From positions 496,001 to 560,000 of the forward strand of contig NZ_VUKD01000001.1 in assembly GCF_009193155.1 (NCBI RefSeq): 64,000 nt of DNA, read 5' to 3'. A model generated the notes under the pieces. It had not been told where the DNA came from. It made no database searches and saw only the letters and a program-made list of their open reading frames with translations. The translations under genes and the position numbers were made by a program. The first letter of the stretch is position 1. Every line of letters begins with the position of its first letter. This stretch comes from Georgenia subflava. GTDB taxonomy: Bacteria; Actinomycetota; Actinomycetes; Actinomycetales; Actinomycetaceae. Shown here piece by piece: positions 1 through 64,000 of this stretch.

Positions 1-1321
<1,321 letters not shown>

Positions 1322-1374
1322 TGTCACCTCCACCAAACCGGGCCACGACCGAGCGGGCCCCGCCCTCAGTGGAG

Positions 1375-1402
1375 ATATCGGCCCGGGCGCTGGGGATGTG
1401 AG
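1375..1402 (-). promoter_or_regulatory. Sigma-28-like promoter of cheA
   Basis: On the minus strand the element is CTCAC, 15 nt, then GCCGATAT. The -10 half nearly equals the FliA/WhiG consensus GCCGATAA. It lies between the csrA stop and the cheA start, giving a leader of about 45-50 nt. Four other units in this island have the same architecture. Confidence 0.75.
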
Positions 1403-1415
1403 AGGTCCGGCGGTA

Positions 1416-1661
1416 CTACCGCTCCGGCTCGCGCGGTGCGGTGAGCGCGCGCAGGGCCGCGACGGCGTCGTCGTCGACGGCGGCAGCGGCCTCCCGGTTG
1501 GCCTCCTCGACGGCCTGGCGGACCTCGGCACGGTTGACGCTGACGCTGCGCGGGGCGTCGATCCCCAGCCGGACGGTGTCGTTGCGCACGTCGACGACGG
1601 TGAGCACGATGTCGTCGCCGATGACGATCTGCTCGCCCACTCGTCTGCTCAGCACCAGCAC
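1416..1661 (-). CDS. csrA: Translational regulator CsrA
   Basis: Small homodimeric RNA-binding protein that blocks translation by binding GGA in hairpin loops near ribosome binding sites. It is 81 aa; family members are usually 60-75 aa. The N-terminus MLVLSRRVGEQIVIGDDI is canonical, and RLGIDAPRSVSVNRAEV carries the conserved RNA-binding segment. The C-terminus has an extra Ala/Asp-rich tail. The start is GTG; the GAGGAG upstream is about 14 nt away, further than usual. It follows the flhF-like gene after 73 bp, at the end of the flbD-motA operon. Its usual antagonist FliW is encoded about 30 kb away. Several flagellar leaders here carry CsrA-type hairpins. Confidence 0.95.
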   Translation of the reverse strand: MLVLSRRVGEQIVIGDDIVLTVVDVRNDTVRLGIDAPRSVSVNRAEVRQAVEEANREAAAAVDDDAVAALRALTAPREPER

Positions 1662-1734
1662 GGCGTCGACACTATCTCCTCGGGGCGGCTGGGCACAGGC
1701 GGCGCCCGGCGCACGGAGGACGCGGCGGCCGGGC

Positions 1735-3015
1735 CTACTGGTCCGGGCCCGGCTCGTCCGCCCGGGCGAGGGCCTCCTGGAGCAGCGCCGCCCACAGCAC
1801 CGGGGTTGCCACGAGCCCGTCGAGCCAGCCGACCCCAGGCCCCAGGCCCAGCAGGTCTCCGGGCCGGTGAGCCCGCCAGGTGTGCTGGCCGGCGATGGCG
1901 TCGACGCGCGGCACGGGGAGCTCGGCGAGCTGGGCGGCCAGCTCGCCCGGCGAGCGTCGTGCGTCCAGCGCGGCCCAGATCTGGTCCGGGGCCAGCGCGG
2001 CCAGGACGTTCTCCACGAGCCGACGCTCGGTCCCGGCCGAGCGGGTGTCGGCGAGGACCAGCAGGACCTCGTCTGCGCTGTCCGCCCGAAGGCGGGCCGA
2101 CCGGCGCGGGCTGCTCAGCCGCGCGTCGCTGCCCGGCAGCGCGCTCTCGGCACCGACCGAGACCAGCTTGAAGGGGTGCTCGCGCAGCCGGATCAACAGC
2201 TGCGCAGCTGTCTCGAGGACCTCTTCCGCCCCACCGACGACGGCGACGACGCGGCCCGGCCGCAGCATCGGGCGCGGCGGGCGGGGCAGCCGCGCGCTCA
2301 GCGCCAGGAGCGCCTCGAGCGGGTCCCGGCCGAGCCGGGCGGCGGTGGGGAGGAGCCGTCCCGGCACGCCGAGGTCGTGCAGCCGCTCGACGGCCGAGCC
2401 GTGCGCGGCGACGGCCGGTCGGGCGGTGCCGGCGGTCCGGGCCCCAGCCGTGGCAGCGGTCCCGACGGCGGCCGGACCAGGGCGGGCCGCCCCGTCCGAT
2501 CGTGCACCGGCTCCGGTCCCGTCCGCACCGGCCGACTTCCGCCCAGCGGCGGCGACGGCGTCCGGTGCCGCCGACGTCGTCCCACGGCCCGGCGTGTTCG
2601 CCCGCGCCTCGACACCCGGCTCGGCGCTCGCGTGGCGCACCGGTGCCCAGCTGGGCGCGGCCACCGCCTCGCCGACGCCGTCGCCCGCCTCGGCGGCGGC
2701 GAGCAGCGCCGCCAGGCCGGCCGCACCGGCGCCGGACGCTCCTCCAGGCCCGGGCCGCGCCGCGCCGCCAGCCCCGGCACCGGCCCCCGCTGCGCCGGCC
2801 GGCCGACCACCGCGCGGCGTGGCTGCCGGTCCGGCACCCCCGGCCCCACCGGCGTCGTCGGCGACCTCGACGGTCACCTCGTAGCGGTTCTTGGCGAAGG
2901 GGCCGACGCCGCGCCGGACCCGTTCCGCGCGCTGGACGCGGCCGCCGAGCTCGCGCGCCCGGGCCAGGAGCGGGTCGAGCTCGTCGCCGTCAAGCAGCAA
3001 TAGCGTGTCCGACAC
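1735..3015 (-). CDS. FlhF-like protein with degenerate nucleotide-binding site
   Basis: Occupies the flhF position directly after flhA and overlaps its end by 26 bp. GTG start with GGAG 6 nt upstream; 426 aa. The N-terminus resembles FlhF (VRRGVGPFAKNRYEVTVEV), then comes a long Ala/Gly/Pro linker (about residues 55-210). The C-terminal half looks like an SRP-type GTPase fold: VVAVVGGAEEVLETAAQLL sits where FlhF has its GxxGxGKTTT loop, and VLLVLADTRSAGTERRL where DTAGR is expected. The Lys-Thr/Ser of the P-loop is missing, so GTP hydrolysis is unlikely. FlhF normally sets flagellar number and position with FlhG; no flhG is visible. Assignment rests on position and fold-like patterns. Confidence 0.7.
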   Translation of the reverse strand: MSDTLLLLDGDELDPLLARARELGGRVQRAERVRRGVGPFAKNRYEVTVEVADDAGGAGGAGPAATPRGGRPAGAAGAGAGAGGAARPGPGGASGAGAAGLAALLAAAEAGDGVGEAVAAPSWAPVRHASAEPGVEARANTPGRGTTSAAPDAVAAAGRKSAGADGTGAGARSDGAARPGPAAVGTAATAGARTAGTARPAVAAHGSAVERLHDLGVPGRLLPTAARLGRDPLEALLALSARLPRPPRPMLRPGRVVAVVGGAEEVLETAAQLLIRLREHPFKLVSVGAESALPGSDARLSSPRRSARLRADSADEVLLVLADTRSAGTERRLVENVLAALAPDQIWAALDARRSPGELAAQLAELPVPRVDAIAGQHTWRAHRPGDLLGLGPGVGWLDGLVATPVLWAALLQEALARADEPGPDQ

Positions 3016-5047
3016 CGACCACTCCGACCGTCTCGATGGTCAACGAGGTGCCCGAGACCTCGCTGTAGGAGAGCACCGCCAGGTGCGCGACGGCGAGCAC
3101 CGTGATGCGGCGCAGCGCCGGGCGGATCGCCGGAGCGCACACGAGCACCACCTGCTTACCACCGGCCTCGGCCGCCTGCACCTGGGCGCGCACCGACTCG
3201 AGCAGGCTCTCGACCCGGTCCGGGGACAGCGAGAGCTGGGTGCCCGCGTCGCCGGGACGCAGCGCCTCGAGGAGGATCTGCTCGGTGGCCGGGTCGATGG
3301 TCAGCACGCGCAGCACCCGGTCGGTGGCGTTGCGGTCGACGATGGTCTCCCCCAGCGCCACCCGGGCGGCCTCGACCAGCCCCTCGGGGTCGGTGGCGAC
3401 CTTGGCCCGCAGGCTGAGCGCCTCGTAGATGCGGCCGAGGTCGAGGATGGGCACCTGCTCGGCGAGCAGCCCCTGCAGCACCCGCTGGACCTCCCCCAGC
3501 CCGAGCATGCCGGGCACGAGCTCCTCGACCACCGACGGGTTGTGCTGCTTCAGCCCCTCGTTGAGGACCCGGACGTCCTCGCGCCCCAGCAGGCGAGGCG
3601 CGTGCTGGTTCACGATCGAGGACAGGTGGGTGATGACCACGGACGTCCGGTCGACCACGGTGGCGCCGGCCATCTCGGCGCTGTGCCGCAGCTCGGCCGG
3701 GATCCACTTGCCGGGCAGCCCGAAGACGGGCTCGTGCACGAGCGTGCCGGGCAGGTTGTCCAGCCCGTCGCCCAGCGCCAGCATCCGCCCCGCCGGCGCC
3801 TGGCCCCGCCCGACCTCGACGCCGGACATCTTGACCGAGTACGTGGCGGTGGGCAGGTCGAGCGAGTCGCGGGTGCGCACCGGCGGGAGCACGAACCCCA
3901 TCTCCAGGGCGGTCTTGCGGCGCAGCGCCCGCACCCGGGCGAGCAGGTCCTGGTCGGCCGAGCCGCCGACGAGGTCCACCAGGTCGGGCGCCAGGAGGAT
4001 CTCCAGGGCGTGGACCTGCATCTGCTCGAGGAGCTGCTCGGTGGTCTCGGGCGCCGGTGCCAGGGCGGTGCCTGCGGCCTCGGTCTGCTCCGCCGTCGCC
4101 TCCTGCTTCTCCTTGGCGCCGACCCGTTGGGCGAGGAGGAGCAGGATCGCGCCGACGACGATGAACGGCAGCTTCGGGATGCCCGGGATGATCGCCATCA
4201 CGACGGCGGCCCCGCCGGCGATGGTCAGGGCGTTGCGGGACTGCAGCAGCTGAGCGGAGGCCGCCGAGCCCATGTCCGCCTCCGCCGTCGCCCGGGTCAC
4301 GACCAGGCCGGTGGCGACCGACATCAGCAGGGCGGGGATCTGGGTGACCAGGCCGTCACCGACGGTGAGGATCGCGTAGGTCTCGATCGACTCGGTGGCG
4401 CTCATGCCGTGCTGGAGCATGCCGATGATGAAGCCGCCGACGAGGTTGATGATCGTGATGACCACACCGGCGATGGCGTCACCCTTGACGAACTTCGACG
4501 CACCGTCCATCGCGCCGTGGAAGTCGGCCTCGGCGGCCACCTCCGCGCGGCGGCGCCGGGCCTCGTGCTCGTCGATGAGACCGGCGTTGAGGTCGGCGTC
4601 GATGGCCATCTGCTTGCCGGGCATCGCGTCGAGCGTGAAGCGGGCGCTGACCTCGGCGGCCCGGCCGGCGCCGTTGGTGATCACCGCGAACTGGATGACC
4701 ACCAGGATCATGAAGATCACCAGGCCGATGACCAGCGAGCCGCCGACCACGAAGTGCCCGAACGCGTTGATGACCTCTCCGGCGTAGGCGTCGCGCAGCA
4801 CCAGCCGGGTGGAGGCCACGTTGAGCCCGAGCCGGAAGAGCGTGGCGATGAGCACCAGCGAGGGGAAGATCGAGAACTCGAGCGGCTTCTTGATGTACAT
4901 CGTGGTGAGCAGCACGAGCACGGAGACGGTGATGTTGACCGCGATGAGGACGTCGAGGAGCCCGGCCGGCAGCGGGACGACCAGCATCATGACGATGGCC
5001 ACGACGCCGACGGGCGCGAGGGCCTGGGCCAGCTTCTTGTTCTTCAC
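2990..5047 (-). CDS. flhA: Flagellar export gate protein FlhA
   Basis: Major export-gate component of the flagellar type III secretion system; its cytoplasmic ring docks chaperone-substrate complexes. The 685-aa length is typical. The first ~310 residues are membrane segments with the FHIPEP-type core (ARFTLDAMPGKQMAIDADL, and VKGDAIAGVVITIINLVGG). The cytoplasmic domain follows (from ~350), ending in VLVCAPAIRPALRRI and a short tail. The GTG start overlaps the flhB stop as GTGA. An in-frame upstream extension exists but would overlap most of the flhB 3' half and has no FlhA-like sequence. Confidence 0.97.
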   Translation of the reverse strand: MKNKKLAQALAPVGVVAIVMMLVVPLPAGLLDVLIAVNITVSVLVLLTTMYIKKPLEFSIFPSLVLIATLFRLGLNVASTRLVLRDAYAGEVINAFGHFVVGGSLVIGLVIFMILVVIQFAVITNGAGRAAEVSARFTLDAMPGKQMAIDADLNAGLIDEHEARRRRAEVAAEADFHGAMDGASKFVKGDAIAGVVITIINLVGGFIIGMLQHGMSATESIETYAILTVGDGLVTQIPALLMSVATGLVVTRATAEADMGSAASAQLLQSRNALTIAGGAAVVMAIIPGIPKLPFIVVGAILLLLAQRVGAKEKQEATAEQTEAAGTALAPAPETTEQLLEQMQVHALEILLAPDLVDLVGGSADQDLLARVRALRRKTALEMGFVLPPVRTRDSLDLPTATYSVKMSGVEVGRGQAPAGRMLALGDGLDNLPGTLVHEPVFGLPGKWIPAELRHSAEMAGATVVDRTSVVITHLSSIVNQHAPRLLGREDVRVLNEGLKQHNPSVVEELVPGMLGLGEVQRVLQGLLAEQVPILDLGRIYEALSLRAKVATDPEGLVEAARVALGETIVDRNATDRVLRVLTIDPATEQILLEALRPGDAGTQLSLSPDRVESLLESVRAQVQAAEAGGKQVVLVCAPAIRPALRRITVLAVAHLAVLSYSEVSGTSLTIETVGVVGVGHAIAA

Positions 5048-6144
5048 TGCCGGGCCTTTCCTGGGGGCGGGACGCGGTGGGTGCCGGCGGCGGCGCCGCG
5101 GCGGCGCAGGGACATCACGAAGGCGAGCACCCGGGCGACGGCCTCGTACAGGTGCTCGGGCACCTCGTGGCCGATCTCGCAGGCGGCGTTGAGGGTGCGG
5201 GCGAGCGTGATGTCCTGCACGACCGTGACGTGGTGCTCGGCGGCCCGCTCGCGGATCTTGGCGGCGATGTGGCCCTGGCCCTTGGCGACGACCCGGGGGG
5301 CGCCCTCGCCGGGCTGGTAGCGCAGGGCGACGGCCACGTGGGTGGGGTTGACGACGACGACGTCGGCGTCGGCCACCGCGGCCATCATGCGGTTGCGTGA
5401 CATGGCGAGCTGCAGGGCGCGGCGCTGGCCCTTGACGTGCGGGTCGCCCTCGGAGGACTTGTTCTCCTCCTTGACCTCTTGCCTCGACATCCGGGTCTGC
5501 TTGCGGTTGCGGCGGATCACCACGACGACGTCGAGGACGGCGAGCGCGAGCCCGGCCACGACCGCCCAGATGAACAGGCTGGCGACCCGGTCGCCCACCT
5601 CGCCGATCACCTGGCTCAGCGAGACGGTGCCCGAGCGCAGCACGAGGGGGACCATGCCGGCGATGGCGAGGTAGAGCACGGCGCCGACGACGAGCGTCTT
5701 GAGCAGCGCCTTGGCGCCCTGCCACCAGGCCTGCGGGCCGAGGATGCGCTTGAGGCCCTTGACCAGGTTGAAGTTGGTGAACTTGGGCTTGAGCCTCTTC
5801 CCGGAGACGTGCACCCCGCCCTGGGCGGCCGAGCCGATGATCGCGGCGAGCGCGGCGGCGGCGAGCACGGGCACGAGGGTGAGCAGGACCGAGCCGAGGC
5901 CGTCGGAGAGGGCCTGGACCGCCGTCGCCGTCTCGGGGGCCTCGACGACGTTGCGCACCTGGTGGACCTGCTCGCGCCCGGCGTCGGCCGCGGCGGAGAT
6001 CGCCGCGGGCAGCGCGAGCGCCGCGGCGCCGACGACGAGCCAGGCGGAGAGGTCCTGGGAGCGGCCGAGGCCGCCCTCGTCGCGCACCTTCTTCATGCGC
6101 TGCGGGGTGGCCTGCTCCGTCTTCTCCTGCGCGGAGGAGCTCAT
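5044..6144 (-). CDS. flhB: Flagellar export switch protein FlhB
   Basis: Controls the switch from hook to filament substrates by self-cleavage. It is 366 aa. It starts with the hydrophilic KTEQATPQRMKKVRDEGG, followed by four membrane segments to about residue 215. The cleavage site NPTHVAVALRY (cut between Asn and Pro) is intact. The cytoplasmic tail ends in a Pro/Arg-rich extension. It overlaps fliR by ATGA and flhA by GTGA. Confidence 0.97.
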   Translation of the reverse strand: MSSSAQEKTEQATPQRMKKVRDEGGLGRSQDLSAWLVVGAAALALPAAISAAADAGREQVHQVRNVVEAPETATAVQALSDGLGSVLLTLVPVLAAAALAAIIGSAAQGGVHVSGKRLKPKFTNFNLVKGLKRILGPQAWWQGAKALLKTLVVGAVLYLAIAGMVPLVLRSGTVSLSQVIGEVGDRVASLFIWAVVAGLALAVLDVVVVIRRNRKQTRMSRQEVKEENKSSEGDPHVKGQRRALQLAMSRNRMMAAVADADVVVVNPTHVAVALRYQPGEGAPRVVAKGQGHIAAKIRERAAEHHVTVVQDITLARTLNAACEIGHEVPEHLYEAVARVLAFVMSLRRRGAAAGTHRVPPPGKARQ

Positions 6145-6887
6145 CCGGTCACCTCCACGACCGAGCCGAGCGCCTGCTCGGCGAGCCAGGTGACCACCCG
6201 CGGCAGCGCGAGCAGCGCGACGGTGCCGAGCACCAGGGTGATGAGGATCTTCAGCGGGAAGCCGAGCGCGAACGCGTTGAGCGCCGGGGCGACGCGGGTG
6301 AGCAGACCGAGCCCGACGTCGGCGAGGAAGAGGACGGCGATGAGCGGGCCGGCGACCTGGAGCGCGGCGAGGAACATCTGGGTCAGCGCGTCCGTCATGC
6401 TCGAGGCGAGCCGGCCGAGGTCCAGGCTGGCGCCCAGCGGGAGGGCCGCGAAGGTGCGGGCCAGCCCGCCGACGACCAGCTGGTAGCCGTCGGAGACGAA
6501 GAGGAGCACCGTCGCCGCGAAGGTGTACAGCTTGGCGAAGGGGCCGCCGGAGGTCATCAGCATCGGGTCGAAGGCCACGCCCATCTCGAAGCCGCCGAAG
6601 ACGTCGATGAGCCGACCGGCGGACTGGACGGCGGCGAAGATGATCATCACCAGCAGGGCGAGGCCTCCGCCGATGACGGCCTCGGAGATCAGCTGCCCGA
6701 GGAACGCGGCGGTGCCCAGCCCGCCCTCGGCGAGGTCCGGCTGCAGCGCCAGGGCGAGGCCGACGCCGAGCATCGCCTTGACCGGTCCGGGGACGCCGCC
6801 GTGCGAGAACGGCGGGGCCAGGACGAGGAAGACCGTCACCCGGACCGCGGCCAGGACCAGTGGCTCGAGGTCGCTCACGAGGTCCAT
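6141..6887 (-). CDS. fliR: Flagellar export apparatus protein FliR
   Basis: Membrane component of the FliP5-FliQ4-FliR1 export channel. At 248 aa it is slightly short for the family. Six hydrophobic segments are visible, with the typical VFLVLAPPFSHGGVPGPVK near the N-terminus and GFPLKILITLVLGTVAL near the C-terminus. The start codon overlaps the fliQ stop (TGATG). Confidence 0.95.
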   Translation of the reverse strand: MDLVSDLEPLVLAAVRVTVFLVLAPPFSHGGVPGPVKAMLGVGLALALQPDLAEGGLGTAAFLGQLISEAVIGGGLALLVMIIFAAVQSAGRLIDVFGGFEMGVAFDPMLMTSGGPFAKLYTFAATVLLFVSDGYQLVVGGLARTFAALPLGASLDLGRLASSMTDALTQMFLAALQVAGPLIAVLFLADVGLGLLTRVAPALNAFALGFPLKILITLVLGTVALLALPRVVTWLAEQALGSVVEVTG

Positions 6888-7159
6888 CAGCCGGCCAAGA
6901 GCTGGGGTATGCGGTCGAAGAGGGCGTGGGTGGTCATGACGAGCTCGGACATCATCCAGTTCCCGGCCAGCATCAGGGCGACGCCGACCGCGACCGCCTT
7001 GGGCACGAAGCTGAGCGTGATCTCCTGGATCTGGGTGACGGACTGGAGCAGCGAGACGGCGAAGCCGACCACCAGGGCGGTGACGAGGATCGGCATCGCG
7101 AGCTTCGCGGCGAGCTCGAGACCCATGGCCCCGATGTCGAGGACGGCGGTGGTGTCCAT
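6887..7159 (-). CDS. fliQ: Flagellar export apparatus protein FliQ
   Basis: 90-aa two-helix membrane protein of the export channel. The characteristic SLLQSVTQIQEITLSFVPK motif lies between helices. It overlaps fliP and fliR by one base each (TGATG), implying coupled translation that would help fix FliP/Q/R stoichiometry. Confidence 0.96.
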   Translation of the reverse strand: MDTTAVLDIGAMGLELAAKLAMPILVTALVVGFAVSLLQSVTQIQEITLSFVPKAVAVGVALMLAGNWMMSELVMTTHALFDRIPQLLAG

Positions 7160-8121
7160 CAGTAGCTCCCGACCAGCGAGGTGACGATCAGACCCCAGCC
7201 GTCGACGAGGACGAACAGCAGGATCTTGAAGGGCAGTGACACCATCACCGGCGGCAGCATCATCATGCCCATGCTCATCAGCGCCGCGGAGACGACGAGG
7301 TCGATGACGAGGAAGGGCACGAAGATGACGAAGCCGATGATGAAGGCCGCCCGCAGCTCGGAGAGCATGAAGGCGGGGATGAGGGTCTGCATGGGCACGA
7401 CGTCGGGGCTGGCCGGGTTGGGCAGCTCCGCGGCCCGGGTGAGCAGCGCGATGTCCTCCTCGCGGGTCTGCCCGAGCATGAAGGTGCGCAACGGGGCCTC
7501 GGCGGCGCCGAGCGCCTCGGTGAAGGTCATGCCGCCGTCGAGGTAGGGCTGCACGGCGGCGGAGTTCACGTCCCCCAGCACCGGCGCCATGATGAAGATG
7601 GACAGGAACAGGCCGAGGCCGGCGAGCACCTGGTTGGGCGGCACGCCCTGCAGACCGAGGGCGTTCCGGGTCAGCGCCAGGACGACGAAGATCTTGGTGA
7701 AGCTCGTCATCATCAGCAGCAGCGACGGCGCGACGGCGAGCAGGGTGATGCCCAGCAGCACCACGATCGAGGTCGACGGCGCCGAGGAGCCATCGAGGTT
7801 GATGCTGACCAGCGGCTCGTCCGGGGCGGCCGGGTCCGTCGGCGGGACGGGGTCGACCGGGGCCCCCAGGGCGGCGGTGGCGCCGAGCACGACCAGGCCG
7901 AGGGCGACGACGACGGCGAGCGCGAGCGTGCGCACGGCCGTTCCCGCGGCGACGCGCCTCTCGCCGCCGGGGGTGGCGAGCACGGTCCGGCCGGCGTCCG
8001 GCGCGACGAGCACGTGGTCGGCCTCCGGCGCGGCGAGCACGCGGTCGGCGCGCGCGGCGAGCACGGTCCGGCCGGCGTCCGGCGTCGAGCAGGGCCGTGC
8101 CGCGGGTGCGGCTGCGGTCAT
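7159..8121 (-). CDS. fliP: Flagellar export apparatus protein FliP with long repetitive N-terminus
   Basis: Core channel subunit of the flagellar export gate. The conserved part starts near residue 90 and includes LLMMTSFTKIFVVLALTRNA, TLIPAFMLSELRAAFIIGF and MMMLPPVMVSLPFKILLF, all hallmarks. It is 320 aa; many FliP proteins are about 245-260. The extra N-terminus consists of repeats around RTVLA/RVLAAP, then a hydrophobic segment (LALAVVVALGLVVLGATAAL), probably the signal peptide. The start is chosen because it overlaps the fliO stop as ATGA. A later in-frame start just before the signal peptide cannot be excluded. Confidence 0.94.
   Translation of the reverse strand: MTAAAPAARPCSTPDAGRTVLAARADRVLAAPEADHVLVAPDAGRTVLATPGGERRVAAGTAVRTLALAVVVALGLVVLGATAALGAPVDPVPPTDPAAPDEPLVSINLDGSSAPSTSIVVLLGITLLAVAPSLLLMMTSFTKIFVVLALTRNALGLQGVPPNQVLAGLGLFLSIFIMAPVLGDVNSAAVQPYLDGGMTFTEALGAAEAPLRTFMLGQTREEDIALLTRAAELPNPASPDVVPMQTLIPAFMLSELRAAFIIGFVIFVPFLVIDLVVSAALMSMGMMMLPPVMVSLPFKILLFVLVDGWGLIVTSLVGSY
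7975..8084 (-). repeat. Four imperfect in-frame repeats in the 5' end of fliP
   Basis: Units of about 24-30 bp start at 7975, 8005, 8032 and 8056. A 29-bp stretch at 7975-8003 recurs exactly at 8056-8084, and the two middle copies are diverged. All lengths preserve the reading frame and encode (T/H/R)VL(A/V)-type peptides upstream of the FliP signal peptide. Confidence 0.85.
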
Positions 8122-8723
8122 CGCCGGCCCCGGTCCTGCAGCACGGCGCGGGTGCGGGTCCAGCTCGCCGGGTCCAGGATCGAGCCGGCGAGCGGGCCGG
8201 TGCCGGTCGGCGCGGCGGTCTCCCGGCGGCGGGCGCGGTGACGCGGTGCGGGGTCCTGCTCGGCGAGGATCGCGGCGAAGCTGTCCTCGGTCCGGGCCTC
8301 CGGCGCCGTCGCGAGCCGCAGCTGGCTGCGCCGGGACGCCACCGAGCGGCGGGTGGCCCCCGCGGCCAGGGCCGCGACGTCGGCGCCGTCGGGGCGGTCC
8401 TCGTCGCCGGCGCCGTCGACGGCACGTCCGGCGACGCCACCTGCCGCGGCGGCGTCGGCGCCCTCCTCGACGGCTGGGGTGTCAACCTCGGTGAGCAGCC
8501 GCACGCCCGCGTCGCTGACGCCGATCACCAGGGTGCGGCCGGCGACCTCGACCACGCTGATGCCGGAGTGCCGGCCGAGGGACTGCCGGCCGAGGACGGT
8601 GATGGGCACCCGACGGGTCGCCTGGCCACGCCCGCCGAGCTGGCGGGCGCAGAACCACAGGACGGCGAGGACTATCGCGAGCGAGAGGACGACGCGCAGC
8701 CCGACCAGCAGGGTGTCGACCAC
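8118..8723 (-). CDS. fliO: Flagellar biosynthesis protein FliO
   Basis: Small membrane protein that assists assembly of the FliP ring. One transmembrane helix at residues ~5-25 (VGLRVVLSLAIVLAVLWFCA) is followed by the FliO fold (VLGRQSLGRHSGISVVEVAG, TLVIGVSDAGVRLL). A long Ala/Arg/Asp-rich cytoplasmic tail fills out the 201 aa. The GTG start overlaps the fliN stop (TAGTG) and the stop overlaps fliP (ATGA). Gene order fliN-fliO-fliP supports the call. Confidence 0.9.
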   Translation of the reverse strand: MVDTLLVGLRVVLSLAIVLAVLWFCARQLGGRGQATRRVPITVLGRQSLGRHSGISVVEVAGRTLVIGVSDAGVRLLTEVDTPAVEEGADAAAAGGVAGRAVDGAGDEDRPDGADVAALAAGATRRSVASRRSQLRLATAPEARTEDSFAAILAEQDPAPRHRARRRETAAPTGTGPLAGSILDPASWTRTRAVLQDRGRR

Positions 8724-9412
8724 TAGCCCAATATCTCCGTGGCGGGCACGATCTCGCTGACGCGGACGGCGTACTCGTCGTCGACGACGACGACCTCGCC
8801 CCGGGCGATCAGTCGCCCGTTGACCATGATGTCGGCGGGGCTGCCGGCGGCGCGGTCCAGCTCGAGCACCGAGCCCGGGGTGAGCCCGAGGACTTCGCGG
8901 ACGGGCAGCCGGGTGCGACCGATCTCGGTGGTCAGGGTCATCTCGACGTCGTAGAGCACCCGCATGCTCGCCGGGGAGCTGGCGGGGGCCGCGGTGCCGT
9001 TGCTGCTGAGCGCCGGACGCTCGCGCAGCCCGAACCACGCCTGGACGACGCCCTGGGCCTCCAGTGCGTGCACGACGACGTCGGCGCCGGTGAGGACCTC
9101 GGCGACGGGGCGGGTCGCGGCGGCGCCGAGCACCCCGGGACCGAGAGCCTTGGCGGCGGCTTCCAGGGCGGGACGCAGCGCCTCGGCCAGGGACAGGTTG
9201 CCCACGGCCATCGCCTCGGTGACCGCCTGCTGCGCGACGACGACGAGCTCGGCGCTGGTCTGCCCCACGAAGCTGGCGACGACGGCGACGCCGTCTCCGG
9301 CAGGACGCTCGCCGGGCCCGGCCGGGCGGGCCGCGAGCGGCACGGTGGAGGGCAGCAGGCCGGCCAGCGCCTCGGCGGCACGCAGCCCGGTGGTGGAGGC
9401 GGTCGGGTTCAT
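8723..9412 (-). CDS. fliN: Flagellar motor switch protein FliN
   Basis: C-ring protein. The C-terminal SpoA domain (about residues 150-229) shows the classical VEMTLTTEIGRTRLPVREVL, then GSVLELDRAAGSPADIMVNG and IARGEVVVVDDEYAVRVSEI. The N-terminal ~130 residues resemble the CheC-like/FliY-type extension found in Gram-positive FliN/FliY proteins, but no clear CheC phosphatase motif was recognised. It overlaps fliM by ATGA. Confidence 0.94.
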   Translation of the reverse strand: MNPTASTTGLRAAEALAGLLPSTVPLAARPAGPGERPAGDGVAVVASFVGQTSAELVVVAQQAVTEAMAVGNLSLAEALRPALEAAAKALGPGVLGAAATRPVAEVLTGADVVVHALEAQGVVQAWFGLRERPALSSNGTAAPASSPASMRVLYDVEMTLTTEIGRTRLPVREVLGLTPGSVLELDRAAGSPADIMVNGRLIARGEVVVVDDEYAVRVSEIVPATEILG

Positions 9413-10326
9413 GAGTTCTCCTTGACGTGGACGACCAGGCCGGCCAGACGGGACCCGTGCGTGCCGGCGGCAGCCTGGGCGAGGACGCGCTTGCCGACCA
9501 CCACGTCGAGCGGCTGGGCGGCAGGGTGGTGCAGGGGCAGCAGGTCCCCGACGGCGAGCTGCACGACCTCGCGCGGGTGGACGGTGACGGGCCGGAAGCG
9601 CACGCTGACGTCGACCGGCACCTCCTGCACGGCGACCGCGAGCAGGTCCTTCTGGGTCGCCTCCTGGGCGAGCTCCTCGGCCGTGCGGGTCTCGTGGTGC
9701 TCGCCGTCGCGCAGGGCGGTGATGAGCCCCTCGGCGGGGATCATGACGGTGGCCGGAACGGCCTGGCCCTCGACCTGCAGCTCGAAGCGCGCGGTGATCA
9801 CCGGCGTGGAGGCCTCGGCCGCCTGGATGAACTGCGGCGTGTACTGGATGTTCCGCAGCTCGGCGTCCAGGGGGAGGATGCCGGCGAAGGAGTAGTTCAG
9901 GTCCGTCAGGGTGCGCCGGAGCAGCTCGCGGATGAGCTGCTGCTCGATCTCGGTGAGCTCACGCTCGGCCACCGCGCCCGGGTTGCCGGGTCCGCCGAGC
10001 ATCTGGTCGACCCAGATCAGCGCGGAGTCGAGCGGGAACTGGACGACGGCGGTGCGCCGGCCGGGCTCGACGGTGCAGACCACCATGGTCGTGGTGGTGG
10101 GCAGCGAGGCGATGTACTCGTCGTAGGAGCGCATCTCCACGCCGGTCACGCTGGCCTGGACGCTCACGCGCAGGCGCGCGACGAGCTGGTTGGCCCAGTG
10201 CCGCGCGAAGGTGCCGAACGCCATCTCCAGCAGGCGCGCGTGCTCCCGGGCCAGCGTCATGGGTCGCCGGAAGTCGTAGGCCGCCGGACCCTTGCCGGCG
10301 GCGGGCACGCTGGATCGGACCGTCAC
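9409..10326 (-). CDS. fliM: Flagellar motor switch protein FliM
   Basis: C-ring protein linking CheY-P binding to rotor reversal. 305 aa. The FliM core begins with YDFRRPMTLAREHARLLEM and includes the conserved LDSALIWVDQMLGGPGNPG. A SpoA domain occupies the C-terminus. The usual N-terminal CheY-binding peptide (LSQxEIDALL) is not evident before the YDF segment, which is worth noting. The GTG start has only a weak ribosome binding site. Confidence 0.94.
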   Translation of the reverse strand: MTVRSSVPAAGKGPAAYDFRRPMTLAREHARLLEMAFGTFARHWANQLVARLRVSVQASVTGVEMRSYDEYIASLPTTTTMVVCTVEPGRRTAVVQFPLDSALIWVDQMLGGPGNPGAVAERELTEIEQQLIRELLRRTLTDLNYSFAGILPLDAELRNIQYTPQFIQAAEASTPVITARFELQVEGQAVPATVMIPAEGLITALRDGEHHETRTAEELAQEATQKDLLAVAVQEVPVDVSVRFRPVTVHPREVVQLAVGDLLPLHHPAAQPLDVVVGKRVLAQAAAGTHGSRLAGLVVHVKENS

Positions 10327-10386
10327 ACCTGGCTCATCGGCCGGTGTGCGGTCGTCTTGAGGGAAACGGGAGGTGGAGTCAGGTCC

Positions 10387-10884
10387 TCACTGTGTGACGA
10401 AGTCGGTGAGGTAGACGTCCATCACCTCCTCCTCGAAGGTCTCGGCGAGCAGGGTGACCAGCTCCGTCTTGAGCTCGGCCCGGCGGGCGGTGTCGTTGAC
10501 CTCGGCCATCGTCCGGCCGGAGTAGTGGGCGATGGCCACGTCGAGGGCGCGGGCGGTGCTGATCTCGCCGTGCGCGTCGGCGGTCATCTGCACGGAGAAG
10601 CCGAGCCGCAGGTAGTGCCCGTCGGCGAGGTTGACGCTGACCGGGTCGATCGGCACGACGACACCCGGCTCGGGGGCGGTGTCGACGGCGCCGGCGTCGG
10701 ACGGGCGCAGCAGGAGGTAGGCCGCGACGCCCACCAGCGCCAGCACCAGGACAGCCAGCACGACCAGGGCCTTGCGGCCGCGCCGGGGGGCCGGGGCCTC
10801 GGTGTCGCTCACGCCGCGCCGCCCGCTGTCGGCCGGCGAGCCGGTGACGTTGACGGGGCGTCCGACCACTCGTTGCTCAGCCAT
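10387..10884 (-). CDS. fliL: Flagellar basal body-associated protein FliL
   Basis: Stator-associated single-pass membrane protein. 165 aa; transmembrane helix at about residues 39-58, then a FliL domain with the typical LADGHYLRLGFSVQMT and a conserved C-terminal VMDVYLTDFVTQ. ATG start with GGAGG about 9 nt upstream. It lies between motB and fliM with short gaps on both sides. Confidence 0.93.
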   Translation of the reverse strand: MAEQRVVGRPVNVTGSPADSGRRGVSDTEAPAPRRGRKALVVLAVLVLALVGVAAYLLLRPSDAGAVDTAPEPGVVVPIDPVSVNLADGHYLRLGFSVQMTADAHGEISTARALDVAIAHYSGRTMAEVNDTARRAELKTELVTLLAETFEEEVMDVYLTDFVTQ

Positions 10885-10907
10885 CTCAGAGAACCTCCAC
10901 GTCCATG

Positions 10908-11756
10908 TCAGACTCCTTCCGCCTCGGCGACCACCTGGGGCATGAGGGCGCGGACCGCCTCCGGCGCGTCGGAGAGCACGACGACGTCCACGCGACGGTT
11001 GACGGTCAGCGGGTCGAGGTGCGACTCGGGCAGCGGGTGGGCGTCGCCGAACCCGATCGCCCGGGTGCGGCCCGCCGCCACGCCGCCCTGCTCGACCATC
11101 CGGCGCAGCACCTGGGTGGCCCGGTCCGCGGAGAGCTCCCAGTTGGTCTCGTACCGCCCGGTGACCGGGAGGATGTTCGCGTGCCCCTCGATGGACAACG
11201 GGTGCGTGTCCTCGGCGAGGATCGGCGAGAGCGCGTCGATGACGGTGCGCGAGTCCTCGGTCAGCACGGCGCTCTCGGCGCCGAAGAAGACGTCCTCGCT
11301 GACGAGACCGATGACGAGGCCGCGGTCGGTGATGGCGAAGGTCACGTCGCTGGCCGCGTCCCGGCTCTCGAGCGCCTGGGCGAGGCGGTTGCGCAGCTCG
11401 AGGAGCTCGGCCACCTCCGCCTCGGCCTGGATCAGGTTGCCGGCGTGCTCGGCGCCCTGGACGGGGCCGCCGGACTCGTTGGTGACGTCCGGCGGGTCCG
11501 GGACGACCGAGTCGGCCGCGAGGACTCCCTTTCCGCCGTCGAGGACCTGCAGGTTGGTGCTGGAGGGCTGCCCGAAGCTGGCGGCGAGGGACTCGCGCAG
11601 GGCGAAGAACTTCTGCTGGTCCACCTGGCTGATGGCGAAGAGCACGATGAACAGACACATCATGACGGTGACCATGTCCATGTAGCTGGTGGTCCACCGC
11701 TCGGTGTTCGCGTGCTCCTCCTCCGCCCCGCCGCGGCGCCGCCTGGTGGACCTCAT
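10908..11756 (-). CDS. motB: Flagellar stator protein MotB
   Basis: Peptidoglycan-anchored stator subunit. 282 aa. After a charged N-terminus, the transmembrane helix has the proton-binding aspartate in TSYMDMVTVMMCLFIVLFAI. The OmpA-like peptidoglycan-binding domain occupies roughly residues 140-265 (IEGHANILPVTGRYETNWEL, then LTVNRRVDVVVL). The start codon overlaps the motA stop (ATGA). Confidence 0.95.
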   Translation of the reverse strand: MRSTRRRRGGAEEEHANTERWTTSYMDMVTVMMCLFIVLFAISQVDQQKFFALRESLAASFGQPSSTNLQVLDGGKGVLAADSVVPDPPDVTNESGGPVQGAEHAGNLIQAEAEVAELLELRNRLAQALESRDAASDVTFAITDRGLVIGLVSEDVFFGAESAVLTEDSRTVIDALSPILAEDTHPLSIEGHANILPVTGRYETNWELSADRATQVLRRMVEQGGVAAGRTRAIGFGDAHPLPESHLDPLTVNRRVDVVVLSDAPEAVRALMPQVVAEAEGV

Positions 11757-12517
11757 GCCGCCTGCTCGGCCTCGCTCGCGGGGACCAGGGAGTGCAGCCG
11801 GTCGCTGACCATGCGCGGGTTCGCGCCGGACTGCAGGGCGAGCAGCCCCTCGAGGGTGACCTCCATCTGCGCGCACTCGAGGTCGGAGAGCCGCCGGAGC
11901 CGGCCGCCGATGGGCAGCCAGATCATGTTGGCGGAGAGGATGCCCCACAGGGTGGCGACGAAGGCCGCGGCGATCAGCGGCCCGAGGCTGCCGGGGTCGG
12001 TGAGGTTCTCCAGGACGTGGACGAGGGAGACCACCGTGCCGATGATGCCGATGGTGGGGGCGTACCCGCCGAGGTCGTTGAAGAACTTCGAGGCCACCCG
12101 GTCCTGGCTCCGCTTGGTCTCGATGCGGTCCTCGAGGAGGGTGCGCAGCTCCTCCGGGTCGGCGCCGTCGATGGCGGCGATGAGCCCGTCGCGCAGGAAG
12201 TCGTCCTCGATCTCGCGGGACTCGTCCTCCAGGGCGAGCAGGCCCTCGCGCCGCGCCCGGTCGGACAGCGCCACGATGGTGGGGATGGTCGCGCCCTGCC
12301 TCGGCGCCTTGGACGTGAACGCACGCGGGAGCGCCTTGACGGCCGCGAGCCCGTCCTTGAGCATGCCGCCGGCGAGGCCGGCGCCGATGGTGCCGACGAA
12401 GACCAGCAGCATGGGGCCGGGCAGCAGGATCGAGGTGACGTGCGTGCCCTCGAGCGTCATGGCCCCCCACACCGCCACGAAGGCGACGACGAGGCCGACG
12501 ATGGTTGCCGGATCCAT
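11753..12517 (-). CDS. motA: Flagellar stator protein MotA
   Basis: Five-subunit stator ring that uses ion flow to turn the rotor. 254 aa with four membrane helices. The cytoplasmic loop carries charged residues for FliG contact, and the GYAPTIGIIGTVVSLVHVLE segment is characteristic. It begins directly after the flbD stop and overlaps motB. Confidence 0.96.
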   Translation of the reverse strand: MDPATIVGLVVAFVAVWGAMTLEGTHVTSILLPGPMLLVFVGTIGAGLAGGMLKDGLAAVKALPRAFTSKAPRQGATIPTIVALSDRARREGLLALEDESREIEDDFLRDGLIAAIDGADPEELRTLLEDRIETKRSQDRVASKFFNDLGGYAPTIGIIGTVVSLVHVLENLTDPGSLGPLIAAAFVATLWGILSANMIWLPIGGRLRRLSDLECAQMEVTLEGLLALQSGANPRMVSDRLHSLVPASEAEQAA

Positions 12518-12790
12518 CTACTCTCCCCGGTGTCGGGTCGGCAGCGGAACCACGTCGCCGGTCCCGCGGGGCGGGGCGGTCTCTGACGTCGCCGGGCGGC
12601 GGAGGGAGCGGGCGACGACGGCGGCCCGGTGCTCCTCGATGAGGCGGACGACCTCGTCCATCGGCTCGTTCACGATGTACTTGGTGCCGTCGAGCAGCAC
12701 CAGGATCGTGTCCGGTGTCGCTTCGATCCGCTCGATCAGGTCAGGGTTGATCGCGAACGGCTGGCCGTTGAGGCGCCTCACGATGATCAC
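12518..12790 (-). CDS. flbD: FlbD/SwrD-family protein
   Basis: Small protein usually found just before motA; B. subtilis SwrD increases stator torque. 90 aa. The conserved part is IIVRRLNGQPFAINPDLIER and ILVLLDGTKYIVNEPMDEVV; the C-terminal 25 residues are low-complexity. GTG start. AGGA about 10 nt upstream is the likely ribosome binding site and sits within a predicted GGA-loop hairpin. First gene of the long flbD-to-csrA unit. Confidence 0.92.
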   Translation of the reverse strand: MIIVRRLNGQPFAINPDLIERIEATPDTILVLLDGTKYIVNEPMDEVVRLIEEHRAAVVARSLRRPATSETAPPRGTGDVVPLPTRHRGE

Positions 12791-12793
12791 GGT

Positions 12794-12855
12794 GGTTCCA
12801 TCCTGTTAAACCGGGGCCCATCCATGAGCCCCGGCAGGCCCTTCCATGAGCCTGC
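12794..12855 (-). promoter_or_regulatory. Three GGA-loop hairpins in the flbD leader (candidate CsrA sites)
   Basis: Read on the minus strand, 5' to 3'. Hairpin 12834-12855 has stem GCAGGC/GCCTGC and loop TCATGGAAGG. Hairpin 12811-12834 has stem CCGGGGC/GCCCCGG and loop TCATGGATGG. Hairpin 12794-12812 has stem GGTT/AACC and loop TAACAGGATGG. All show GGA in the loop, and the last contains ACAGGATG, essentially the CsrA consensus core, over the presumed ribosome binding site. The first two share a near-identical loop. CsrA binding is inferred. Confidence 0.7.
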
Positions 12856-12863
12856 ACCCCACT

Positions 12864-12891
12864 AGATCGGCCGGGACCGTCCGGTGATGAG
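12864..12891 (-). promoter_or_regulatory. Sigma-28-like promoter of the flbD-motA-...-csrA unit
   Basis: CTCAT, 15 nt, GCCGATCT on the minus strand. The -10 half and flanking AG are identical to those of the fliC promoter. Predicted transcription start is about 65 nt before flbD, leaving room for the three leader hairpins. Confidence 0.72.
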
Positions 12892-12945
12892 GGTTCCGCG
12901 GCGGCGGCATCCCGCGCGGGCGCACTCCACGCTGGCGCCCGCGCA

Positions 12946-13027
12946 CCCACCCACCGCCGAGCGACACGTTCCGCACCGGCCCAGACGCCCGCGGGCAACC
13001 GGAACGTGTCGTTCGGCGCAGGGTGGG
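12946..13027. repeat. Long imperfect inverted repeat upstream of the flbD promoter
   Basis: Arms 12946-12973 and 13000-13027 pair over about 26 of 28 positions, including one G-T pair, around a 26-nt centre. It sits between the flgE terminator and the flbD promoter. It could be a second terminator barrier or a protein-binding site; the sequence does not decide. Confidence 0.7.
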
Positions 13028-13046
13028 TATGCCCGGGCATGCGTGC

Positions 13047-13082
13047 GACGAGGCCCGGCCGGTTGCCCGGCCGGGCCTCGTC
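13047..13082 (-). terminator. Terminator after flgE
   Basis: Perfect 16-bp stem (GACGAGGCCCGGCCGG and its complement) with loop TTGC, starting 17 nt past the flgE stop. No T-run follows, as is common in high-GC actinobacteria. It ends the flgB-flgE unit. Confidence 0.85.
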
Positions 13083-13099
13083 GTCAGCAGTCGTCGACG

Positions 13100-14281
13100 T
13101 CAGCGCTTGAGGTTCACCAGCTCCTGGAGGAGCTCGTCGGAGGTGGTGATGATGCGGGAGCCGGCCTGGAAGCCGCGCTGGGCGATGATCAGGTTGGTGA
13201 ACTCCTGCGAGAGGTCCACGTTGGACATCTCGAGGGAGTTGCCGGCCAGGGTGCCGCGGCCGCCGGTGCCGGCGATCCCGATCTGGGCCTCGCCGGAGTT
13301 GACCGAGGTGCGCAGCAGCGAGCTGCCCGCCTTCTCCATGCCGGCGGTGTTGGCGACGTTGCCGACGGCAAGCTGGGCCACGGTCTGCTTGAGGCCGTTG
13401 GAGAAGGAGCCGATGAGCGTGCCGTCGGGGTTGAGGCTGAAGGACTGCAGCGTGCCGGCCGCCTGGCCGTTCTGCGAGGTGGCCTCGACGGTGGTCAGCC
13501 CCGCGAAGCCGGTGAGCTGGGACAGGTCGACGGAGTCGATGCCGCCGATCGCGAAGCTCGGGTCGCCGGTGAGCAGGCCGTCGGCGCCGAAGCTGAGCGA
13601 ACCGGTGCTGGTGGCGCCGTCGAGGTCGGCCGAGTAGCTCCAACCGTCCGCGTCGCTGTGGGTGAACGTGACCTTCAGCTCGCGCGCGGTGCCGTCGGCG
13701 TCGTGGACCTCGATGGTCCGTTCGAGCACGGTGCCGTCCTCGGCGTCGGCGGGCAGGTTGCCGGTGAACGTGGCCGTGGTGGTGGCCTGGGCGCCCATGA
13801 TGCTCGCGATGGGCAGCGTGACGTTGCCCAGCGGACCGTTGAGGTCGACGTTCCCGCCCACGTCGGCGGTCCAGCCCTGGACGAACGCCCCCTCGGCGGT
13901 GACGAGCTGGCCGTTGCCGTCCAGGCTGAACGCGCCGGCCCGGGTGTAGAGCTGCTCCCCGCCGAGCTGGACCACGAAGAAGCCGTCGCCGGAGATCATC
14001 ATGTCCAGCGCGCGGCCGGTCTGCTGCGCGGCGCCGGGCGTGTAGTCGTTCGTGATGCCGGCGACCTGCACACCGAGGCCGACCTGCGCCGGGTTGGTGC
14101 CGCCGTTGCCGGCCTGCGGGGCGCCGCCGGCCTCGATCATCTGGGACAGGGTGTCCTGGAACTGCGTACGCCCCGCCTTGAAGCCGGTGGTGTTGACGTT
14201 GGCGATGTTGTTGCCGGTGACGTCGAGCATCGTCTGGTGGGAGCGGAGGCTCGAGATGCCGGAGAAGAGCGAGCGGAGCAT
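13100..14281 (-). CDS. flgE: Flagellar hook protein FlgE
   Basis: Forms the flexible hook. 393 aa. The N-terminal rod/hook helix begins LRSLFSGISSLRSHQTMLDV and carries the signature NNIANVNTTGFKAGR. The C-terminal helix (EFTNLIIAQRGFQAGSRIIT) is also typical. The central domain is variable. Last gene of the flgB unit, preceding a strong terminator. No separate flgF/flgG rod genes occur in the window. Confidence 0.95.
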   Translation of the reverse strand: MLRSLFSGISSLRSHQTMLDVTGNNIANVNTTGFKAGRTQFQDTLSQMIEAGGAPQAGNGGTNPAQVGLGVQVAGITNDYTPGAAQQTGRALDMMISGDGFFVVQLGGEQLYTRAGAFSLDGNGQLVTAEGAFVQGWTADVGGNVDLNGPLGNVTLPIASIMGAQATTTATFTGNLPADAEDGTVLERTIEVHDADGTARELKVTFTHSDADGWSYSADLDGATSTGSLSFGADGLLTGDPSFAIGGIDSVDLSQLTGFAGLTTVEATSQNGQAAGTLQSFSLNPDGTLIGSFSNGLKQTVAQLAVGNVANTAGMEKAGSSLLRTSVNSGEAQIGIAGTGGRGTLAGNSLEMSNVDLSQEFTNLIIAQRGFQAGSRIITTSDELLQELVNLKR

Positions 14282-14335
14282 GAGAGGTTCCCTTCGGTGG
14301 GGCGGGTGCAGGTCGGGTTCGTGGGGGCGGGCAGG

Positions 14336-14869
14336 TCAGGCGATGGGTGAGTCGGCCGTGCCGGCGCCCGCATCGGGATCGGCGGGACCGTCGTCGGCCC
14401 CGTCCGGGTCGGTCTCGGGCGACGCGTCGTCCCCGGGGTCGGTGGGCGCACCACCGGTGGGTGCGCCGGCGATTGCGCTGATGGCGTCCAGCGGCACGCC
14501 CACCCCGCCCACGACGAGGACCGGGACCTCGCCGGAGAGGTCGACGGCGTCGACCGTGCCGGACACGATCTTCTCGCCGTCGAAGTACGCGACCTGCTGA
14601 CCGACGAGACCGGCGGCCGAGCCGCGCTGCTGGAGCGCGAAGGTCTGCTGCGACAGCTGCGTCATCTCGGTCAGCTGCTCCATCGTGGCGAGCTGGGTGG
14701 TCTGCGCCATGAGCTCGGACGTCGACAGCGGCTCGCTGGGGTCCTGGTACTTCAGCGACGCGACCAGCAGCTGGAGGAAGGCGTCCTTGTCCAACGTCTG
14801 CGTCGGCGCCTCGGTGGCAGGCGGAGCGGTGTACTGCGCGGTTAGGCCGGAGACGGGGTTGACGGTCAT
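14336..14869 (-). CDS. flgD: Hook-capping protein FlgD
   Basis: Scaffold cap needed for hook assembly. 177 aa. The conserved N-terminal LDKDAFLQLLVASLKYQDP is followed by ELMAQTTQLATMEQLTEM. A small beta domain (VGQQVAYFDGEKIVSGTVDA) comes next. The last ~45 residues are an acidic Asp/Pro/Gly/Ala tail in place of the Fn3/Tudor extension of enterobacterial FlgD. ATG with GAGGAG about 5 nt upstream. Confidence 0.93.
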   Translation of the reverse strand: MTVNPVSGLTAQYTAPPATEAPTQTLDKDAFLQLLVASLKYQDPSEPLSTSELMAQTTQLATMEQLTEMTQLSQQTFALQQRGSAAGLVGQQVAYFDGEKIVSGTVDAVDLSGEVPVLVVGGVGVPLDAISAIAGAPTGGAPTDPGDDASPETDPDGADDGPADPDAGAGTADSPIA

Positions 14870-14877
14870 GAGGCTCC

Positions 14878-16464
14878 TCAGGCGAACAGGTCGACGGTGC
14901 CGGGGTGGACAGGACGGGGCGACGGCGGAGCGGCGCCGGTGGCGTCACCCGCTCGGGTGGTGCCGCGGGCACCGGTGGGCGCCGGATCACCGGGCTCGTG
15001 ACCGCGCTGCGAGTCGGCCGCGTCACCGCCGCGCTCCTCCGCGAGCTCGAGGTCGGCGTGCAGACCGGTGGCGGCGAGGTCGCGGCGCAGGTCGGTCAGG
15101 GTGACGCGCAGTGCCTCGCGCGCCTGCTCGGTGGCGCCGAGCAGCTCGATGCGCACCCCCTCCGGGGCGATGTGGGCGGTGATCCGCACCGGCCCCAGGT
15201 GCTCGGGGTCGATCCGCAGGTTCAGCACGTGGGTACCCTCCGGCGCCGTCCGCAGCCGGGCGAGCGCCGGCGTGAGCTGACCGGCCAGCGGCACGTCGGT
15301 CCGCGCCGGCGGCGGGGTCGGCGCCGACGCCGGCTGGGCCGCCGGGGTGGCGGAGGCGGCCGGGGCCGGTGCACCGGCGGCAGCGCTCTGCGCGGCACCG
15401 GTCGTCTCTGCGCCGGCAGGCGGGCCGGTGGTCGCCGCGGCACCGGTCGTCGGTGCGGTGAGGGGAGCACCCGCATCCGCCTGCGGCGCGAGCGCGGCGG
15501 CACCGGTCAGGGTTCCGCCGGCAGCCGGACCGGCCGGAGCCGGCGCGGCGGCCCCGGACGGCGTGGCCCTCATGTCCGCAACGGCTGTCGCGCCGTCTGC
15601 GGGGACGGCCCCGGTGGCCAGCGGGCCGGTAGCACCGGCTCCGCCGGAGGCCGCCGCCCCGAGGTGCGGGGCGGCGGACCCGGGAGCCTCCTGCGCCGCC
15701 GACGTCGGCCGTCCGGAGGGTGCCGGGACGACGCCGTTCGGCGCAGGTGTCGGTCCGGCGCTCGCGACGGTGGCCGCCGCGCCGGACGCTGTGGACGGGT
15801 GCGCCGCGGAGCTCGCGGTGCCGCCGCCGGTGGTGGTGGTGGTGGTGGCGAGCGCGGCGGGAGCGGTGGCGAGCGCGGCGGGAGCGGTGGCGACCGCTAC
15901 GGACCCGCCGGCTGCGGCGACGGACCCGCCGGCGCCGGCGACGACCGCTGCGTTCGGCCCGGTGCCTCGTGCGGTGGTCGAGGCCGCTACCGGAGCAACG
16001 GCCGCTGCGTCGGGGCCGGTGCCGGCCACCGAGCCGGTCCCCGCACCTGAGCCGGTCCCGCTGCCGGTCGCAGACCCGCTGCCGGTCGCAGTGCCGCTGC
16101 CGGCCCCGGCCCTCGGCGCGGTGGCCTCGGCGGCCCTGTCGACCGCCGTGGCGTCGGCGGCGCCGTCGACCGCGGTCGCTCCCGCCGAGCCGGCCGCGTC
16201 GCCCTCGGGCTCCTGGCGGGCCGGCTCGGTGACGTGGGGATCCCGGCTGGGTCGGTCGGTCGCCGCGTCGTCGGTGCGCGACGCCCCGGTGCGATCGCTG
16301 CGCGAGCGCTCGGCCGCCGGCCGTTCGCTGCTGGCCGACCGCGTGGGTCCCAGCTCGGCGGCGAGGGCACTCTCGAAGGCTGCTCCGCCGTCGCCGCGTG
16401 AGGCACCGGGGCCGGCGCCCGGACGGGCCGGCCCGACCATGCCCGGCGTGATCAAGATGCTCAC
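14878..16464 (-). CDS. fliK: Hook-length control protein FliK
   Basis: Secreted molecular ruler that also triggers the FlhB substrate switch. 528 aa. Residues ~60-390 are extreme low-complexity Ala/Gly/Thr/Pro sequence with internal repeats. The globular C-terminal domain has the Flg_hook signature (LNLRIDPEHLGPVRITAHIA, then VRIELLGATEQAREALRVTL). The start is GTG, overlapping the stop of the NlpC/P60 gene as GTGA. Repeat-driven length change could alter hook length. Confidence 0.92.
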   Translation of the reverse strand: MSILITPGMVGPARPGAGPGASRGDGGAAFESALAAELGPTRSASSERPAAERSRSDRTGASRTDDAATDRPSRDPHVTEPARQEPEGDAAGSAGATAVDGAADATAVDRAAEATAPRAGAGSGTATGSGSATGSGTGSGAGTGSVAGTGPDAAAVAPVAASTTARGTGPNAAVVAGAGGSVAAAGGSVAVATAPAALATAPAALATTTTTTGGGTASSAAHPSTASGAAATVASAGPTPAPNGVVPAPSGRPTSAAQEAPGSAAPHLGAAASGGAGATGPLATGAVPADGATAVADMRATPSGAAAPAPAGPAAGGTLTGAAALAPQADAGAPLTAPTTGAAATTGPPAGAETTGAAQSAAAGAPAPAASATPAAQPASAPTPPPARTDVPLAGQLTPALARLRTAPEGTHVLNLRIDPEHLGPVRITAHIAPEGVRIELLGATEQAREALRVTLTDLRRDLAATGLHADLELAEERGGDAADSQRGHEPGDPAPTGARGTTRAGDATGAAPPSPRPVHPGTVDLFA

Positions 16465-17186
16465 AGCCCACCTGCCGCGAGCTCGACCGCCAGGCGGGAG
16501 ACGTCCACCGTGCCGGCAGCGGTCTGCGCCGGGCCCCCGGTCGGCAGCACACGACGGATGGTGTCGATGGTGGCGTCGGTCTCGAACATCTCCCGGATCT
16601 CGACCTGCTCGCCCGGGCGCGGGGCGTGCAGCAGCTTGTTGTCGCCGAGGTAGATGCCGATGTGCCCGCCCCCGCGGGTGACGATCAGGTCACCGGGCTG
16701 GGCCTGGGCGAGGGAGGGGACCTCGGTGCCGATGTGCATCTGCTGGCGGGCTACCCGCGGCACGTCGATCCCCATGTCCTTGAACGCGAGCTGGACCAGG
16801 CCGGAGCAGTCGAGGCCGCCCTCGGCGAGGGACTCGCCGCCCCACACGTAGGGCACGCCCAGGTACTTCTTGGCCGACTCCACCAGCGCCGCGCCGGTGC
16901 CGGGCTGGGCCGGGCCGCTCGTCGGGCCGGTCGTCGTCGTGCCGGCGGCACCGGCGAGGCCGCCGAGACCCGCGAGGCCCGTCGTCCCGGCGAGACCGGA
17001 CAGCGCACCTCCGGCGGTGGTGCCGCCGAGCACGGCGGCAGCCTGCTCGGTGGCGACGGCGGCGCTCAGGGTGGAGGCGAAGGCCTGGCCGGAGGTGGCC
17101 GAGGCCGCCGTCGGCGGGGAGCTGACGGCCTGGATCTGGCTCTGGATCTCGGCGATCCGGGCGTGCACGGCGGCGATCCCGCTCAT
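16461..17186 (-). CDS. NlpC/P60 peptidoglycan hydrolase within the flagellar operon
   Basis: 241 aa. A FliE-like helical N-terminus (AAVHARIAEIQSQIQAVSS) and Gly/Ala/Thr linker lead into an NlpC/P60 domain from about residue 100. The catalytic triad is visible: Cys in GGLDCSGLVQLAF, His in GGGHIGIYLGDN and a second His in KLLHAPRPGEQVEI. NlpC/P60 enzymes usually cut D-Glu/DAP-type stem-peptide bonds. Its place between fliJ and fliK, coupled to both by 4-bp overlaps, suggests it opens the cell wall for the rod, the job FlgJ does in Proteobacteria. That role is inferred. No classical signal peptide, consistent with export by the flagellar apparatus. Confidence 0.88.
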   Translation of the reverse strand: MSGIAAVHARIAEIQSQIQAVSSPPTAASATSGQAFASTLSAAVATEQAAAVLGGTTAGGALSGLAGTTGLAGLGGLAGAAGTTTTGPTSGPAQPGTGAALVESAKKYLGVPYVWGGESLAEGGLDCSGLVQLAFKDMGIDVPRVARQQMHIGTEVPSLAQAQPGDLIVTRGGGHIGIYLGDNKLLHAPRPGEQVEIREMFETDATIDTIRRVLPTGGPAQTAAGTVDVSRLAVELAAGGL

Positions 17187-17605
17187 CGTTCCTCCTGTCG
17201 GGTGGCGCGCTGGACCGCCAGCTCGTCGAGGGTCAGCTGCTCGCTGTGGTTCTCCGCCTCGGTCACCGCGGTGCGGTGCTTCTCGGCGAGCTTCTCCAGG
17301 GTGGTGCTGCGCTGGCGGGCGGTGGACCACTCCCCCTGGGCGCGGACCTCCTCGGCGGTGGCCGCGGCGGCCCCGGCCTGGGCGTCGGCCACGGCCGCGC
17401 TCCGGGCGGCGCGGGTGGCGACGGACACGCGCCAGGCGGCGGCGTCGCCCCCGACGATCTCGCTGCCGACCAGCAGGCGCTGCGCCTGCTGGGCACGGGC
17501 GTCGGCGGCGGCGCGGCGCCGGGTGCGCTCGGCCAGCTCGGCGGCGGCCTGCTCCTCCTGCAGGTCGCGCAGACGCAGCAGCCCGGCGAGGCGGAACCGG
17601 CTCAT
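17183..17605 (-). CDS. fliJ: Flagellar export protein FliJ
   Basis: Coiled-coil stalk of the FliH-FliI ATPase. 140 aa, almost wholly helical, opening with FRLAGLLRLRDLQEEQAAAE and rich in Ala, Arg, Glu and Gln. Sequence alone is weak, as for all FliJ, but size, coiled coil and position directly after fliI (ATGA overlap) make the call firm. Confidence 0.88.
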   Translation of the reverse strand: MSRFRLAGLLRLRDLQEEQAAAELAERTRRRAAADARAQQAQRLLVGSEIVGGDAAAWRVSVATRAARSAAVADAQAGAAAATAEEVRAQGEWSTARQRSTTLEKLAEKHRTAVTEAENHSEQLTLDELAVQRATRQEER

Positions 17606-18921
17606 GCCGCCACCCCCATGCTGTGCACCAGCGCGGCGAGCTGCGCCCAGGAGCCGGCGGCCGGTGCGGGCTCGTCCATGCGCTGGCGCAGAAAGGCGTC
17701 GATCTGCTCGGTGTGGCTCACCGCCGCGTCCACCCGCGGGTTCGAGCCGGAGACGTAGGCACCGACGTCGAGGAGGTCCTGGGCCTGGCGGCGGGCCGCG
17801 AGCACGGAGCGCAGCGCGGTGGCCAGGGCCCGCTGCTGCGGGTCGGTCACCCGGGAGGCGACCCGGGAGACGGAGGCGACGGCGTCCACCGACGGGTAGT
17901 GCCCGACGACGGCGAGCTTGCGGTCCAGGACCACGTGGCCGTCGAGGATGGAGCGGGCGCTGTCGGCGATCGGCTCGTTGTGGTCATCGCCGTCGACGAG
18001 CACCGTGTAGATGCCGGTGACCGAGCCGGTCCGGCCCGTGCCTGCCCGCTCCAGGAGCTGGGCGAGCATCGAGAACGTCGACGGCGGGTACCCGCGGGTG
18101 GCGGGCGGCTCGCCGACCGAGAGGCCGATCTCGCGCTGCGCCATGGCGGCCCGGGTGAGGGAGTCCATCATCAGGACCACGTGCGAGCCGCCGTCGCGGA
18201 AGTGCTCCGCGATCCGCGTGGCGGTGAAGGCGGCGCGCAGGCGGACAACGGGCGGCTCGTCGGAGGTGGCGACGACGACGACGGAGCGGGCCAGACCCTC
18301 GGGGCCGAGGTCGTCCTCGAGGAACTCGCGGACCTCACGGCCGCGCTCCCCGACCAGGGCGATGACGGAGACCTCGGCCTCGGTGCCGCGGGCGACCATC
18401 GACAGCAGGGACGACTTGCCGACGCCGGAGCCGGCGAACAGGCCGATGCGCTGGCCCCGGCCCACGGTCACCAGGGTGTCCAGCACCCGGACACCGAGCT
18501 CGAGCGAGGTGTCGACCCGCGCCCGGTCCAGGGCTCCGGGCGCCTGCCCGGCGACCGGCACGTGCTCGGAGGTGACGATGGGTCCGCGGCCGTCGATCGG
18601 CCGGCCCAGGCCGTCCACGACCCGGCCGAGCAGTGCGTGCCCCACGGGCACCGACAGCGGCGTGCCGGTCGAGCGCACCGGGGCGCCGACGCGCAGCCCG
18701 TCGAGGGAGCCGAGCGGCATGCAGCGCGCGCCGGATCCCTCCAGGGCCACCACCTCCGCGCCGATGGTCCCGGCGCCGGACTCGATGTCGACGAGGTCGC
18801 CGACCGCGCAGGACAGCCCGGCCACGTCCACGGAGAGCCCGACGACGGAGCGGACGGTCCCGACCCGCTGCGGTGCGGCGGCGGCGACGGCCCGCTCCCA
18901 CCGGGTGGTCGCCACGCTCAC
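17602..18921 (-). CDS. fliI: Flagellum-specific export ATPase FliI
   Basis: 439-aa F1-beta-like ATPase that drives export. The P-loop is GLFAGSGVGKSSLLSM and Walker B is VVLMMDSLTRAAMAQREIG. The ATPase family signature PPSTFSMLAQLLERAG is present. The start is GTG, overlapping the fliH stop as GTGA; a longer in-frame extension upstream would overlap most of fliH and lacks similarity. Confidence 0.97.
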   Translation of the reverse strand: MSVATTRWERAVAAAAPQRVGTVRSVVGLSVDVAGLSCAVGDLVDIESGAGTIGAEVVALEGSGARCMPLGSLDGLRVGAPVRSTGTPLSVPVGHALLGRVVDGLGRPIDGRGPIVTSEHVPVAGQAPGALDRARVDTSLELGVRVLDTLVTVGRGQRIGLFAGSGVGKSSLLSMVARGTEAEVSVIALVGERGREVREFLEDDLGPEGLARSVVVVATSDEPPVVRLRAAFTATRIAEHFRDGGSHVVLMMDSLTRAAMAQREIGLSVGEPPATRGYPPSTFSMLAQLLERAGTGRTGSVTGIYTVLVDGDDHNEPIADSARSILDGHVVLDRKLAVVGHYPSVDAVASVSRVASRVTDPQQRALATALRSVLAARRQAQDLLDVGAYVSGSNPRVDAAVSHTEQIDAFLRQRMDEPAPAAGSWAQLAALVHSMGVAA

Positions 18922-19640
18922 CGGTCCACCCCCAGGGCGGTCCGGGCACGCTCGACGGCGGTACCCAGACGCGCGTCGAGGTAGCCGGCCTCGAGCTCGC
19001 CGACCGCCTCGCCGCGCGCGAGCGACGCGTCGGCGACGAGCTCGATCCCGGCGGGCACGGCCAGGTCCGCGTCGGTCGCGGACACGACCAGCTCGTGGTC
19101 CGCCGGGTGCAGCCGCACCCGCACGACGTCGGCGCCGTGCGGCTCGGCCAGGGCACGGGCCAGGGCGGTCCGCGCGGCGGTGGGGCCGTCGGCAAGCTCG
19201 GCGCCGAGCAGCGCCTCCGCGAGCTCGACGGCGGCGCGCGCGAGGGTCTGGGTGGCCTCGGCCACCACGGGGACGGACCGGTCGCGCGCGGCGTCCGCGG
19301 CCCGGGCCAGGGCGGCGAGTGCGGCCTCGGCGTCCGCTGCCCGGCCGGCGGCACGGACCGCCTCGACCTCGGCGGCCCTGCGCTGCTCGACCGCCGCGGC
19401 ACGGGCCGCGGCCCGGGTGCCGGCCGCCCACCCGGCCGCGTAGCCGGAGCTGTACCCGCTGGCCGACTCGGTGGTGGGCTGCTGGGCGGCGACGGGCGCC
19501 GGGACGAAGCTGGCGCCGTCGTCCTCGGGTGCGGGCTCAGCGGGCCGGAAGGCGAGCGGGACGAACGTGGCGCCGTCGTCCTCGGGCGCGGTCTCCGTGG
19601 CGCGCAGGGCCAGCGGGAGGAAGGCGGTCTCAGGAGACAT
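18918..19640 (-). CDS. fliH: Flagellar export ATPase regulator FliH
   Basis: Peripheral stalk of FliI. 240 aa. Two near-identical acidic motifs (APEDDGATFVPLAF and APEDDGASFVPAPV) open the protein. A Gly-rich helix follows (GYSSGYAAGWAAG, the FliH GxxxG repeat), then an Ala/Glu/Arg coiled coil. The C-terminal domain has VRVRLHPADHEL, typical of FliH/YscL. The ATG start lies within the last 11 bp of fliG. Confidence 0.9.
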   Translation of the reverse strand: MSPETAFLPLALRATETAPEDDGATFVPLAFRPAEPAPEDDGASFVPAPVAAQQPTTESASGYSSGYAAGWAAGTRAAARAAAVEQRRAAEVEAVRAAGRAADAEAALAALARAADAARDRSVPVVAEATQTLARAAVELAEALLGAELADGPTAARTALARALAEPHGADVVRVRLHPADHELVVSATDADLAVPAGIELVADASLARGEAVGELEAGYLDARLGTAVERARTALGVDR

Positions 19641-20667
19641 AGTCGTCCTCGCCCTCGCGGCGGATGACGATCTGACCGCTCTCCTCGAGCGTGCGGATGA
19701 CCGTGACGATGGCGCCGCGGGCCTCCTGGACCTCGGAGACGCGCACCGGGCCGGCCATCTCCATCTCCTCGGCGAGGTTCTCCCGGGCACGCTCGGAGAG
19801 GTTGCGCCGGGTCTTGTCGGAGACGGTCGTCGGGGCGCCCTTGAGCGCCAGGGCGAGGGTGGAGATCTCGGTCTGGCGCAGCACGAGCTGCACGGCGCGG
19901 TCGTCGAGCAGGATGATGTCCTCGAACGTGAACATCAGGCCGCGCACCTCGTCGGCAAGCGCGGCGTCACGCTCGCCCAGGCCCTCGAGGATCTGCTTCT
20001 CGGTGCCCGGGTCGGAGCGGTTGAGGATCTCCACCAGCGGCTGCACCCCGCCGACGGCGGTGAGGTCGCCGGAGCTGAGCACGCTGGTCGCCTTGTGCTG
20101 GAGGTTGTCGGCCACGATGGCCACCACCTCCGGGGAGGCGCGCTCCATCAGGGCGATGCGGTGGGCGACGTCGGAGCGCAGCTCGGGCGTGAGGCCCGCC
20201 AGGATCGCCGAGGCCCGGTCCGGGCGCAGGTGCGCGAGCACCAAGGCCACGGTCTGCGGGTGCTCGCCGGCGATGAGGGACTGCACCTGCCGGGCGTCGG
20301 CGTGCTGGAGGAAGTCGAACGGCTGCCCGGCCATCATGGTGGAGAGCCGGTCCAGCACCCCGGCGGCACGCTCGGCGCCGAAGGACGCCTCGAGCAGACG
20401 CTGGGCGTACTCGAGGCCGCCGTGCCCGATGGTCGGCTCACCGGTGGTGACCTGACGGTGGAACTCGCTCACCACGGCGTCGGCGGTGGAGGCGGGAACC
20501 TCCTCCATCCGGACGATCTCGGCGGTGATCTCCTCGACCTCGGAGGGGCTGAGTTCGGCGAGGACCTTCGCGGCGCGCTCGTGGCCGATCTGCAGCAGCA
20601 CGACGGCCGCCTTCTGCGCGCTGGTCAGCGTCCCGGAGGCGCCCGTGGGGGCGAGCTGGGTGCTCAT
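19630..20667 (-). CDS. fliG: Flagellar motor switch protein FliG
   Basis: Rotor protein that meets the MotA loop. 345 aa. N-terminal LTSAQKAAVVLLQIGHERAA, the middle-domain EHPQTVALVLAHLRPDRA motif, and the C-terminal torque helix MFTFEDIILLDDRAVQLVLR are all present. The start is ATG, overlapping the fliF stop as ATGA; an in-frame start 18 nt upstream is less likely. Confidence 0.97.
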   Translation of the reverse strand: MSTQLAPTGASGTLTSAQKAAVVLLQIGHERAAKVLAELSPSEVEEITAEIVRMEEVPASTADAVVSEFHRQVTTGEPTIGHGGLEYAQRLLEASFGAERAAGVLDRLSTMMAGQPFDFLQHADARQVQSLIAGEHPQTVALVLAHLRPDRASAILAGLTPELRSDVAHRIALMERASPEVVAIVADNLQHKATSVLSSGDLTAVGGVQPLVEILNRSDPGTEKQILEGLGERDAALADEVRGLMFTFEDIILLDDRAVQLVLRQTEISTLALALKGAPTTVSDKTRRNLSERARENLAEEMEMAGPVRVSEVQEARGAIVTVIRTLEESGQIVIRREGEDDYVS

Positions 20668-22238
20668 CGGCGCACCGCCAGCCACTCGCGCAGCTGCTTG
20701 GCCACGACCGCCGGGTCGGCCGTCGCCAGCGCGGCGATCTCGGCGCGGGCGTCGTCGGCGGCGGTGGGCTGCCGGGCGGCCAGGGCGGCCGGGACCGGCG
20801 GCGCGTCGAGCGCCATTGTCTCGTCACCGGTGGTGAGCTCGCCGAAGCTCTCGGCCTCGAGCAGGCGCAGCTCGGCGAGGTCGATCTCCTCCCGGCGCTC
20901 GCGCCGGGCGCGGCGGACCATGACCGCGATGACCAGCACCACGACCAGGGCGACGGCGGCGATGATCAGCTGACGCAGGAGGGCGGCCTCGCGCTCGGCC
21001 TCGGCCGCCTCCTCGGCGGCGGTCAGCGCCTCCTCGGCGGCCTCGGCGGCGGAGGAGTCGAAGGCCATGCGGGAGACCTCGACGACGTCGCCGCGCTCGG
21101 CGTCGATGCCGGCGGCGGCCGTGACCATGCGCTCGAGCGTCAGCAGGTCGATACCGGCGCCGGCCTGGGCGTCGACGATCACCGAGACCGACTGACGGCT
21201 GACGCCGCCCGGGTTGATCGTGGTCTGCTCGGTGACCTTGTTGACCGGGTTGTTGAGCACCGAGTCCTCGCGGGTGTAGGTGCCGTCCTCCGCGCCCTCG
21301 TTGGGCACGGCGATGTTGTCGGGCCCGAGGACGCCGCCGACCACCTGGCCGCCGCCGGTGTACTCCTCGGTGCTGGTGGACTCCGACAGCGGCGGGGCCC
21401 CCTCGGCCGGGGTGAAGGTCTCCGTGACGCGCTCGGTGGCGTCGCGGCTGAACTCTGCCTGGACGGCGACCACGGCGTTGCCCGGGCCGACGACCTGGTC
21501 GAGCATCGCCTGGACGGCGCCGCGGACACCGTCCTCGTAGTCGGAGTCACCCCCGCCGCCTGGTCCGCCGGCGCCGGTCGCGGTCAGGACGCTGCCCTCG
21601 GCGTCGATGACGGAGACCCCGGTGGGCTCCATGTGCGGGACGGAGGAGGAGACGAGGTTGACCACCGCCTGCACGGCGTTGTTGTCCATCGTGGCGCCGG
21701 TCTCGAGCTGGACGAACACGGACGCGGTGGGGTCGACCGCGCGGTCGACGAAGACGCTCTCCTCGGGCAGGGCCAGGTGCACGGTGGAGGTGTTGACGCC
21801 GTTGATGGACTCGATGGTGCGGGCCAGCTCACCCTCCAGCGCCCGCTGGTAGGTGACCTGCTGCTGGAAGTCCGAGCTGGTCATGGACATGTCGTCGAGC
21901 AGGGAGTAGCCGTCCTGGGAGGTGGGCAGCCCGGAGGCGGCCAGGGAGATCCGCAGGTCGTAGAGCTGCTCGGCGGGCACCAGGACCGTCGAGCCGCCGG
22001 CGGCCAGCTCGTAGGTGACGCCCTCGGCCTCGAGCTGGTCGACGACGGCGGACGCGTCCTCGGCGGAGAGGTTGGTGAAGACCGGGCTCAGGGTGGGGCG
22101 GCTGGTCCAGGTCACCAGGGCCGCGACGCCGAGCGCGAGGACGGCCAGCCCCAGGATGACGAGGGTGCGCTGGGGCAGGCTGAACTCGTCCCAGGTCTTC
22201 TTGAGGCGTCCGAAGAAGCCGGTGACCGCGGCGGGCAT
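20664..22238 (-). CDS. fliF: MS-ring protein FliF
   Basis: Forms the membrane ring that nucleates the flagellum. 524 aa. Transmembrane helices lie near residues 26-46 (LVILGLAVLALGVAALVTW) and near 425-445 (LIIAAVALVVVLVIAVMVRR). YscJ/FliF ring-building motifs lie between them (ISLAASGLPTSQDGYSLLDD, VHLALPEESVFV). The C-terminal cytoplasmic tail that binds FliG is present. It overlaps fliE by one base. Confidence 0.97.
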   Translation of the reverse strand: MPAAVTGFFGRLKKTWDEFSLPQRTLVILGLAVLALGVAALVTWTSRPTLSPVFTNLSAEDASAVVDQLEAEGVTYELAAGGSTVLVPAEQLYDLRISLAASGLPTSQDGYSLLDDMSMTSSDFQQQVTYQRALEGELARTIESINGVNTSTVHLALPEESVFVDRAVDPTASVFVQLETGATMDNNAVQAVVNLVSSSVPHMEPTGVSVIDAEGSVLTATGAGGPGGGGDSDYEDGVRGAVQAMLDQVVGPGNAVVAVQAEFSRDATERVTETFTPAEGAPPLSESTSTEEYTGGGQVVGGVLGPDNIAVPNEGAEDGTYTREDSVLNNPVNKVTEQTTINPGGVSRQSVSVIVDAQAGAGIDLLTLERMVTAAAGIDAERGDVVEVSRMAFDSSAAEAAEEALTAAEEAAEAEREAALLRQLIIAAVALVVVLVIAVMVRRARRERREEIDLAELRLLEAESFGELTTGDETMALDAPPVPAALAARQPTAADDARAEIAALATADPAVVAKQLREWLAVRR

Positions 22239-22564
22239 CAGGCCTGCATCCGCATGATCTCGTTGAAGGCGTCGACCGCCTTGTTGCGGATCGCGGCGGT
22301 CAGCTCGAGGGCGACGGCGGCCTCGGTGGAGGCGATGGTGTAGTCGTGCACGTCGGCGAGGTCACCGGTGACGGCCCGGATGCCGAGCTCGGTCTTGGCC
22401 TGCTGCGCGGCGGACAGCCCGTCAACGGCCGCGGCGAGGGACGCACCGAAGGAGGCTCCGCCGTCGGACGAGCGCGGTGCGCCCGGCTCGAGGATGTCGG
22501 CGAGGGACGTGGTCGGCGCCGTGGGAACGGTGGGGAGGATGCCCCCGATGGAGGGTACGGACAT
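22238..22564 (-). CDS. fliE: Flagellar hook-basal body protein FliE
   Basis: Small rod adaptor between the MS ring and rod. 108 aa. The family C-terminus AAVALELTAAIRNKAVDAF followed by NEIMRMQ is intact. The N-terminus is a variable Pro/Thr-rich segment. One-base overlaps with flgC and fliF keep it in the coupled flgB-flgC-fliE-fliF series. Confidence 0.95.
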   Translation of the reverse strand: MSVPSIGGILPTVPTAPTTSLADILEPGAPRSSDGGASFGASLAAAVDGLSAAQQAKTELGIRAVTGDLADVHDYTIASTEAAVALELTAAIRNKAVDAFNEIMRMQA

Positions 22565-22965
22565 CAGTTCTTCCCGATCTGCAGGGCGGCGGTGTAGGAC
22601 TCCTTGGCGCGGTCCACCACGGCGGCGTTCGCCTGGTAGCCGCGCTGGGCCATGATCAGCTGCGTCATCTGGGAGGCCATGTCGATGTCCGGGTAGCGCA
22701 CGTACCCGTCCTCGTCGGCGAGCGGGTGGTCCGGCTCGTGGACCAGGCGGCCCTCGGCGTCGCCGAGCTCGATGCCGGCCACCTGCACGCCGGCGGGCTC
22801 GCCGTACTCGACGCTCTGCGCGACCACGTAGCGGGCCTGGAACGCGTCGTCGGTGGTGGCGCTGACGGTGGACATGTTCGCGAGGTTGTCGCTGACGGCG
22901 TCGAGCCACTTCCGGCTGACGGTCATGCCGGTGCCGGCGATGCCGATCGCGTCGAACGTGGGCAT
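22564..22965 (-). CDS. flgC: Flagellar rod protein FlgC
   Basis: Proximal rod subunit. 133 aa. N-terminal FDAIGIAGTGMTVSRKWLDA, with the rod-protein SDNLANM segment, and C-terminal YPDIDMASQMTQLIMAQRGY, then QANAAVVDRAKESY. Translationally coupled to flgB and fliE. Confidence 0.95.
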   Translation of the reverse strand: MPTFDAIGIAGTGMTVSRKWLDAVSDNLANMSTVSATTDDAFQARYVVAQSVEYGEPAGVQVAGIELGDAEGRLVHEPDHPLADEDGYVRYPDIDMASQMTQLIMAQRGYQANAAVVDRAKESYTAALQIGKN

Positions 22966-23306
22966 CAGCTGGTCCTCATCGCCGTGCGGATGGCGCTGAA
23001 GGAGCCGTCGACCGAGCGGATGGCCAGCTGGTACCGCAGGTTCGTGTCGACGTTGGACAGCGTCTCGGTGTCGAGGTTGACGTTGTTGCCGTCCGGACGG
23101 GTGGGCTCGAGCGAGCGCTCGACGGTGCCGCGGACCGAGCCGTCACCGCGCTCGACGGCGGCCGCGAGCTCGTCCTCGAAGGAGACCCGGCCGGCGAGGA
23201 AACCCGGGGTCTGGGCGTTGGCGATGTTGTCGGCGATGACACGCTGGCGCAGCGAGAGCGCGTCGAGCGCACTCCTCATGGCCACCGATCCCACGGAGTC
23301 GAACAC
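22965..23306 (-). CDS. flgB: Flagellar rod protein FlgB
   Basis: Proximal rod subunit and first gene of the hook-basal-body unit. 113 aa with RQRVIADNIANAQTPGFLAG. GTG is chosen because FlgB proteins usually begin near FDSV..., and GGGG lies about 7-8 nt upstream. A longer reading frame would swallow the leader hairpins. Confidence 0.92.
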   Translation of the reverse strand: MFDSVGSVAMRSALDALSLRQRVIADNIANAQTPGFLAGRVSFEDELAAAVERGDGSVRGTVERSLEPTRPDGNNVNLDTETLSNVDTNLRYQLAIRSVDGSFSAIRTAMRTS

Positions 23307-23337
23307 GGCAGAGCCCCATCTGTGACGCGGGTGTGTC

Positions 23338-23375
23338 GGCCGATCCATGGCCTGCTCGGTGAGCGATCCGTGCTC
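23338..23375 (-). promoter_or_regulatory. Two GGA-loop hairpins in the flgB leader (candidate CsrA sites)
   Basis: On the minus strand, 23361-23375 folds as GAGC, loop ACGGATC, GCTC. 23338-23352 folds as GGCC, loop ATGGATC, GGCC. Stems are only 4 bp, but both loops expose the same NGGATC core as the fliC and flbD sites. The second hairpin lies about 30 nt before the start codon. CsrA binding is inferred. Confidence 0.55.
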
Positions 23376-23383
23376 GCCCTCAA

Positions 23384-23411
23384 CGATCGGCAGGCCCGAG
23401 AAGGTGTTGAG
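23384..23411 (-). promoter_or_regulatory. Sigma-28-like promoter of the flgB unit
   Basis: CTCAA, 15 nt, GCCGATCG on the minus strand, about 75 nt before flgB. The spacing matches the other four promoters exactly. It would place rod, hook and export-ATPase genes under the same sigma factor as flagellin. Confidence 0.68.
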
Positions 23412-23417
23412 AGGTTT

Positions 23418-23435
23418 ATGGGGAGTTCTCCCCAT
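23418..23435. promoter_or_regulatory. 18-bp palindrome abutting the flgB promoter
   Basis: ATGGGGAGTTCTCCCCAT: two 8-bp arms around TT, starting 7 bp upstream of the -35 half of the flgB promoter. The symmetry and position suggest a dimeric regulator site. A 16/18 match occurs at 63140-63157. The binding protein is unknown. Confidence 0.5.
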
Positions 23436-23604
23436 CCAGTCCGGTGGCGCCTCTGCCGCCGTGGTGGTAAAGCCGCCGTCGACCTGGTGCCGGGCCGTTG
23501 TCCGGGGCAGGCGCCCGGCCCACCGTCGGGTCGGTGCCGGCGCCGACGTCGGGCCGGTGTCTGGGGTACGCCGTCGGGGCGCGCTGGGTTACTCGACGTC
23601 CACG

Positions 23605-24111
23605 TCAGCCTGCCATGTCGACGTAGACGGGACGGGCGGGGCCGTTGGCGCGCATGGCCTGGACGGCCCGGGCCTGGCGACGGCCCATGCTCGCGGCCTC
23701 GGTGACCTGCCGGGCGACCTCGAGCTGTCGCGCGAGCAGCTCCTCGGCGCGGGTGCGCAGGGCGGCAGGCAGGGGGCCGAGTCCGCCGGGCGGCGTCCAC
23801 GGGTCACGGCCGGCCGGGACGTGGTCGCCGGTGAGCGACCGCTCGGCCTCGTCCACGTCGACCTCGAGCGCGGTCAGCGCGGCAACCCAGCGCTCGTGGA
23901 ACAGGTCGTCAGAGGCGGGGCCGCTCGTCGCCGGTCGGGAAGTCACAGAGCCGGCCGGGGCGGGGCGGCTCGTGGTCGGAAGAGGTGTCACGGAATCAGC
24001 CGGGGCGGGTGCGGCTGCCGGTGCGTCGATGCCGTTCCCGGCGGTGGACCGGGCAGGACCGTCCGACGTCTGATCGTCGACGGCGGGACGTCCCGCCGTG
24101 TCAGGCGACAC
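23605..24111 (-). CDS. Unknown protein following fliS (possible flagellar chaperone position)
   Basis: 168 aa, GTG start with GGGGAG 4 nt upstream, overlapping the fliS stop by 11 bp. The first ~65 residues are Pro/Ala/Thr low-complexity. The rest is helical (ERWVAALTALEVDVDEAERS, then RTRAEELLARQLEVARQVTE) and ends in Arg/Ala-rich sequence. FliT often follows fliS, and a short helical protein would fit, but no clear FliT similarity was recognised. The last gene of fliD-fliS-orf. Confidence 0.7.
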   Translation of the reverse strand: MSPDTAGRPAVDDQTSDGPARSTAGNGIDAPAAAPAPADSVTPLPTTSRPAPAGSVTSRPATSGPASDDLFHERWVAALTALEVDVDEAERSLTGDHVPAGRDPWTPPGGLGPLPAALRTRAEELLARQLEVARQVTEAASMGRRQARAVQAMRANGPARPVYVDMAG

Positions 24112-24568
24112 CGAGCTCCCCGATCCGCCGGTCCGTGGCCGCGTCGGCCGCCCGCGGCGCGGCGGCAGGAGCCGCTGGGACCGCGGCGCCGTTCGCCGTC
24201 GTCGAGGCGGCAGCCTCGTGCCAGGCGTCGCGCAGCGGGATCAGCAGGTCGCGGCAGGCGGTGACGCGGGCGGCGTCGCGGGCGATGTTCGCGCTGACCA
24301 GCTCGACGAAGATGTAGTTGTACAGGTCCATCAGCCCGCGGGCGCCGTCCCAGGCGTCGAGGTCCAGGCTGGCGCGCAGCTCGTGGATGATGTCCTGGGC
24401 GTGGTTGAGGTGGGTGTTGACGGCGGCCCGGTCGTCGGCCGCGATGGCGGCGATCCCCCGGTCGAGGTCGAGGACCAGCCGGTCGTAGAGCATGGTCAGG
24501 AGCTTGGCGGGCGTGGCGGTGGCGACGGCCTCGGCGCGGAAGCGGTTGAGCAGAGCGGCCTGGTTCAT
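24101..24568 (-). CDS. fliS: Flagellin chaperone FliS
   Basis: Binds the C-terminus of flagellin before export; in B. subtilis it also cooperates with FliW. 155 aa. The family core is TPAKLLTMLYDRLVLDLDRG and LMDLYNYIFVELVSANIARD. The C-terminal 25 residues are an Ala-rich extension. ATG start 8 nt after the fliD stop. Confidence 0.94.
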   Translation of the reverse strand: MNQAALLNRFRAEAVATATPAKLLTMLYDRLVLDLDRGIAAIAADDRAAVNTHLNHAQDIIHELRASLDLDAWDGARGLMDLYNYIFVELVSANIARDAARVTACRDLLIPLRDAWHEAAASTTANGAAVPAAPAAAPRAADAATDRRIGELGVA

Positions 24569-24576
24569 GGTGACCC

Positions 24577-26022
24577 CTAGTCCTTCGTGTTCCACTGCGG
24601 CAGGCCCGAGAGCTGGCTGGTGAGCCAGTCGGACTGCGACTGCAGCTGAGAGAGGGTGACCTCGAGCTGGGCGTACGTGCGCTCGAGGCCGATGCGGCGG
24701 GTGGCGAGGCGGTTGTCCCACTCGGCGATCTGCGCGCCGAGGTCCTTGACCCGCCCCTCCTGCGAGGTGAGCTGGAGGCTGAGCGTGCCGTCGATCGGGT
24801 CCGAGGCGCCGTCCGCGACGTCGGCGACGCGCTGGGCGATGGCGGCGACGAGGGCCTGCGTGCCCTCGGGATCGGCGGCGAGCGCGGCGGCGAAGGCCTC
24901 CTCGTCGAAGGTGAGCTCGCCGGAGCGCTCGAGGGTGATGCCGACCTCGGCGGGCGAACGCCCGTCCACCGGCATGGAGATCGCCGAGCGGACCTGGTCC
25001 GAGAGACCGCGCACGGCGCTGTTGCCCGAGAGGATGCCGCCGGTGACGACCTCGCGGCCGTCGTCCGAGGTGGAGGTCGTGGCACTGGTGCGCGAGGCGA
25101 TCTCGGCGAGCACGAGGTTCACGTTGTTGATGAGTCCGGAGACCATCTTGGTGGACGCGGCGTCGTCGCGCTCCACGGTGAGCGTGACCGGCTCGTCCCC
25201 CTCGGCGGCGACCTCGCTGACGGTGAAGCTGACGCCCGGCAGGACCTCGGCGAAGCTGTTGGTGCCGCTGGTGAGGGTGATGTACTCCTCGCCCTCGGCG
25301 AGGGTCGCGTCCGGCCAGAGGGTGATCTGGGCGTCCTGCGCCTTGACGGCTGCGGTGGTGCTGTCGACGAGGCGGGCCGCGCCGGCGGAGCCCAGGTCGT
25401 TGCCGTCGGAGTCGATGTGGCCGTTGGCGACGGCGTCGCCGGCGTACACCTCGAACGCGTTGGACTCGCCGGTCACGCCGGAGAGCTGGAGCCGGTACTC
25501 GGGCTCCCCGCCGTCGACGGCGTTGCCGACGCGGACGGCGACGGCGCTGAGGCCGAGGTCCTTGACCTTGTTGATGGCCTCCGCCATCTCGGTGGCGGAG
25601 CTGCCGGTCGCCTCGATGGTGAAGATCTCGCCGCCGCGCACCACCGTCAGGGTGGGGGGCGTGCCGAGGTCGACGCCGGGTGCGGCCAGGTTCGTCATCG
25701 AGACCTGGCCGGTGGCGAGCCGGTCGACCTTGAGCTGGAGCGTGGAGGGCTGGGCGCCGGTGCCCGCCGTGGCGGTGACGGAGTCCGCGGACGAGGTGAC
25801 GGTCTGCTTGGTCCAGGACTCGGCCGAGGCGGCGTCCGTGGCCGAGGTGGCGAGGGAGGCGACCTTGGTGTTGAGCGCCTGCAGGGCGTTGACGATCCGC
25901 GACGCCTCGGAGGACTTGTTCTTCAGGAGGGTCTGCGGGGCGGCCTCGAGCTGCATGAGGCTGTTGATCAGGCTGGTGGTGTCCAGGCCGCTGATCAGGC
26001 CGTCGATGGCCAGGCTCGACAT
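24577..26022 (-). CDS. fliD: Flagellar filament cap protein FliD
   Basis: Caps the filament and promotes flagellin polymerisation. 481 aa. The N-terminal D0 segment is AIDGLISGLDTTSLINSLMQ; the C-terminal coiled coil includes LGAQIAEWDNRLATRRIGLE, followed by a YAQLEVTLSQLQSQS segment. No sigma-28-like promoter was found in the 116 bp between fliC and fliD, so it probably depends on read-through or an unrecognised promoter. Confidence 0.94.
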   Translation of the reverse strand: MSSLAIDGLISGLDTTSLINSLMQLEAAPQTLLKNKSSEASRIVNALQALNTKVASLATSATDAASAESWTKQTVTSSADSVTATAGTGAQPSTLQLKVDRLATGQVSMTNLAAPGVDLGTPPTLTVVRGGEIFTIEATGSSATEMAEAINKVKDLGLSAVAVRVGNAVDGGEPEYRLQLSGVTGESNAFEVYAGDAVANGHIDSDGNDLGSAGAARLVDSTTAAVKAQDAQITLWPDATLAEGEEYITLTSGTNSFAEVLPGVSFTVSEVAAEGDEPVTLTVERDDAASTKMVSGLINNVNLVLAEIASRTSATTSTSDDGREVVTGGILSGNSAVRGLSDQVRSAISMPVDGRSPAEVGITLERSGELTFDEEAFAAALAADPEGTQALVAAIAQRVADVADGASDPIDGTLSLQLTSQEGRVKDLGAQIAEWDNRLATRRIGLERTYAQLEVTLSQLQSQSDWLTSQLSGLPQWNTKD

Positions 26023-26058
26023 CGGTCCGCCTTCCGTGGTGGGGATGGTCCTGCTTGT

Positions 26059-26098
26059 GCGGCCGGCGGCCTGTCCGGGTGGACAGGCCGCCGGTCGC
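26059..26098 (-). terminator. Terminator between fliC and fliD
   Basis: 18-bp stem with a single G-T pair around loop GGGT (arms 26059-26076 and 26081-26098), starting about 40 nt after the fliC stop. No T-run. Partial read-through would give the usual excess of flagellin over cap protein. Confidence 0.8.
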
Positions 26099-26138
26099 GA
26101 TCATGCTCCGTGCGCTACCGGGCTGCGCCCGGCGATGA

Positions 26139-27278
26139 TCACTGCAGGAGCTGGAGGATGCCCTGCGGGATCTGGTTGGCCTGGGCGAGCATCGCGGTGC
26201 CGGCCTGGGACAGGATCTGCGAGCGGGTGAAGCTCGCCATCTCCTGAGCCATGTCGGTGTCACGGATGCGGGACTCCGAGGCGGACAGGTTCTCGATCGA
26301 CACGTTGAGGCTGTTGATCGTGTGGTCGAGGCGGTTCTGCTTGGCACCGAGGTCTGCACGCACGTCCGAGACGGTCTGGATGGCGGCGTCGAGGACGCCG
26401 ATAGCCGCCTCGCCGCCGGAGGTGCCCGAGTCCGCAGCGTAGGTCGCCGTGAGCCCGGCGATGGTGACGTCGGTCTCGGCTGCGCCGCTGGGACCAGTGA
26501 TCGTGACGCCGCCGAACTCGTCGACCTTGGCGCTGAGCTGCGTACCCGACAGCTGACGGTCGAACGCCTGCTGCGTCAGAGCGTGGTTCTTTGCCGCATC
26601 GGTGGACGTGCCGCCGGTCGCCCACCCGGTCAGGTCGATCTCGTGCGTGGAGCCGTTGTGAGCAATCGTGATCGCGGTGGCGGGCGCGGTCGCGGCAGCG
26701 AAGTCGACCGAACCGGGGCCGGCGGTCCAGGTCGCCGAACCGGACTCGACGTCGATGGCGTCGACACCGAGACCCGCAGCGCTCATCGACTGCGTCACGT
26801 CCACGTCGATCTTCTCGCCGGCGTTGGCCCCCACCTGGAAGGTGCCGCTGTAGGTGCCGTCGAGGAGGTTGGTCCCGTTGAACTGGGTGGTGTCCGCGAT
26901 CCGGGTCAGCTCGGCCTTGAGCTCGTCGAGCTCGGTCTGGATGTTGCCCTTGGCGTCGGCGCTCAGACCACCGGTGTTGGCGGCCTGGACGGACAGGTCA
27001 CGCATCCGCTGGAGGATGGCGTGCGTCTCGGTGAGCGCACCCTCAGCGGTCTGGACGACGGAGATGCCGTCCTGGGCGTTGCGGACGGCCACCTGGAGAC
27101 CGCCGACCTGCGAGCGCAGGCCCTCGGAGATGGCCAGGCCGGCGGCGTCGTCGGCCGCGCGGTTGATGCGGAAACCGCTGGAGAGCTTCTCCAGGGAGGA
27201 GCTCAGGTCGTTCTGGGTGGAGGCGAGGTTGCGGTACGCGTTCGTCGCCGCGATGTTGTTGTTGACAGAGAATGCCAT
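26139..27278 (-). CDS. fliC: Flagellin
   Basis: Filament subunit. 379 aa. The N-terminal D0/D1 begins FSVNNNIAATNAYRNLASTQ, and the LQRMRDLSVQAANTG segment matches the D1 region. The C-terminal D1/D0 is NSLNVSIENLSASESRIRDT, then MLAQANQIPQGILQLLQ. A short variable D2 lies at about residues 170-285. Monocistronic between a sigma-28-like promoter and a terminator. The leader carries two GGA hairpins, like the CsrA-controlled hag leader of B. subtilis. Confidence 0.97.
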   Translation of the reverse strand: MAFSVNNNIAATNAYRNLASTQNDLSSSLEKLSSGFRINRAADDAAGLAISEGLRSQVGGLQVAVRNAQDGISVVQTAEGALTETHAILQRMRDLSVQAANTGGLSADAKGNIQTELDELKAELTRIADTTQFNGTNLLDGTYSGTFQVGANAGEKIDVDVTQSMSAAGLGVDAIDVESGSATWTAGPGSVDFAAATAPATAITIAHNGSTHEIDLTGWATGGTSTDAAKNHALTQQAFDRQLSGTQLSAKVDEFGGVTITGPSGAAETDVTIAGLTATYAADSGTSGGEAAIGVLDAAIQTVSDVRADLGAKQNRLDHTINSLNVSIENLSASESRIRDTDMAQEMASFTRSQILSQAGTAMLAQANQIPQGILQLLQ

Positions 27279-27284
27279 GGCTCT

Positions 27285-27327
27285 TCTTCTTCCTGAAGAC
27301 GGTTCTTGAAACAGCCCATCCGTGGGC
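27285..27327 (-). promoter_or_regulatory. Two GGA-loop hairpins in the fliC leader (candidate CsrA sites)
   Basis: On the minus strand, the 5' hairpin (27314-27327) is GCCC, loop ACGGAT, GGGC. The 3' hairpin (27285-27299) is TCTTC, loop AGGAA, GAAGA; its AGGA is the best ribosome-binding candidate, 12 nt before ATG. B. subtilis hag has the same layout: one upstream CsrA site and one over the Shine-Dalgarno. Binding here is inferred. Confidence 0.72.
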
Positions 27328-27338
27328 AGTCACCGGCT

Positions 27339-27366
27339 AGATCGGCCGGGAACCAGGAAGTGTGAG
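27339..27366 (-). promoter_or_regulatory. Sigma-28-like promoter of fliC
   Basis: CTCAC, 15 nt, GCCGATCT on the minus strand, directly followed by AG as in the flbD promoter. It lies 18 bp past the end of the sigma-factor gene and gives a leader of roughly 55 nt. Confidence 0.78.
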
Positions 27367-27383
27367 GAGTTTGGCGAAGGTTT

Positions 27384-28253
27384 TCAGACGGCGTCGGCGA
27401 CCAGCGACGGACGCTCGGCACGAACGCGCGACTCCGCGCTCCGTGACGCCGCACCGGCGGCCCGCTCGGCCACCGCTGCGTAGTAGGCCTGCCGACGGCG
27501 CTCGGCCACACCGGGCGCCGGTGCCGGCGCCGGCGCCAGCTCGGGGGCGAGGGAGGAGTTGATGCCGTCCTTGAGCATGCTGAGCGCCTGAGAGCGCAGC
27601 TGGCTGATCCGGGACTGCGTGACGCCCAGCTCCGCCGCGAGCTCGACGACCGGCCGGTCGTGGAAGAACAGCTCCTCCACCACCTGGCGCAGCCGATCCG
27701 GCAGCTCGACCACCGCGGCGGCGAGGTAGTGCAGCTTCTCGTCGACGAGCAGCCGCTCCTCCGGGCCGAGCGCGTCGCTGCTGAGGGTGCCGGCGACGTT
27801 CGAGTCGTCAGCCTCCAGGGAGAGCACCCGACGCTCGGCGTCGCCGCGGATCGCCTCGACCTCGGCCGCGTCGATGTCCATCGCGGCCGCGAGCTCCTCA
27901 CGGGTGGGCTTCCGGCCGAGTGCGGCAGTGAGGCTGTCCGAGGTCGCGGTCAGCTGACGGGCACGCTGCCGCGCGCCGCGGGAGGCCCAGTCCATCCCGC
28001 GCAACTCGTCGACGATCGCACCGCGGACCCGCACGGCCGCGTACCGGCCGAACGGGACCCCGAGCTCGGGGTCGAAGGCGCGGGCGGCCTGCACCAGGGC
28101 GAGCGACCCGGCCGCCGCCAGCTCGTCGCGCTGCACATGAGCGGGGACGCGACGGATCATCTCGCTCACGTGGTAGCCCACCACGGGGAGGTGCTCGACG
28201 ATGAGTTGGTCCTGCTCGGCGAGCTCGTCCTGCTCGGTGCGGCGGATCGTCAC
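27384..28253 (-). CDS. fliA: FliA/WhiG-family flagellar sigma factor
   Basis: Directs RNA polymerase to sigma-28 promoters. 289 aa. Region 2 spans GSLALVQAARAFDPELGVPF with YAAVRVRGAIVDELRGMDWA, typical of this family. Region 3 has LGRKPTREELAAAMDIDAAE; region 4 has the helix-turn-helix VVELAAELGVTQSRISQLRS. A ~50-residue Ala/Arg-rich C-terminal extension is unusual. GTG start with GGAG 8 nt upstream. It lies just upstream of fliC and would read the five promoters listed here. No flgM anti-sigma gene was found. Confidence 0.93.
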   Translation of the reverse strand: MTIRRTEQDELAEQDQLIVEHLPVVGYHVSEMIRRVPAHVQRDELAAAGSLALVQAARAFDPELGVPFGRYAAVRVRGAIVDELRGMDWASRGARQRARQLTATSDSLTAALGRKPTREELAAAMDIDAAEVEAIRGDAERRVLSLEADDSNVAGTLSSDALGPEERLLVDEKLHYLAAAVVELPDRLRQVVEELFFHDRPVVELAAELGVTQSRISQLRSQALSMLKDGINSSLAPELAPAPAPAPGVAERRRQAYYAAVAERAAGAASRSAESRVRAERPSLVADAV

Positions 28254-28662
28254 GTGTCAGGCTCCATCGAGAAGTCCGCGCGGGTCTGACCCGAACATGG
28301 ACTGGCGGTCAACAACAACAGTGCCCGAACCGGGATGTCCGAAAATACGGGACACCACGTCGTCACGGATCTCGCCGTCCCCCGAGGGCCATGATCTTCA
28401 GACAAGCGGACGATCCCATACCGCAAAGGTCTACGGCAAGCATCTCGAGCAAGAATGTTGCGCGCATCACACGAGATTCGACTCAACTCCACCGCTCGGA
28501 TACCGAATGTTTACGTTCTCAGAGTCATTTCGATGAGGTACTGGGCGGGGCAGGTCCGACGACGCCGGCACGGCATCTCGTGCGGGGCCGGCGACCAGCG
28601 GGCGGGCGCCGGTACGCGTACGCCGTCGCCCGCGGCGTAGCCTGAACCGACCGGCAGTTCCT
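28254..28662. other. Divergent intergenic region between fliA and flgN
   Basis: About 410 bp with lower GC than its neighbours in places (for example AT-richer stretches near 28391-28530). No convincing gene was found on either strand and no sigma-28-like element faces fliA, so the fliA promoter remains unidentified. The region ends at the flgN promoter. Confidence 0.6.
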
Positions 28663-28690
28663 CTCACAACGGCCGATTCCTGGTCGATGA
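28663..28690 (+). promoter_or_regulatory. Sigma-28-like promoter of flgN-flgK-flgL-fliW
   Basis: CTCAC, 15 nt, GTCGATGA. The -10 half differs from GCCGATAA at two positions. A nearer GCCGATT (28672-28678) lacks a -35 half at the right distance and was not chosen. flgN starts about 43 nt downstream of the -10 element. Confidence 0.62.
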
Positions 28691-28732
28691 TCTGAGTACG
28701 ACCGCAACGACCCAGCGAGCACGGAGGTGGAC

Positions 28733-29215
28733 ATGACCTTGAAGGCCCTGTCAGACATCCTCTGGCGCGAGCGCGAGCTCCTCGAGCAGCTCGTGTTCAA
28801 GCTCGAGGTCGAGCAGCTGCTGCTCACCAGCGGACGAACCACGCGGCTCCCGCTCGCCACGCGCGAGGTCGAGCACGTCCTCGAGCTGATCCGCGAGGCG
28901 GAGCTCGGTCGCGCAGCCGAGATCGACGCGCTCACCGGCACCCTGGGCGTCGACCCCGACGCCTCGCTGCTGGAGCTCGCCCGGACGGCGCCGGCCCCCT
29001 GGGACGGGATCCTCTCCGAGCACCGGGAAGCCTTCATCCGGATCACCGGCGAGATCTCCGACCTCGCCCAGAGCAACCGCGACCTCCTCAGCAGCTCCCA
29101 CCGGGCGACGCAGGAGACGCTGATGGGTCTGCACGAGAGCGTGCAGACGTACGACCCCACCGGAGCCACCACGCCGCCCTCCGCCGGCGCACAGCTGCTC
29201 GACGAGACCTCCTGA
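28733..29215 (+). CDS. flgN: Flagellar chaperone FlgN
   Basis: Chaperone for hook-filament junction proteins FlgK and FlgL. 160 aa, helical, beginning TLKALSDILWRERELLEQLV, with a typical FlgN coiled coil. ATG is preferred over an in-frame GTG 6 nt upstream because GGAGG is 5 nt before it. First gene of the plus-strand unit; flgK follows after 9 bp. Confidence 0.9.
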   Translation: MTLKALSDILWRERELLEQLVFKLEVEQLLLTSGRTTRLPLATREVEHVLELIREAELGRAAEIDALTGTLGVDPDASLLELARTAPAPWDGILSEHREAFIRITGEISDLAQSNRDLLSSSHRATQETLMGLHESVQTYDPTGATTPPSAGAQLLDETS

Positions 29216-29224
29216 GGAACGCCG

Positions 29225-30712
29225 ATGAGTACCTTCTCCGGCCTGAACGGCGCCCTTTCGGCCCTGATCGCCCACCGACAGGCGATCGACGTCGCCGGGC
29301 AGAACATCGCCAACGTCAACACGCCGGGCTACACGCGTCAGCGCGCCAACCTGCAGGGCCTCGAGGGCTCGGCGGCGGTCTCTTTCGCGGGCACCGGCAA
29401 CGCCGTCAACGGCGGCGTCCAGGTGCTCTCGATCGACCGGCTCGGCGACATCTTCCTCGACGCTCGGCTCCGGCAGGAGACGTCCTCGTCCGCCCACCTC
29501 GCCACCGTCGCCCAGGCGTTGTCGCTGGTGGAGACGACGCTCGCCGAGCCCGGTGAGAACGGACTGGCCGCCCAGCTGTCCGAGTTCTTCACGTCCTGGG
29601 AGGACGTGGCCAACCGCCCGGACGACCCGGCCGCCCGGGCGGTCCTCCTCGAGAACGCCACCTCGCTCGTCACCCGCATCGCTACCGGCTACCGCGACGT
29701 CGCCTCCCAGTGGGACTCCGCCCGCGCCCAGGCCGACGCCGTCGCCGTCGAGGTGAACACCGCCGCGGACGCCGTCGCCGACCTCAACGCCCGCATCCGG
29801 GCCGTCACCGTCTCCGGCGGCAGCCCGAACTCCCTGATGGACGAGCGCGCCCAGCTGCTGACCGCCCTGTCCTCGCTGGTCGGCGGCGAGGTCCGCCACC
29901 ACGACGACGGCACGGTCGACGTCATGGTCGGCGGCAACGCCCTGGTGCGCGGTGACTCGGCCAACCACATCACGGTGCAGGGCGCCCACAACTTCGACGG
30001 CCTGACCGGGTGGACCGCGGGAGACGCCGTCGACCCGCACAGCGGTCCGGTGCGGCTCGCGTGGGCCGAATCCGGCTCCCCCATCACTGCCGGCGGCGGG
30101 CGCCTCTCCGGCCTGCTCACCGTCCTCGCACCGGCAGACGCCGACGGCAACGGCGGCGTCCTCGCGGGGGTGGCCGCCGGGTACGACAGGGTGGCCGAGA
30201 AGCTCGCGACGTCGGTCAACTCGCTCCACCGCGGCGCGCTGCGGACCGACGGAACGACAGAGGGCGGAGACTTCTTCAGCGGCTTCCCGGAAGATGGCGC
30301 CCTGCCCGCCGAGCTGGCCGCCCTGCCCGCCGCGCTGCGCCTGGGCGTTGCGATCACGGACCCGATGCACATCGCCGTCGCCGATCCGGCCAACGGGCCC
30401 CTGGACGGGTCGGTCGCGGACCGGATCTCCCAGCTCACCAACGAGACCGGCAGTGCGAGCGAGATCTGGTCGCAGGCCGTGGTGGACCTCGGCGTGCAGA
30501 CCCGTACCGCCGGCCAGCGGGCCGCCAACGCCGAGACCACCCGGGCGGTGGCCGAGGGACTCATGCTCTCGCAGGCCGGGGTGAACCTGGACGAGGAGAC
30601 GGTCAACCTGCTCGCCAGCCAGCGCGCCTACGAGGCTGCGGCCCGCGTGCTCACCACCATCGACCAGACCCTCGACACACTCATCAACCGCACCGGCGTG
30701 GTCGGGAGGTAG
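29225..30712 (+). CDS. flgK: Hook-filament junction protein FlgK
   Basis: First hook-associated protein. 495 aa. N-terminal FSGLNGALSALIAHRQAIDV with GQNIANVNTPGYTRQRANL. The C-terminus has GVNLDEETVNLLASQRAYEA followed by AARVLTTIDQTLDTLI. Both ends are the conserved rod/hook helices. Confidence 0.96.
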   Translation: MSTFSGLNGALSALIAHRQAIDVAGQNIANVNTPGYTRQRANLQGLEGSAAVSFAGTGNAVNGGVQVLSIDRLGDIFLDARLRQETSSSAHLATVAQALSLVETTLAEPGENGLAAQLSEFFTSWEDVANRPDDPAARAVLLENATSLVTRIATGYRDVASQWDSARAQADAVAVEVNTAADAVADLNARIRAVTVSGGSPNSLMDERAQLLTALSSLVGGEVRHHDDGTVDVMVGGNALVRGDSANHITVQGAHNFDGLTGWTAGDAVDPHSGPVRLAWAESGSPITAGGGRLSGLLTVLAPADADGNGGVLAGVAAGYDRVAEKLATSVNSLHRGALRTDGTTEGGDFFSGFPEDGALPAELAALPAALRLGVAITDPMHIAVADPANGPLDGSVADRISQLTNETGSASEIWSQAVVDLGVQTRTAGQRAANAETTRAVAEGLMLSQAGVNLDEETVNLLASQRAYEAAARVLTTIDQTLDTLINRTGVVGR

Positions 30713-30714
30713 CC

Positions 30715-31647
30715 ATGATCGGACGCATCACGCAGCAGGGCATGCAGCAGGCGACGCTGCGGCACCTGCAGAGCAACCTCTCACGGATGTCGGAGCTGCA
30801 GCAGCAGGCGTCCTCGGGCAAGGCGATCACCAAGCCCTCCGACGACCCGGCCGGCACCGTCGACGCCATGCGCATCCGCGGCGACCAGCGGGCGACGGCG
30901 CAGCACGCCCGCAACGCGGCCGACGCCGTCGGCTGGCTGAGCACCGTCGACACCGCGCTGCTCTCCTCCACCTCGCTGCTGCGCCAGGCCCGCGACCTCA
31001 CCGTGCAGGGCGCCAGCTCCGGCTCGCTGAGCCAGACCGCCCGGGACGCGCTCGCGGCCGAGCTGGACGCGACGGCCGAGGCGCTACGGGCACAGGCCAA
31101 CGCGACCTACCTCGGCCGGTCCGTCTTCGCCGGGACGTCGAACGCGGGCGAGGCGTTCACCATGACCGAGACCGTGATCGACGCGGGCACGCCCGACGAG
31201 CGCACGGTCCCGGTCTACACGTTCACCGGCGCGGGGACCGGCGGCGTCGAGCGTCGGATCGCCGACAACACCACCGTCCGGGTCGACTCCGACGGCGCTA
31301 CGGTGTTCGGCAACGGCGACGAGTCGGTCTTCGCCCTGCTCGGGAACATCGCGGCCGACCTGCGGAACGGGGTGGACGTGGGCGGACGGCTCAGCGAGAT
31401 CGACACGCGGATGGACGCCATGCTCGGCGAGGTGGCCGCCATGGGCACGCGCTACAAGCAGGTCCTCGAGGCGCAGGAGGCCATCTCCGCCCGCGAGGTC
31501 ACCCTGCAGAGCCAGCTCACCAGCGTGGAGGACGTCGACCTCGCCGAGACGATCGTGCAGCTGAAGATGCAGGAGGTCGCCTACCAGGCCGCCCTCAGCG
31601 CCACCCAGCGCACCCTTCAGCCGAGCCTGCTGGACTTCCTGCGATGA
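30715..31647 (+). CDS. flgL: Hook-filament junction protein FlgL
   Basis: Second junction protein, flagellin-like. 310 aa. N-terminus MIGRITQQGMQQATLRHLQS with SGKAITKPSDDPAGTVDAM; C-terminus LAETIVQLKMQEVAYQAALS then ATQRTLQPSLLDFL. ATG preceded by GGGAGG. The stop overlaps the fliW start (ATGA). Confidence 0.95.
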   Translation: MIGRITQQGMQQATLRHLQSNLSRMSELQQQASSGKAITKPSDDPAGTVDAMRIRGDQRATAQHARNAADAVGWLSTVDTALLSSTSLLRQARDLTVQGASSGSLSQTARDALAAELDATAEALRAQANATYLGRSVFAGTSNAGEAFTMTETVIDAGTPDERTVPVYTFTGAGTGGVERRIADNTTVRVDSDGATVFGNGDESVFALLGNIAADLRNGVDVGGRLSEIDTRMDAMLGEVAAMGTRYKQVLEAQEAISAREVTLQSQLTSVEDVDLAETIVQLKMQEVAYQAALSATQRTLQPSLLDFLR

Positions 31648-32054
31648 GCACCCCGACCACCGAGACGGGCACCACCGGCACCGAGCTGACCTTCACCACT
31701 CCCCCGCCCGGCCTCGGCGACCTGCACCGCTTCGTGCTGACGCCGCTGGACGCCTCCGGTCAGCTGTTCACCCTGCGCAGCAAGGAGTCGCCCGAGACGC
31801 GGCTCTTCCTGCTCGACCCGGCGCCCTTCTTCCCCGGCTACACGCCCGAGCTCGACGCCGAGGCCCTGGCCGAGCTGGGTCTCGACGGCGCGGCCCCGAC
31901 CGTCCTCGTCGTCGTCCACCCCGCCGCCGGCGAGATCCCGCACACCGCGAACCTGCTCGCCCCGGTGCTGGTCAACGCCACCACCGGTGCCGCCGTGCAG
32001 ACCGTGCTCGACGGCGACCAGTGGCCGCTGCGGGCACCGCTCGTCGCCGCCTGA
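31644..32054 (+). CDS. fliW: Flagellar assembly factor FliW
   Basis: Protein that binds either flagellin or CsrA; when flagellin is exported, FliW frees itself and blocks CsrA, so flagellin translation resumes. 136 aa. Family features include the LTFTTPPPGLGDLHRFVLTP start, LFLLDPAPFFPGYTPEL and TANLLAPVLVNATTGAAVQT. Translationally coupled to flgL. csrA is not adjacent but lies at the other end of the island. Confidence 0.93.
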   Translation: MSTPTTETGTTGTELTFTTPPPGLGDLHRFVLTPLDASGQLFTLRSKESPETRLFLLDPAPFFPGYTPELDAEALAELGLDGAAPTVLVVVHPAAGEIPHTANLLAPVLVNATTGAAVQTVLDGDQWPLRAPLVAA

Positions 32055-32076
32055 GACGTCGTCGTCTGAGGCGTCG

Positions 32077-32094
32077 CCGCCGGTCAGCCGGCGG
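32077..32094. terminator. Possible bidirectional terminator between fliW and the oxidoreductase
   Basis: 7-bp stem CCGCCGG/CCGGCGG with loop TCAG between convergent genes; it includes the oxidoreductase stop codon. Short, without T-run, so weakly supported. Confidence 0.35.
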
Positions 32095-33574
32095 GTCCCA
32101 GCTCCGGCGCGGTGCGGATCCCGAACCGCTGCCTCAGGGCCCGTCGAGCCGCGAACCAGCCGGTCATCCCGTGGACGCCCGGACCCGGCGGGGTCGACGA
32201 CGAGCACAGGTACACCCCCGGCACGCCGCCGTCGTAGGCATGCCACGCGAACCGTGGCCCGGTCACCATCCGCGGCATGGTGACCGCACCGGCGGCGATG
32301 TCACCGCCGGGATAGTTCGCGTTGTGCGCGGACATCTCCGACGCGGGGATGCACCGGGAGGTCACGACGACGTCGCGGAAGCCCGGAGCGAAGCGCTCGA
32401 TCTGCGCAGCGACCGCCTCGGTGACGTCCCGGTCCGACCCGGCGGGCACGTGCGCGTAGGTCCACAGCGGGCGCAGGCCGGCGACCTCCCGGGACGGGGC
32501 GGCCACGCTCGGGTCGGACAGCAGCGTCACCGGGCGCTCGGCGTGCCGCCCGGCGGCAACGTCGGCCTCGGCCGCGACCATCTCGGCGCGGGTGCCGGCC
32601 ACGTGCACGGTCGAGGCGCCGCCCACGCGCCCGTCGGCCCAGGGCACGGGGCCGGAGAGCACGAAGTCGACCTTCGCGGCGGCGTCGCCGTACCGGAAGC
32701 GCTCAAGGGCGCTGCGCACGGAGGGGCGCATCCGCTCGCCCCACACCTGCACGAGGGTTCGCGGGGTCGTGTCGAACAGGTACGCCCGTGCCCGGGGCAG
32801 CTCGCGCCAGGTGGTCACCGGCGACGACGTCCGCACCTGCCCGCCGTGCGCCGTCAGGTCGGCGGCGAGGGCGTCGGTGATGGCCTGGCTGCCGCCGACC
32901 GGCATCACCCAGCCGACCGAGTGCGCCAGCGAGCCGAGCAGCAGCGCGGTCCCGGCGCCGGCGAGCGAGGGCAGGGTGGTGATGGCGTGGGCGGCGACGC
33001 CGCTGAGCAAGGCCGGGGCGACGTCGCCGCGGAAGCGCGCGTCCCACAACCTCGTCCCCTGCTCGAGCAGCGCGGCACCGAAGGAGACGGCGGCCTGGGC
33101 ACCGCCGGGGCTGAGCACCTCCGGCGGGATCGAGCGGTGGTCGCCGAGGCCGAGCGCGACGGTCGCGTCGGCCTGCTCCACCAGCGGGCCGAGCAGACGG
33201 CGCCAGGCGGCTCCGTCGGCGCCGAGGCCGGCCACGGTGCGCTCGAGGTCGTGGTAGGCCAGGCCGGCGTCACGGCCCTCGAGCGGCTGCGCGTAGGACA
33301 GCTCGGGCACGACGAGCTCGACGCCGCGCTGCCGCAGGTCGAACGCGCGCAGGAAGGGGCTCGCGAGCGCGAGGGGGTGGATCGCCGAGCAGACGTCGTG
33401 CACGAGGCCGGGTGCGAGGCCGAGGTCGAGGGTGCGCGCCCCGCCACCGAGGACGGGTTGGGCCTCCAGCACGAGGACGTCCAGCCCGGCGCGAGCCAGC
33501 GTGACCGCGGCGGCCAGGCCGCCGGGCCCGGAGCCGACGACGACGGCGTCGTGCACCTCGCGCGGCGACGGCAC
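32084..33574 (-). CDS. FAD-dependent oxidoreductase, phytoene-desaturase-like
   Basis: 496 aa. The N-terminal dinucleotide-binding motif is [20 protein letters not shown] with [19 protein letters not shown], as in carotenoid isomerase/desaturase-type flavoproteins. The C-terminal flavin contact is [20 protein letters not shown]. No carotenoid genes are nearby, so the substrate is unknown. GTG start 2 nt after the stop of the LytR_C gene, implying a two-gene unit. Confidence 0.85.
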
Positions 33575-33576
33575 GG

Positions 33577-34224
33577 CTACCCGGCGAAGTCGGCGCGCAG
33601 CACGACCGCGATGTCGACGGTCTGGGTGGCGCTGGCGGACTCGACGAGATCGGTGATGCCGAGCACGTCGGCGACCTCCTCAGCGGTGGCCTGCAGCTCG
33701 GCGTTGTTGTAATAGAGCGTGGTGCTGGCCGGCGCGGCCGAGGCGTAGTCGGCGGCCGAGCCCCCGGTGAAGCCGGCGCCGGAGAGCTCGGTGACGGCCT
33801 CCCCGGCCAGTCCGTTGATGCCCGCCCCGTTGAGGACGACGATGCTCGCGTCGAGCTGGACGTCACCGCCGGCGCCGTCGGTGGGCTCGTCGGTGGGCTC
33901 GCCGTCCGTGGCGCCGTCGTCGGTCGGCTCGTCCGTGGCTGCGCCGTCGGTCGGCTCCCCGGTCGGACCGCCCGTGGGCTCCCCGGCCGGGTCTGTCTCC
34001 TCGCCGGCGGTGGTGGCCGTCGGCGGCGGCTCCTCCTCGCCGGCGCCGCCCAGCAGGCTGATCGCACCCCACGCGAGGAGCGGCGCGAGCACCACGATCG
34101 CGACGATCGGCAGCAGCGTCCGCCACATCGGGCGGGCACCGCGGTGGACACCCTGGGGGATGCGGTCGCGGCCGGCGACGTCGAACTCGTCCTCGGGGTA
34201 GTCCTCGCGGTTGTGCATGCTCAC
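33577..34224 (-). CDS. LytR C-terminal domain membrane protein
   Basis: 215 aa. Cytoplasmic charged N-terminus, one transmembrane helix at ~34-58 ([20 protein letters not shown]), then a repetitive Gly/Thr/Asp/Glu/Pro linker. The extracellular LytR_C domain starts [20 protein letters not shown] and ends [12 protein letters not shown]. No LytR-CpsA-Psr catalytic domain. Such stand-alone LytR_C proteins are common in Actinobacteria; a cell-envelope role is likely but unproven. The start (GTG, or ATG 6 nt later) lacks a clear ribosome binding site and may be leaderless. Confidence 0.85.
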
Positions 34225-34269
34225 GGTGTGCAGGTTATCCGGTCAGACCACCGCGGGCCGACCCGGCAC

Positions 34270-34575
34270 TCAGAGCGGGCTGCTCAGCCGGCGCGAGCTG
34301 CGCTCCCGCTGGCGGGAGGCGCGCATCCGGCGGAGCCGCTTGACGAGCATGGGGTCGGTGGCGAGCGCCGCCTCGGAGTCCAGGAGCTGGTTGAGGACCT
34401 GGTAGTACCGCGTGGCGCTCATGTCGAAGAGCTCGCGGATCGCGGTCTCCTTGGCACCGGCGTACTTCCACCACTGCCTCTCGAACCCGAGGATCTCCCG
34501 CTCGGTCTCGGTCAGGGACGGTGCGGCGTCGCCCGGGGTGGGGGCGTGCGGGGCGTGCGCGTGCGCTGCGGCCAT
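34270..34575 (-). CDS. DUF3263 protein
   Basis: 101 aa. Conserved [20 protein letters not shown] then [20 protein letters not shown] are the DUF3263 signature; the pattern resembles a helix-turn-helix. The C-terminus is Arg/Ser-rich. ATG is chosen because GGAGGAG lies just upstream; a longer start has no ribosome binding site. Conserved across Actinobacteria, often next to LytR_C genes as here. Confidence 0.88.
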
Positions 34576-34722
34576 CTCTCCTCCAGGAACGTCGGCGTGC
34601 CCCCGCCACAGCGGGGCCGTGCCCATGCTAGAGGGCGAAGTACAAGCGTGTCATTCCGTCGGCGCGGCGCCACGCCGGGACGTCCTCGGGGCGGGCCGCA
34701 GGTCCCCGCTACCCTCGCCACC

Positions 34723-35400
34723 GTGCACGCCGCTCCGCTAGCCGACCTCGTCGACCCCGGATGGGCCCGCGCGCTCGCACCGGTCGAGCCGCAGATCCAC
34801 GCCATGGGCGACTTCCTGCGCGGCGAGCTCGCCGCAGGTCACGACTACCTGCCCGCCGGCACGGACGTGCTGCGCGCGTTCACGTACCCCATGGACCAAG
34901 TGCGGGTGCTGATCGTCGGCCAGGACCCCTACCCGACGCCCGGCCACCCGATGGGCCTGTCGTTCTCCGTCCAGCCCCACGTCCGACCGGTGCCCCGTTC
35001 CCTCCAGAACATCTACCGCGAGCTCCACGACGACCTCGGCCTGCCCGTGCCCACCACCGGTGACCTGACCCCGTGGGCACGGCACGGCGTCATGCTGCTC
35101 AACCGGGTGCTCACCGTGCGTCCCGGGGCGCCGGCGTCACACCGCCGCAAGGGCTGGGAGCAGGTCACCGAGCACGCGATCCACGCCCTGGTCGCCCGAC
35201 CGGGCCCATTGGTGGCGGTTTTGTGGGGCCGCGACGCCGCCACCCTGACGCCGATGCTCGGCTCGACGCCGGTCATCACCTCGGCGCACCCGAGCCCTCT
35301 CTCCGCGTCGCGCGGGTTCTTCGGCTCGCGGCCGTTCTCGCGCGCCAACGACCTTCTCGCCCGTCTCGGGGCCGAACCGGTCGACTGGTCGCTGGCCTGA
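34723..35400 (+). CDS. ung: Uracil-DNA glycosylase, family 1
   Basis: Removes uracil from DNA. 225 aa. Water-activating motif [20 protein letters not shown] with the catalytic Asp; Asn loop [17 protein letters not shown]-intercalation loop [20 protein letters not shown]. The GTG start lacks an obvious ribosome binding site but matches the family N-terminus. Confidence 0.96.
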
Positions 35401-35451
35401 CGACGGGCGCCGATCGGTGCGTCTCCCGCCCGGCAGCGACGTCCGACCGGC

Positions 35452-35475
35452 GAGCCCCGCTCGCGAGAGGGGCTC
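35452..35475 (+). terminator. Possible terminator after ung
   Basis: GAGCCCC/GGGGCTC stem of 7 bp with a 10-nt loop, beginning 51 nt after the ung stop. No T-run; modest support. Confidence 0.45.
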
Positions 35476-35559
35476 CTGAAGGAGCATCATGCGGCCATGG
35501 GTGGTCGACCGACCCGGAGACCATCCGTTCGTCCCACACGGACCGAGGAGCTGGGGACC

Positions 35560-35805
35560 ATGATCACGCGCGAGCCCGGGCAGCGACCCGACCTGGTCAC
35601 CGACGCACTCGTCCACCGCGGGCTCGTCCTGCCCGCGCACAGCGCCGCGGCCCGTGACGTCCTCGCCGGTGGCCGGGCGACGGCGGCGCCGCGCACCGAC
35701 GCGGAGCGTTCCGGCCCGGACGCCGAGCTGGTCGGTGCCGGACCGGACGTCGAGGACGACTTCGTCCACGGCGAGTCCGGCCAGGACGCCGGCAGCATCG
35801 TCTGA
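35560..35805 (+). CDS. Small hypothetical acidic protein
   Basis: 81 aa, ATG start with GAGGAG 9 nt upstream. Opens with TREPGQRPDLVTDALVHRGL and ends in an Asp/Glu/Gly-rich tail. No domain recognised. It lies between ung and the Crp/Fnr gene in the same direction. Could be non-coding. Confidence 0.45.
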   Translation: MITREPGQRPDLVTDALVHRGLVLPAHSAAARDVLAGGRATAAPRTDAERSGPDAELVGAGPDVEDDFVHGESGQDAGSIV

Positions 35806-35893
35806 CCACCGACCCGTACGAGTCGCCACGGTGAGCGAGACCTCCCCGGCCGGGTCCTGACATCGCGCGACGGGCCGGACGTACGGTGAGGTC

Positions 35894-36643
35894 GTGAGCC
35901 GCCACGTCCCGCTGCGCAGCACCTGTGCTCAGCCCCACCACTGCCCGTTGCCGGTCCGCATGCAGGTGCTCGGTCAGGTCCCCTACTTCACCGGCCTCAC
36001 GCAGGACCAGCTGGCCGACATCGACGCTCGGATGGTCTCCCTCTCCTGGGCCGAGGGCGACCCGCTGTACGCCGCCGGGGAGCCCGCGCAGCATCTGTAC
36101 GTGCTCGCCGCCGGTCGCGTGAAGATCACCCAGCCCACCCCCGGCGGGCATGAGGTGCTCACCGACGTCCTCACGCCGGGTGACCTCTTCGGCGCCCTGG
36201 GCACGCTGGGCGAGCCGGTCTACGGCGAGAACGCCGAGGCGCTGACCACGTCCTGTGCCCTGCGGATCGACCCTGCGGGCTTCCGCGCCGTGCTCACCGA
36301 GCACCCCGAGGTCGCGCTGCGGGTGCTCGACGACGTTGCGGGCCGGCTCGCCAGGGCACGCTCCGACGTCGGGCAGATCTCCACGGGGACGGTGGCCCAA
36401 CGGGTCGCGACGACGTTGCTGCGGCTGGCGGACAAGCTCGGTCAGGAGCGGCCCGGTGGTGGTGGCACGCTGCTGCAGGTGCCGCTGAGCCGGACCGACC
36501 TGGCGGCCATGACCGGCTCGACGCCGGAGTCGGTGTCGCGGGTGATGAGCCGTCTGCGCCAGGAGGGCGTGATCGACTCGGGCCGTCGATGGACCGCGAT
36601 CCTCGACCGCGAGCGCCTGACAGCAGTCGTCGACGGCGACTGA
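35894..36643 (+). CDS. Crp/Fnr-family transcription regulator with three cysteines
   Basis: 249 aa. A cyclic-nucleotide-binding-type beta roll (about residues 28-140) is joined by a long helix to a winged helix-turn-helix (LSRTDLAAMTGSTPESVSRV then MSRLRQEGVI). The only cysteines are Cys11, Cys17 and Cys121. In E. coli FNR the iron-sulfur ligands are Cys20, 23, 29 and 122, so the placement is similar although one ligand is missing; His15 or His16 lies between the first two. cAMP-contacting residues of Crp were not recognised. GTG start. Redox sensing is a hypothesis. Confidence 0.88.
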   Translation: MSRHVPLRSTCAQPHHCPLPVRMQVLGQVPYFTGLTQDQLADIDARMVSLSWAEGDPLYAAGEPAQHLYVLAAGRVKITQPTPGGHEVLTDVLTPGDLFGALGTLGEPVYGENAEALTTSCALRIDPAGFRAVLTEHPEVALRVLDDVAGRLARARSDVGQISTGTVAQRVATTLLRLADKLGQERPGGGGTLLQVPLSRTDLAAMTGSTPESVSRVMSRLRQEGVIDSGRRWTAILDRERLTAVVDGD

Positions 36644-36814
36644 TCGACGGCGACCCCGCCGGTTCCTGGCGACGGCGATCGGCCAGCCAGGTCGACGGCA
36701 GATGGCCACCCGTTCGAGAGCGATCGCCGCACCACGTCGATTGCGAGCGCCCACCACATCGCAATGCGTTGCGCTCGGATCGCCGTCCAGGCTGCTGCCT
36801 GAACTCACTTTCAG

Positions 36815-36886
36815 AGCCGCCTGTCGGATTCGAACCGACGACCGTCCGCTTACAAGGCGGGTGCTCTACCACTGAGCTAAGGCGGC
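36815..36886 (-). tRNA. tRNA-Thr (anticodon TGT)
   Basis: On the minus strand: 7-bp acceptor GCCGCCT/AGGCGGC, D-arm TAGCTCAGTGGTAGAGC, anticodon loop CTTGTAA and T-arm GGTTCGAATCC. Discriminator T; CCA not encoded. 72 nt. Confidence 0.95.
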
Positions 36887-37089
36887 AAGACCGGGGACGA
36901 GTCTGCCATGTCGTGGGCGCGCGATGTCGTCCCGTCCACGACAACGGCACCCGTCAATCTATGGAAGACGAGGAGCCGACCAGGGGCGGAGGCACGACGC
37001 CAGCCGGACGGCGAACCGCATCCTGACGGCCGGGAGCCGGCCGCGCGTCGTCCCCCAGTTCCGAAGCCGGTCGGCGAAGACCGCTGGGG

Positions 37090-37118
37090 GGGCCCGCCGC
37101 CGCACCGGCGGCGGGCCC
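37090..37118 (-). terminator. Terminator after the DsbA-like gene
   Basis: Perfect 13-bp stem GGGCCCGCCGCCG and its complement around CAC, 5 nt past the stop. Also located downstream of nothing on the plus strand, so probably serves the minus-strand gene. Confidence 0.8.
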
Positions 37119-37123
37119 AGGGG

Positions 37124-37927
37124 TCAGCTCGCGCGGAGCTCCTCGGCCAGGGCGCCGGGCTGACCCCAGAGCTCGGGCTCGATGGTGTCGCCGTCGATCA
37201 TCACGGTCGGGGTGCCGGAGTACCCGTCGCGGCTGAACTGCTGGGTCGTGGCCTGAACCCACTCGGTGAACGGGCGCTCCTCGAGCGGGACCGTCAGCGT
37301 GTCGGCGACCTCCTGGGGCACGCCCGCCTCGACCGCGGCCGCGGCGATCTCCTCGTCGGTCGGCTCCGCGCTGGTGGCGTTGGCGATGAGCTCGAACAGG
37401 GCCGACTGGAAGTCGTTGTACGCCTCGGGAGCCTGGTCGGCAACGACGGCGGCGGCCTGCGCGGCCCGGCCGGAGAAGCCCGACCAGTTGCCGGTGCGGT
37501 CCAGGATCGCCACCGGGTGGTAGACCACAGTCGCCTCGCCGGCGGAGACGACCTCGTTGATGTCCTCGGCGTTGACCTCCTCGAAGGTCCCGCAGTGCGG
37601 GCAGGAGAAGTCGAGGTAGACGTCCAGGACCGGCGCGCCGTCGTTGGACGTGCCGGCGACCAGCTCCGAGCCGAGGGGGATTCCGCCGTCGTCGACGGAG
37701 GAGTTGGCCGGGACGTTGTCGACCGACTCGATGGCGGACCTGGTGCCCTGGCTGATGATCGCGTACAGGGCGATGCCGACGACCACCACGAGGGCGATCA
37801 CGCCGACGATGATGAGGTTGCGGTTGCGCTTCTCACGCTTGGCCTGGGCCTCGCGGAGCTGGCGGGCCTGCTCGCGGGCGGCCTCGCGGCGCTCGGCCTT
37901 GGTCATGTTGGAGGATGAGCTGGGCAT
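37124..37927 (-). CDS. Membrane-anchored DsbA-family thiol oxidoreductase
   Basis: 267 aa. Charged cytoplasmic N-terminus, one transmembrane helix at ~38-60 (NLIIVGVIALVVVVGIALYA), then a thioredoxin-fold domain with helical insert. The active site is CPHC in LDVYLDFSCPHCGTFEEV, and cis-Pro is in GTPTVMIDG. Likely forms or isomerises disulfides outside the membrane. ATG with AGGAAG 4-5 nt upstream. The next gene upstream encodes a small two-helix membrane protein with cysteines and might be a partner. Confidence 0.9.
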   Translation of the reverse strand: MPSSSSNMTKAERREAAREQARQLREAQAKREKRNRNLIIVGVIALVVVVGIALYAIISQGTRSAIESVDNVPANSSVDDGGIPLGSELVAGTSNDGAPVLDVYLDFSCPHCGTFEEVNAEDINEVVSAGEATVVYHPVAILDRTGNWSGFSGRAAQAAAVVADQAPEAYNDFQSALFELIANATSAEPTDEEIAAAAVEAGVPQEVADTLTVPLEERPFTEWVQATTQQFSRDGYSGTPTVMIDGDTIEPELWGQPGALAEELRAS

Positions 37928-37982
37928 GGGATCTTCCTGTCGTTGCAGAGGATGAGAGGGCCGGCAGGGGACGCGGCTCGGC

Positions 37983-38474
37983 TCAGCCGAGGGTCCCGGC
38001 GAGCACCGGCGGTCCGCGACGGTGCGGCCGGCGGCTGGCCACGGTCCGCACCGGCACGGCGGCGGGACGCACGACGGGGCCGGGCGCGGTTGGCAGGTCG
38101 GGGTGGCGCGGCGCCGACGGTGCCAGCGCGCGGCTGACGCGGTGCGCGGCGGCGAGGATCACGCGCCGGACCGAGCCGACGAGGCCGGCGGCGCCGCTGA
38201 TCAGCGCGAGGTGCGCGAGCACGGCAGGTACCGCGACGGCGACGACGACGGTCATGGCCTGCCCCGTCGTGGCGCCGACGGCCAGGGTGCCCTGGGGGCA
38301 GGCGGCGTCGGGGTGCAGCAGCGCGAGCCGCAGGCCCATCTGGGCCCACGTGCCCGAGACCGGCAGACAGGTGTGGACCGTGGCGAGCCCGCTGAGGAAG
38401 GCGAGCACCACGGGCACGACGACGACGGCGGTCAGGGCAAGGCCCGATCGCCACCGCGCGCGTCGCTCGATCAC
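37983..38474 (-). CDS. Small membrane protein of unknown function
   Basis: 163 aa. Two clear transmembrane helices (LALTAVVVVPVVLAFLSGLA; MTVVVAVAVPAVLAHLALIS) flank a loop with two cysteines (VHTCLP and DAACPQG). The C-terminus is Pro/Arg-rich. The GTG start has no good ribosome binding site, so the true start is uncertain. Adjacent and co-directional with the DsbA-like gene, 55 bp apart; the extracytoplasmic Cys pair hints at a redox partnership, unproven. Confidence 0.6.
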   Translation of the reverse strand: MIERRARWRSGLALTAVVVVPVVLAFLSGLATVHTCLPVSGTWAQMGLRLALLHPDAACPQGTLAVGATTGQAMTVVVAVAVPAVLAHLALISGAAGLVGSVRRVILAAAHRVSRALAPSAPRHPDLPTAPGPVVRPAAVPVRTVASRRPHRRGPPVLAGTLG

Positions 38475-38515
38475 CCCACAAGCGTACGGTGCACGCGGCC
38501 GCGGGTGCGCCGCGA

Positions 38516-38668
38516 CCGCGGAGCGGAACGGCTCACAGCGGAAGGGCGACCGCGGGGCGGAACCGCTCACCTCGGCCTGCGACGGGCCTCACCTTTGCAG
38601 CGCGACCCACGGGGCGGAACGGCTCACCTCGCGCAGCCCCACCACCGAGGGGTACCGCTCACCTCGCG
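38516..38668. repeat. Four degenerate copies of a GC-rich ~23-bp repeat
   Basis: Copies of GGGGCGGAACSGCTCACCTC occur at about 38521-38540, 38554-38575, 38611-38632 and 38648-38668. The first and last are diverged. Spacing is uneven (about 35-55 bp). Function unknown; no gene found here. Confidence 0.7.
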
Positions 38669-38738
38669 CACCGGGGCGTAACGACCAAGGCCGGACGCCA
38701 CCGGCCACCCGCTGGCGGCGTCTGAGCCGACCCGGCAC

Positions 38739-40931
38739 TCAGATCCCGAACTCGGCCGGATCGGGCAGCGGCGACCACAGCGGCGTGGGCGAGGCGCCCA
38801 GCAGCAGCTGGAGGGCGACGACGGACGCGACACCGAGCACGAGCACCACCAGCAGCGTGCGGAAGCCGCGGGTCGGCGTGAGCACGTCCACCATTGCGCG
38901 GGCCCCCTCGCGGGCGACCCGGCTGGTCGGCGTCAGCCAGGCCACGAGCAGAGTGACGAGCCCGGCGCCCGAGCGCACCGTCGCCTCCACCACGGCCGGG
39001 TCGGGCGCGAAGGTGGCGGAGCTGCCCAGCCACCACGTGGCCGCGCCGGCGAGCGAGCCGAGGATCGCCCCGGGCAGGACGGAGAGCACACCGCGGAGCA
39101 GGTGCCAAGGCAGACCGGCGAGCATGCGGGCGTCGTCGCCCGACCGGCGTCCGCGCCGCAGCCGGGCGGACCGGCGCGAGCGTCCGGACCAGCCGGTCGT
39201 GGAGGTGATGACCAGCAGGACGGCGGTGATCACGAGAAAGATCCCTGGGAAGGGGGCGGCGGCTGCGCTCAGGCCGAGCCCTACCCCGGCGACCGTCAAC
39301 GTGCGGCGCCGCGGCGGAACGGCCCAGGTCGGAGCCTGCTGAGGGCCTCCCGGGAGGTGACCGTCGGGGAAACCGCCGGGGAAGCCGAGCTCGTGGTCGG
39401 AAGGGGCACCCGCACCCGGCCAGTACCCCGCCGGGGATCGGTCCGGGTGGTCGCCGGGCTGCGAGCTCGGCGTCGGCCGGCCGGGCTGCGCGTACGGGGC
39501 CAGCCCGCCGTCGACGCGGGTCGGCTGCTCGGCGTACGTCGGTCCCGGGTATGCCGGTGCGCGCTGTGCGGAGGTCGCCGGAGCAGCGGTGCGCGCGTCC
39601 TGCGGCAGCACCCGGGTGGGCTGCGCCGGGTAGGACTGTGGCGCCTCGACCGGGTAGGACGGCGCGGCGTGGTCGCCGTCACGCGAGGGAAAGACGTGCG
39701 TCGCTGACCCGTCAGGGGCCGACCCAGCGCCGAGCCAGTGGGGCTGCGACTCCTCCAGGGCCTCGCGGCGCACGGCACGCGTCGTCTGCCCCTCCGGCTC
39801 GGCACGCGTCGCCGCTCCGTCCGGCATGGCACCGATCGTCGCCCCGTCGGAAAGCCGTCGCGTGTCCGGCTCGCCCGGGAGCCGCCGCGTGTCCGGCCCG
39901 TCCGGAAGCCGCCGCGTGACGGACCCAGCGGGGATGGCCCGAGTGGCCGATTCCGAGCTCACCCCCGCCATCGGGACGGCGGCCGTCCCGCCGGCTCCGC
40001 CGAGGGCCGCACCGGCCACCGCACCCCCAGCACCGGCAGCCGCCGCTCCGCCGGCCGGCCCGACGCCACCGGCGGCACCGGCGGCTCCGCCGTCGCCCGT
40101 GCCGATCACCTGGGTGAGCGCCGCGTCGTCCCAGGTGCCGTCGAGGACCGAGAGCACACCGTCGGCGTCGAGGCGCCGCGCCGGGTCGGGATCCAGCGCG
40201 GCCCGCAGCGCGCGGGCCGTCACGTCGTCGAGCCCGTCGGTGTCGGTCCGGCCGGTGGCCACCCGCGCCAGGACGGCGCCCGTTGGTCCACGGCCGAACG
40301 GCGGGCGTCCGGTCGCGGCGAACACGAGCACCGCCGCCCAGCCCCACCAGTCGCACACGGGGCTGGGCTCCGCGCCGGCGATGACCTCCGGGTCGAGGTA
40401 ACCGGGGGTCCCGGTGACCATCCCGGTCTGGGTGAGGCGTGCGTCGTCGGCCACCTGCGCGATCCCGAAGTCGATGAGCACCGGACCGCGGTCGGCACTC
40501 ATCATCACGTTGCCCGGTTTCAGGTCACGGTGGACGACGCCGACGTCGTGGATCGCCCGCAGCGCGTCGGCGAGTCCGTGCGCGAGGTTGGCAAGCTCCT
40601 CCGGTGAGAACGGGCCGTCGGCCGCGACGTCGTCCTCCAGGGTCGGCCCGTCCACGAGCTCGGTGACGACGAAGGCCTCCGCGTCCTCGACCTCGGCGTC
40701 CAGCACCCGCGCCACGCCGGCGTCGCGCACCCGGTGCAGCAGGTTGACCTCCCGCGCGAGCCGTCGGCGCGCCTGCGGGTCGGTGCCGATGTGCGGGTGC
40801 AGCAGCTTCAGTGCCACCCGGTGGCCGTCGGCGTCGACGGCCTCGTGGACGGTGCCCATGCCACCGGAGCCGATGCGCCGGAGCAGCCGGTAGCCACCCA
40901 CCTCGCGCTGCTGCTCCTCCGACGCGGTCAT
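38739..40931 (-). CDS. Membrane-bound Ser/Thr protein kinase
   Basis: 730 aa. Eukaryotic-like kinase domain at residues ~12-275: Gly loop RRIGSGGMGTVHEAV, catalytic Lys in HRVALKLLHPH, catalytic loop GVVHRDLKPGNVMM, DFG in LIDFGIAQVADD, and GTPGYLDPE. Then a long low-complexity linker with RRLPDGPDTRRLPGEPDTRR-type repeats rich in possible phospho-Thr. Four or so hydrophobic C-terminal segments follow from about 555. No PASTA repeats, so it is not PknB proper. GTG or ATG start at the annotated end. Confidence 0.92.
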   Translation of the reverse strand: MTASEEQQREVGGYRLLRRIGSGGMGTVHEAVDADGHRVALKLLHPHIGTDPQARRRLAREVNLLHRVRDAGVARVLDAEVEDAEAFVVTELVDGPTLEDDVAADGPFSPEELANLAHGLADALRAIHDVGVVHRDLKPGNVMMSADRGPVLIDFGIAQVADDARLTQTGMVTGTPGYLDPEVIAGAEPSPVCDWWGWAAVLVFAATGRPPFGRGPTGAVLARVATGRTDTDGLDDVTARALRAALDPDPARRLDADGVLSVLDGTWDDAALTQVIGTGDGGAAGAAGGVGPAGGAAAAGAGGAVAGAALGGAGGTAAVPMAGVSSESATRAIPAGSVTRRLPDGPDTRRLPGEPDTRRLSDGATIGAMPDGAATRAEPEGQTTRAVRREALEESQPHWLGAGSAPDGSATHVFPSRDGDHAAPSYPVEAPQSYPAQPTRVLPQDARTAAPATSAQRAPAYPGPTYAEQPTRVDGGLAPYAQPGRPTPSSQPGDHPDRSPAGYWPGAGAPSDHELGFPGGFPDGHLPGGPQQAPTWAVPPRRRTLTVAGVGLGLSAAAAPFPGIFLVITAVLLVITSTTGWSGRSRRSARLRRGRRSGDDARMLAGLPWHLLRGVLSVLPGAILGSLAGAATWWLGSSATFAPDPAVVEATVRSGAGLVTLLVAWLTPTSRVAREGARAMVDVLTPTRGFRTLLVVLVLGVASVVALQLLLGASPTPLWSPLPDPAEFGI

Positions 40932-41044
40932 GACCTCAACCTACCTACCGCGCCGGTACCGACGGTTCGATTGCCAACCCCCCGCCTGCCGCCCTCACCG
41001 TGCCTCTTGGAGACGATGCCAGCCGCAGGCATGCTCGACCACCT

Positions 41045-41222
41045 GACACGGTCTCAGCCACAGACACCGTCTCAGAGTCCTGAGACAGAACTGCCCACGA
41101 TGTCCCGAGACTTCTACACAGACACGGTCTCAGCCGGAGACTCGGTCTCGGCAGGAGGAACCGGGAGTCGGCGGGAGACACGGACTCAGTGGGAGACACG
41201 GTCTCGACCTCGAGTCGGTCTC
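41045..41222. repeat. Cluster of GAGACACGGTCTCAG-like repeats
   Basis: About seven copies of (GA)GACACGGTCTC(AG) at 41045, 41063, 41121, 41138, 41175, 41193 and 41211, with 1-3 mismatches. The core GAGAC-NCG-GTCTC is itself an inverted repeat, so each copy could form a small hairpin or bind a dimer. Intergenic between the kinase gene and the AbiEi-like gene. Origin unknown. Confidence 0.8.
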
Positions 41223-41254
41223 CGCGTCGCTACCGCCTCCACCGCCGGTCTGCG

Positions 41255-42307
41255 TCATTCGAGCCGTGCTCCCCGAAGTGGCCACAGCTCGGGAACAGGT
41301 TTGAGCGACCGCCGGAATACCGCGGGCAGCCGATCGAGCAGGCGGCGAGCGCACTCTCTGGGCCGCTTGAGGTCGGCGGCATCGAATCTGCTCACCGGTG
41401 CGGAGACCTCACGGATGGCATCCTCGCGCCGCTTCTCCCGCACCAGGGCGTCCCTGCCCTCCGCGCCGCCGTACTTCACCGCACCGTCGAACTCCGCGTG
41501 GAGCGCGACGCGCCTCTCGCGCTTCCCTGATGGCAGGCGGCGGTCAACGAGCCAACCCATGTCGGTGTAGAACGCTCCGATACTTGTCTGCACCAGGAGC
41601 TGCAGCTCCGGCGCGGGAAGGCCGACGGACAGAGCCAGCCACCTCAGGACGCTCTCGCCCGGCGACTCCGGCCACGGCTCAGCACGCGCGATCACCGCCC
41701 GCGCGCGCACGACCCCGCGGCGCCCTCGACGGACGTCCAGCAGGGACAGCCACCGAGTCCGGACCTCCGCGGCTCGGCGGTCGCTGCCGGCACGGTCACG
41801 CCGGTCAGGGCCGACCAGCATCCGCAACGCGCTGTCCGCGACCACGAGGGCGTCGCGCGGGTGCATCGTGCTGGCGCAGTCGACGACGGTTCGGTCGAGC
41901 GACGTCACTCGCATGTCCCCGAGCTCGACAACCTCCGCGGCATCGACAGGTGCACAGTGTCGGACGATCCCGGTCGTGCGGCTGCTGCCGACGGTAACGC
42001 CCACGGTCAGGTGCGTCTGCTCGGGCAGCCGCCACAGCCAGCACCCGTGGAGGAGCGCCGCCGTCTCATGCGAGAAGACGGCTCTCCCTCTGCTCCGTGC
42101 GGCGATCCCGACGCACCTGGCCAGCGCCAGCTCCTCGGCGTGACGCCACGGCTCGGCGTCGGCGGTCGGTCTGAGATAGGCACCGCGCGTGGCCCGCACG
42201 AGCTCGCCTCGCCCCTCCGCCAGCCGGATCTCCGCCTGGTTGTCCCGAGACGATCGCTCAACCTGGGGCAGCGGACGAGGCGAGCCGGGCGATGGCTTTC
42301 TCTGCAT
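41255..42307 (-). CDS. AbiEi-antitoxin-like / DUF559-type protein
   Basis: 350 aa. The N-terminal half resembles the AbiEi antitoxin-domain proteins common in Actinobacteria (LVRATRGAYLRPTAD; FSHETAALLHG; VTSLDRTVVDCA). The C-terminal part resembles a DUF559/restriction-endonuclease-like fold (FYTDMGWLVDRRLP; ALHAEFDGAVKYG), with plausible acidic and Lys catalytic residues. No AbiEii toxin partner is adjacent, so a classical toxin-antitoxin pair is not supported. Function unknown. Confidence 0.7.
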   Translation of the reverse strand: MQRKPSPGSPRPLPQVERSSRDNQAEIRLAEGRGELVRATRGAYLRPTADAEPWRHAEELALARCVGIAARSRGRAVFSHETAALLHGCWLWRLPEQTHLTVGVTVGSSRTTGIVRHCAPVDAAEVVELGDMRVTSLDRTVVDCASTMHPRDALVVADSALRMLVGPDRRDRAGSDRRAAEVRTRWLSLLDVRRGRRGVVRARAVIARAEPWPESPGESVLRWLALSVGLPAPELQLLVQTSIGAFYTDMGWLVDRRLPSGKRERRVALHAEFDGAVKYGGAEGRDALVREKRREDAIREVSAPVSRFDAADLKRPRECARRLLDRLPAVFRRSLKPVPELWPLRGARLE

Positions 42308-42590
42308 GGCGCGAGCCTGGCTGCTGGTGGTTAGAGCTCAGCGGCCGGGCGGGCGGCGCTGTGAAGAGCGTGGCAGCGGTGGACGGCTGTGGAGCGAGAC
42401 CTCGGGGGCCAAGGCGTGCCGGCTGCCGGCGACCGCAGAACCGGTGTGGAGCGAGAGTACGCAGGGCCACGGCGAGCGGGCCTCCGGCGACCGGCGTGCA
42501 CTGGACCACGGGCGAAGTGTGCTGCGCCGGCGAGGACATGTGCGGCGCGAAGCGCCCCCGGGCGCGACTCCACGAGTGAAACCGCACGTT

Positions 42591-42630
42591 GTGGACGAGC
42601 ACGCATGCGGCAACATGCGTGCTCGTCCAC
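42591..42630. repeat. Orphan perfect 17-bp hairpin
   Basis: GTGGACGAGCACGCATG and its exact complement around CGGCAA. It sits in a 515-bp region between divergent genes (AbiEi-like to the left, otsA to the right), so it terminates neither. No coding sequence was recognised in the rest of that region. Confidence 0.85.
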
Positions 42631-42822
42631 CGCATGCGTTCTCAACCCCGCGGACGCGAGCGACCCGCCCAGCCTGCGCACGAAACCCGGGCCGACAGCG
42701 CGAGCACACCCCAGCCCACCCAGAGACCCGCCGACCGCACGAGCGCGGCCCGCACCCCGCCGCGCAGGAGCGGGAGCCGCCGGATACCGTGGCAGGGAGA
42801 CCCTGAAGGAGCTGAGTCACCC

Positions 42823-44253
42823 TTGCCATCCGGAGAACATGATTTCGTCGTGGTCGCCAACCGTCTGCCGGTCGACATCACTGTCGCCCACGACGGGTCG
42901 CTGACCTGGGAGCGCTCGCCCGGTGGGCTGGTGACAGCCCTGGCGCCGATCATGCGGCAGAACGCCGGCGCCTGGGTGGGCTGGTCCGGCACCGCGGGGT
43001 TCGAGCACGAGCCGTTCGACGGCGAGGGCATGCGGCTGTGGCCGGTGCCGCTGAGCGAGCGCGAGGTCGCCGACTACTACGAGGGCTTCTCCAACGGCAC
43101 GCTCTGGCCGCTCTACCACGACGTCATCGTCCCCCCGGAGTACCACCGCACCTGGTGGAACGCCTACGTCTCGGTCAACCGCCGCTTCGCCGCCGCCGCC
43201 GCTGAGGCCGTGGCACCCGGTGGGACCGTGTGGGTGCACGACTACCAGCTCCAGCTGGTCCCGTCGGTGCTGCGACTGCTGCGGCCGGACGTCAAGATCG
43301 GCTTCTTCAACCACATCCCCTTCCCGCCGGTGGAGATCTTCGGCCAGCTGCCCTGGCGGCGGCAGGTCGTCGAGGGCCTGCTCGGCGCCGACCTGGTCGG
43401 CTTCCAGCGCCCCGGCGACGCGGCGAACTTCCTGCGCTCGGTGCGCCGCCTGACCGACCTGCAGGTCCGTGGCCCGCAGGTGACCATCCCGGGCCGGTGG
43501 TCGCGCCCGGACCGGCAGGTGCGCGCCCAGGCGTTCCCGATCTCGATCGACGCCGCCGCCTTCGACGAGCTCGCCCGCACCCCGGAGGTGCTCGCGCGCG
43601 CCCAGGAGATCCGCACGGAGCTCGGCAGCCCGGAGGTCCTCCTGCTGGGGGTCGACCGGCTCGACTACACCAAGGGCATCCAGCACCGTCTCAAGGCCTT
43701 CGGCGAGCTCCTCGAGGACGGCCAGCTCCACGCCCCGGAGTCCTGCATGGTCCAGGTGGCCAGCCCCTCGCGCGAGCGCGTGGAGCAGTACCGCATGCTC
43801 CGTGACGAGGTCGAGGGCACGGTCGGCCGGATCAACGGTGAGTTCGGCGCGCTGGGCCGCGCCGCCGTGCACTACATGCACCACTCCTACCCGATGGAGG
43901 AGATGGCGGCCCTGTACCGGGCCGCCGACGTCATGCTCGTGACCTCCCTGCGCGACGGCATGAACCTCGTGGCCAAGGAGTACATCGCCGCCCGTTCCGA
44001 CCTCGGCGGGGCCCTGGTGCTCAGCGAGTTCACCGGCGCCGCCGACGAGCTGGGCCAGGCGCTGATGATCAACCCGCACGACATCGACGGCACCAAGGCC
44101 ACGATCATGCGCGCAGTCACCATGGAGCCGAAGGAGGGCCGACGGCGGATGCGGAACCTGCGCAAGCGGGTCATCGAGCACGACGTCCGGCGCTGGGCCG
44201 ACGACTTCCTCGGCTACCTCGCGATGACCGCACCCCACCAGGAGACACCGTGA
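42823..44253 (+). CDS. otsA: Trehalose-6-phosphate synthase OtsA
   Basis: Joins a nucleotide-activated glucose and glucose-6-phosphate. 476 aa, GT20 family. Motifs: DFVVVANRLPVDITV, VWVHDYQLQLVPSVLRLL, IGFFNHIPFPPVEIFGQLPW, LLGVDRLDYTKGIQHRLKAF and TSLRDGMNLVAKEYIAARSD. TTG is the likely start, with AAGGAG 11-12 nt upstream; the nearby ATG at 42839 is out of frame. Coupled to otsB by GTGA. Confidence 0.94.
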   Translation: MPSGEHDFVVVANRLPVDITVAHDGSLTWERSPGGLVTALAPIMRQNAGAWVGWSGTAGFEHEPFDGEGMRLWPVPLSEREVADYYEGFSNGTLWPLYHDVIVPPEYHRTWWNAYVSVNRRFAAAAAEAVAPGGTVWVHDYQLQLVPSVLRLLRPDVKIGFFNHIPFPPVEIFGQLPWRRQVVEGLLGADLVGFQRPGDAANFLRSVRRLTDLQVRGPQVTIPGRWSRPDRQVRAQAFPISIDAAAFDELARTPEVLARAQEIRTELGSPEVLLLGVDRLDYTKGIQHRLKAFGELLEDGQLHAPESCMVQVASPSRERVEQYRMLRDEVEGTVGRINGEFGALGRAAVHYMHHSYPMEEMAALYRAADVMLVTSLRDGMNLVAKEYIAARSDLGGALVLSEFTGAADELGQALMINPHDIDGTKATIMRAVTMEPKEGRRRMRNLRKRVIEHDVRRWADDFLGYLAMTAPHQETP

Positions 44254-45137
44254 CGATCGACCCGAACCTCCCCCAGCCCGACGCCGGGGTCCCCGGTCCC
44301 GGGGTCGACGCGCCGCTGTTCGCCGCCCACCTGGAGGAGGGGCTCGACAACGCGCTGCGGACCTTCACGGCCGCCGGGACGATCGTCGTCGCCCTCGACT
44401 TCGACGGCGCCCTGGCGCCCATCGTCCTCGACCCGACGACGTCGGCCATGCTGCCGCTGTCCGCGCAGGCCGTGGCCGACCTGACGACGCTGCCGGGCGT
44501 GGAGGTCGTCCTCGTCTCCGGGCGCGAGGCCGGCGACCTGGTCGCGCTCGCCGGGCTGCCCGCCGGCACCCGGGTGATCGGCTCGCACGGGGCCCAGTGG
44601 GGACGGGCCGTGGACTCCCCCGACGGCGGCACCGTGCTCGACGCCGACCCGGTGGACCTGACCACGGAGCAGGCGGAGCTGCGCGCGCGGCTGCTGCGCG
44701 AGACGGAGGAGCTCGCGGCCACGGTGGAGGGCGCGTGGGTGCAGGCCAAGCCGGCCGCCGTCGTCCTGCACACCCGGCCCGCGGCACCGGCGGACGGGGA
44801 ACGGCTCACCCGGGCGGTCCTGGACGGCCCCGCCGCGCACGACGGCGTGCACGTCGTCGTCGGCAAGGAGGTGGTCGAGATGGCGGTCCTGGAGGTCACC
44901 AAGGGCGACGCGCTCGTGCAGCTGCGCTCCGCCGTCGGGGCCGAGGCGGTGCTCTACGCCGGTGACGACACCACCGACGAGGACGCCTTCGCCGTCCTCG
45001 CCGAGCCCGACGTCTCGATCAAGGTCGGTGACGGCGACACCGCTGCGGCCTACCGGGTGGCCGACCCGGAGGAGCTCTCCGCGGTGCTCGTGCGCCTGGT
45101 GGAGCTGCGCCGAGCGACCTCGGTCACACCGTCCTGA
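44250..45137 (+). CDS. otsB: Trehalose-6-phosphate phosphatase OtsB
   Basis: Completes trehalose synthesis. 295 aa, HAD superfamily: motif I VVALDFDGALAPIV, motif II VVLVSGREAGDLVAL, Lys in VTKGDALVQL, and motif IV VLYAGDDTTDEDAF. The GTG start overlaps otsA. Trehalose protects against osmotic and desiccation stress. Confidence 0.95.
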   Translation: MTIDPNLPQPDAGVPGPGVDAPLFAAHLEEGLDNALRTFTAAGTIVVALDFDGALAPIVLDPTTSAMLPLSAQAVADLTTLPGVEVVLVSGREAGDLVALAGLPAGTRVIGSHGAQWGRAVDSPDGGTVLDADPVDLTTEQAELRARLLRETEELAATVEGAWVQAKPAAVVLHTRPAAPADGERLTRAVLDGPAAHDGVHVVVGKEVVEMAVLEVTKGDALVQLRSAVGAEAVLYAGDDTTDEDAFAVLAEPDVSIKVGDGDTAAAYRVADPEELSAVLVRLVELRRATSVTPS

Positions 45138-45277
45138 CGAAGGTGTGTCACTATTGACCTGGCAGCTGTCGCGGGCACGCGCTCGCGACGGCTCGCTGTG
45201 TCAGAGCGGACACGACCTGACACCTTTCACAACGGATCGTCCGGCACGTACCTGCCGGTGAAGGGATGTACATCACC

Positions 45278-46405
45278 ATGGCCTCAGTCACCTTCGACAA
45301 AGCCACCCGCGTCTACCCGGGCTCCGAGCGGCCCGCCGTCGACTCGCTCGACCTCGAGGTCGCCGACGGCGAGTTCCTCGTTCTGGTCGGCCCCTCCGGC
45401 TGCGGCAAGTCCACCTCGCTGCGGATGCTCGCCGGGCTCGAGGACGTCAACTCCGGCCGGATCTTCATCGGTGACCGCGACGTCACCGACGTCCAGCCCA
45501 AGGACCGTGACATCGCCATGGTCTTCCAGAACTACGCGCTCTACCCGCACATGTCCGTCGCCGACAACATGGGCTTCGCGCTCAAGATCGCCGGCACGCC
45601 GAAGGCCGAGATCGAGCAGCGCGTGAAGGAGGCCGCGAAGATCCTCGACCTGAGCGAGTACCTCCAGCGCAAGCCGAAGGCGCTCTCCGGCGGTCAGCGT
45701 CAGCGCGTGGCCATGGGCCGCGCGATCGTGCGTCAGCCGCGGGTGTTCCTCATGGACGAGCCGCTGTCCAACCTGGACGCCAAGCTGCGTGTGCAGACCC
45801 GTACCCAGATCGCCTCGCTGCAGCGCCGCCTCGGCGTCACCACGGTCTACGTCACCCACGACCAGACCGAGGCGCTGACGATGGGCGACCGCATCGCGGT
45901 CCTCAAGGACGGTCTGCTCCAGCAGGTCGGCACCCCGCGGGAGATGTACGACACCCCGGCCAACGTGTTCGTCGCCGGCTTCATCGGCTCCCCGGCCATG
46001 AACCTCGGGGACTTCAAGATCGCCGACGGCCACGCCGTGCTCGGTGAGGCCAACGTGCCGCTGTCTCGCACCACCATCGACGCGCTCAGCGACGCCGACA
46101 ACGGCAAGGTCATCCTCGGGTTCCGGCCCGAGTCCCTGGACCGGGTCTCCGCCGGCGAGAACGGCTCGCTGCCGGTGACGGTCAACCTCGTCGAGGAGCT
46201 CGGCTCGGACGCCTTCGTCTACGGCGAGCTGGCCGGTTCGCGCGAGCTCAACGAGCACCTCGGCTCGGGCGAGGACTCCGACCAGGTCATCGTGCGCATC
46301 GACCCGCGCGACGTGCCGATGAAGGGTGACACGATCCACGTGCGCATCCGCGAGGGCGAGCAGCACGTGTTCTCCTCGGCCACCGGTCAGCGTCTGCCGA
46401 TCTGA
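45278..46405 (+). CDS. Sugar ABC transporter ATP-binding protein (MsiK/UgpC-like)
   Basis: Energises one or more carbohydrate importers. 375 aa. Walker [18 protein letters not shown]-loop [16 protein letters not shown], signature [17 protein letters not shown], Walker [16 protein letters not shown] and H-loop VTHDQTEAL. The C-terminal TOBE/OB domains are typical of the shared MsiK/MalK type. No permease genes are nearby, matching the actinobacterial habit of one ATPase serving many importers. The second ATG is favoured for ribosome-site spacing; a start 12 nt upstream is possible. Confidence 0.95.
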
Positions 46406-46470
46406 CCCGGCCCGGACGCCGACGTCAGCCGGTCCCAGCCCGGCGGCACGGCGTCTGACTGATCGACCGA

Positions 46471-46505
46471 CGAAGGGGCGGGTCCCGCACGGACCCGCCC
46501 CTTCG
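46471..46505 (+). terminator. Terminator after the ABC ATPase gene
   Basis: Perfect 15-bp stem CGAAGGGGCGGGTCC and its complement around CGCAC, about 65 nt after the stop. The right arm is also the first copy of a local repeat. Confidence 0.82.
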
Positions 46506-46612
46506 CCGTCGGTGCGGGTCCTGAGCAACCCGTCGGTGCGCGTCCCGGACCCGCCCCTTCGCCGTCGGGGCGGATCCCACACGGACCCGCCCCTCCGCCG
46601 TCGGCGCGTGTC
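46491..46612. repeat. Three ~30-bp repeats downstream of the ABC ATPase terminator
   Basis: Copies starting at 46491, 46547 and 46583 share GGACCCGCCCCTTCGCCGTC, then a variable GGTGCGGGTC-type end. The intervening GAGCAACCC...GTGCGCGTC is also partly repeated (46523, 46615). It looks like duplicated terminator arms. Confidence 0.75.
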
Positions 46613-46649
46613 CAGAGCAACCCATGGGTGCGCGTCGTGAGCAACGGAG

Positions 46650-46685
46650 TCGCTGAAGTGGTCGCTATAGCGACCGCTTCAGCGA
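46650..46685. promoter_or_regulatory. 36-bp dyad-symmetric element upstream of the DUF4032 gene
   Basis: Two 18-bp arms with one mismatch and no loop; the centre GTCGCTATAGCGAC is a perfect palindrome. It lies 157 bp before the DUF4032 start. The absence of a loop suits a protein-binding operator better than a terminator. Regulator unknown. Confidence 0.55.
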
Positions 46686-46841
46686 TCTCAGTGGCCGGAT
46701 CGGCACGACCGTGACATGTTTGGCGGTGAACACGCGCGGCGTCGCACCGGCGGACCAGTCCGGTCGGACCGGACGAAACTCACACCCCGACCACTCCCCC
46801 GCCCGTCCGTGACGAGCGACCGACCTGGGAGAATGGGCCCC

Positions 46842-48083
46842 ATGGCGCAGCTGCAGATCACCGCCGCCAGGGTGGAGCCCGCGCTGCTCGACCTGCCCTG
46901 GGAGGTGCCGCTCGAGGAGTGGCCCGAGGACGTCCTGGCCGCGCTCCCGCGCGGTATCTCGCGCCACGTCGTGCGGTTCGTCAAGCTCGCCGGCCGGGTC
47001 CTCGCCGTCAAGGAGATCGGCGAGACGGTCGCCTATCACGAGTACGAGCAGCTGCGGTCCCTCGGCCGGATGGATGCACCGTCCGTCGTGCCGCTGGCCG
47101 TGATCACCGGCCGCACCACCCCCGCCGGCGAGGAGCTGAACTCCGTGCTCGTCACCGAGCACCTGCAGTACTCGCTGCCGTACCGGGCGCTGTTCAGCCA
47201 GTACATGCGTAGCGAGACCGCCGGCCGACTCATCGATGCGCTCGCCGTGCTGCTCGTGCGCCTGCACCTCCTGGGCTTCTACTGGGGCGACGTCTCCCTC
47301 TCGAACACCCTGTTCCGCCGCGACGCCGGCGCCTTCGCCGCGTACCTGGTCGACGCGGAGACCGGCGAGATCCACCCCAACCTCACCCCCGGCCAGCGCA
47401 GCTACGACCTCGACCTCGCACGCACCAACATCATCGGCGAGCTGATGGACCTCCAGGCCGGAGAGATGCTGGACGAGGACGTCGACGTCATCGAGGTGGG
47501 CAACCAGATCGTCGAGCGGTACGAGTCGCTGTGGGCCGAGCTCACCCACGTGGAGTCCTTCGAGTCGGCCGAGCGCTGGCGCGTGACCGCCCGCATCAAC
47601 CGACTGAACGATCTCGGTTACGACGTCGGCGAGCTGGCGATCACCACCGACGTCGGCGGCACGACCGTCTCGATCCAGCCCAAGGTCGTCGATGCCGGGC
47701 ACTACCACCGCCAGATCATGCGGCTGACCGGCCTGGACGTCCAGGAGAACCAGGCTCGCCGCATGCTCAACGACCTCAATGCCTACCGGGCCGAGACCGA
47801 CCGGCAGAGCGAGGACGCCACCTTCGTGGCGCACGACTGGCTCGACGAGGTCTTCAACCCCACCGTGCGAGCCGTCCCCCGCGAGATGCGCCGCAAGCTC
47901 GAGCCGGCGGAGATCTTCCACGAGGTCCTCGAGCACCGCTGGTTCATCTCCCAGCAGCAGCGGCGCGACGTCCCCATGACGGAGGCGGTGCGCTCCTACA
48001 CCGAGAACGTGCTGCGCCACCGACCCGACGAGCGGGCGTTCCTGGACCGCAGCACGGCCGAGATCCAGGCAATCGAGGGGTAG
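46842..48083 (+). CDS. DUF4032 kinase-like protein
   Basis: 413 aa. The N-terminal half resembles the lipopolysaccharide/RIO-type kinase fold: FVKLAGRVLAVKEI with a possible ATP Lys, GFYWGDVSLSNTLFRRD with the GD...N catalytic loop, and AYLVDAETGEIHP as the metal-binding Asp. The C-terminal DUF4032 follows (WFISQQQRRDVPMTEAVRSY). Conserved in Actinobacteria; substrate unknown. ATG chosen for 9-nt spacing from GGGAGA. Confidence 0.9.
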   Translation: MAQLQITAARVEPALLDLPWEVPLEEWPEDVLAALPRGISRHVVRFVKLAGRVLAVKEIGETVAYHEYEQLRSLGRMDAPSVVPLAVITGRTTPAGEELNSVLVTEHLQYSLPYRALFSQYMRSETAGRLIDALAVLLVRLHLLGFYWGDVSLSNTLFRRDAGAFAAYLVDAETGEIHPNLTPGQRSYDLDLARTNIIGELMDLQAGEMLDEDVDVIEVGNQIVERYESLWAELTHVESFESAERWRVTARINRLNDLGYDVGELAITTDVGGTTVSIQPKVVDAGHYHRQIMRLTGLDVQENQARRMLNDLNAYRAETDRQSEDATFVAHDWLDEVFNPTVRAVPREMRRKLEPAEIFHEVLEHRWFISQQQRRDVPMTEAVRSYTENVLRHRPDERAFLDRSTAEIQAIEG

Positions 48084-48155
48084 TCGGCCGGCCTGATCGG
48101 CTGAGCCACGCCGTCGGCGCCGACGCGTCAGCGCCGACTCCTCAGCGCGGACTCG

Positions 48156-49316
48156 TCAGCGCCGACGACGACGCAGCACGACGGCCGCCACGACGACGGC
48201 CGTGACCGCGACGAGGCCGGCCACGGACGCCCGGACGGTAGTAGGCGAGGGCGGCGGTGGCAGCGGGGCGCCCTCGAGCGCCATCCGGGCCGAGTGGGCG
48301 GCGGCGCGCGGCAGCCGCTCCGCCTCGTGCGCGCGGGCGCCGGGCAGCCCACCGGGGTCGGCGCGTCCCTCGAGCACCTCCGTGACCGTGGCGGGCAGCC
48401 CGAGCGCGGCGACGAAGGCAGCCAGGCCCTCCGCGCCCGGCACCGTCAGCGCGTGTGCCACGGCGTCCGCGTCGGCCCCGGGCACCGCCGCGGCGAACGC
48501 GACGGCATCGTCGTCGTCCCCGAGAACATGGGTGGCGAGCCGTTCCGCGTCACTGCCCTCCACCCGGGTGGCGGCGCCGTGGACGAAGCGGCTGCGCATC
48601 GCCCAGCTGAACAGCGCGACACCGTCGTCTGCGTCGTCGTCGCCGGACTCCGGCCCCGTGAGCAGCAGGGCGGTGCGGTCCTCGTCGTCCACCTGCAGCC
48701 GCAGCACCGGGTAGGCGTCCGGGTCCCAGCCGAGCACGCCGAGCTCGCGCCCGGGCCCGGTGGTGGCGACGAGGCGGCGGGGCTGCCCGCCGAGCTCCAC
48801 CTCGGCCGCGGTCACGGTCCGGCCGAGGAGGGTGGCGTGCAGCGGCACCTGGTGGGCGGCCATGGATGTCACGACCACCGTGCGGGCGTCGTGCTCGGTG
48901 TCCTCGCTCTCGACGACCTCCGGGATCCCGTCGGCCGGCGTGGCAGCACGCGCGCCGGGGCCGACGGCGACCTCGGGCGGCTCGCCGGTGATGCTCCAGT
49001 CAGGAGCCTCGTGCCTGCCCTCGGGGTGCACGCCGGCCATGAGCACGTCGGCGTCGAAGGCCGTGCCCAGCTCGTCGGCCAGCTCCGCCACGCCCGACCC
49101 CGGCGTCACCGCACCCGAGGCGTCGGCCGTGCCGAGACGACCGTCCTCGTCAGTGAAGACGGAGACGGAGAGCAGGTGCTCCGTGCCGGGGTACCACTCG
49201 AGCCGGGCGACCACTCCGGCGCCGGCCAGGTGGGCGGCGACGGCGTCCGGATCGAGGGTCTGCGCGACCATCGCACCCTCGGTGCGGATCCAGCGCGCGT
49301 CATCGGTGGCGCCCAT
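48156..49316 (-). CDS. Hypothetical tail-anchored membrane protein
   Basis: 386 aa, acidic, no signal peptide. One C-terminal transmembrane helix (ASVAGLVAVTAVVVAAVVLR) ends in Arg. Several internal acidic clusters (ESEDTEHD, ESGDDDADDG). No family recognised. ATG with GGGAG 7 nt upstream. The 3' end overlaps three tandem 14-bp repeats (48126-48167), so the last codons are repetitive. Convergent with the DUF4032 gene. Confidence 0.75.
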   Translation of the reverse strand: MGATDDARWIRTEGAMVAQTLDPDAVAAHLAGAGVVARLEWYPGTEHLLSVSVFTDEDGRLGTADASGAVTPGSGVAELADELGTAFDADVLMAGVHPEGRHEAPDWSITGEPPEVAVGPGARAATPADGIPEVVESEDTEHDARTVVVTSMAAHQVPLHATLLGRTVTAAEVELGGQPRRLVATTGPGRELGVLGWDPDAYPVLRLQVDDEDRTALLLTGPESGDDDADDGVALFSWAMRSRFVHGAATRVEGSDAERLATHVLGDDDDAVAFAAAVPGADADAVAHALTVPGAEGLAAFVAALGLPATVTEVLEGRADPGGLPGARAHEAERLPRAAAHSARMALEGAPLPPPPSPTTVRASVAGLVAVTAVVVAAVVLRRRRR

Positions 49317-49498
49317 GTCCTAGCTCCCTGCTCGACGGTCGGTCATCCAACCGTAGAGGACTCCGGAGGCACCGGTCGCGCGGCGGGACGCGCGGACGAC
49401 GCCGTGGCGGGCCACGCCGACCGGCGACGGCGACGGCGACGCCGAGCGCCTACGCCACCGCGCCGGGTCGGGCGGCGGGCGGCGGCCGCGCTCCGAGA

Positions 49499-50602
49499 TC
49501 AGCCCGAGCGGCGGCGCGAGACCTCGTACAGCGCGATGCCGGTCGCGACAGCCGCGTTGAGGGACTCGACGGACGCGGCGATCGGGATCGAGGCGACGAC
49601 GTCGCAGGTCTCCTTCACGAGCCGGCTCAGCCCCTTGCCCTCCGAGCCGGTGACGAGCACCAACGGCTCGGTGGCCAGCTCGAGGTCACCGACGGCGGTG
49701 GCGCCGTCGCCGTCGAGCCCGACGACGAAGCAGCCCGCCTCCTTGAGCTCCTTCAGCGCCCGGACGAGGTTGGTCGCGCGGGCCACCGGCACGCGTGCTG
49801 CCGCCCCGGCGGACACCTTCCACGCGGCGGCGTTGACACCGGCAGAGCGTCGCTCGGGCACCAGGACGCCGTCGGCGCCGAAGGCACCGGCGCTGCGCAG
49901 CACCGCCCCGAGGTTGTGCGGGTCCGTCACGCCGTCCAGGGCGACGACGAGCGCGGGGTGGTTGGCGCGCTCGGCACGCGCCAGCAGGTCGGCCACGTCG
50001 CGGTAGGCGTAGGGCGGCACCTCGATGGCCACGCCCTGGTGGACGCCTCCGTCGGTCAGGTGGTCCAGGTCCGAGCGCGAGACCTCGATCAGCGGCGTGC
50101 CGAGGGCGGTCGCGGTGCGGACCACCTCGGCCACGCGCTCGTCGGAGGCCATGTTGCCGGCGAGGAAGACCTTGCTCATCGGGATGCCCGAGCGCACGGC
50201 CTCGGTGACCGGGTTGCGGCCACCGATGATCTCGTGGTCCCCGCCGACGCCGAGCGCGTCACGGACCTTGGCGGTGTGCGCCGCGCTGCGGGCACCCTCG
50301 CGAGCGTCTCGGCCGACATCACGCCCGGTGGCCCGGCCGACGTCCCGCGAGGCGCCGCGGCCGGCGTCCCGTGCGGGGCCGCGGCCGGCGACCTTTCCGT
50401 CGCGGCCACCGGTGCGCTTGGCCTCCTTGCGTTCCGCGGCCGCCTTCTTCTTCGCGGCGGGGTGGTACGGCCGGTCGGTCGCCTTGGGGGTGGGCCCGCG
50501 ACCCTCGAGGCCCTGACGGCGCTGGCCGCCGGAGCCGACGGTCTGCCCCTTCTTCGAGCCCGGCTTGCGCACGGCGCCTCGGCGTTGGGAGTTTCCGGCC
50601 AT
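49499..50602 (-). CDS. rlmB: SpoU-family 23S rRNA 2'-O-methyltransferase RlmB
   Basis: Methylates a guanosine of 23S rRNA. 367 aa. A long basic, Arg/Gly-rich N-terminal extension (residues 1-115) includes repeats of GRDVGRxx. The substrate-binding domain starts HEIIGGRNPVTEAVRSG. SPOUT motifs are ALDGVTDPHNLGAVLRSA, VLVTGSEGKGLSRLVKETCD and IPIAASVESLNAAVATGIAL. Start overlaps the cysS stop by one base. Confidence 0.94.
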   Translation of the reverse strand: MAGNSQRRGAVRKPGSKKGQTVGSGGQRRQGLEGRGPTPKATDRPYHPAAKKKAAAERKEAKRTGGRDGKVAGRGPARDAGRGASRDVGRATGRDVGRDAREGARSAAHTAKVRDALGVGGDHEIIGGRNPVTEAVRSGIPMSKVFLAGNMASDERVAEVVRTATALGTPLIEVSRSDLDHLTDGGVHQGVAIEVPPYAYRDVADLLARAERANHPALVVALDGVTDPHNLGAVLRSAGAFGADGVLVPERRSAGVNAAAWKVSAGAAARVPVARATNLVRALKELKEAGCFVVGLDGDGATAVGDLELATEPLVLVTGSEGKGLSRLVKETCDVVASIPIAASVESLNAAVATGIALYEVSRRRSG

Positions 50603-52050
50603 CAGTGTGTTCCCTTCAGGTGCCAGCGGGCGCCGCCGGCAGAGTCCTCGACCACGACGCCGGCCTCGGCCAGCCGGTCGCGCAGCGCGTCGGCACGCGC
50701 CCAGTCCTTGTCCTTGCGGGCCTCGACACGCTCGGCGAGCACTGCCGAGACCAGCGAGTCGAGCGCGTCGTGCTCCGGCGAGCCGGCCCCGCCGGCGCTG
50801 CTGCCGCCGGAGCGCCACGGCTCGGCCAGCGGGTCCAGCCCGAGCACGTCCAGCATCGCCCGCACCTGCAGCTGGGCGGCGCGGGCGCCGATGTCGTCGT
50901 GCTCGGCGAGCGCGGTGTTGCCGGCCCGCAGCTGCTCGTGCACCACCGCGAGCGCGGCGGAGATGTTGAGGTCGTCGTCCATCGCCTCGACGAAGGCGCC
51001 AGGGAGCTCGGCCGGGCTCTGGCCCGCCACCTCCTCGGCGGGCACCTCCCCGACGCGCTCGACGGCGCGGGCGACGAAACCGGAGAACCGCTCCCAGGAG
51101 CCGGCCGCCTCGGCGAGGGTGGCGTCGGAGAACTCGACGGTCGAGCGGTAGTGCACGGTTCCCAGGGCGTAGCGCAGCACCGCCGCCGGGGTCTCGCGCA
51201 GCACCTCGGCGACCACCAGGGAGTTGCCGAGCGACTTGCTCATCTTCTCGCCGCCGGTGGTCACCCACGCGTTGTGGACCCAGTACCGGGCGAAGTCGTA
51301 GCCGGCCGCGTGGGACTGCGCCTGCTCGTTCTCGTGGTGCGGGAACCGCAGGTCGATGCCGCCGCCATGGATGTCGAACGTCTCCCCCAGGTAGCGCTGC
51401 GCCATGGCCGAGCACTCCAGGTGCCAGCCGGGCCGGCCGCGCCCGAACGGGGTCGGCCAGGCCGCCGTCGCCGGCTCGCCGGGTCGCGGGGCCTTCCACA
51501 GCGCGAAGTCACGCGGGTCGCGCTTGTCGGGCTCGCCGTCGCCCTCGTCGACGACCGACATGTTCTCGAGCGCCTGGCGCGTCAGGGCGCCGTAGTCGGG
51601 CAGCGAACGCACGTCGAAGTACACGTTGCCGGCCTCGCCGCGGTAGGCGTGGCCGCGCTCGAGCAGGCGCTCCATCAGCTCGACCATCTCGGTGACGTGG
51701 CCGGTGGCGCGGGGCTCGTACGTGGGGCGCAGCACGCCGAGCGCGTCGTACGCGGCGGTGAACTCCTGCTCGAAGCGGTACGCCCACGCCCACCAGGGCC
51801 GGTCCGCCCCGGCGGACTTGGCCAGGATCTTGTCGTCGATGTCGGTCACGTTGCGCACGAGGGTGACGTCGAGGCCGGAGCGCCGCAGCCAGCGCACGAG
51901 CACGTCGAACGCGATGGACGCACGCATGTGGCCGATGTGCGGCGAGCCCTGCACGGTCGCGCCGCACAGGTAGATGCCGGCCCGGCCGGGCTCGAGGGGC
52001 TCGAAGGGGCGCACCGACCGCGTCGCGGAGTCGTACAGGTTCAGGCTCAC
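50602..52050 (-). CDS. cysS: Cysteinyl-tRNA synthetase
   Basis: 482 aa, class I. Zn ligand region [20 protein letters not shown] includes the HIGH motif; [14 protein letters not shown] is the editing/Zn-site segment; KMSK is in [17 protein letters not shown]. Full length, cytoplasmic. GTG or ATG start just before a short promoter region shared with the divergent MFS gene. Confidence 0.97.
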
Positions 52051-52155
52051 CCGCCCAGGCTACCGGCGCGGCCGGTGCTCCCACCTGGGCGGGGGCTCCC
52101 CCCGTCGCGGAGGTTCGTCACGTCTCGCTCACCCGCGGGCGCTACGGTGCGACAC

Positions 52156-53481
52156 GTGACCAACCTGAACGCGCCCGAGCCGCCACCGGTCAGCGAGCTC
52201 CCGCCCGAGCCGGCCCCGCGCCGCACGATCGCCGCCTGGAGCCTGTGGGACCTCGGGTCCAACGCGTTCAACACGGTGATCCTGTCCTTCGTGTTCTCGG
52301 TCTACGTCACCGGCACGGTCGCCGCGGACCCGGAGAACGGCCAGCAGGTGTACTCCAACGCCCAGACGGTCGCCGGCATCCTCGTCGCGCTGCTCGCGCC
52401 GCTGATGGGGGCGTGGGCGGACCGGGTGCGCAACCGGCGGCTGCTGCTGACCATCGCCACGCTCGGCGTCGTCGCGTCGATGGCGGCGATGTGGTTCGTC
52501 AAGCCGGAGAACTCCTACCTCCTGCTCGGCGTGACGCTGATCGCCCTGGCGTCGGTGATCGCCGAGATCGCCGGCGTGTTCTACAACGGGATGCTGCTGC
52601 AGATCTCCAGCCCCACCACGGTCGGCCGGATCTCCGGCACCGCGTGGGCGCTGGGCTACGTCGGGGGCGTCGTCGCCCTGGTCATCGCCCTGTTCGGTTT
52701 CATCCTCGACGGCGGGATGCTGGGCGTGCCCACCGAGGACGCCCAGAACGCCCGCGCCGTGGCGCTGCTGTGCGCGGGCTGGTTCCTGGTGTTCTCGATC
52801 CCGGTGATGGTCTGGGGACCGCGGGAGGTGCCGGACACCGCCCGGGTGCGCGAGCCCTTCCGGCCGCTCCAGGCCTACCGCGACATCATCGCCCGGGTGG
52901 TCCGCATGTGGCGCACCGAGCGGCACCTGCTGCACTTCCTGCTCTCCTCGGCGGTCTACCGCGACGGCCTCGGCGCGGTGTTCGCGTTCGCGGGGGTCAT
53001 CGCAGCCACCTCCTACGGCATGGACACCGTGGACGTGGCGGTGTTCGGGATCGCGGCCAACGTCATCGCCGCCATCGGGACCTGGGTCTTCGGCAAGGTG
53101 GACGACCGGGTGGGGCCACGACCGGTGATCGTCGGGGCGCTGACCGCCATGATCGTCTTCGGCCTGATCATCGTCGCCTTCGACTCCACCGCGGTGTTCT
53201 GGGTGTTCGGCATGGGCATCGCCGCCCTCGTCGGTGCCGTGCAGTCGGCATCCCGCACCCTGCTCACCCGCATGATGCCCGCCGACGAGGCCAACGAGAC
53301 CTTCGGCCTGTACGCCACCGCCGGACGTGCGGTCAGCTTCATCTCCCCGGCGCTCATCGCCATCTTCACCGCGGTCGCCGGCGCCCGGATGGGGATGCTG
53401 GGCATCGTGCTCACCCTGGCGCTCGGGCTGCTCGCCTTCTGGCCGCTGCGGGTGCCCGGGCTGACGTCCCGGGCACGCTGA
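52156..53481 (+). CDS. MFS transporter, UMF1/Atg22-like family
   Basis: 441 aa with about 11-12 transmembrane helices. WSLWDLGSNAFNTVILSFVF and AEIAGVFYNGMLLQISSPTT are typical of UMF1 (Atg22-like). GTG start. It sits on the opposite strand between cysS and ispF. Substrate unknown. Confidence 0.88.
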   Translation: MTNLNAPEPPPVSELPPEPAPRRTIAAWSLWDLGSNAFNTVILSFVFSVYVTGTVAADPENGQQVYSNAQTVAGILVALLAPLMGAWADRVRNRRLLLTIATLGVVASMAAMWFVKPENSYLLLGVTLIALASVIAEIAGVFYNGMLLQISSPTTVGRISGTAWALGYVGGVVALVIALFGFILDGGMLGVPTEDAQNARAVALLCAGWFLVFSIPVMVWGPREVPDTARVREPFRPLQAYRDIIARVVRMWRTERHLLHFLLSSAVYRDGLGAVFAFAGVIAATSYGMDTVDVAVFGIAANVIAAIGTWVFGKVDDRVGPRPVIVGALTAMIVFGLIIVAFDSTAVFWVFGMGIAALVGAVQSASRTLLTRMMPADEANETFGLYATAGRAVSFISPALIAIFTAVAGARMGMLGIVLTLALGLLAFWPLRVPGLTSRAR

Positions 53482-53485
53482 GGCG

Positions 53486-53983
53486 TCAGGCCGCCTCGAG
53501 CGGTGCGCGCACCAGGAGCGCGCTGGCGACGGCGGCCACGCCCTCGCCGCGGCCCGTGAACCCCAACCCGTCGGTGGTGGTCGCGCTGAGCGAGACGGGG
53601 GCGTCGAGCGCATCGGCCATCGCCGACTCGGCCTCGGCGCGACGGCGCCCGATCCGTGGCCGCTCGCCGATGACCTGGACGGCGACGTTGGCGATCTCCC
53701 AGCCGTCGGCACGCACCCGCCGGGCGGTCTCGGTGAGCATCGCGGCGCCCGAGGCACCGGCCCACTCGGGGTCGGAGGTGCCGAACTGGCTGCCCAGGTC
53801 GCCCAGACCGGCGGCCGAGAAGAGCGCGTCGCACGCGGCGTGCGCGGCGACGTCGGCGTCGGAGTGCCCGGCCAGACCGACCTCACCGGGCCAGTCCAGG
53901 CAGGCCAGCCGCATCGGCCGGCCGGAGCCGGCGGGCGCGAAGGCGTGGACGTCGGTCCCGATGCCGGTGCGGGGCAGCTGCAT
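53486..53983 (-). CDS. ispF: MECDP synthase IspF
   Basis: Forms 2-C-methyl-D-erythritol 2,4-cyclodiphosphate in the MEP isoprenoid pathway. 165 aa. Metal site GIGTDVHAF and [20 protein letters not shown] with GDLGSQF; the C-terminal [15 protein letters not shown] closes the fold. Starts 5 bp after ispD. Confidence 0.96.
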
Positions 53984-53988
53984 GGCGC

Positions 53989-54747
53989 TCAGGGTAGCGG
54001 CGCGTGCCCTGCCGGCCGGTCCGCCGCCTCGTGCCCGAGCAGCACGTGGGCCAGGGCGAGGTCGCGCGGGGTGGTGATCTTCATGGCCCGCTCGTCACCG
54101 GGGACCACCCAGACCGGCTCCCCGAGCGCCTCGACCAGGCCCGCGTCGTCGGAGACGGCAGCCCGCTCGTCGCCCGCACGGCCGGCACCGGCGGCGTGGG
54201 CCTCCTCGAGCAGCAGCCGGTCGAAGCCCTGCGGTGTCTGGACGGCGCGGAGCCGGGTCCGCTCGACGGTTCCGCGCACGGGCTCGGCACCCGTGGTGTC
54301 CGCGGGACCGACCTCCTTGACGGTGTCGGTGACCGGGACCGCGGGCACGACGGCGCGGTGCCCGCCGCGCACCGCCGCCTCGACGCCGCGGACGAGCTCC
54401 GGCGGGGTGAGGCACCGGGCGGCGTCGTGGACGAGGACCACGTCGACGTCCTGGGCCAGCGCGCTCAGCCCGGCTGCCACAGAGGCCTGCCGGGTCGGCC
54501 CGCCCGCCACGACCTGCACCGTCAGCGGGGTGCCGGGCACGAGACCGCCGGCGAAGAGGGCCGTGACGGTGCCGACCTCGGCGGGCGGCACGGTGACGAC
54601 GAGGGACGTCAGGCAGTCGGCAGCCGCGAGGCCCTGGGCGGCCCGCACGACGAGCGGTACGCCGGCGAGCTCGACGAGCGCCTTGGGGACGGGACGCCCC
54701 AGCCGCGTGCCGGAGCCGGCCGCGGTGAGGATGGCAGCGGAGGTCAT
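53989..54747 (-). CDS. ispD: MEP cytidylyltransferase IspD
   Basis: Converts MEP to CDP-ME. 252 aa. Nucleotide loop [20 protein letters not shown], and [16 protein letters not shown] plus [20 protein letters not shown] are present. First in an ispD-ispF pair downstream of carD, a common actinobacterial order. Confidence 0.96.
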
Positions 54748-54783
54748 CGCCGCGCGGCCCGGGCGCCGGTCAGGGCGTCGGGA

Positions 54784-55266
54784 TCAGGAGGCGAGGACGT
54801 CGTCGAGGATGGCCTCGGCCTTGTCCTCCTCGGTCTTCTCCGCGAGCGCGAGCTCGGAGACGAGGATCTGACGGGCCTTGGCCAGCATGCGCTTCTCGCC
54901 GGCGGAGAGACCACGGTCGGTGTCGCGGCGGGACAGGTCGCGCACGACCTCGGCCACCTTGATGACGTCACCGGAGGCGATCTTCTCGACGTTGGCCTTG
55001 TAGCGGCGCGACCAGTTGGTCGGCTCCTCGGTGTACGGCGCGCGGAGCACGTCGAAGACCTTCTCCAGGCCGTCCTTGCCCACGACGTCGCGGACGCCGA
55101 CGAGGTCGACGTTCTCCGCAGGCACCTGGATGGTCAGGTCGCCCTGGGCGACCCGGAGGTGGAGGTAGAGCTTCTCCTCCCCGCGGATGACACGCGTCGA
55201 GATATCCTCGATGAGCGCGGCCCCGTGGTGCGGGTAGACGACGGTCTCGCCGACAGCGAAGGTCAT
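54784..55266 (-). CDS. carD: RNA polymerase-binding regulator CarD
   Basis: Stabilises open promoter complexes, notably rRNA promoters. 160 aa. N-terminal RNAP-interaction domain [21 protein letters not shown]-terminal helical DNA-binding part with the conserved Trp in [23 protein letters not shown] with GGGAG 9 nt upstream. Confidence 0.97.
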
Positions 55267-55463
55267 TTCCTGGTGCTCCCTCAGTCGTGATCGGCCCCCA
55301 TTCTAGCACGTCAAAATGGCGTCATTCTGCGGCTCGTGAGGAACATGACAGTTTCCGCGCGCCAGGCCCCCCGGCCCGCCGCGCCGGACGCCGCGGTCTC
55401 TCCGGTAACCTCCCCCTGGGAGGGCGCCGCGCGCATCTCCGCTACACGACGAAGGAGATCTCC

Positions 55464-55940
55464 GTGGCCCGCACCATCCGCCGCACCCGCCTGGCCGCCG
55501 CTGCGGCCGCCGTCGCCGCCGTGCTCGTCCTGGCCGGCTGCTCGGTGGCCAACCCGATCACGACCCAGGACCCGTACGCGCCCAGCGACGGCGTCCGCGT
55601 GGCGGTCACCGAGTTCGTCTCGGTGGAGAACCTCATGATCCTCACCACCGGCGAGGGCGAGGAGGGCCACCTCCTCGGGGCCGTGGTGAACCGCTCGAAG
55701 GAGGACGTCGAGGTCGCCTTCACGTTCGGCGAGTCCGGCGGCGCCGTCCCGGTCCGCGTCGAGGCGGGCGGCACCGTGAACTTCACCGACGCCGGGATCA
55801 CGACGGAGAGCGTCGAGGCGGCCCCGGGCGCGAACATCACGGCGACCGTGGAGATGCCGACCGCCGGTGCCCAGCAGGTCGCGGTCCCGGTCCTGGACGG
55901 CACCATCCCGCCCTACGGCGACTACCTCGACCAGGCCTGA
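55464..55940 (+). CDS. Putative lipoprotein
   Basis: 158 aa. Signal peptide with lipobox LVLAGC (Cys26). The mature part is a single Ig-like beta domain (LLGAVVNRSKEDVEVAFTFG; VPVRVEAGGTVNFTD). GTG start with AAGGAG 6 nt upstream. Divergent from carD. Function unknown. Confidence 0.88.
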   Translation: MARTIRRTRLAAAAAAVAAVLVLAGCSVANPITTQDPYAPSDGVRVAVTEFVSVENLMILTTGEGEEGHLLGAVVNRSKEDVEVAFTFGESGGAVPVRVEAGGTVNFTDAGITTESVEAAPGANITATVEMPTAGAQQVAVPVLDGTIPPYGDYLDQA

Positions 55941-55951
55941 CGATTCCCTCC

Positions 55952-55991
55952 GGGACCGACCCCGCCCCTCAGGGACCGACCCGGCCCCTCA
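55952..55991 (+). repeat. 20-bp tandem duplication after the lipoprotein gene
   Basis: GGGACCGACCCSGCCCCTCA twice (55952-55971, 55972-55991) with one mismatch, and a more distant third copy to about 56011. The nearby GGTCCC (56021-56026) could pair with GGGACC as part of a terminator. Confidence 0.7.
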
Positions 55992-56160
55992 GGTACGGGG
56001 TACCGACTCCGTCCCAGGTTGGTCCCTCAGTAGCCGTCCCCCGGTAGCGGTTGTCCGGCTGGGCGGGCACCCACGAACGCCTCGTGCACGCCGTCACGCG
56101 CCCGGCGGACGCAGGGCATGGCCCTAGTCGCCTCGGCCGCCAGCGCGCTGCGGGCCCGGG

Positions 56161-56859
56161 CTATTCCGCCTCCTCCGGCGAGACGAGCTTGTAGCCGAGC
56201 CCACGGACGGTCTGCAGCAGTGCCGGGCGCGCCGGGTCCTCCTCGATCTTGCCGCGCACCCGCTTGACGTGGACGTCCAGGGTCTTGGTGTCCCCGACGT
56301 AGTTCTCGCCCCAGATCCGGTCGATGAGCTGACCGCGGGTGAGGACCCGGTCCGGGTTGCGCAGGAACATCTCGAGCAGCTCGAACTCGCGCAGCGGCAT
56401 CGCCACCGGCTCGCCGTCCACCGCGACCTCGTGCCGCTCGACGTCCATGCTCACGCGCCCGAGCGACAGCACCGCAGGCTCGGAGAGGTCGTCCTTGCCG
56501 GCGCCCCGACGCAGCACCGCGCGCACCCGGGCGACCAGCTCGCGGTAGGAGTACGGCTTGGTGACGTAGTCGTCGGCGCCGAGCTCGAGGCCGACCACCT
56601 TGTCGATCTCGCTGTCCTTCGCGGTGACCATGATGATCGGCACGTCGCTGCGCCGGCGCAGCTCCCGGCACACCTCGGTGCCGGAGAGCCCCGGGAGCAT
56701 CATGTCGAGCAGGACGATGTCGATCCCGCCGCGGTCGTACGCCGTGAGCGCGGCGGGGCCGTCGGCCACGGCCGCCACCTCGTACCCGTCCTTGCGCAGC
56801 TTGAAGGTGAGCGGCTCCCGGTAGGACTCCTCGTCCTCCACCACCAGGATCGTCGTCAT
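56161..56859 (-). CDS. regX3: Phosphate-responsive response regulator RegX3
   Basis: 232 aa, OmpR/PhoB type. Receiver: acidic pocket VVEDEESYREP, phospho-Asp in VLLDMMLPGLSG, Lys in YVTKPYSYREL. Winged-helix domain with LREFELLEMFLRNPDRVLTR and GDTKTLDVHVKRVRGKIEE. Start overlaps the senX3 stop (ATGA). Controls phosphate-starvation genes in Actinobacteria. Confidence 0.95.
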   Translation of the reverse strand: MTTILVVEDEESYREPLTFKLRKDGYEVAAVADGPAALTAYDRGGIDIVLLDMMLPGLSGTEVCRELRRRSDVPIIMVTAKDSEIDKVVGLELGADDYVTKPYSYRELVARVRAVLRRGAGKDDLSEPAVLSLGRVSMDVERHEVAVDGEPVAMPLREFELLEMFLRNPDRVLTRGQLIDRIWGENYVGDTKTLDVHVKRVRGKIEEDPARPALLQTVRGLGYKLVSPEEAE

Positions 56860-58064
56860 CGGTTCGTGTCCTCCATCAGGTCGGTCCGCGGGGTCGCGAT
56901 GGTCGCTTCGGTCGTCTCGAGCGCGTCGTCGGGGCTGCTGGGGCCGTAGGCCTCGGGAAGCACGAGGGTGAACGTCGAGCCACGCCCCTCGGTCGACCAC
57001 AGCTCGACGCGGCCCCCGTGGTCGTTGGCGATGTGCTTGACGATGCTCAGGCCCAGGCCGGAGCCGCCGGTCTCGCGCGAGCGGGCGTCGTCGAGGCGGT
57101 AGAAGCGCTCGAAGACGCGCTCGCGCATCTCCTCCGGGATGCCGGTGCCCTGGTCGACGACGGCGATGCGCACCAGGGCGTCGTCGCGGGAGACGCCGAC
57201 CGAGACCCGGGACGTCGGCGAGGAGTACCGCACGGCGTTGTCGAGGAGGTTGCGCACGGCAGTGGTGAGCAGCGCCTCGTCGCCGTAGACGCGCAGTCCC
57301 GGTGTCCCGCCGGGCACCAGGGTGACCTTGCGGGCGGCCGCCTCGACCTGCACCCGGTCGACGGCCTCCTGGACGACGGCGTCGACCTCCACCAGCTCGG
57401 GGTCCACGAGGGCGTCGGGGGACTGGAGGCGGGACAGCTCGATGATCTCCTGGACGAGCGAGCCGAGCCGGCGCGACTCCTTGCTCATCCGGCCGGCGAA
57501 GTAGCGCACCGTCTCGGGGTCGTCGGCGCTCTCGGCGACGGTCTCGGCCAGCAGCCCGATGGCGCCCACCGGGGTCTTGAGCTCGTGGGAGACGTTGGCG
57601 ACGAAGTCGCGCCGCATCTCCTCCACCCGGCGGGCCTGCGTGCGGTCCTCGGCGAGGACGAGCACGCGTCCGCCCCGCAGCGGCGCCACCCGTACCTGCA
57701 TCCGCAGGGTGCCGGCGCCGTGCACGGGCCCGCGGACGAGTGTGAGCTCGTCGTCGCGGATGGTGCCGTCGCGGCGGAGGGCGGTGACCATCTGGAGCAC
57801 CTGCGGATGCGCGAGGGCGTCGTCGCGCACGAGCCCGAAGGCGTAGGCCGCGGCGCTCGCGCGTGCCACGTGGTCGTCGTCGTCGAGCACGACCACCGCC
57901 TGCGGCAGGACGCTGAGCACGGAGATGACGTCGTCGTGCTCGTTGTCGCCGGCCTCGACGGGGCGGCGTCGATCGCGTTCGCTGACGCGGAAGGCCACCA
58001 GCGCGACGGCGACGACGAACAGGGCCAGCGCGGCCACGCCGATCACCTGCCAGATCTGCTCCAC
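56856..58064 (-). CDS. senX3: Sensor histidine kinase SenX3
   Basis: 402 aa. One N-terminal transmembrane helix (VIGVAALALFVVAVALVAF), PAS-like sensor, then phospho-acceptor FVANVSHELKTPVGAIGLLA. ATPase motifs: NLLDNAVRYSSP, VVDQGTGIPEEMRERVFERF, and GGSGLGLSIVKHIANDHGG. Partner of RegX3; divergent phoU points to phosphate control. Confidence 0.95.
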   Translation of the reverse strand: MEQIWQVIGVAALALFVVAVALVAFRVSERDRRRPVEAGDNEHDDVISVLSVLPQAVVVLDDDDHVARASAAAYAFGLVRDDALAHPQVLQMVTALRRDGTIRDDELTLVRGPVHGAGTLRMQVRVAPLRGGRVLVLAEDRTQARRVEEMRRDFVANVSHELKTPVGAIGLLAETVAESADDPETVRYFAGRMSKESRRLGSLVQEIIELSRLQSPDALVDPELVEVDAVVQEAVDRVQVEAAARKVTLVPGGTPGLRVYGDEALLTTAVRNLLDNAVRYSSPTSRVSVGVSRDDALVRIAVVDQGTGIPEEMRERVFERFYRLDDARSRETGGSGLGLSIVKHIANDHGGRVELWSTEGRGSTFTLVLPEAYGPSSPDDALETTEATIATPRTDLMEDTNR

Positions 58065-58228
58065 GCCCTGAGCGTAAGCCCCGATCCTGCGGTCGATCGC
58101 AACGGTTGCGCGGGGTCACCCGCTGTTCAGGCGCGCGCCACCAGTCGTTCACGCCGGCTCGCTTGACTAGGCTGGCAGGAGGAACCGCCCCGCCCACCGG
58201 CGGAGATGTCGACGCAAGGAGCCCATCG

Positions 58229-58912
58229 GTGCGAGTGATCTTCAAGCAAGAGATGCAGCAGCTCGGCGACGACCTGACGCGCATGTCCCGACAGGTGGCG
58301 ACCGCCATCGAACGGGCGACGGCGGCCCTGGAGACGGCCGACCTCACCCTCGCCGAGCAGGTCATCGACGCCGACCGGCGCATCGACGAGCTCGAGCGCC
58401 AGCTCGACGAGCAGGGCATCTCGCTGCTCGCCCGGCAGGGGCCGGTCGCCACCGACCTGCGCATCGTCGTCTCGGGTCTGCGCCTGTCGGCGACGCTCGA
58501 GCGGATGGGCGACCTCGCCCGCCACGTCGCGTACGTCGCCCGGGGCCGCTACCCGGAGAACCCGACGCCGGGCCCCATGCGGGAGATCCTGATCAAGATG
58601 GCCCGTCAGGCCACCCTGGTCAGCCAGCAGGTGACCCAGCTCCTCGAGACGCGCGACCTCGCGCTCGCCGCGAGCATCGAGGCCGACGACGACGTCCTCG
58701 ACCAGCTCCACCGCGAGTCCTTCCAGGTGATCCTCGACGACGACGTGCCGATGACGCGTCAGCAGCTCGTCGACGCGGTGCTCCTGGGCCGCTACCTGGA
58801 GCGCTTCGGCGACCACGGGGTCTCGGTGGCCCGCCGCATCTCCTACCTGGTCACCGGCGACCTCACGAACGAGGTCGTCAACCCCGCCGAGCAGGAGGCG
58901 CACCACGACTGA
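58229..58912 (+). CDS. phoU: Phosphate signalling protein PhoU
   Basis: Links phosphate uptake to the SenX3 kinase, keeping it inactive when phosphate is ample. 227 aa, two helical bundles: DLTRMSRQVATAIERATAAL, DADRRIDELERQLDEQGISL, and LGRYLERFGDHGVSVARRIS with the metal-binding E..D. GTG start with AAGGAG about 7 nt upstream. Divergent from senX3; no pst genes are next to it. Confidence 0.95.
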   Translation: MRVIFKQEMQQLGDDLTRMSRQVATAIERATAALETADLTLAEQVIDADRRIDELERQLDEQGISLLARQGPVATDLRIVVSGLRLSATLERMGDLARHVAYVARGRYPENPTPGPMREILIKMARQATLVSQQVTQLLETRDLALAASIEADDDVLDQLHRESFQVILDDDVPMTRQQLVDAVLLGRYLERFGDHGVSVARRISYLVTGDLTNEVVNPAEQEAHHD

Positions 58913-58984
58913 GGTGGTGCGTGCGCCGTCGATTCGGCGGGTACCGACGGGCGCGGACGCGGCCATCCGCGCGGCCGCGTCGGG

Positions 58985-60274
58985 TCACGCCGCCGCCGGT
59001 TGGCGGGTGTCCTCGACGTACCTGCCCGGCCGGGCCATGACGATGCCGCCGATCGCCATCGGGACGAAGCTGGCGACGTAGACCCACAGCGGCACCCGCC
59101 AGTCCCCGGTGACGCCGAACAGCCAACCACCGAGCAGCGGACCGAGCGTGCCGATGAGGTACCCGCTGCCCATCGCGAAGCCGCCCATGGCAGCGGAGCC
59201 GGCCGGCGTGCGGCTGCGCAGGTTGAACATGGCGATGGCCAGCGGGAACGCTCCACCAGCCAGACCCGCGACGAGCGCCGCAAGCCACATCGGGCCGATG
59301 TCGAAGATGATCCCGAGGTAGCCGATCGGCCCGACCGCAGCCATGACGACGGCCAGCGCGGTGGGGTTCTTGACCTTGTTGGCGAGCAGCGGCGTCACGA
59401 CCGCCATCGGCAACGTCATGAAGGTGTAGACGGAGAACGCCGTCGCGGCGCTGGCCTCGTCCAGGCCAAGTCCCTGGAGGATCGTCGGCATCCAGGCGAG
59501 CATCGCGTAGATGTTGAGCGACGCCGTCGCGTAGAAGAGCGCGGTGCCGAGAGCGACCGGGCTGCGCAGCAGGTGGGCGAGCCCGAGCTTCGGTCCTGTC
59601 TTCGCGCCCGCGTCCTCGACGCCGGCGGTCGCGCTGCCGCGTCGTCGTTCGCCGACCACCGCCACCAGCCACGGCACGACGGCGAGGAGCGACAGCACAC
59701 CCCACGAGGCCAGGGAGATCTGCCAGCTCGTGACGTTGGCGACGGGGATCGCGGTGATCGCCGGGAGCGTGGCACCGGCCTGCATGAGCAGGCTGAACAT
59801 CGTGATCATCGACGCCTGGCGGTCGGCGAAGTGCTTCTTGACCAGCGGCGCCCCCAGGACGTTGCCGAACCCCATCCCCAGCAGGGCGACGAAGGTCAGC
59901 GCCATGAAGGCGGCCGGGCTGCCGATGAACGGCCGCAGCAGCGCCCCGAACGCCGCGAGGACGACAGCCACCAGGGCCGTGGACTCCGGGCCGATCCGGC
60001 GGGCGATGACGGGGGCGGCGAAGCCCCCGATCCCGAAGCTGAGCGTGGGCAGCATGCCGATGAAGGTGGCACCCGCCGTGCCGATCCCGAGCTCCTCGGT
60101 GACCGTGGTCAGCAGCGGCGAGAGGCCTGTGACGGCGTAGCGCAGGCCGATGCCGAGCAGCACGAGCCCCACGAGGATCGCGGCGCGCCCTGTCCACAGG
60201 CTCCGGCTCGGGTGCGCTTCCCCTCGGCGCACGACGGCGTCCGGGTCGGACGTGGGTTCCGGTGCGGTGGACAT
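58985..60274 (-). CDS. MFS transporter, CynX/NimT-like
   Basis: 429 aa, 12 predicted helices. RYAVTGLSPLLTTVTEELGI and MLPTLSFGIGGFAAPVIARR are typical of the CynX/NimT group (cyanate/2-nitroimidazole). Ends 10 bp from an SDR gene, so the two may be one unit. Substrate unknown. Confidence 0.88.
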   Translation of the reverse strand: MSTAPEPTSDPDAVVRRGEAHPSRSLWTGRAAILVGLVLLGIGLRYAVTGLSPLLTTVTEELGIGTAGATFIGMLPTLSFGIGGFAAPVIARRIGPESTALVAVVLAAFGALLRPFIGSPAAFMALTFVALLGMGFGNVLGAPLVKKHFADRQASMITMFSLLMQAGATLPAITAIPVANVTSWQISLASWGVLSLLAVVPWLVAVVGERRRGSATAGVEDAGAKTGPKLGLAHLLRSPVALGTALFYATASLNIYAMLAWMPTILQGLGLDEASAATAFSVYTFMTLPMAVVTPLLANKVKNPTALAVVMAAVGPIGYLGIIFDIGPMWLAALVAGLAGGAFPLAIAMFNLRSRTPAGSAAMGGFAMGSGYLIGTLGPLLGGWLFGVTGDWRVPLWVYVASFVPMAIGGIVMARPGRYVEDTRQPAAA

Positions 60275-60284
60275 GGCAGTCGGG

Positions 60285-61043
60285 TCAGGCGTGCTTGGAG
60301 TCGCCGTCGATGGGGAAGAGCTGGCCGGAGATCGTGCGGGCGTGCGGGCCGGCGAGGAAGAGCGCGAGCGCGGCGATGTCCGCCGGGTCGGTGAACTGCC
60401 GGATCGACTGGTTGTCCAGCGCCTTGCTCACCTCCTCGTCCACCGTGGTGCCGTTCGCGTCGGCGCGACCCGCCAGCACGTTGCGGATGCGTGGGCCCTC
60501 GACCGCGCCAGGGTGGATGGAGTTGGCGGTGATGCCGAACTCCCCCAGCTCGAGGGCAAGGGTCTTGGTGAAGCCCACCAGGCCCCACTTCGTGGTCGAG
60601 TAGGCGATCCGGTTCGGGTACCCGAAGCGCCCGGCGAGGGAGGACATGACGAGGATCGACCCGCCGCCGGCCTCCTTGAGCAGCGGGACCGCCCGCTGGG
60701 TGACGAGGAAGGTGCCGTTGAGGTTGACGTTGATGACGGCGTCCCAGGTGTCCCGCGGATACTCCTCGACGGGCGTGGTGGCCCCCGCGATTCCCGCGTT
60801 GTTGACCAGGACGTCCAGCCCGCCGAGGTTGGCGCTCACGTCCCGGAACAGGACGTCGAGGTCCTCGGTCTTGCTGATGTCGCCCACCGACCCGGTGATG
60901 TTCTCGTCGGCGGCGGTGAGGGCACCGACGGCGTCGGCGTCGATGTCCGCGATGTGAACCCGGGCGCCGCTGTCCGCGAACGCCCGTGCGATGGCCTGTC
61001 CGATTCCGCCGGCCCCGGCTGTGACAAGTACGCGCTGTGCCAT
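60285..61043 (-). CDS. SDR-family oxidoreductase
   Basis: 252 aa, classical SDR. Cofactor motif VLVTAGAGGIGQAIARAFAD, NNAGIAGATTPVEEY, catalytic Ser (SILVMSSLAG), Tyr and Lys in YSTTKWGLVGFTKTLALELG. Asp in ADIDAD after beta-2 suggests NAD preference. In tandem with the MFS gene; substrate unknown. Confidence 0.9.
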   Translation of the reverse strand: MAQRVLVTAGAGGIGQAIARAFADSGARVHIADIDADAVGALTAADENITGSVGDISKTEDLDVLFRDVSANLGGLDVLVNNAGIAGATTPVEEYPRDTWDAVINVNLNGTFLVTQRAVPLLKEAGGGSILVMSSLAGRFGYPNRIAYSTTKWGLVGFTKTLALELGEFGITANSIHPGAVEGPRIRNVLAGRADANGTTVDEEVSKALDNQSIRQFTDPADIAALALFLAGPHARTISGQLFPIDGDSKHA

Positions 61044-61172
61044 GCAGTCACTGTGGCACGGGGCACACGGCTCCGCCTTCGGGGACAGGTGCGGCCGAGT
61101 TCACGCTCGCACGTCGGGCCCACGGTCCGGTGCCGGCCCGCGCAGCCGCCCGCCACCCGCGCGCTCTGCCAC

Positions 61173-61213
61173 GAGGGCCCCGCAGCAGCGCGTTGCGCTG
61201 ATACGGGGCCCTC
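61173..61213 (-). terminator. Terminator after gpmA
   Basis: Two-part hairpin: outer 10-bp stem GAGGGCCCCG/CGGGGCCCTC and inner AGCGC/GCGCT, about 65 nt past the gpmA stop and upstream of the SDR gene. Confidence 0.6.
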
Positions 61214-61277
61214 TGCTCGGGTCAGGGTTCGGCTAGGCGGTCCGGTGCGGCGACCGCCTGTGTCTGCTCGCGAGCCG

Positions 61278-62015
61278 CTACTTGCCCTGGTTCGCGACTG
61301 CCGCGATGGCGGCCTCGGCGGCGGCAGGATCCAGGTACTTCCCGCCCCTGACGGTCGGGCGCAGCTCCTCGTCCAGCTCGTAGACCAGCGGGATGCCGGT
61401 CGGAACGTTCAGGCCGGCGATGGTCTCGTCGTCGATCCCGTCGAGGTGCTTGATGATGGCGCGCAGCGAGTTGCCGTGCGCGGCGACGAGCACCGTCTTG
61501 CCGGCCTTGAGGTCAGGCACGATCTCGGCGTCCCAGTACGGCATGGCGCGCTCGAGGACGTCCTTGAGGCACTCGCTGCGCGGGATGGGCTCGCCGGCGT
61601 AGCGGACGTCGGAGTCCTGGGAGAACTGGGAGCCGAGCTCGATCTCGGGCGGCGGCACGTCGTAGGAGCGGCGCCAGAGCATGAACTGCTCCTCGCCGTA
61701 CTCGTCGCGGATCTCCTTCTTGTTCTTGCCCTGGAGCGCCCCGTAGTGCCGCTCGTTGAGGCGCCAGTTCCGCTTGACGGGGATCCAGTGCAGGTCCGCA
61801 GCGTCGAGTGCGAGGTTCGCGGTCGAGATCGCCCGGCGGAGCAAGGAGGTGTGCACGACGTCCGGGGCGACGCCGGCGTCGACGAGGAGCTGCCCGCCTC
61901 GCGTGGCCTCCTCGGTGCCCTTCTCGGAGAGCGGCACGTCCACCCAGCCGGTGAACAGGTTCTTGGCGTTCCACTCGCTCTCGCCGTGGCGGAGCAGTAC
62001 CAGGGTGTAGGTCAT
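61278..62015 (-). CDS. gpmA: Phosphoglycerate mutase, cofactor-dependent
   Basis: Glycolytic 3-PGA/2-PGA interconversion. 245 aa. Phospho-His in [33 protein letters not shown] and second His [21 protein letters not shown] chosen; another in-frame ATG 9 nt upstream has worse ribosome-site spacing. In many relatives gpmA is next to phoU/senX3; here an MFS-SDR pair intervenes. Confidence 0.96.
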
Positions 62016-62070
62016 GCGGACCATTGTCCCATCATCATCGGAGTGCGCTGCGTGGGCGCCCGTCGACGGC

Positions 62071-62108
62071 GACGGCCGGCCGTCCCCTTGCGGGAGCGGC
62101 CGGCCGTC
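62071..62108 (-). terminator. Terminator after lsr2
   Basis: 12-bp stem GACGGCCGGCCG with its complement around a 14-nt loop that may fold further; starts 11 nt past the lsr2 stop. Confidence 0.8.
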
Positions 62109-62119
62109 AGAGGTCGAGG

Positions 62120-62458
62120 TCAGTTGGCCTTCTCGTAGGCCTCGCGGATCTCGGCGGAGATTCGACCGCGCTCGGAGACTTCGTACCCGTTGGTTCGGGC
62201 CCACTCGCGGATCTTGCCTGCGTCCGAGGACGCGGCGCGGGCACCGGTGGACCCGCTGCCCCGCCTCGCCGTGGCGCGGCGGCCGCCGGCGCGGCGGGCG
62301 TGGCCCACCCACTCGGCGAAAGACTCGCGCAGGGCATTGGCGTGTGCATCCGTCAGGTCGATCTCGTAGGAGATTCCGTCGAGGGCAAAGGTGACGGTCT
62401 CGTCCGCGGGCGCACCGTCAATGTCGTCGATGAGCTGAACTTGCACCTTCTGCGCCAT
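62120..62458 (-). CDS. lsr2: Nucleoid-associated silencer Lsr2
   Basis: H-NS-like protein that coats AT-rich and foreign DNA. 112 aa. N-terminal dimerisation domain [20 protein letters not shown] and [15 protein letters not shown]-terminal DNA-binding domain [19 protein letters not shown] with the RGR AT-groove motif. Confidence 0.97.
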
Positions 62459-62617
62459 GTGTGTGCCTTCTTGTCGTCATTCACGGGAAACGGGATGCTC
62501 CCGTGAGCACGATACAGAGATCGTGTCCGTGGACAGACACTAATTGGCACCCGAAGAATTGTCACGTCGGGTCGCGCGACTGTGGACGGCTTTTCGGCCA
62601 AACCCGTCGAGCTTTCG

Positions 62618-62776
62618 TCAAACCGCCGGCGCGGAAGAATCCTCCGACGTGCCCTCGTTCTCGAGCCGCTGTATCGCAGCGCGCTCGTTCCGGTCGGCGT
62701 TCACGAAGGCGCGGATCACCACGTAGAAGAGAATTCCGGTGCCGATCGGGGGGATCAGCGCGATGACGTAGTCCAC
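62618..62776 (-). CDS. 52-aa membrane protein near lsr2
   Basis: MDYVIALIPPIGTGILFYVV at the N-terminus is one transmembrane helix, then a charged NADRNERAAIQRLENEGT tail. Similar short proteins occur widely in Actinobacteria. GTG start with no ribosome binding site; TACACT (possible -10) ends 7 nt upstream, so translation may be leaderless. Below usual gene-caller size. Confidence 0.75.
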   Translation of the reverse strand: MDYVIALIPPIGTGILFYVVIRAFVNADRNERAAIQRLENEGTSEDSSAPAV

Positions 62777-62819
62777 GTGGCGAGTGTACGCGCTGCACTG
62801 TCGGCCGCGTCAGGTCACG

Positions 62820-63010
62820 GGTGCGGCCGAGCCGCCGCCGGCGCGCGACAGCGCGGTCGCTGCACGGTGGCCTGGTCGCCGCACGGCGGCTTGGTCGTCG
62901 CGCAGCGGCGTCGTGGCCGCACAACGCCGGCGCGCGACTGCGCGGTCGCCGCACGGTCGGCGCACAACAATGCGGTAGCCGCACGGCGGCGCGGTGGGCG
63001 CACGGGCGCA
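62820..63010. repeat. Degenerate GC repeat tract
   Basis: Many imperfect copies of GCGGTCGCCGCACGGCGGC-like units (for example near 62865-62890, 62940-62960, 62972-62990), with GCGCGCGAC(A/T)GCGCGGTCGC at 62840 and 62932. Open in several frames only because of composition; no gene supported. Confidence 0.6.
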
Positions 63011-63486
63011 GCGCGCAGCAGGGTCTGTCGCAGTTTGCAATAGTGCGACATCTCTCAGTCTCCGCACATGCGGCCGGCCGGTCCGTGATCTCGCGCGATT
63101 GCAGGCGCCGCGATTACCCCGGTGCCGGGCGACGGCGCGGTGGGGAGAACTACCCATTCCCAAAATGAGGACATTCGGGCACGATGCCCGCCACCCGTTA
63201 ATTCACGGCCCTGCGCGACCGAAACTTCCGTGGCCGATTCCCCCTCGGCGAACCATCATCGCCGGGCGACCGAACCGTCGTCGAGATTCGGCCACCGAGC
63301 TATTTCGATGCCGCCTTGCCCAGATCCGGTCGACGGCGACGGTTTCGAGGCCACCGGCACGCGGCAAACCATTGATCGCTTCGTGGTTGCAAGGGCCCAC
63401 TGGATACGGCACGGCCCAGCGCCGGAGAACGGACCCGCCGGATACGGCTCGGCCCGGTACCGGGGAACCGGGACCGGGCCGAACGG
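63011..63486. other. Gene-free stretch before tRNA-Thr
   Basis: About 475 bp without a supported gene; codon composition is unlike coding sequence here. It contains, at 63140-63157, an 18-bp palindrome-like element almost identical to the one at the flgB promoter (16/18). Confidence 0.5.
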
Positions 63487-63559
63487 AGCCGCCTAAGGGA
63501 ATCGAACCCTTGACCTATTCATTACGAGTGAATCGCTCTGCCGACTGAGCTAAGGCGGC
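63487..63559 (-). tRNA. tRNA-Thr (anticodon CGT)
   Basis: On the minus strand: 7-bp acceptor GCCGCCT/AGGCGGC, D-arm TAGCTCAGTCGGCAGAGC, anticodon loop CTCGTAA, T-arm GGTTCGATTCC. CCA not encoded. 73 nt. Same acceptor stem as the TGT isoacceptor at 36815-36886. Confidence 0.95.
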
Positions 63560-63621
63560 GTGCGCGTCCGCCGGGCGGCGGGACGCAGCGCGGACCACTG
63601 TACCGGGGCAACCGGGCCACG

Positions 63622-63663
63622 GACAAAGTGAGCCTGCCCTCAGACAAAGTGAGCCTGCACTCA
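63622..63663. repeat. 21-bp tandem duplication at the end of the hydrolase gene
   Basis: GACAAAGTGAGCCTGCMCTCA (21 bp) occurs twice in tandem with one mismatch; the second copy includes the hydrolase stop codon. Confidence 0.85.
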
Positions 63664-64000
63664 GCAGGTGAGTCCCTCCTCGGGGACCGTGCCGTGGATC
63701 AGGAAGTCCTCGACCGCGCCGGCGATGCAGTCGTTGGACCGGCCGTAGGCGGTGTGCCCCTCGCCCTCGTAGGTGACGAGGAAGCCGTTCTCCAGCTGCT
63801 CGGCAAGGCTGACGCTCCACTGGTAGGGCGTGGCCGGGTCGCCCGTGGTGCCGACGACCATGATCGGCGCGGAGCCCGCGGCCGTCAGGGCGCCGGCGTC
63901 GACTCCCTCGGCCGGCCAGCTGTCGCACAGCATGCCGCCATAGCTCAGCGCCGGCCCGAACGTGGGGGCGGCCTCGGCGAGCTCGTCCGCCTGCACCTCC
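63661..64000 (-). CDS. Secreted-type alpha/beta hydrolase, C-terminal part (TAP-like)
   Basis: The 3' 340 bp of a gene that starts beyond the window. The visible ~112 aa match the C-terminal TAP-like domain of tripeptidyl-aminopeptidase-type hydrolases: APIMVVGTTGDPATPYQWSV carries the catalytic Asp region and LVTYEGEGHTAYGRSNDCIA the catalytic His. Two or three Cys suggest disulfides. Catalytic Ser not visible. Confidence 0.85.
   Translation of the reverse strand, partial: EVQADELAEAAPTFGPALSYGGMLCDSWPAEGVDAGALTAAGSAPIMVVGTTGDPATPYQWSVSLAEQLENGFLVTYEGEGHTAYGRSNDCIAGAVEDFLIHGTVPEEGLTC

Follow-up and report, generated by a model that had tools for sequence, protein, structure and literature searches.

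Which signal directs the transcription of flagellar and chemotaxis genes in a Georgenia-type actinobacterium? The question is raised by a 64,000 nt stretch of Georgenia subflava DNA (the window), where the first-pass annotation had described the motif CTCA-N16-G[CT]CGAT (equivalent to CTCAN-N15-GYCGAT) before cheA, flbD, flgB, fliC and flgN, and had read it as a sigma-28-like regulon of five promoters. All five sites were recovered, with identical spacing and on the strands claimed, but a sixth conserved site, before fliM, had been overlooked. To judge from the sequence, the sites are very probably FliA (sigma-28) promoters of this actinobacterium. The regulon is real, conserved and mostly of known kind, and its altered signal is common to flagellated relatives.

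Motif sites and predicted transcription units

Gene labels in the cluster were checked with Pfam. The predicted promoters and the genes that follow them are:

1377-1402, minus strand, PcheA, predicted promoter, CTCA-N16-GCCGAT, between csrA and cheA
10336-10361, minus strand, PfliM, predicted promoter, 9 nt upstream of the fliM GTG, the overlooked site
12866-12891, minus strand, PflbD, predicted promoter, exact motif, also in relatives
23386-23411, minus strand, PflgB, predicted promoter, exact motif, also in relatives
27341-27366, minus strand, PfliC, predicted promoter, exact motif, also in relatives
28663-28688, plus strand, PflgN, predicted promoter, GTCGAT form, lowest matrix score of the six (14.3)
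9409-10326, minus strand, fliM
12518-12790, minus strand, flbD, heads the motor/export unit
22965-23306, minus strand, flgB, heads the basal-body/hook unit
26139-27278, minus strand, fliC, flagellin
28727-29215, plus strand, flgN

The window holds eight exact matches to CTCA-N16-G[CT]CGAT, these six and two others, one antisense inside flhA (4401-4426, plus strand) and one within an open reading frame (60655-60680, minus strand). The -10 half is GCCGAT at five of the six cluster sites and GTCGAT at flgN, and the AA that trails GCCGAT in the classical sigma-28 -10 is not conserved. Rfam matches in the window comprised two tRNAs and msiK.

In the proposed arrangement, FliA would bind and initiate transcription at all six sites, with start points and operon extents as predicted here, region 4 reading the cTCAn -35 element and regions 2-3 the GCCGAT -10 element, which are separated by 15 bases when counted in the classical register. 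PflgB would serve the basal body and hook, PflbD the motor and export genes (with PfliM as an internal promoter), PfliC flagellin and probably fliD behind it, PflgN the hook-associated proteins and FliW, and PcheA chemotaxis, so that most or all of the flagellar and chemotaxis cluster would be covered. Early and late genes would thus come under one sigma factor. The fliM mRNA, with its predicted promoter so close to the GTG codon, is probably leaderless. The genome's only MCP match lies in the adjoining chemotaxis cluster.

Conservation and background frequency

The same element, before the same genes and with the same spacer, occurs in Georgenia, Actinotalea, Cellulomonas and their relatives. 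Upstream regions were scored with a loose pattern ([ACGT]TCA-N16-[ACGT][CT]CGA[TA], within a fixed distance range) and a strict one (CTCA-N16-G[CT]CGAT); the window had supplied the pattern that was afterwards scored in relatives, and the relatives are mutually non-independent. Loose and strict counts coincide for cheA (6/6 relatives, 50-58 nt before the gene), flbD (6/7, absent in one) and flgB (16/18, absent in two). The loose pattern was found upstream of fliC in 20/20 relatives, flgN in 23/28 (absent in five) and fliM in 5/7 (absent in two), and the strict pattern in 13/20, 8/28 and 3/7, respectively. Shuffling the upstream regions left almost none with the motif (0 to 0.14 regions). Excluded from these counts were an flgL-like match (L011) and second matches to flgN in four loci (L013-L016), and 12 of the 40 actinobacterial loci, which hold only fliA by the queries used, were unusable for them; counts for different genes do not represent independent species, as the members of each pair L012/L285, L011/L287, L014/L289, L018/L288 and L027/L290 are judged to be one organism. 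A sigma-28-like regulon is supported by the presence of fliA in the cluster and by footprints that relatives show at each of the five promoters originally claimed.

Upstream of fliF (0/18 regions), flgK (0/26) and fliW (0/25), no spacer-16 match was found in relatives. Autoregulation of fliA through the motif was rejected (0/39 upstream regions with a spacer-16 match), as was a separate fliD promoter (2/20). At other spacers, strict matches were limited to flgB (two each at N19 and N20), fliD (one each at N17 and N18) and fliA (one at N13). The loose scan added matches at N13 in five fliC and two flbD regions, which probably reflect the TCA nested in CTCATCA. For flgN it added one region each at N15 and N20. 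Among Actinoplanes relatives (11 regions fetched), CTCA-N16/17-GCCGA[AT] precedes fliC in two of the four regions with a readable ATG. The flagellin promoters of seven f38-type genomes match neither TAAA nor CTCA.

The departure of the -35 half from TAAA might suggest that the motif is the operator of another DNA-binding regulator, and the A residues conserved 4 and 5 nt upstream of CTCA (37/44 and 30/44 sites) could belong to a longer protein site. This is very unlikely, given a -10 half that is the flagellar GCCGAT, sigma-28-like spacing, directional sites near start codons and fliA in the cluster. Chance matches in GC-rich DNA, noticed through nearby flagellar genes, can be practically dismissed even though genus mates that lack FliA have 20-33 occurrences of the bare pattern, as the footprints recur at matching positions with an unvarying spacer and the window is significantly enriched (P = 9e-9).

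In this genome there are 35 exact matches, 27 of them outside the window; the four genus mates in which no FliA match was found have 23, 20, 26 and 33, from which about 0.39 matches per 64 kb are expected. Genome-wide, the bare motif is therefore weak evidence. Outside the cluster it stays near background, while the window, with eight, is strongly enriched (P(≥8) = 9e-9). A reversed-pattern control gave 11 matches in this genome and was discarded as too lenient; it understates the background, since the FliA-less genomes also exceed its count. On a scoring matrix built from the relatives' sites, the six cluster sites scored 14.3 to 27.4, and the 23 outside matches scored (of 27) ranged from -2.9 to 17.6. 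The flgN site falls inside this background range, and its support comes from conservation, not matrix score. A genome-wide regulon beyond the flagellar and chemotaxis cluster is unsupported, the outside matches being at about the level of the FliA-less genus mates.

FliA and the -35 register

The candidate cognate sigma factor is encoded beside fliC:

27384-28253, minus strand, fliA, flagellar sigma factor, 289 aa, with Pfam sigma-70 regions 2, 3 and 4
27579-27620, minus strand, FliA recognition helix TQSRISQLRSQALS, codons 212-225, with Arg220 where classical FliA has His

Solved structural relatives of the fliA product include FliA chains, and no second match to FliA was found in the genome at E≤1e-12. 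The first-pass annotation had CTCA standing in for TAAA at -35. An altered -35 is confirmed, but the register was off by one, as TAAA aligns with TCAn (cTAAA-N15 against cTCAn-N15). All six sites carry TCAn in the TAAA register, the classical TAAA is absent, and the spacer between the TAAA equivalent and GCCGAT is 15, as in classical sigma-28. This alignment leaves the canonical N15 intact, with a change at one core base and relaxation at another. The suggestion of a lineage-specific form holds, but the CTCA form is not new: the flagellar promoters of Actinoplanes missouriensis reportedly read CTCA(N15-17)GCCGAA.

Could the recognition helix account for the change? Most actinobacterial FliA proteins have Arg at the classical His position; Arg was found in 40/40 actinobacterial loci and His in 22/22 others. 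His is also found in solved FliA (9wsf) and in chains 6pfv/6pfj, annotated as a sigma factor, which we take to be WhiG. For WhiG promoters of Rubrobacter and Streptomyces the -35 is given as TAAA (PMC8325347). The altered -35 could be due to a single residue, Arg220: replacement of His may have changed TAAA to TCAn, with Arg recognising the G that pairs with the new C. Across the phylum, genomes with Arg-type members often have His-type ones as well, and CTCA or TTCA with GCCGA[AT] precedes flagellin in seven of 17 genomes with a main-group Arg-type member. Against this, eight of the same 17 have no readable promoter, one (G235) was left out, and in the Arg-type G165 the sole candidate is weak, a TTAA-like match whose -10 is mismatched. 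G265 has His-type members only, yet carries CTCAA-N15-GCCGAT before flagellin, and weaker TCA-type candidates (with another spacer, distance or -10) occur in the His-only G125, G127, G255, G326 and G428. On the tree, two changes are enough to explain the His/Arg label, and one side of a branch is made up of 63 of the 68 Arg rows, so the change to Arg was close to a single event. This near-single origin, G265 and the five weaker cases weaken any strict rule tying His or Arg to promoter type, and we regard the substitution as a possible, though rather doubtful, cause.

Leader hairpins and comparison with known systems

FlgM was found in none of the 39 genomes searched, in which the controls were detected and 16 have a FliA match. 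CsrA and FliW are both encoded in the cluster, and GGA-containing elements were found in three leaders:

1416-1661, minus strand, csrA, just 5' of PcheA, on the same strand as the flbD-export genes
31644-32054, plus strand, fliW, located after flgN-flgK and a gene for a flagellin-like protein (flgL)
27314-27327, minus strand, fliC leader hairpin GCCCACGGATGGGC, CsrA-like site 1, A and GGA invariant in 23 aligned leaders
27285-27299, minus strand, fliC leader TCTTCAGGAAGAAGA, CsrA-like site 2, at the ribosome-binding site
23361-23375, minus strand, flgB leader GAGCACGGATCGCTC, possible hairpin, in 16/16 aligned leaders, absent from the window leader's lowest-energy fold
23338-23352, minus strand, flgB leader hairpin GGCCATGGATCGGCC, fully paired in 15/16 aligned leaders
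12834-12855, minus strand, flbD leader hairpin GCAGGCTCATGGAAGGGCCTGC
12811-12834, minus strand, flbD leader hairpin CCGGGGCTCATGGATGGGCCCCGG

An AnGGA loop hairpin together with a GGA at the ribosome site is present in the fliC leader and largely so in that of flbD; the flgB leader has two GGA hairpins in a weaker fold, and its ribosome site shows no clear GGA. The fliC alignment took two of the four readable Actinoplanes-type leaders, that of flbD left out L290 (no site), and that of flgB used 15 of 18 relatives (two without a site were left out, L018 repeats L012, and the ends of L047 and L048 were trimmed at an upstream start codon).

We lean slightly towards a post-transcriptional checkpoint in place of FlgM, in which CsrA would act on the AnGGA hairpins of the fliC, flgB and flbD leaders and be released by FliW. 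The absence of FlgM matches, the presence of csrA and fliW, and the retention of the hairpins in 23 fliC and 16 flgB aligned leaders and in those of flbD are consistent with it. On the other side, the flgB stems lack covariation and the first lies outside the lowest-energy fold, AnGGA hairpins are not enriched across the window (21 versus 27 in shuffles), folding z-scores are weak (flbD -2.0, fliC -0.5, flgB +0.8), and an anti-sigma factor unrelated to FlgM is possible. Phylum-wide, hairpins with a stem of at least 5 were found in 18/46 flagellin leaders against 3/46 control stretches, in a survey that lost 6 of 52 regions as unusable, scored controls shorter than 100 nt as negative and may include misplaced start codons. 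In eight of the 18 the hairpin is confined to the ribosome-binding site, which would be expected to carry GGA in any case, and discounting them leaves 10/46. Combining the CsrA-FliW checkpoint with the change in FliA gives a more tentative picture, which we consider rather unlikely as a whole: in FlgM-less actinobacteria, a FliA re-specified from His to Arg would read cTCAn on early and late units and CsrA-FliW would supply the ordering through the AnGGA hairpins of the fliC, flgB and flbD leaders, with csrA closing a unit that CsrA itself targets and fliW belonging to a unit free of such hairpins.

The classical sigma-28 spacer is N15. The sites here share with classical sigma-28/SigD promoters the -10 GCCGAT, the spacer of 15 in the TAAA register, and flagellar and chemotaxis targets; they differ in having TCAn for TAAA, in serving early basal-body/export as well as late genes, and in the lack of a detected FlgM. 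The reported Actinoplanes missouriensis consensus has the same CTCA -35, GCCGA -10 and spacing, and one consensus across flagellar units. CTCA(N15-17)GCCGA is found at the cluster sites (GTCGA at flgN), a cognate FliA is in the genome and one promoter type serves early and late units; here, however, the spacer is 16 at every site and the -10 ends in T. That species has three FliA-family sigma factors (PMC13293333), against one FliA here. The classical sigma-28/SigD consensus is given as TAAA ... GCCGATAA (PMC8325347). WhiG promoters share the sigma clade and the -10, but differ in their TAAA -35 (PMC8325347) and in their targets; the solved chains taken to be WhiG also differ in their recognition-helix His. 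The conserved motif defines the promoters of flagellar regulons in a form that can be tested, for a phylum in which seemingly little has been mapped.

CsrA-FliW control is described for hag of B. subtilis (PMC7652899) and flaA of C. jejuni (PMC4894983), and the likeness lies in a flagellin leader that has one GGA site upstream and another at the ribosome-binding site, with csrA and fliW present. Here, GGA hairpins are also found in the flgB and flbD leaders, and the CsrA sites are predicted from sequence. The motility island of Kineococcus radiotolerans likewise has fliA, flbD and csrA in the flagellar cluster, no FlgM homologue, and a flagellin ribosome-site match proposed to resemble the hag CsrA site (PMC2587704). 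That account left open how FliA is controlled without FlgM, and the parts consulted mention no promoter motif or upstream hairpins (PMC2587704). The CsrA-FliW reading suggests an answer to the Kineococcus question, namely how FliA-driven flagellar genes may be timed without FlgM.

Promoter elements and their conservation

A pattern scan of the window with CTCA-N16-G[CT]CGAT returned exact matches, identically spaced, at each of the five places where the first-pass annotation had proposed a sigma-28-like regulon, and the gene labels behind them (cheA, flbD, flgB, fliC and flgN) are backed by Pfam. Three additional exact matches were found in the window: one lies antisense within flhA, another falls at about 60.7 kb inside an open reading frame, and the third occupies the gap between fliL and fliM.

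1377-1402, minus strand, site before cheA
10336-10361, minus strand, additional site in the fliL-fliM gap
12866-12891, minus strand, site before flbD
23386-23411, minus strand, site before flgB
27341-27366, minus strand, site before fliC
28663-28688, plus strand, site before flgN

The site immediately 5' of fliM, inside the flbD-export unit, is conserved and represents a sixth FliA-type promoter candidate. The distance from its end to the GTG is 9 nt, both in the window and in the three genus mates L285-L287, so that the expected start point coincides with the start codon or adjoins it, and the fliM mRNA is likely to be leaderless.

The genome (4.32 Mb, 11 contigs) contains 35 pattern matches, eight of them inside the window. 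Match counts are 23, 20, 26 and 33 in the four genus mates that lack a FliA match, and 35, 33, 35, 26 and 44 in the five genus genomes with FliA, including this one. Measured against the genus itself, the most suitable background, 0.39 matches would be expected in 64 kb, and the eight observed correspond to P = 9e-9. The genome-wide search proposed as a check on the regulon shows the window to be enriched; beyond the cluster the matches are near the FliA-less background. When scored with a matrix built from relatives, 23 of the 27 matches outside the window ranged from -2.9 to 17.6, and the six cluster sites from 14.3 to 27.4.

A contig scan with FliA gave 62 loci, 40 of them actinobacterial (L011-L048, L055, L069), including Georgenia, Oceanitalea, Actinotalea, Cellulomonas, Demequina, Quadrisphaera, Nocardioides and Actinoplanes relatives. 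By the queries used, 12 of the 40 hold fliA alone, and the promoter counts rest on the others together with eight regions from genus, family and order mates (two further regions duplicate the fliA side).

Relatives with a promoter match upstream of each gene (loose, [ACGT]TCA-N16-[ACGT][CT]CGA[TA]; strict, CTCA-N16-G[CT]CGAT)
fliC: loose 20/20, strict 13/20
flgB: loose 16/18, strict 16/18
flgN: loose 23/28, strict 8/28
flbD: loose 6/7, strict 6/7
cheA: loose 6/6, strict 6/6
fliM: loose 5/7, strict 3/7

Shuffling the upstream regions gave 0.14 matching regions at most. The fixed spacing claimed for the regulon extends to the relatives, with a spacer of 16 in every counted match at the promoter position; a few further matches have other spacers. 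GTCA is frequent for flgN, TCCGAT or ACCGAT occasional for fliC, and an A is conserved 4 and 5 bases upstream of CTCA (37/44 and 30/44 sites). The regulon, as a set of predicted FliA promoters, is real and conserved.

The -35 register and the FliA recognition helix

In classical sigma-28 promoters the -35 and -10 elements are separated by N15, and if this spacer is kept the counterpart of TAAA is TCAn, with a C ahead. The altered -35 recognized in the first-pass annotation stands, but in the aligned register it is TCAn rather than CTCA that replaces TAAA. The core change is a single base, A to C, and the fourth position is unconstrained (A 4, C 21, G 7, T 12 in 44 sites). The flagellar sigma-28 consensus is quoted as TAAA and GCCGATAA (PMC8325347).

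27384-28253, minus strand, fliA, between fliC and flgN

This gene is the sole match at E <= 1e-12 across the genome. Its closest FliA relatives belong to Georgenia, and the best solved relatives are 6pfv/6pfj (titled 'RNA polymerase sigma factor', presumably WhiG) and FliA chains. An Ala-rich C-terminal tail of about 60 residues (27384-27569) extends beyond region 4, outside the stretch aligned to solved chains. The recognition helix contains SQLR, compared with SQ[IL]H in the solved relatives displayed, and across the 62 loci the last residue of this motif is Arg in 40/40 actinobacterial and His in 22/22 other cases.

This residue might be coupled to the form of the -35. In a phylum survey (396 genomes, flagellin in 54, flagellin regions drawn from 52; 90 sigma relatives compared, from 30 loci plus 60 more), CTCA or TTCA with GCCGA[AT] precedes flagellin in 7/17 genomes with a main-group Arg-type member; all of the 17 but G235 were examined, eight yielded no readable promoter, and in G165 the match is TTAA-like and weak, its -10 being mismatched. 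A His-type paralog is often present alongside the Arg-type member. Against a strict rule of coupling, G265 has His-type members only, yet carries CTCAA-N15-GCCGAT, and weaker TCA-type candidates occur in the His-only genomes G125, G127, G255, G326 and G428; in G158, whose members are of the His and Gln types, the element is CTAAA. Placing the Arg/His label on a quick tree with 142 rows (68 Arg, 74 His; seven with another or no residue dropped) requires two changes, and the coupling, which rests on nearly one event, is put forward as a hypothesis.

A different box, G[CTG]AGAAA followed after 12 nt by GNCGATA, replaces TAAA or CTCA upstream of flagellin in seven low-GC actinobacteria (L122, L132, L133, L139, L147, L149, L151), which have a His-type sigma and, in 4/7, a second Arg-type one.

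Leader hairpins, CsrA and FlgM

Conserved AnGGA hairpins are present in three leaders, and the flagellar cluster also carries csrA and fliW.

1416-1661, minus strand, csrA
12811-12855, hairpins in the flbD leader
23338-23375, hairpins in the flgB leader
27285-27327, hairpins in the fliC leader
31644-32054, fliW

Published CsrA sites have AnGGA within hairpin loops (PMC6692469, PMC7652899), which the three leaders resemble as candidate binding sites; flagellar mRNAs are described as the main CsrA targets in C. jejuni (PMC4894983). The fliC leader has GCCCAYGGANGGGC-type hairpins, with the second GGA at the ribosome-binding site. The loop A and GGA are invariant in 23/23 aligned leaders (the window, 20 relatives and two of four readable Actinoplanes-type leaders), 3/6 predicted pairs show two-sided change, and a pair is broken in at most four sequences. 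In flgB, pairing is kept in 16/16 (first hairpin) and 15/16 (second) aligned leaders, with 97.7% of cells paired versus 24-39% when slid; the 16 leaders showed no covariation, and the first hairpin is absent from the lowest-energy fold. For flbD, the window and three genus mates have two leader hairpins each, relatives L289, L291 and L292 have a single convincing one with differing stems, and L290 has none. Phylum-wide, hairpins with a stem of at least 5 occur in 18/46 flagellin leaders versus 3/46 control stretches; eight of the 18 lie solely at the ribosome-binding site, leaving 10. Across the whole window such hairpins are not enriched (21 versus 27 in shuffles), although five of the 21 sit in the three leaders. 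An msiK cis-regulatory RNA was matched by Rfam at 45215-45273, plus strand (68.3 bits, gathering 33).

FlgM was found in 0/39 genomes by a search that detected it in three control genomes; only the 16 with a FliA match are informative on its absence. Later actinobacterial classes are described as without FlgM (PMC10746217), and an account of Kineococcus leaves FliA control open and suggests CsrA acting on the flagellin leader (PMC2587704).

Comparison with known promoters

The window sites are predicted to work like classical sigma-28 promoters, but their -35 falls outside the TAAA definition. CTCA-type FliA promoters were reportedly described in Actinoplanes missouriensis by Jang in 2016, and the window regulon belongs with these. 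Among Actinoplanes relatives, CTCA-N16/17-GCCGA[AT] was found in two of four readable flagellin regions (11 fetched). The present analysis contributes, by computation only, the promoter before a probably leaderless fliM as the sixth of the set, the pair of conserved A residues upstream of CTCA, the contrast between Arg and His, and GGA hairpins beyond fliC.
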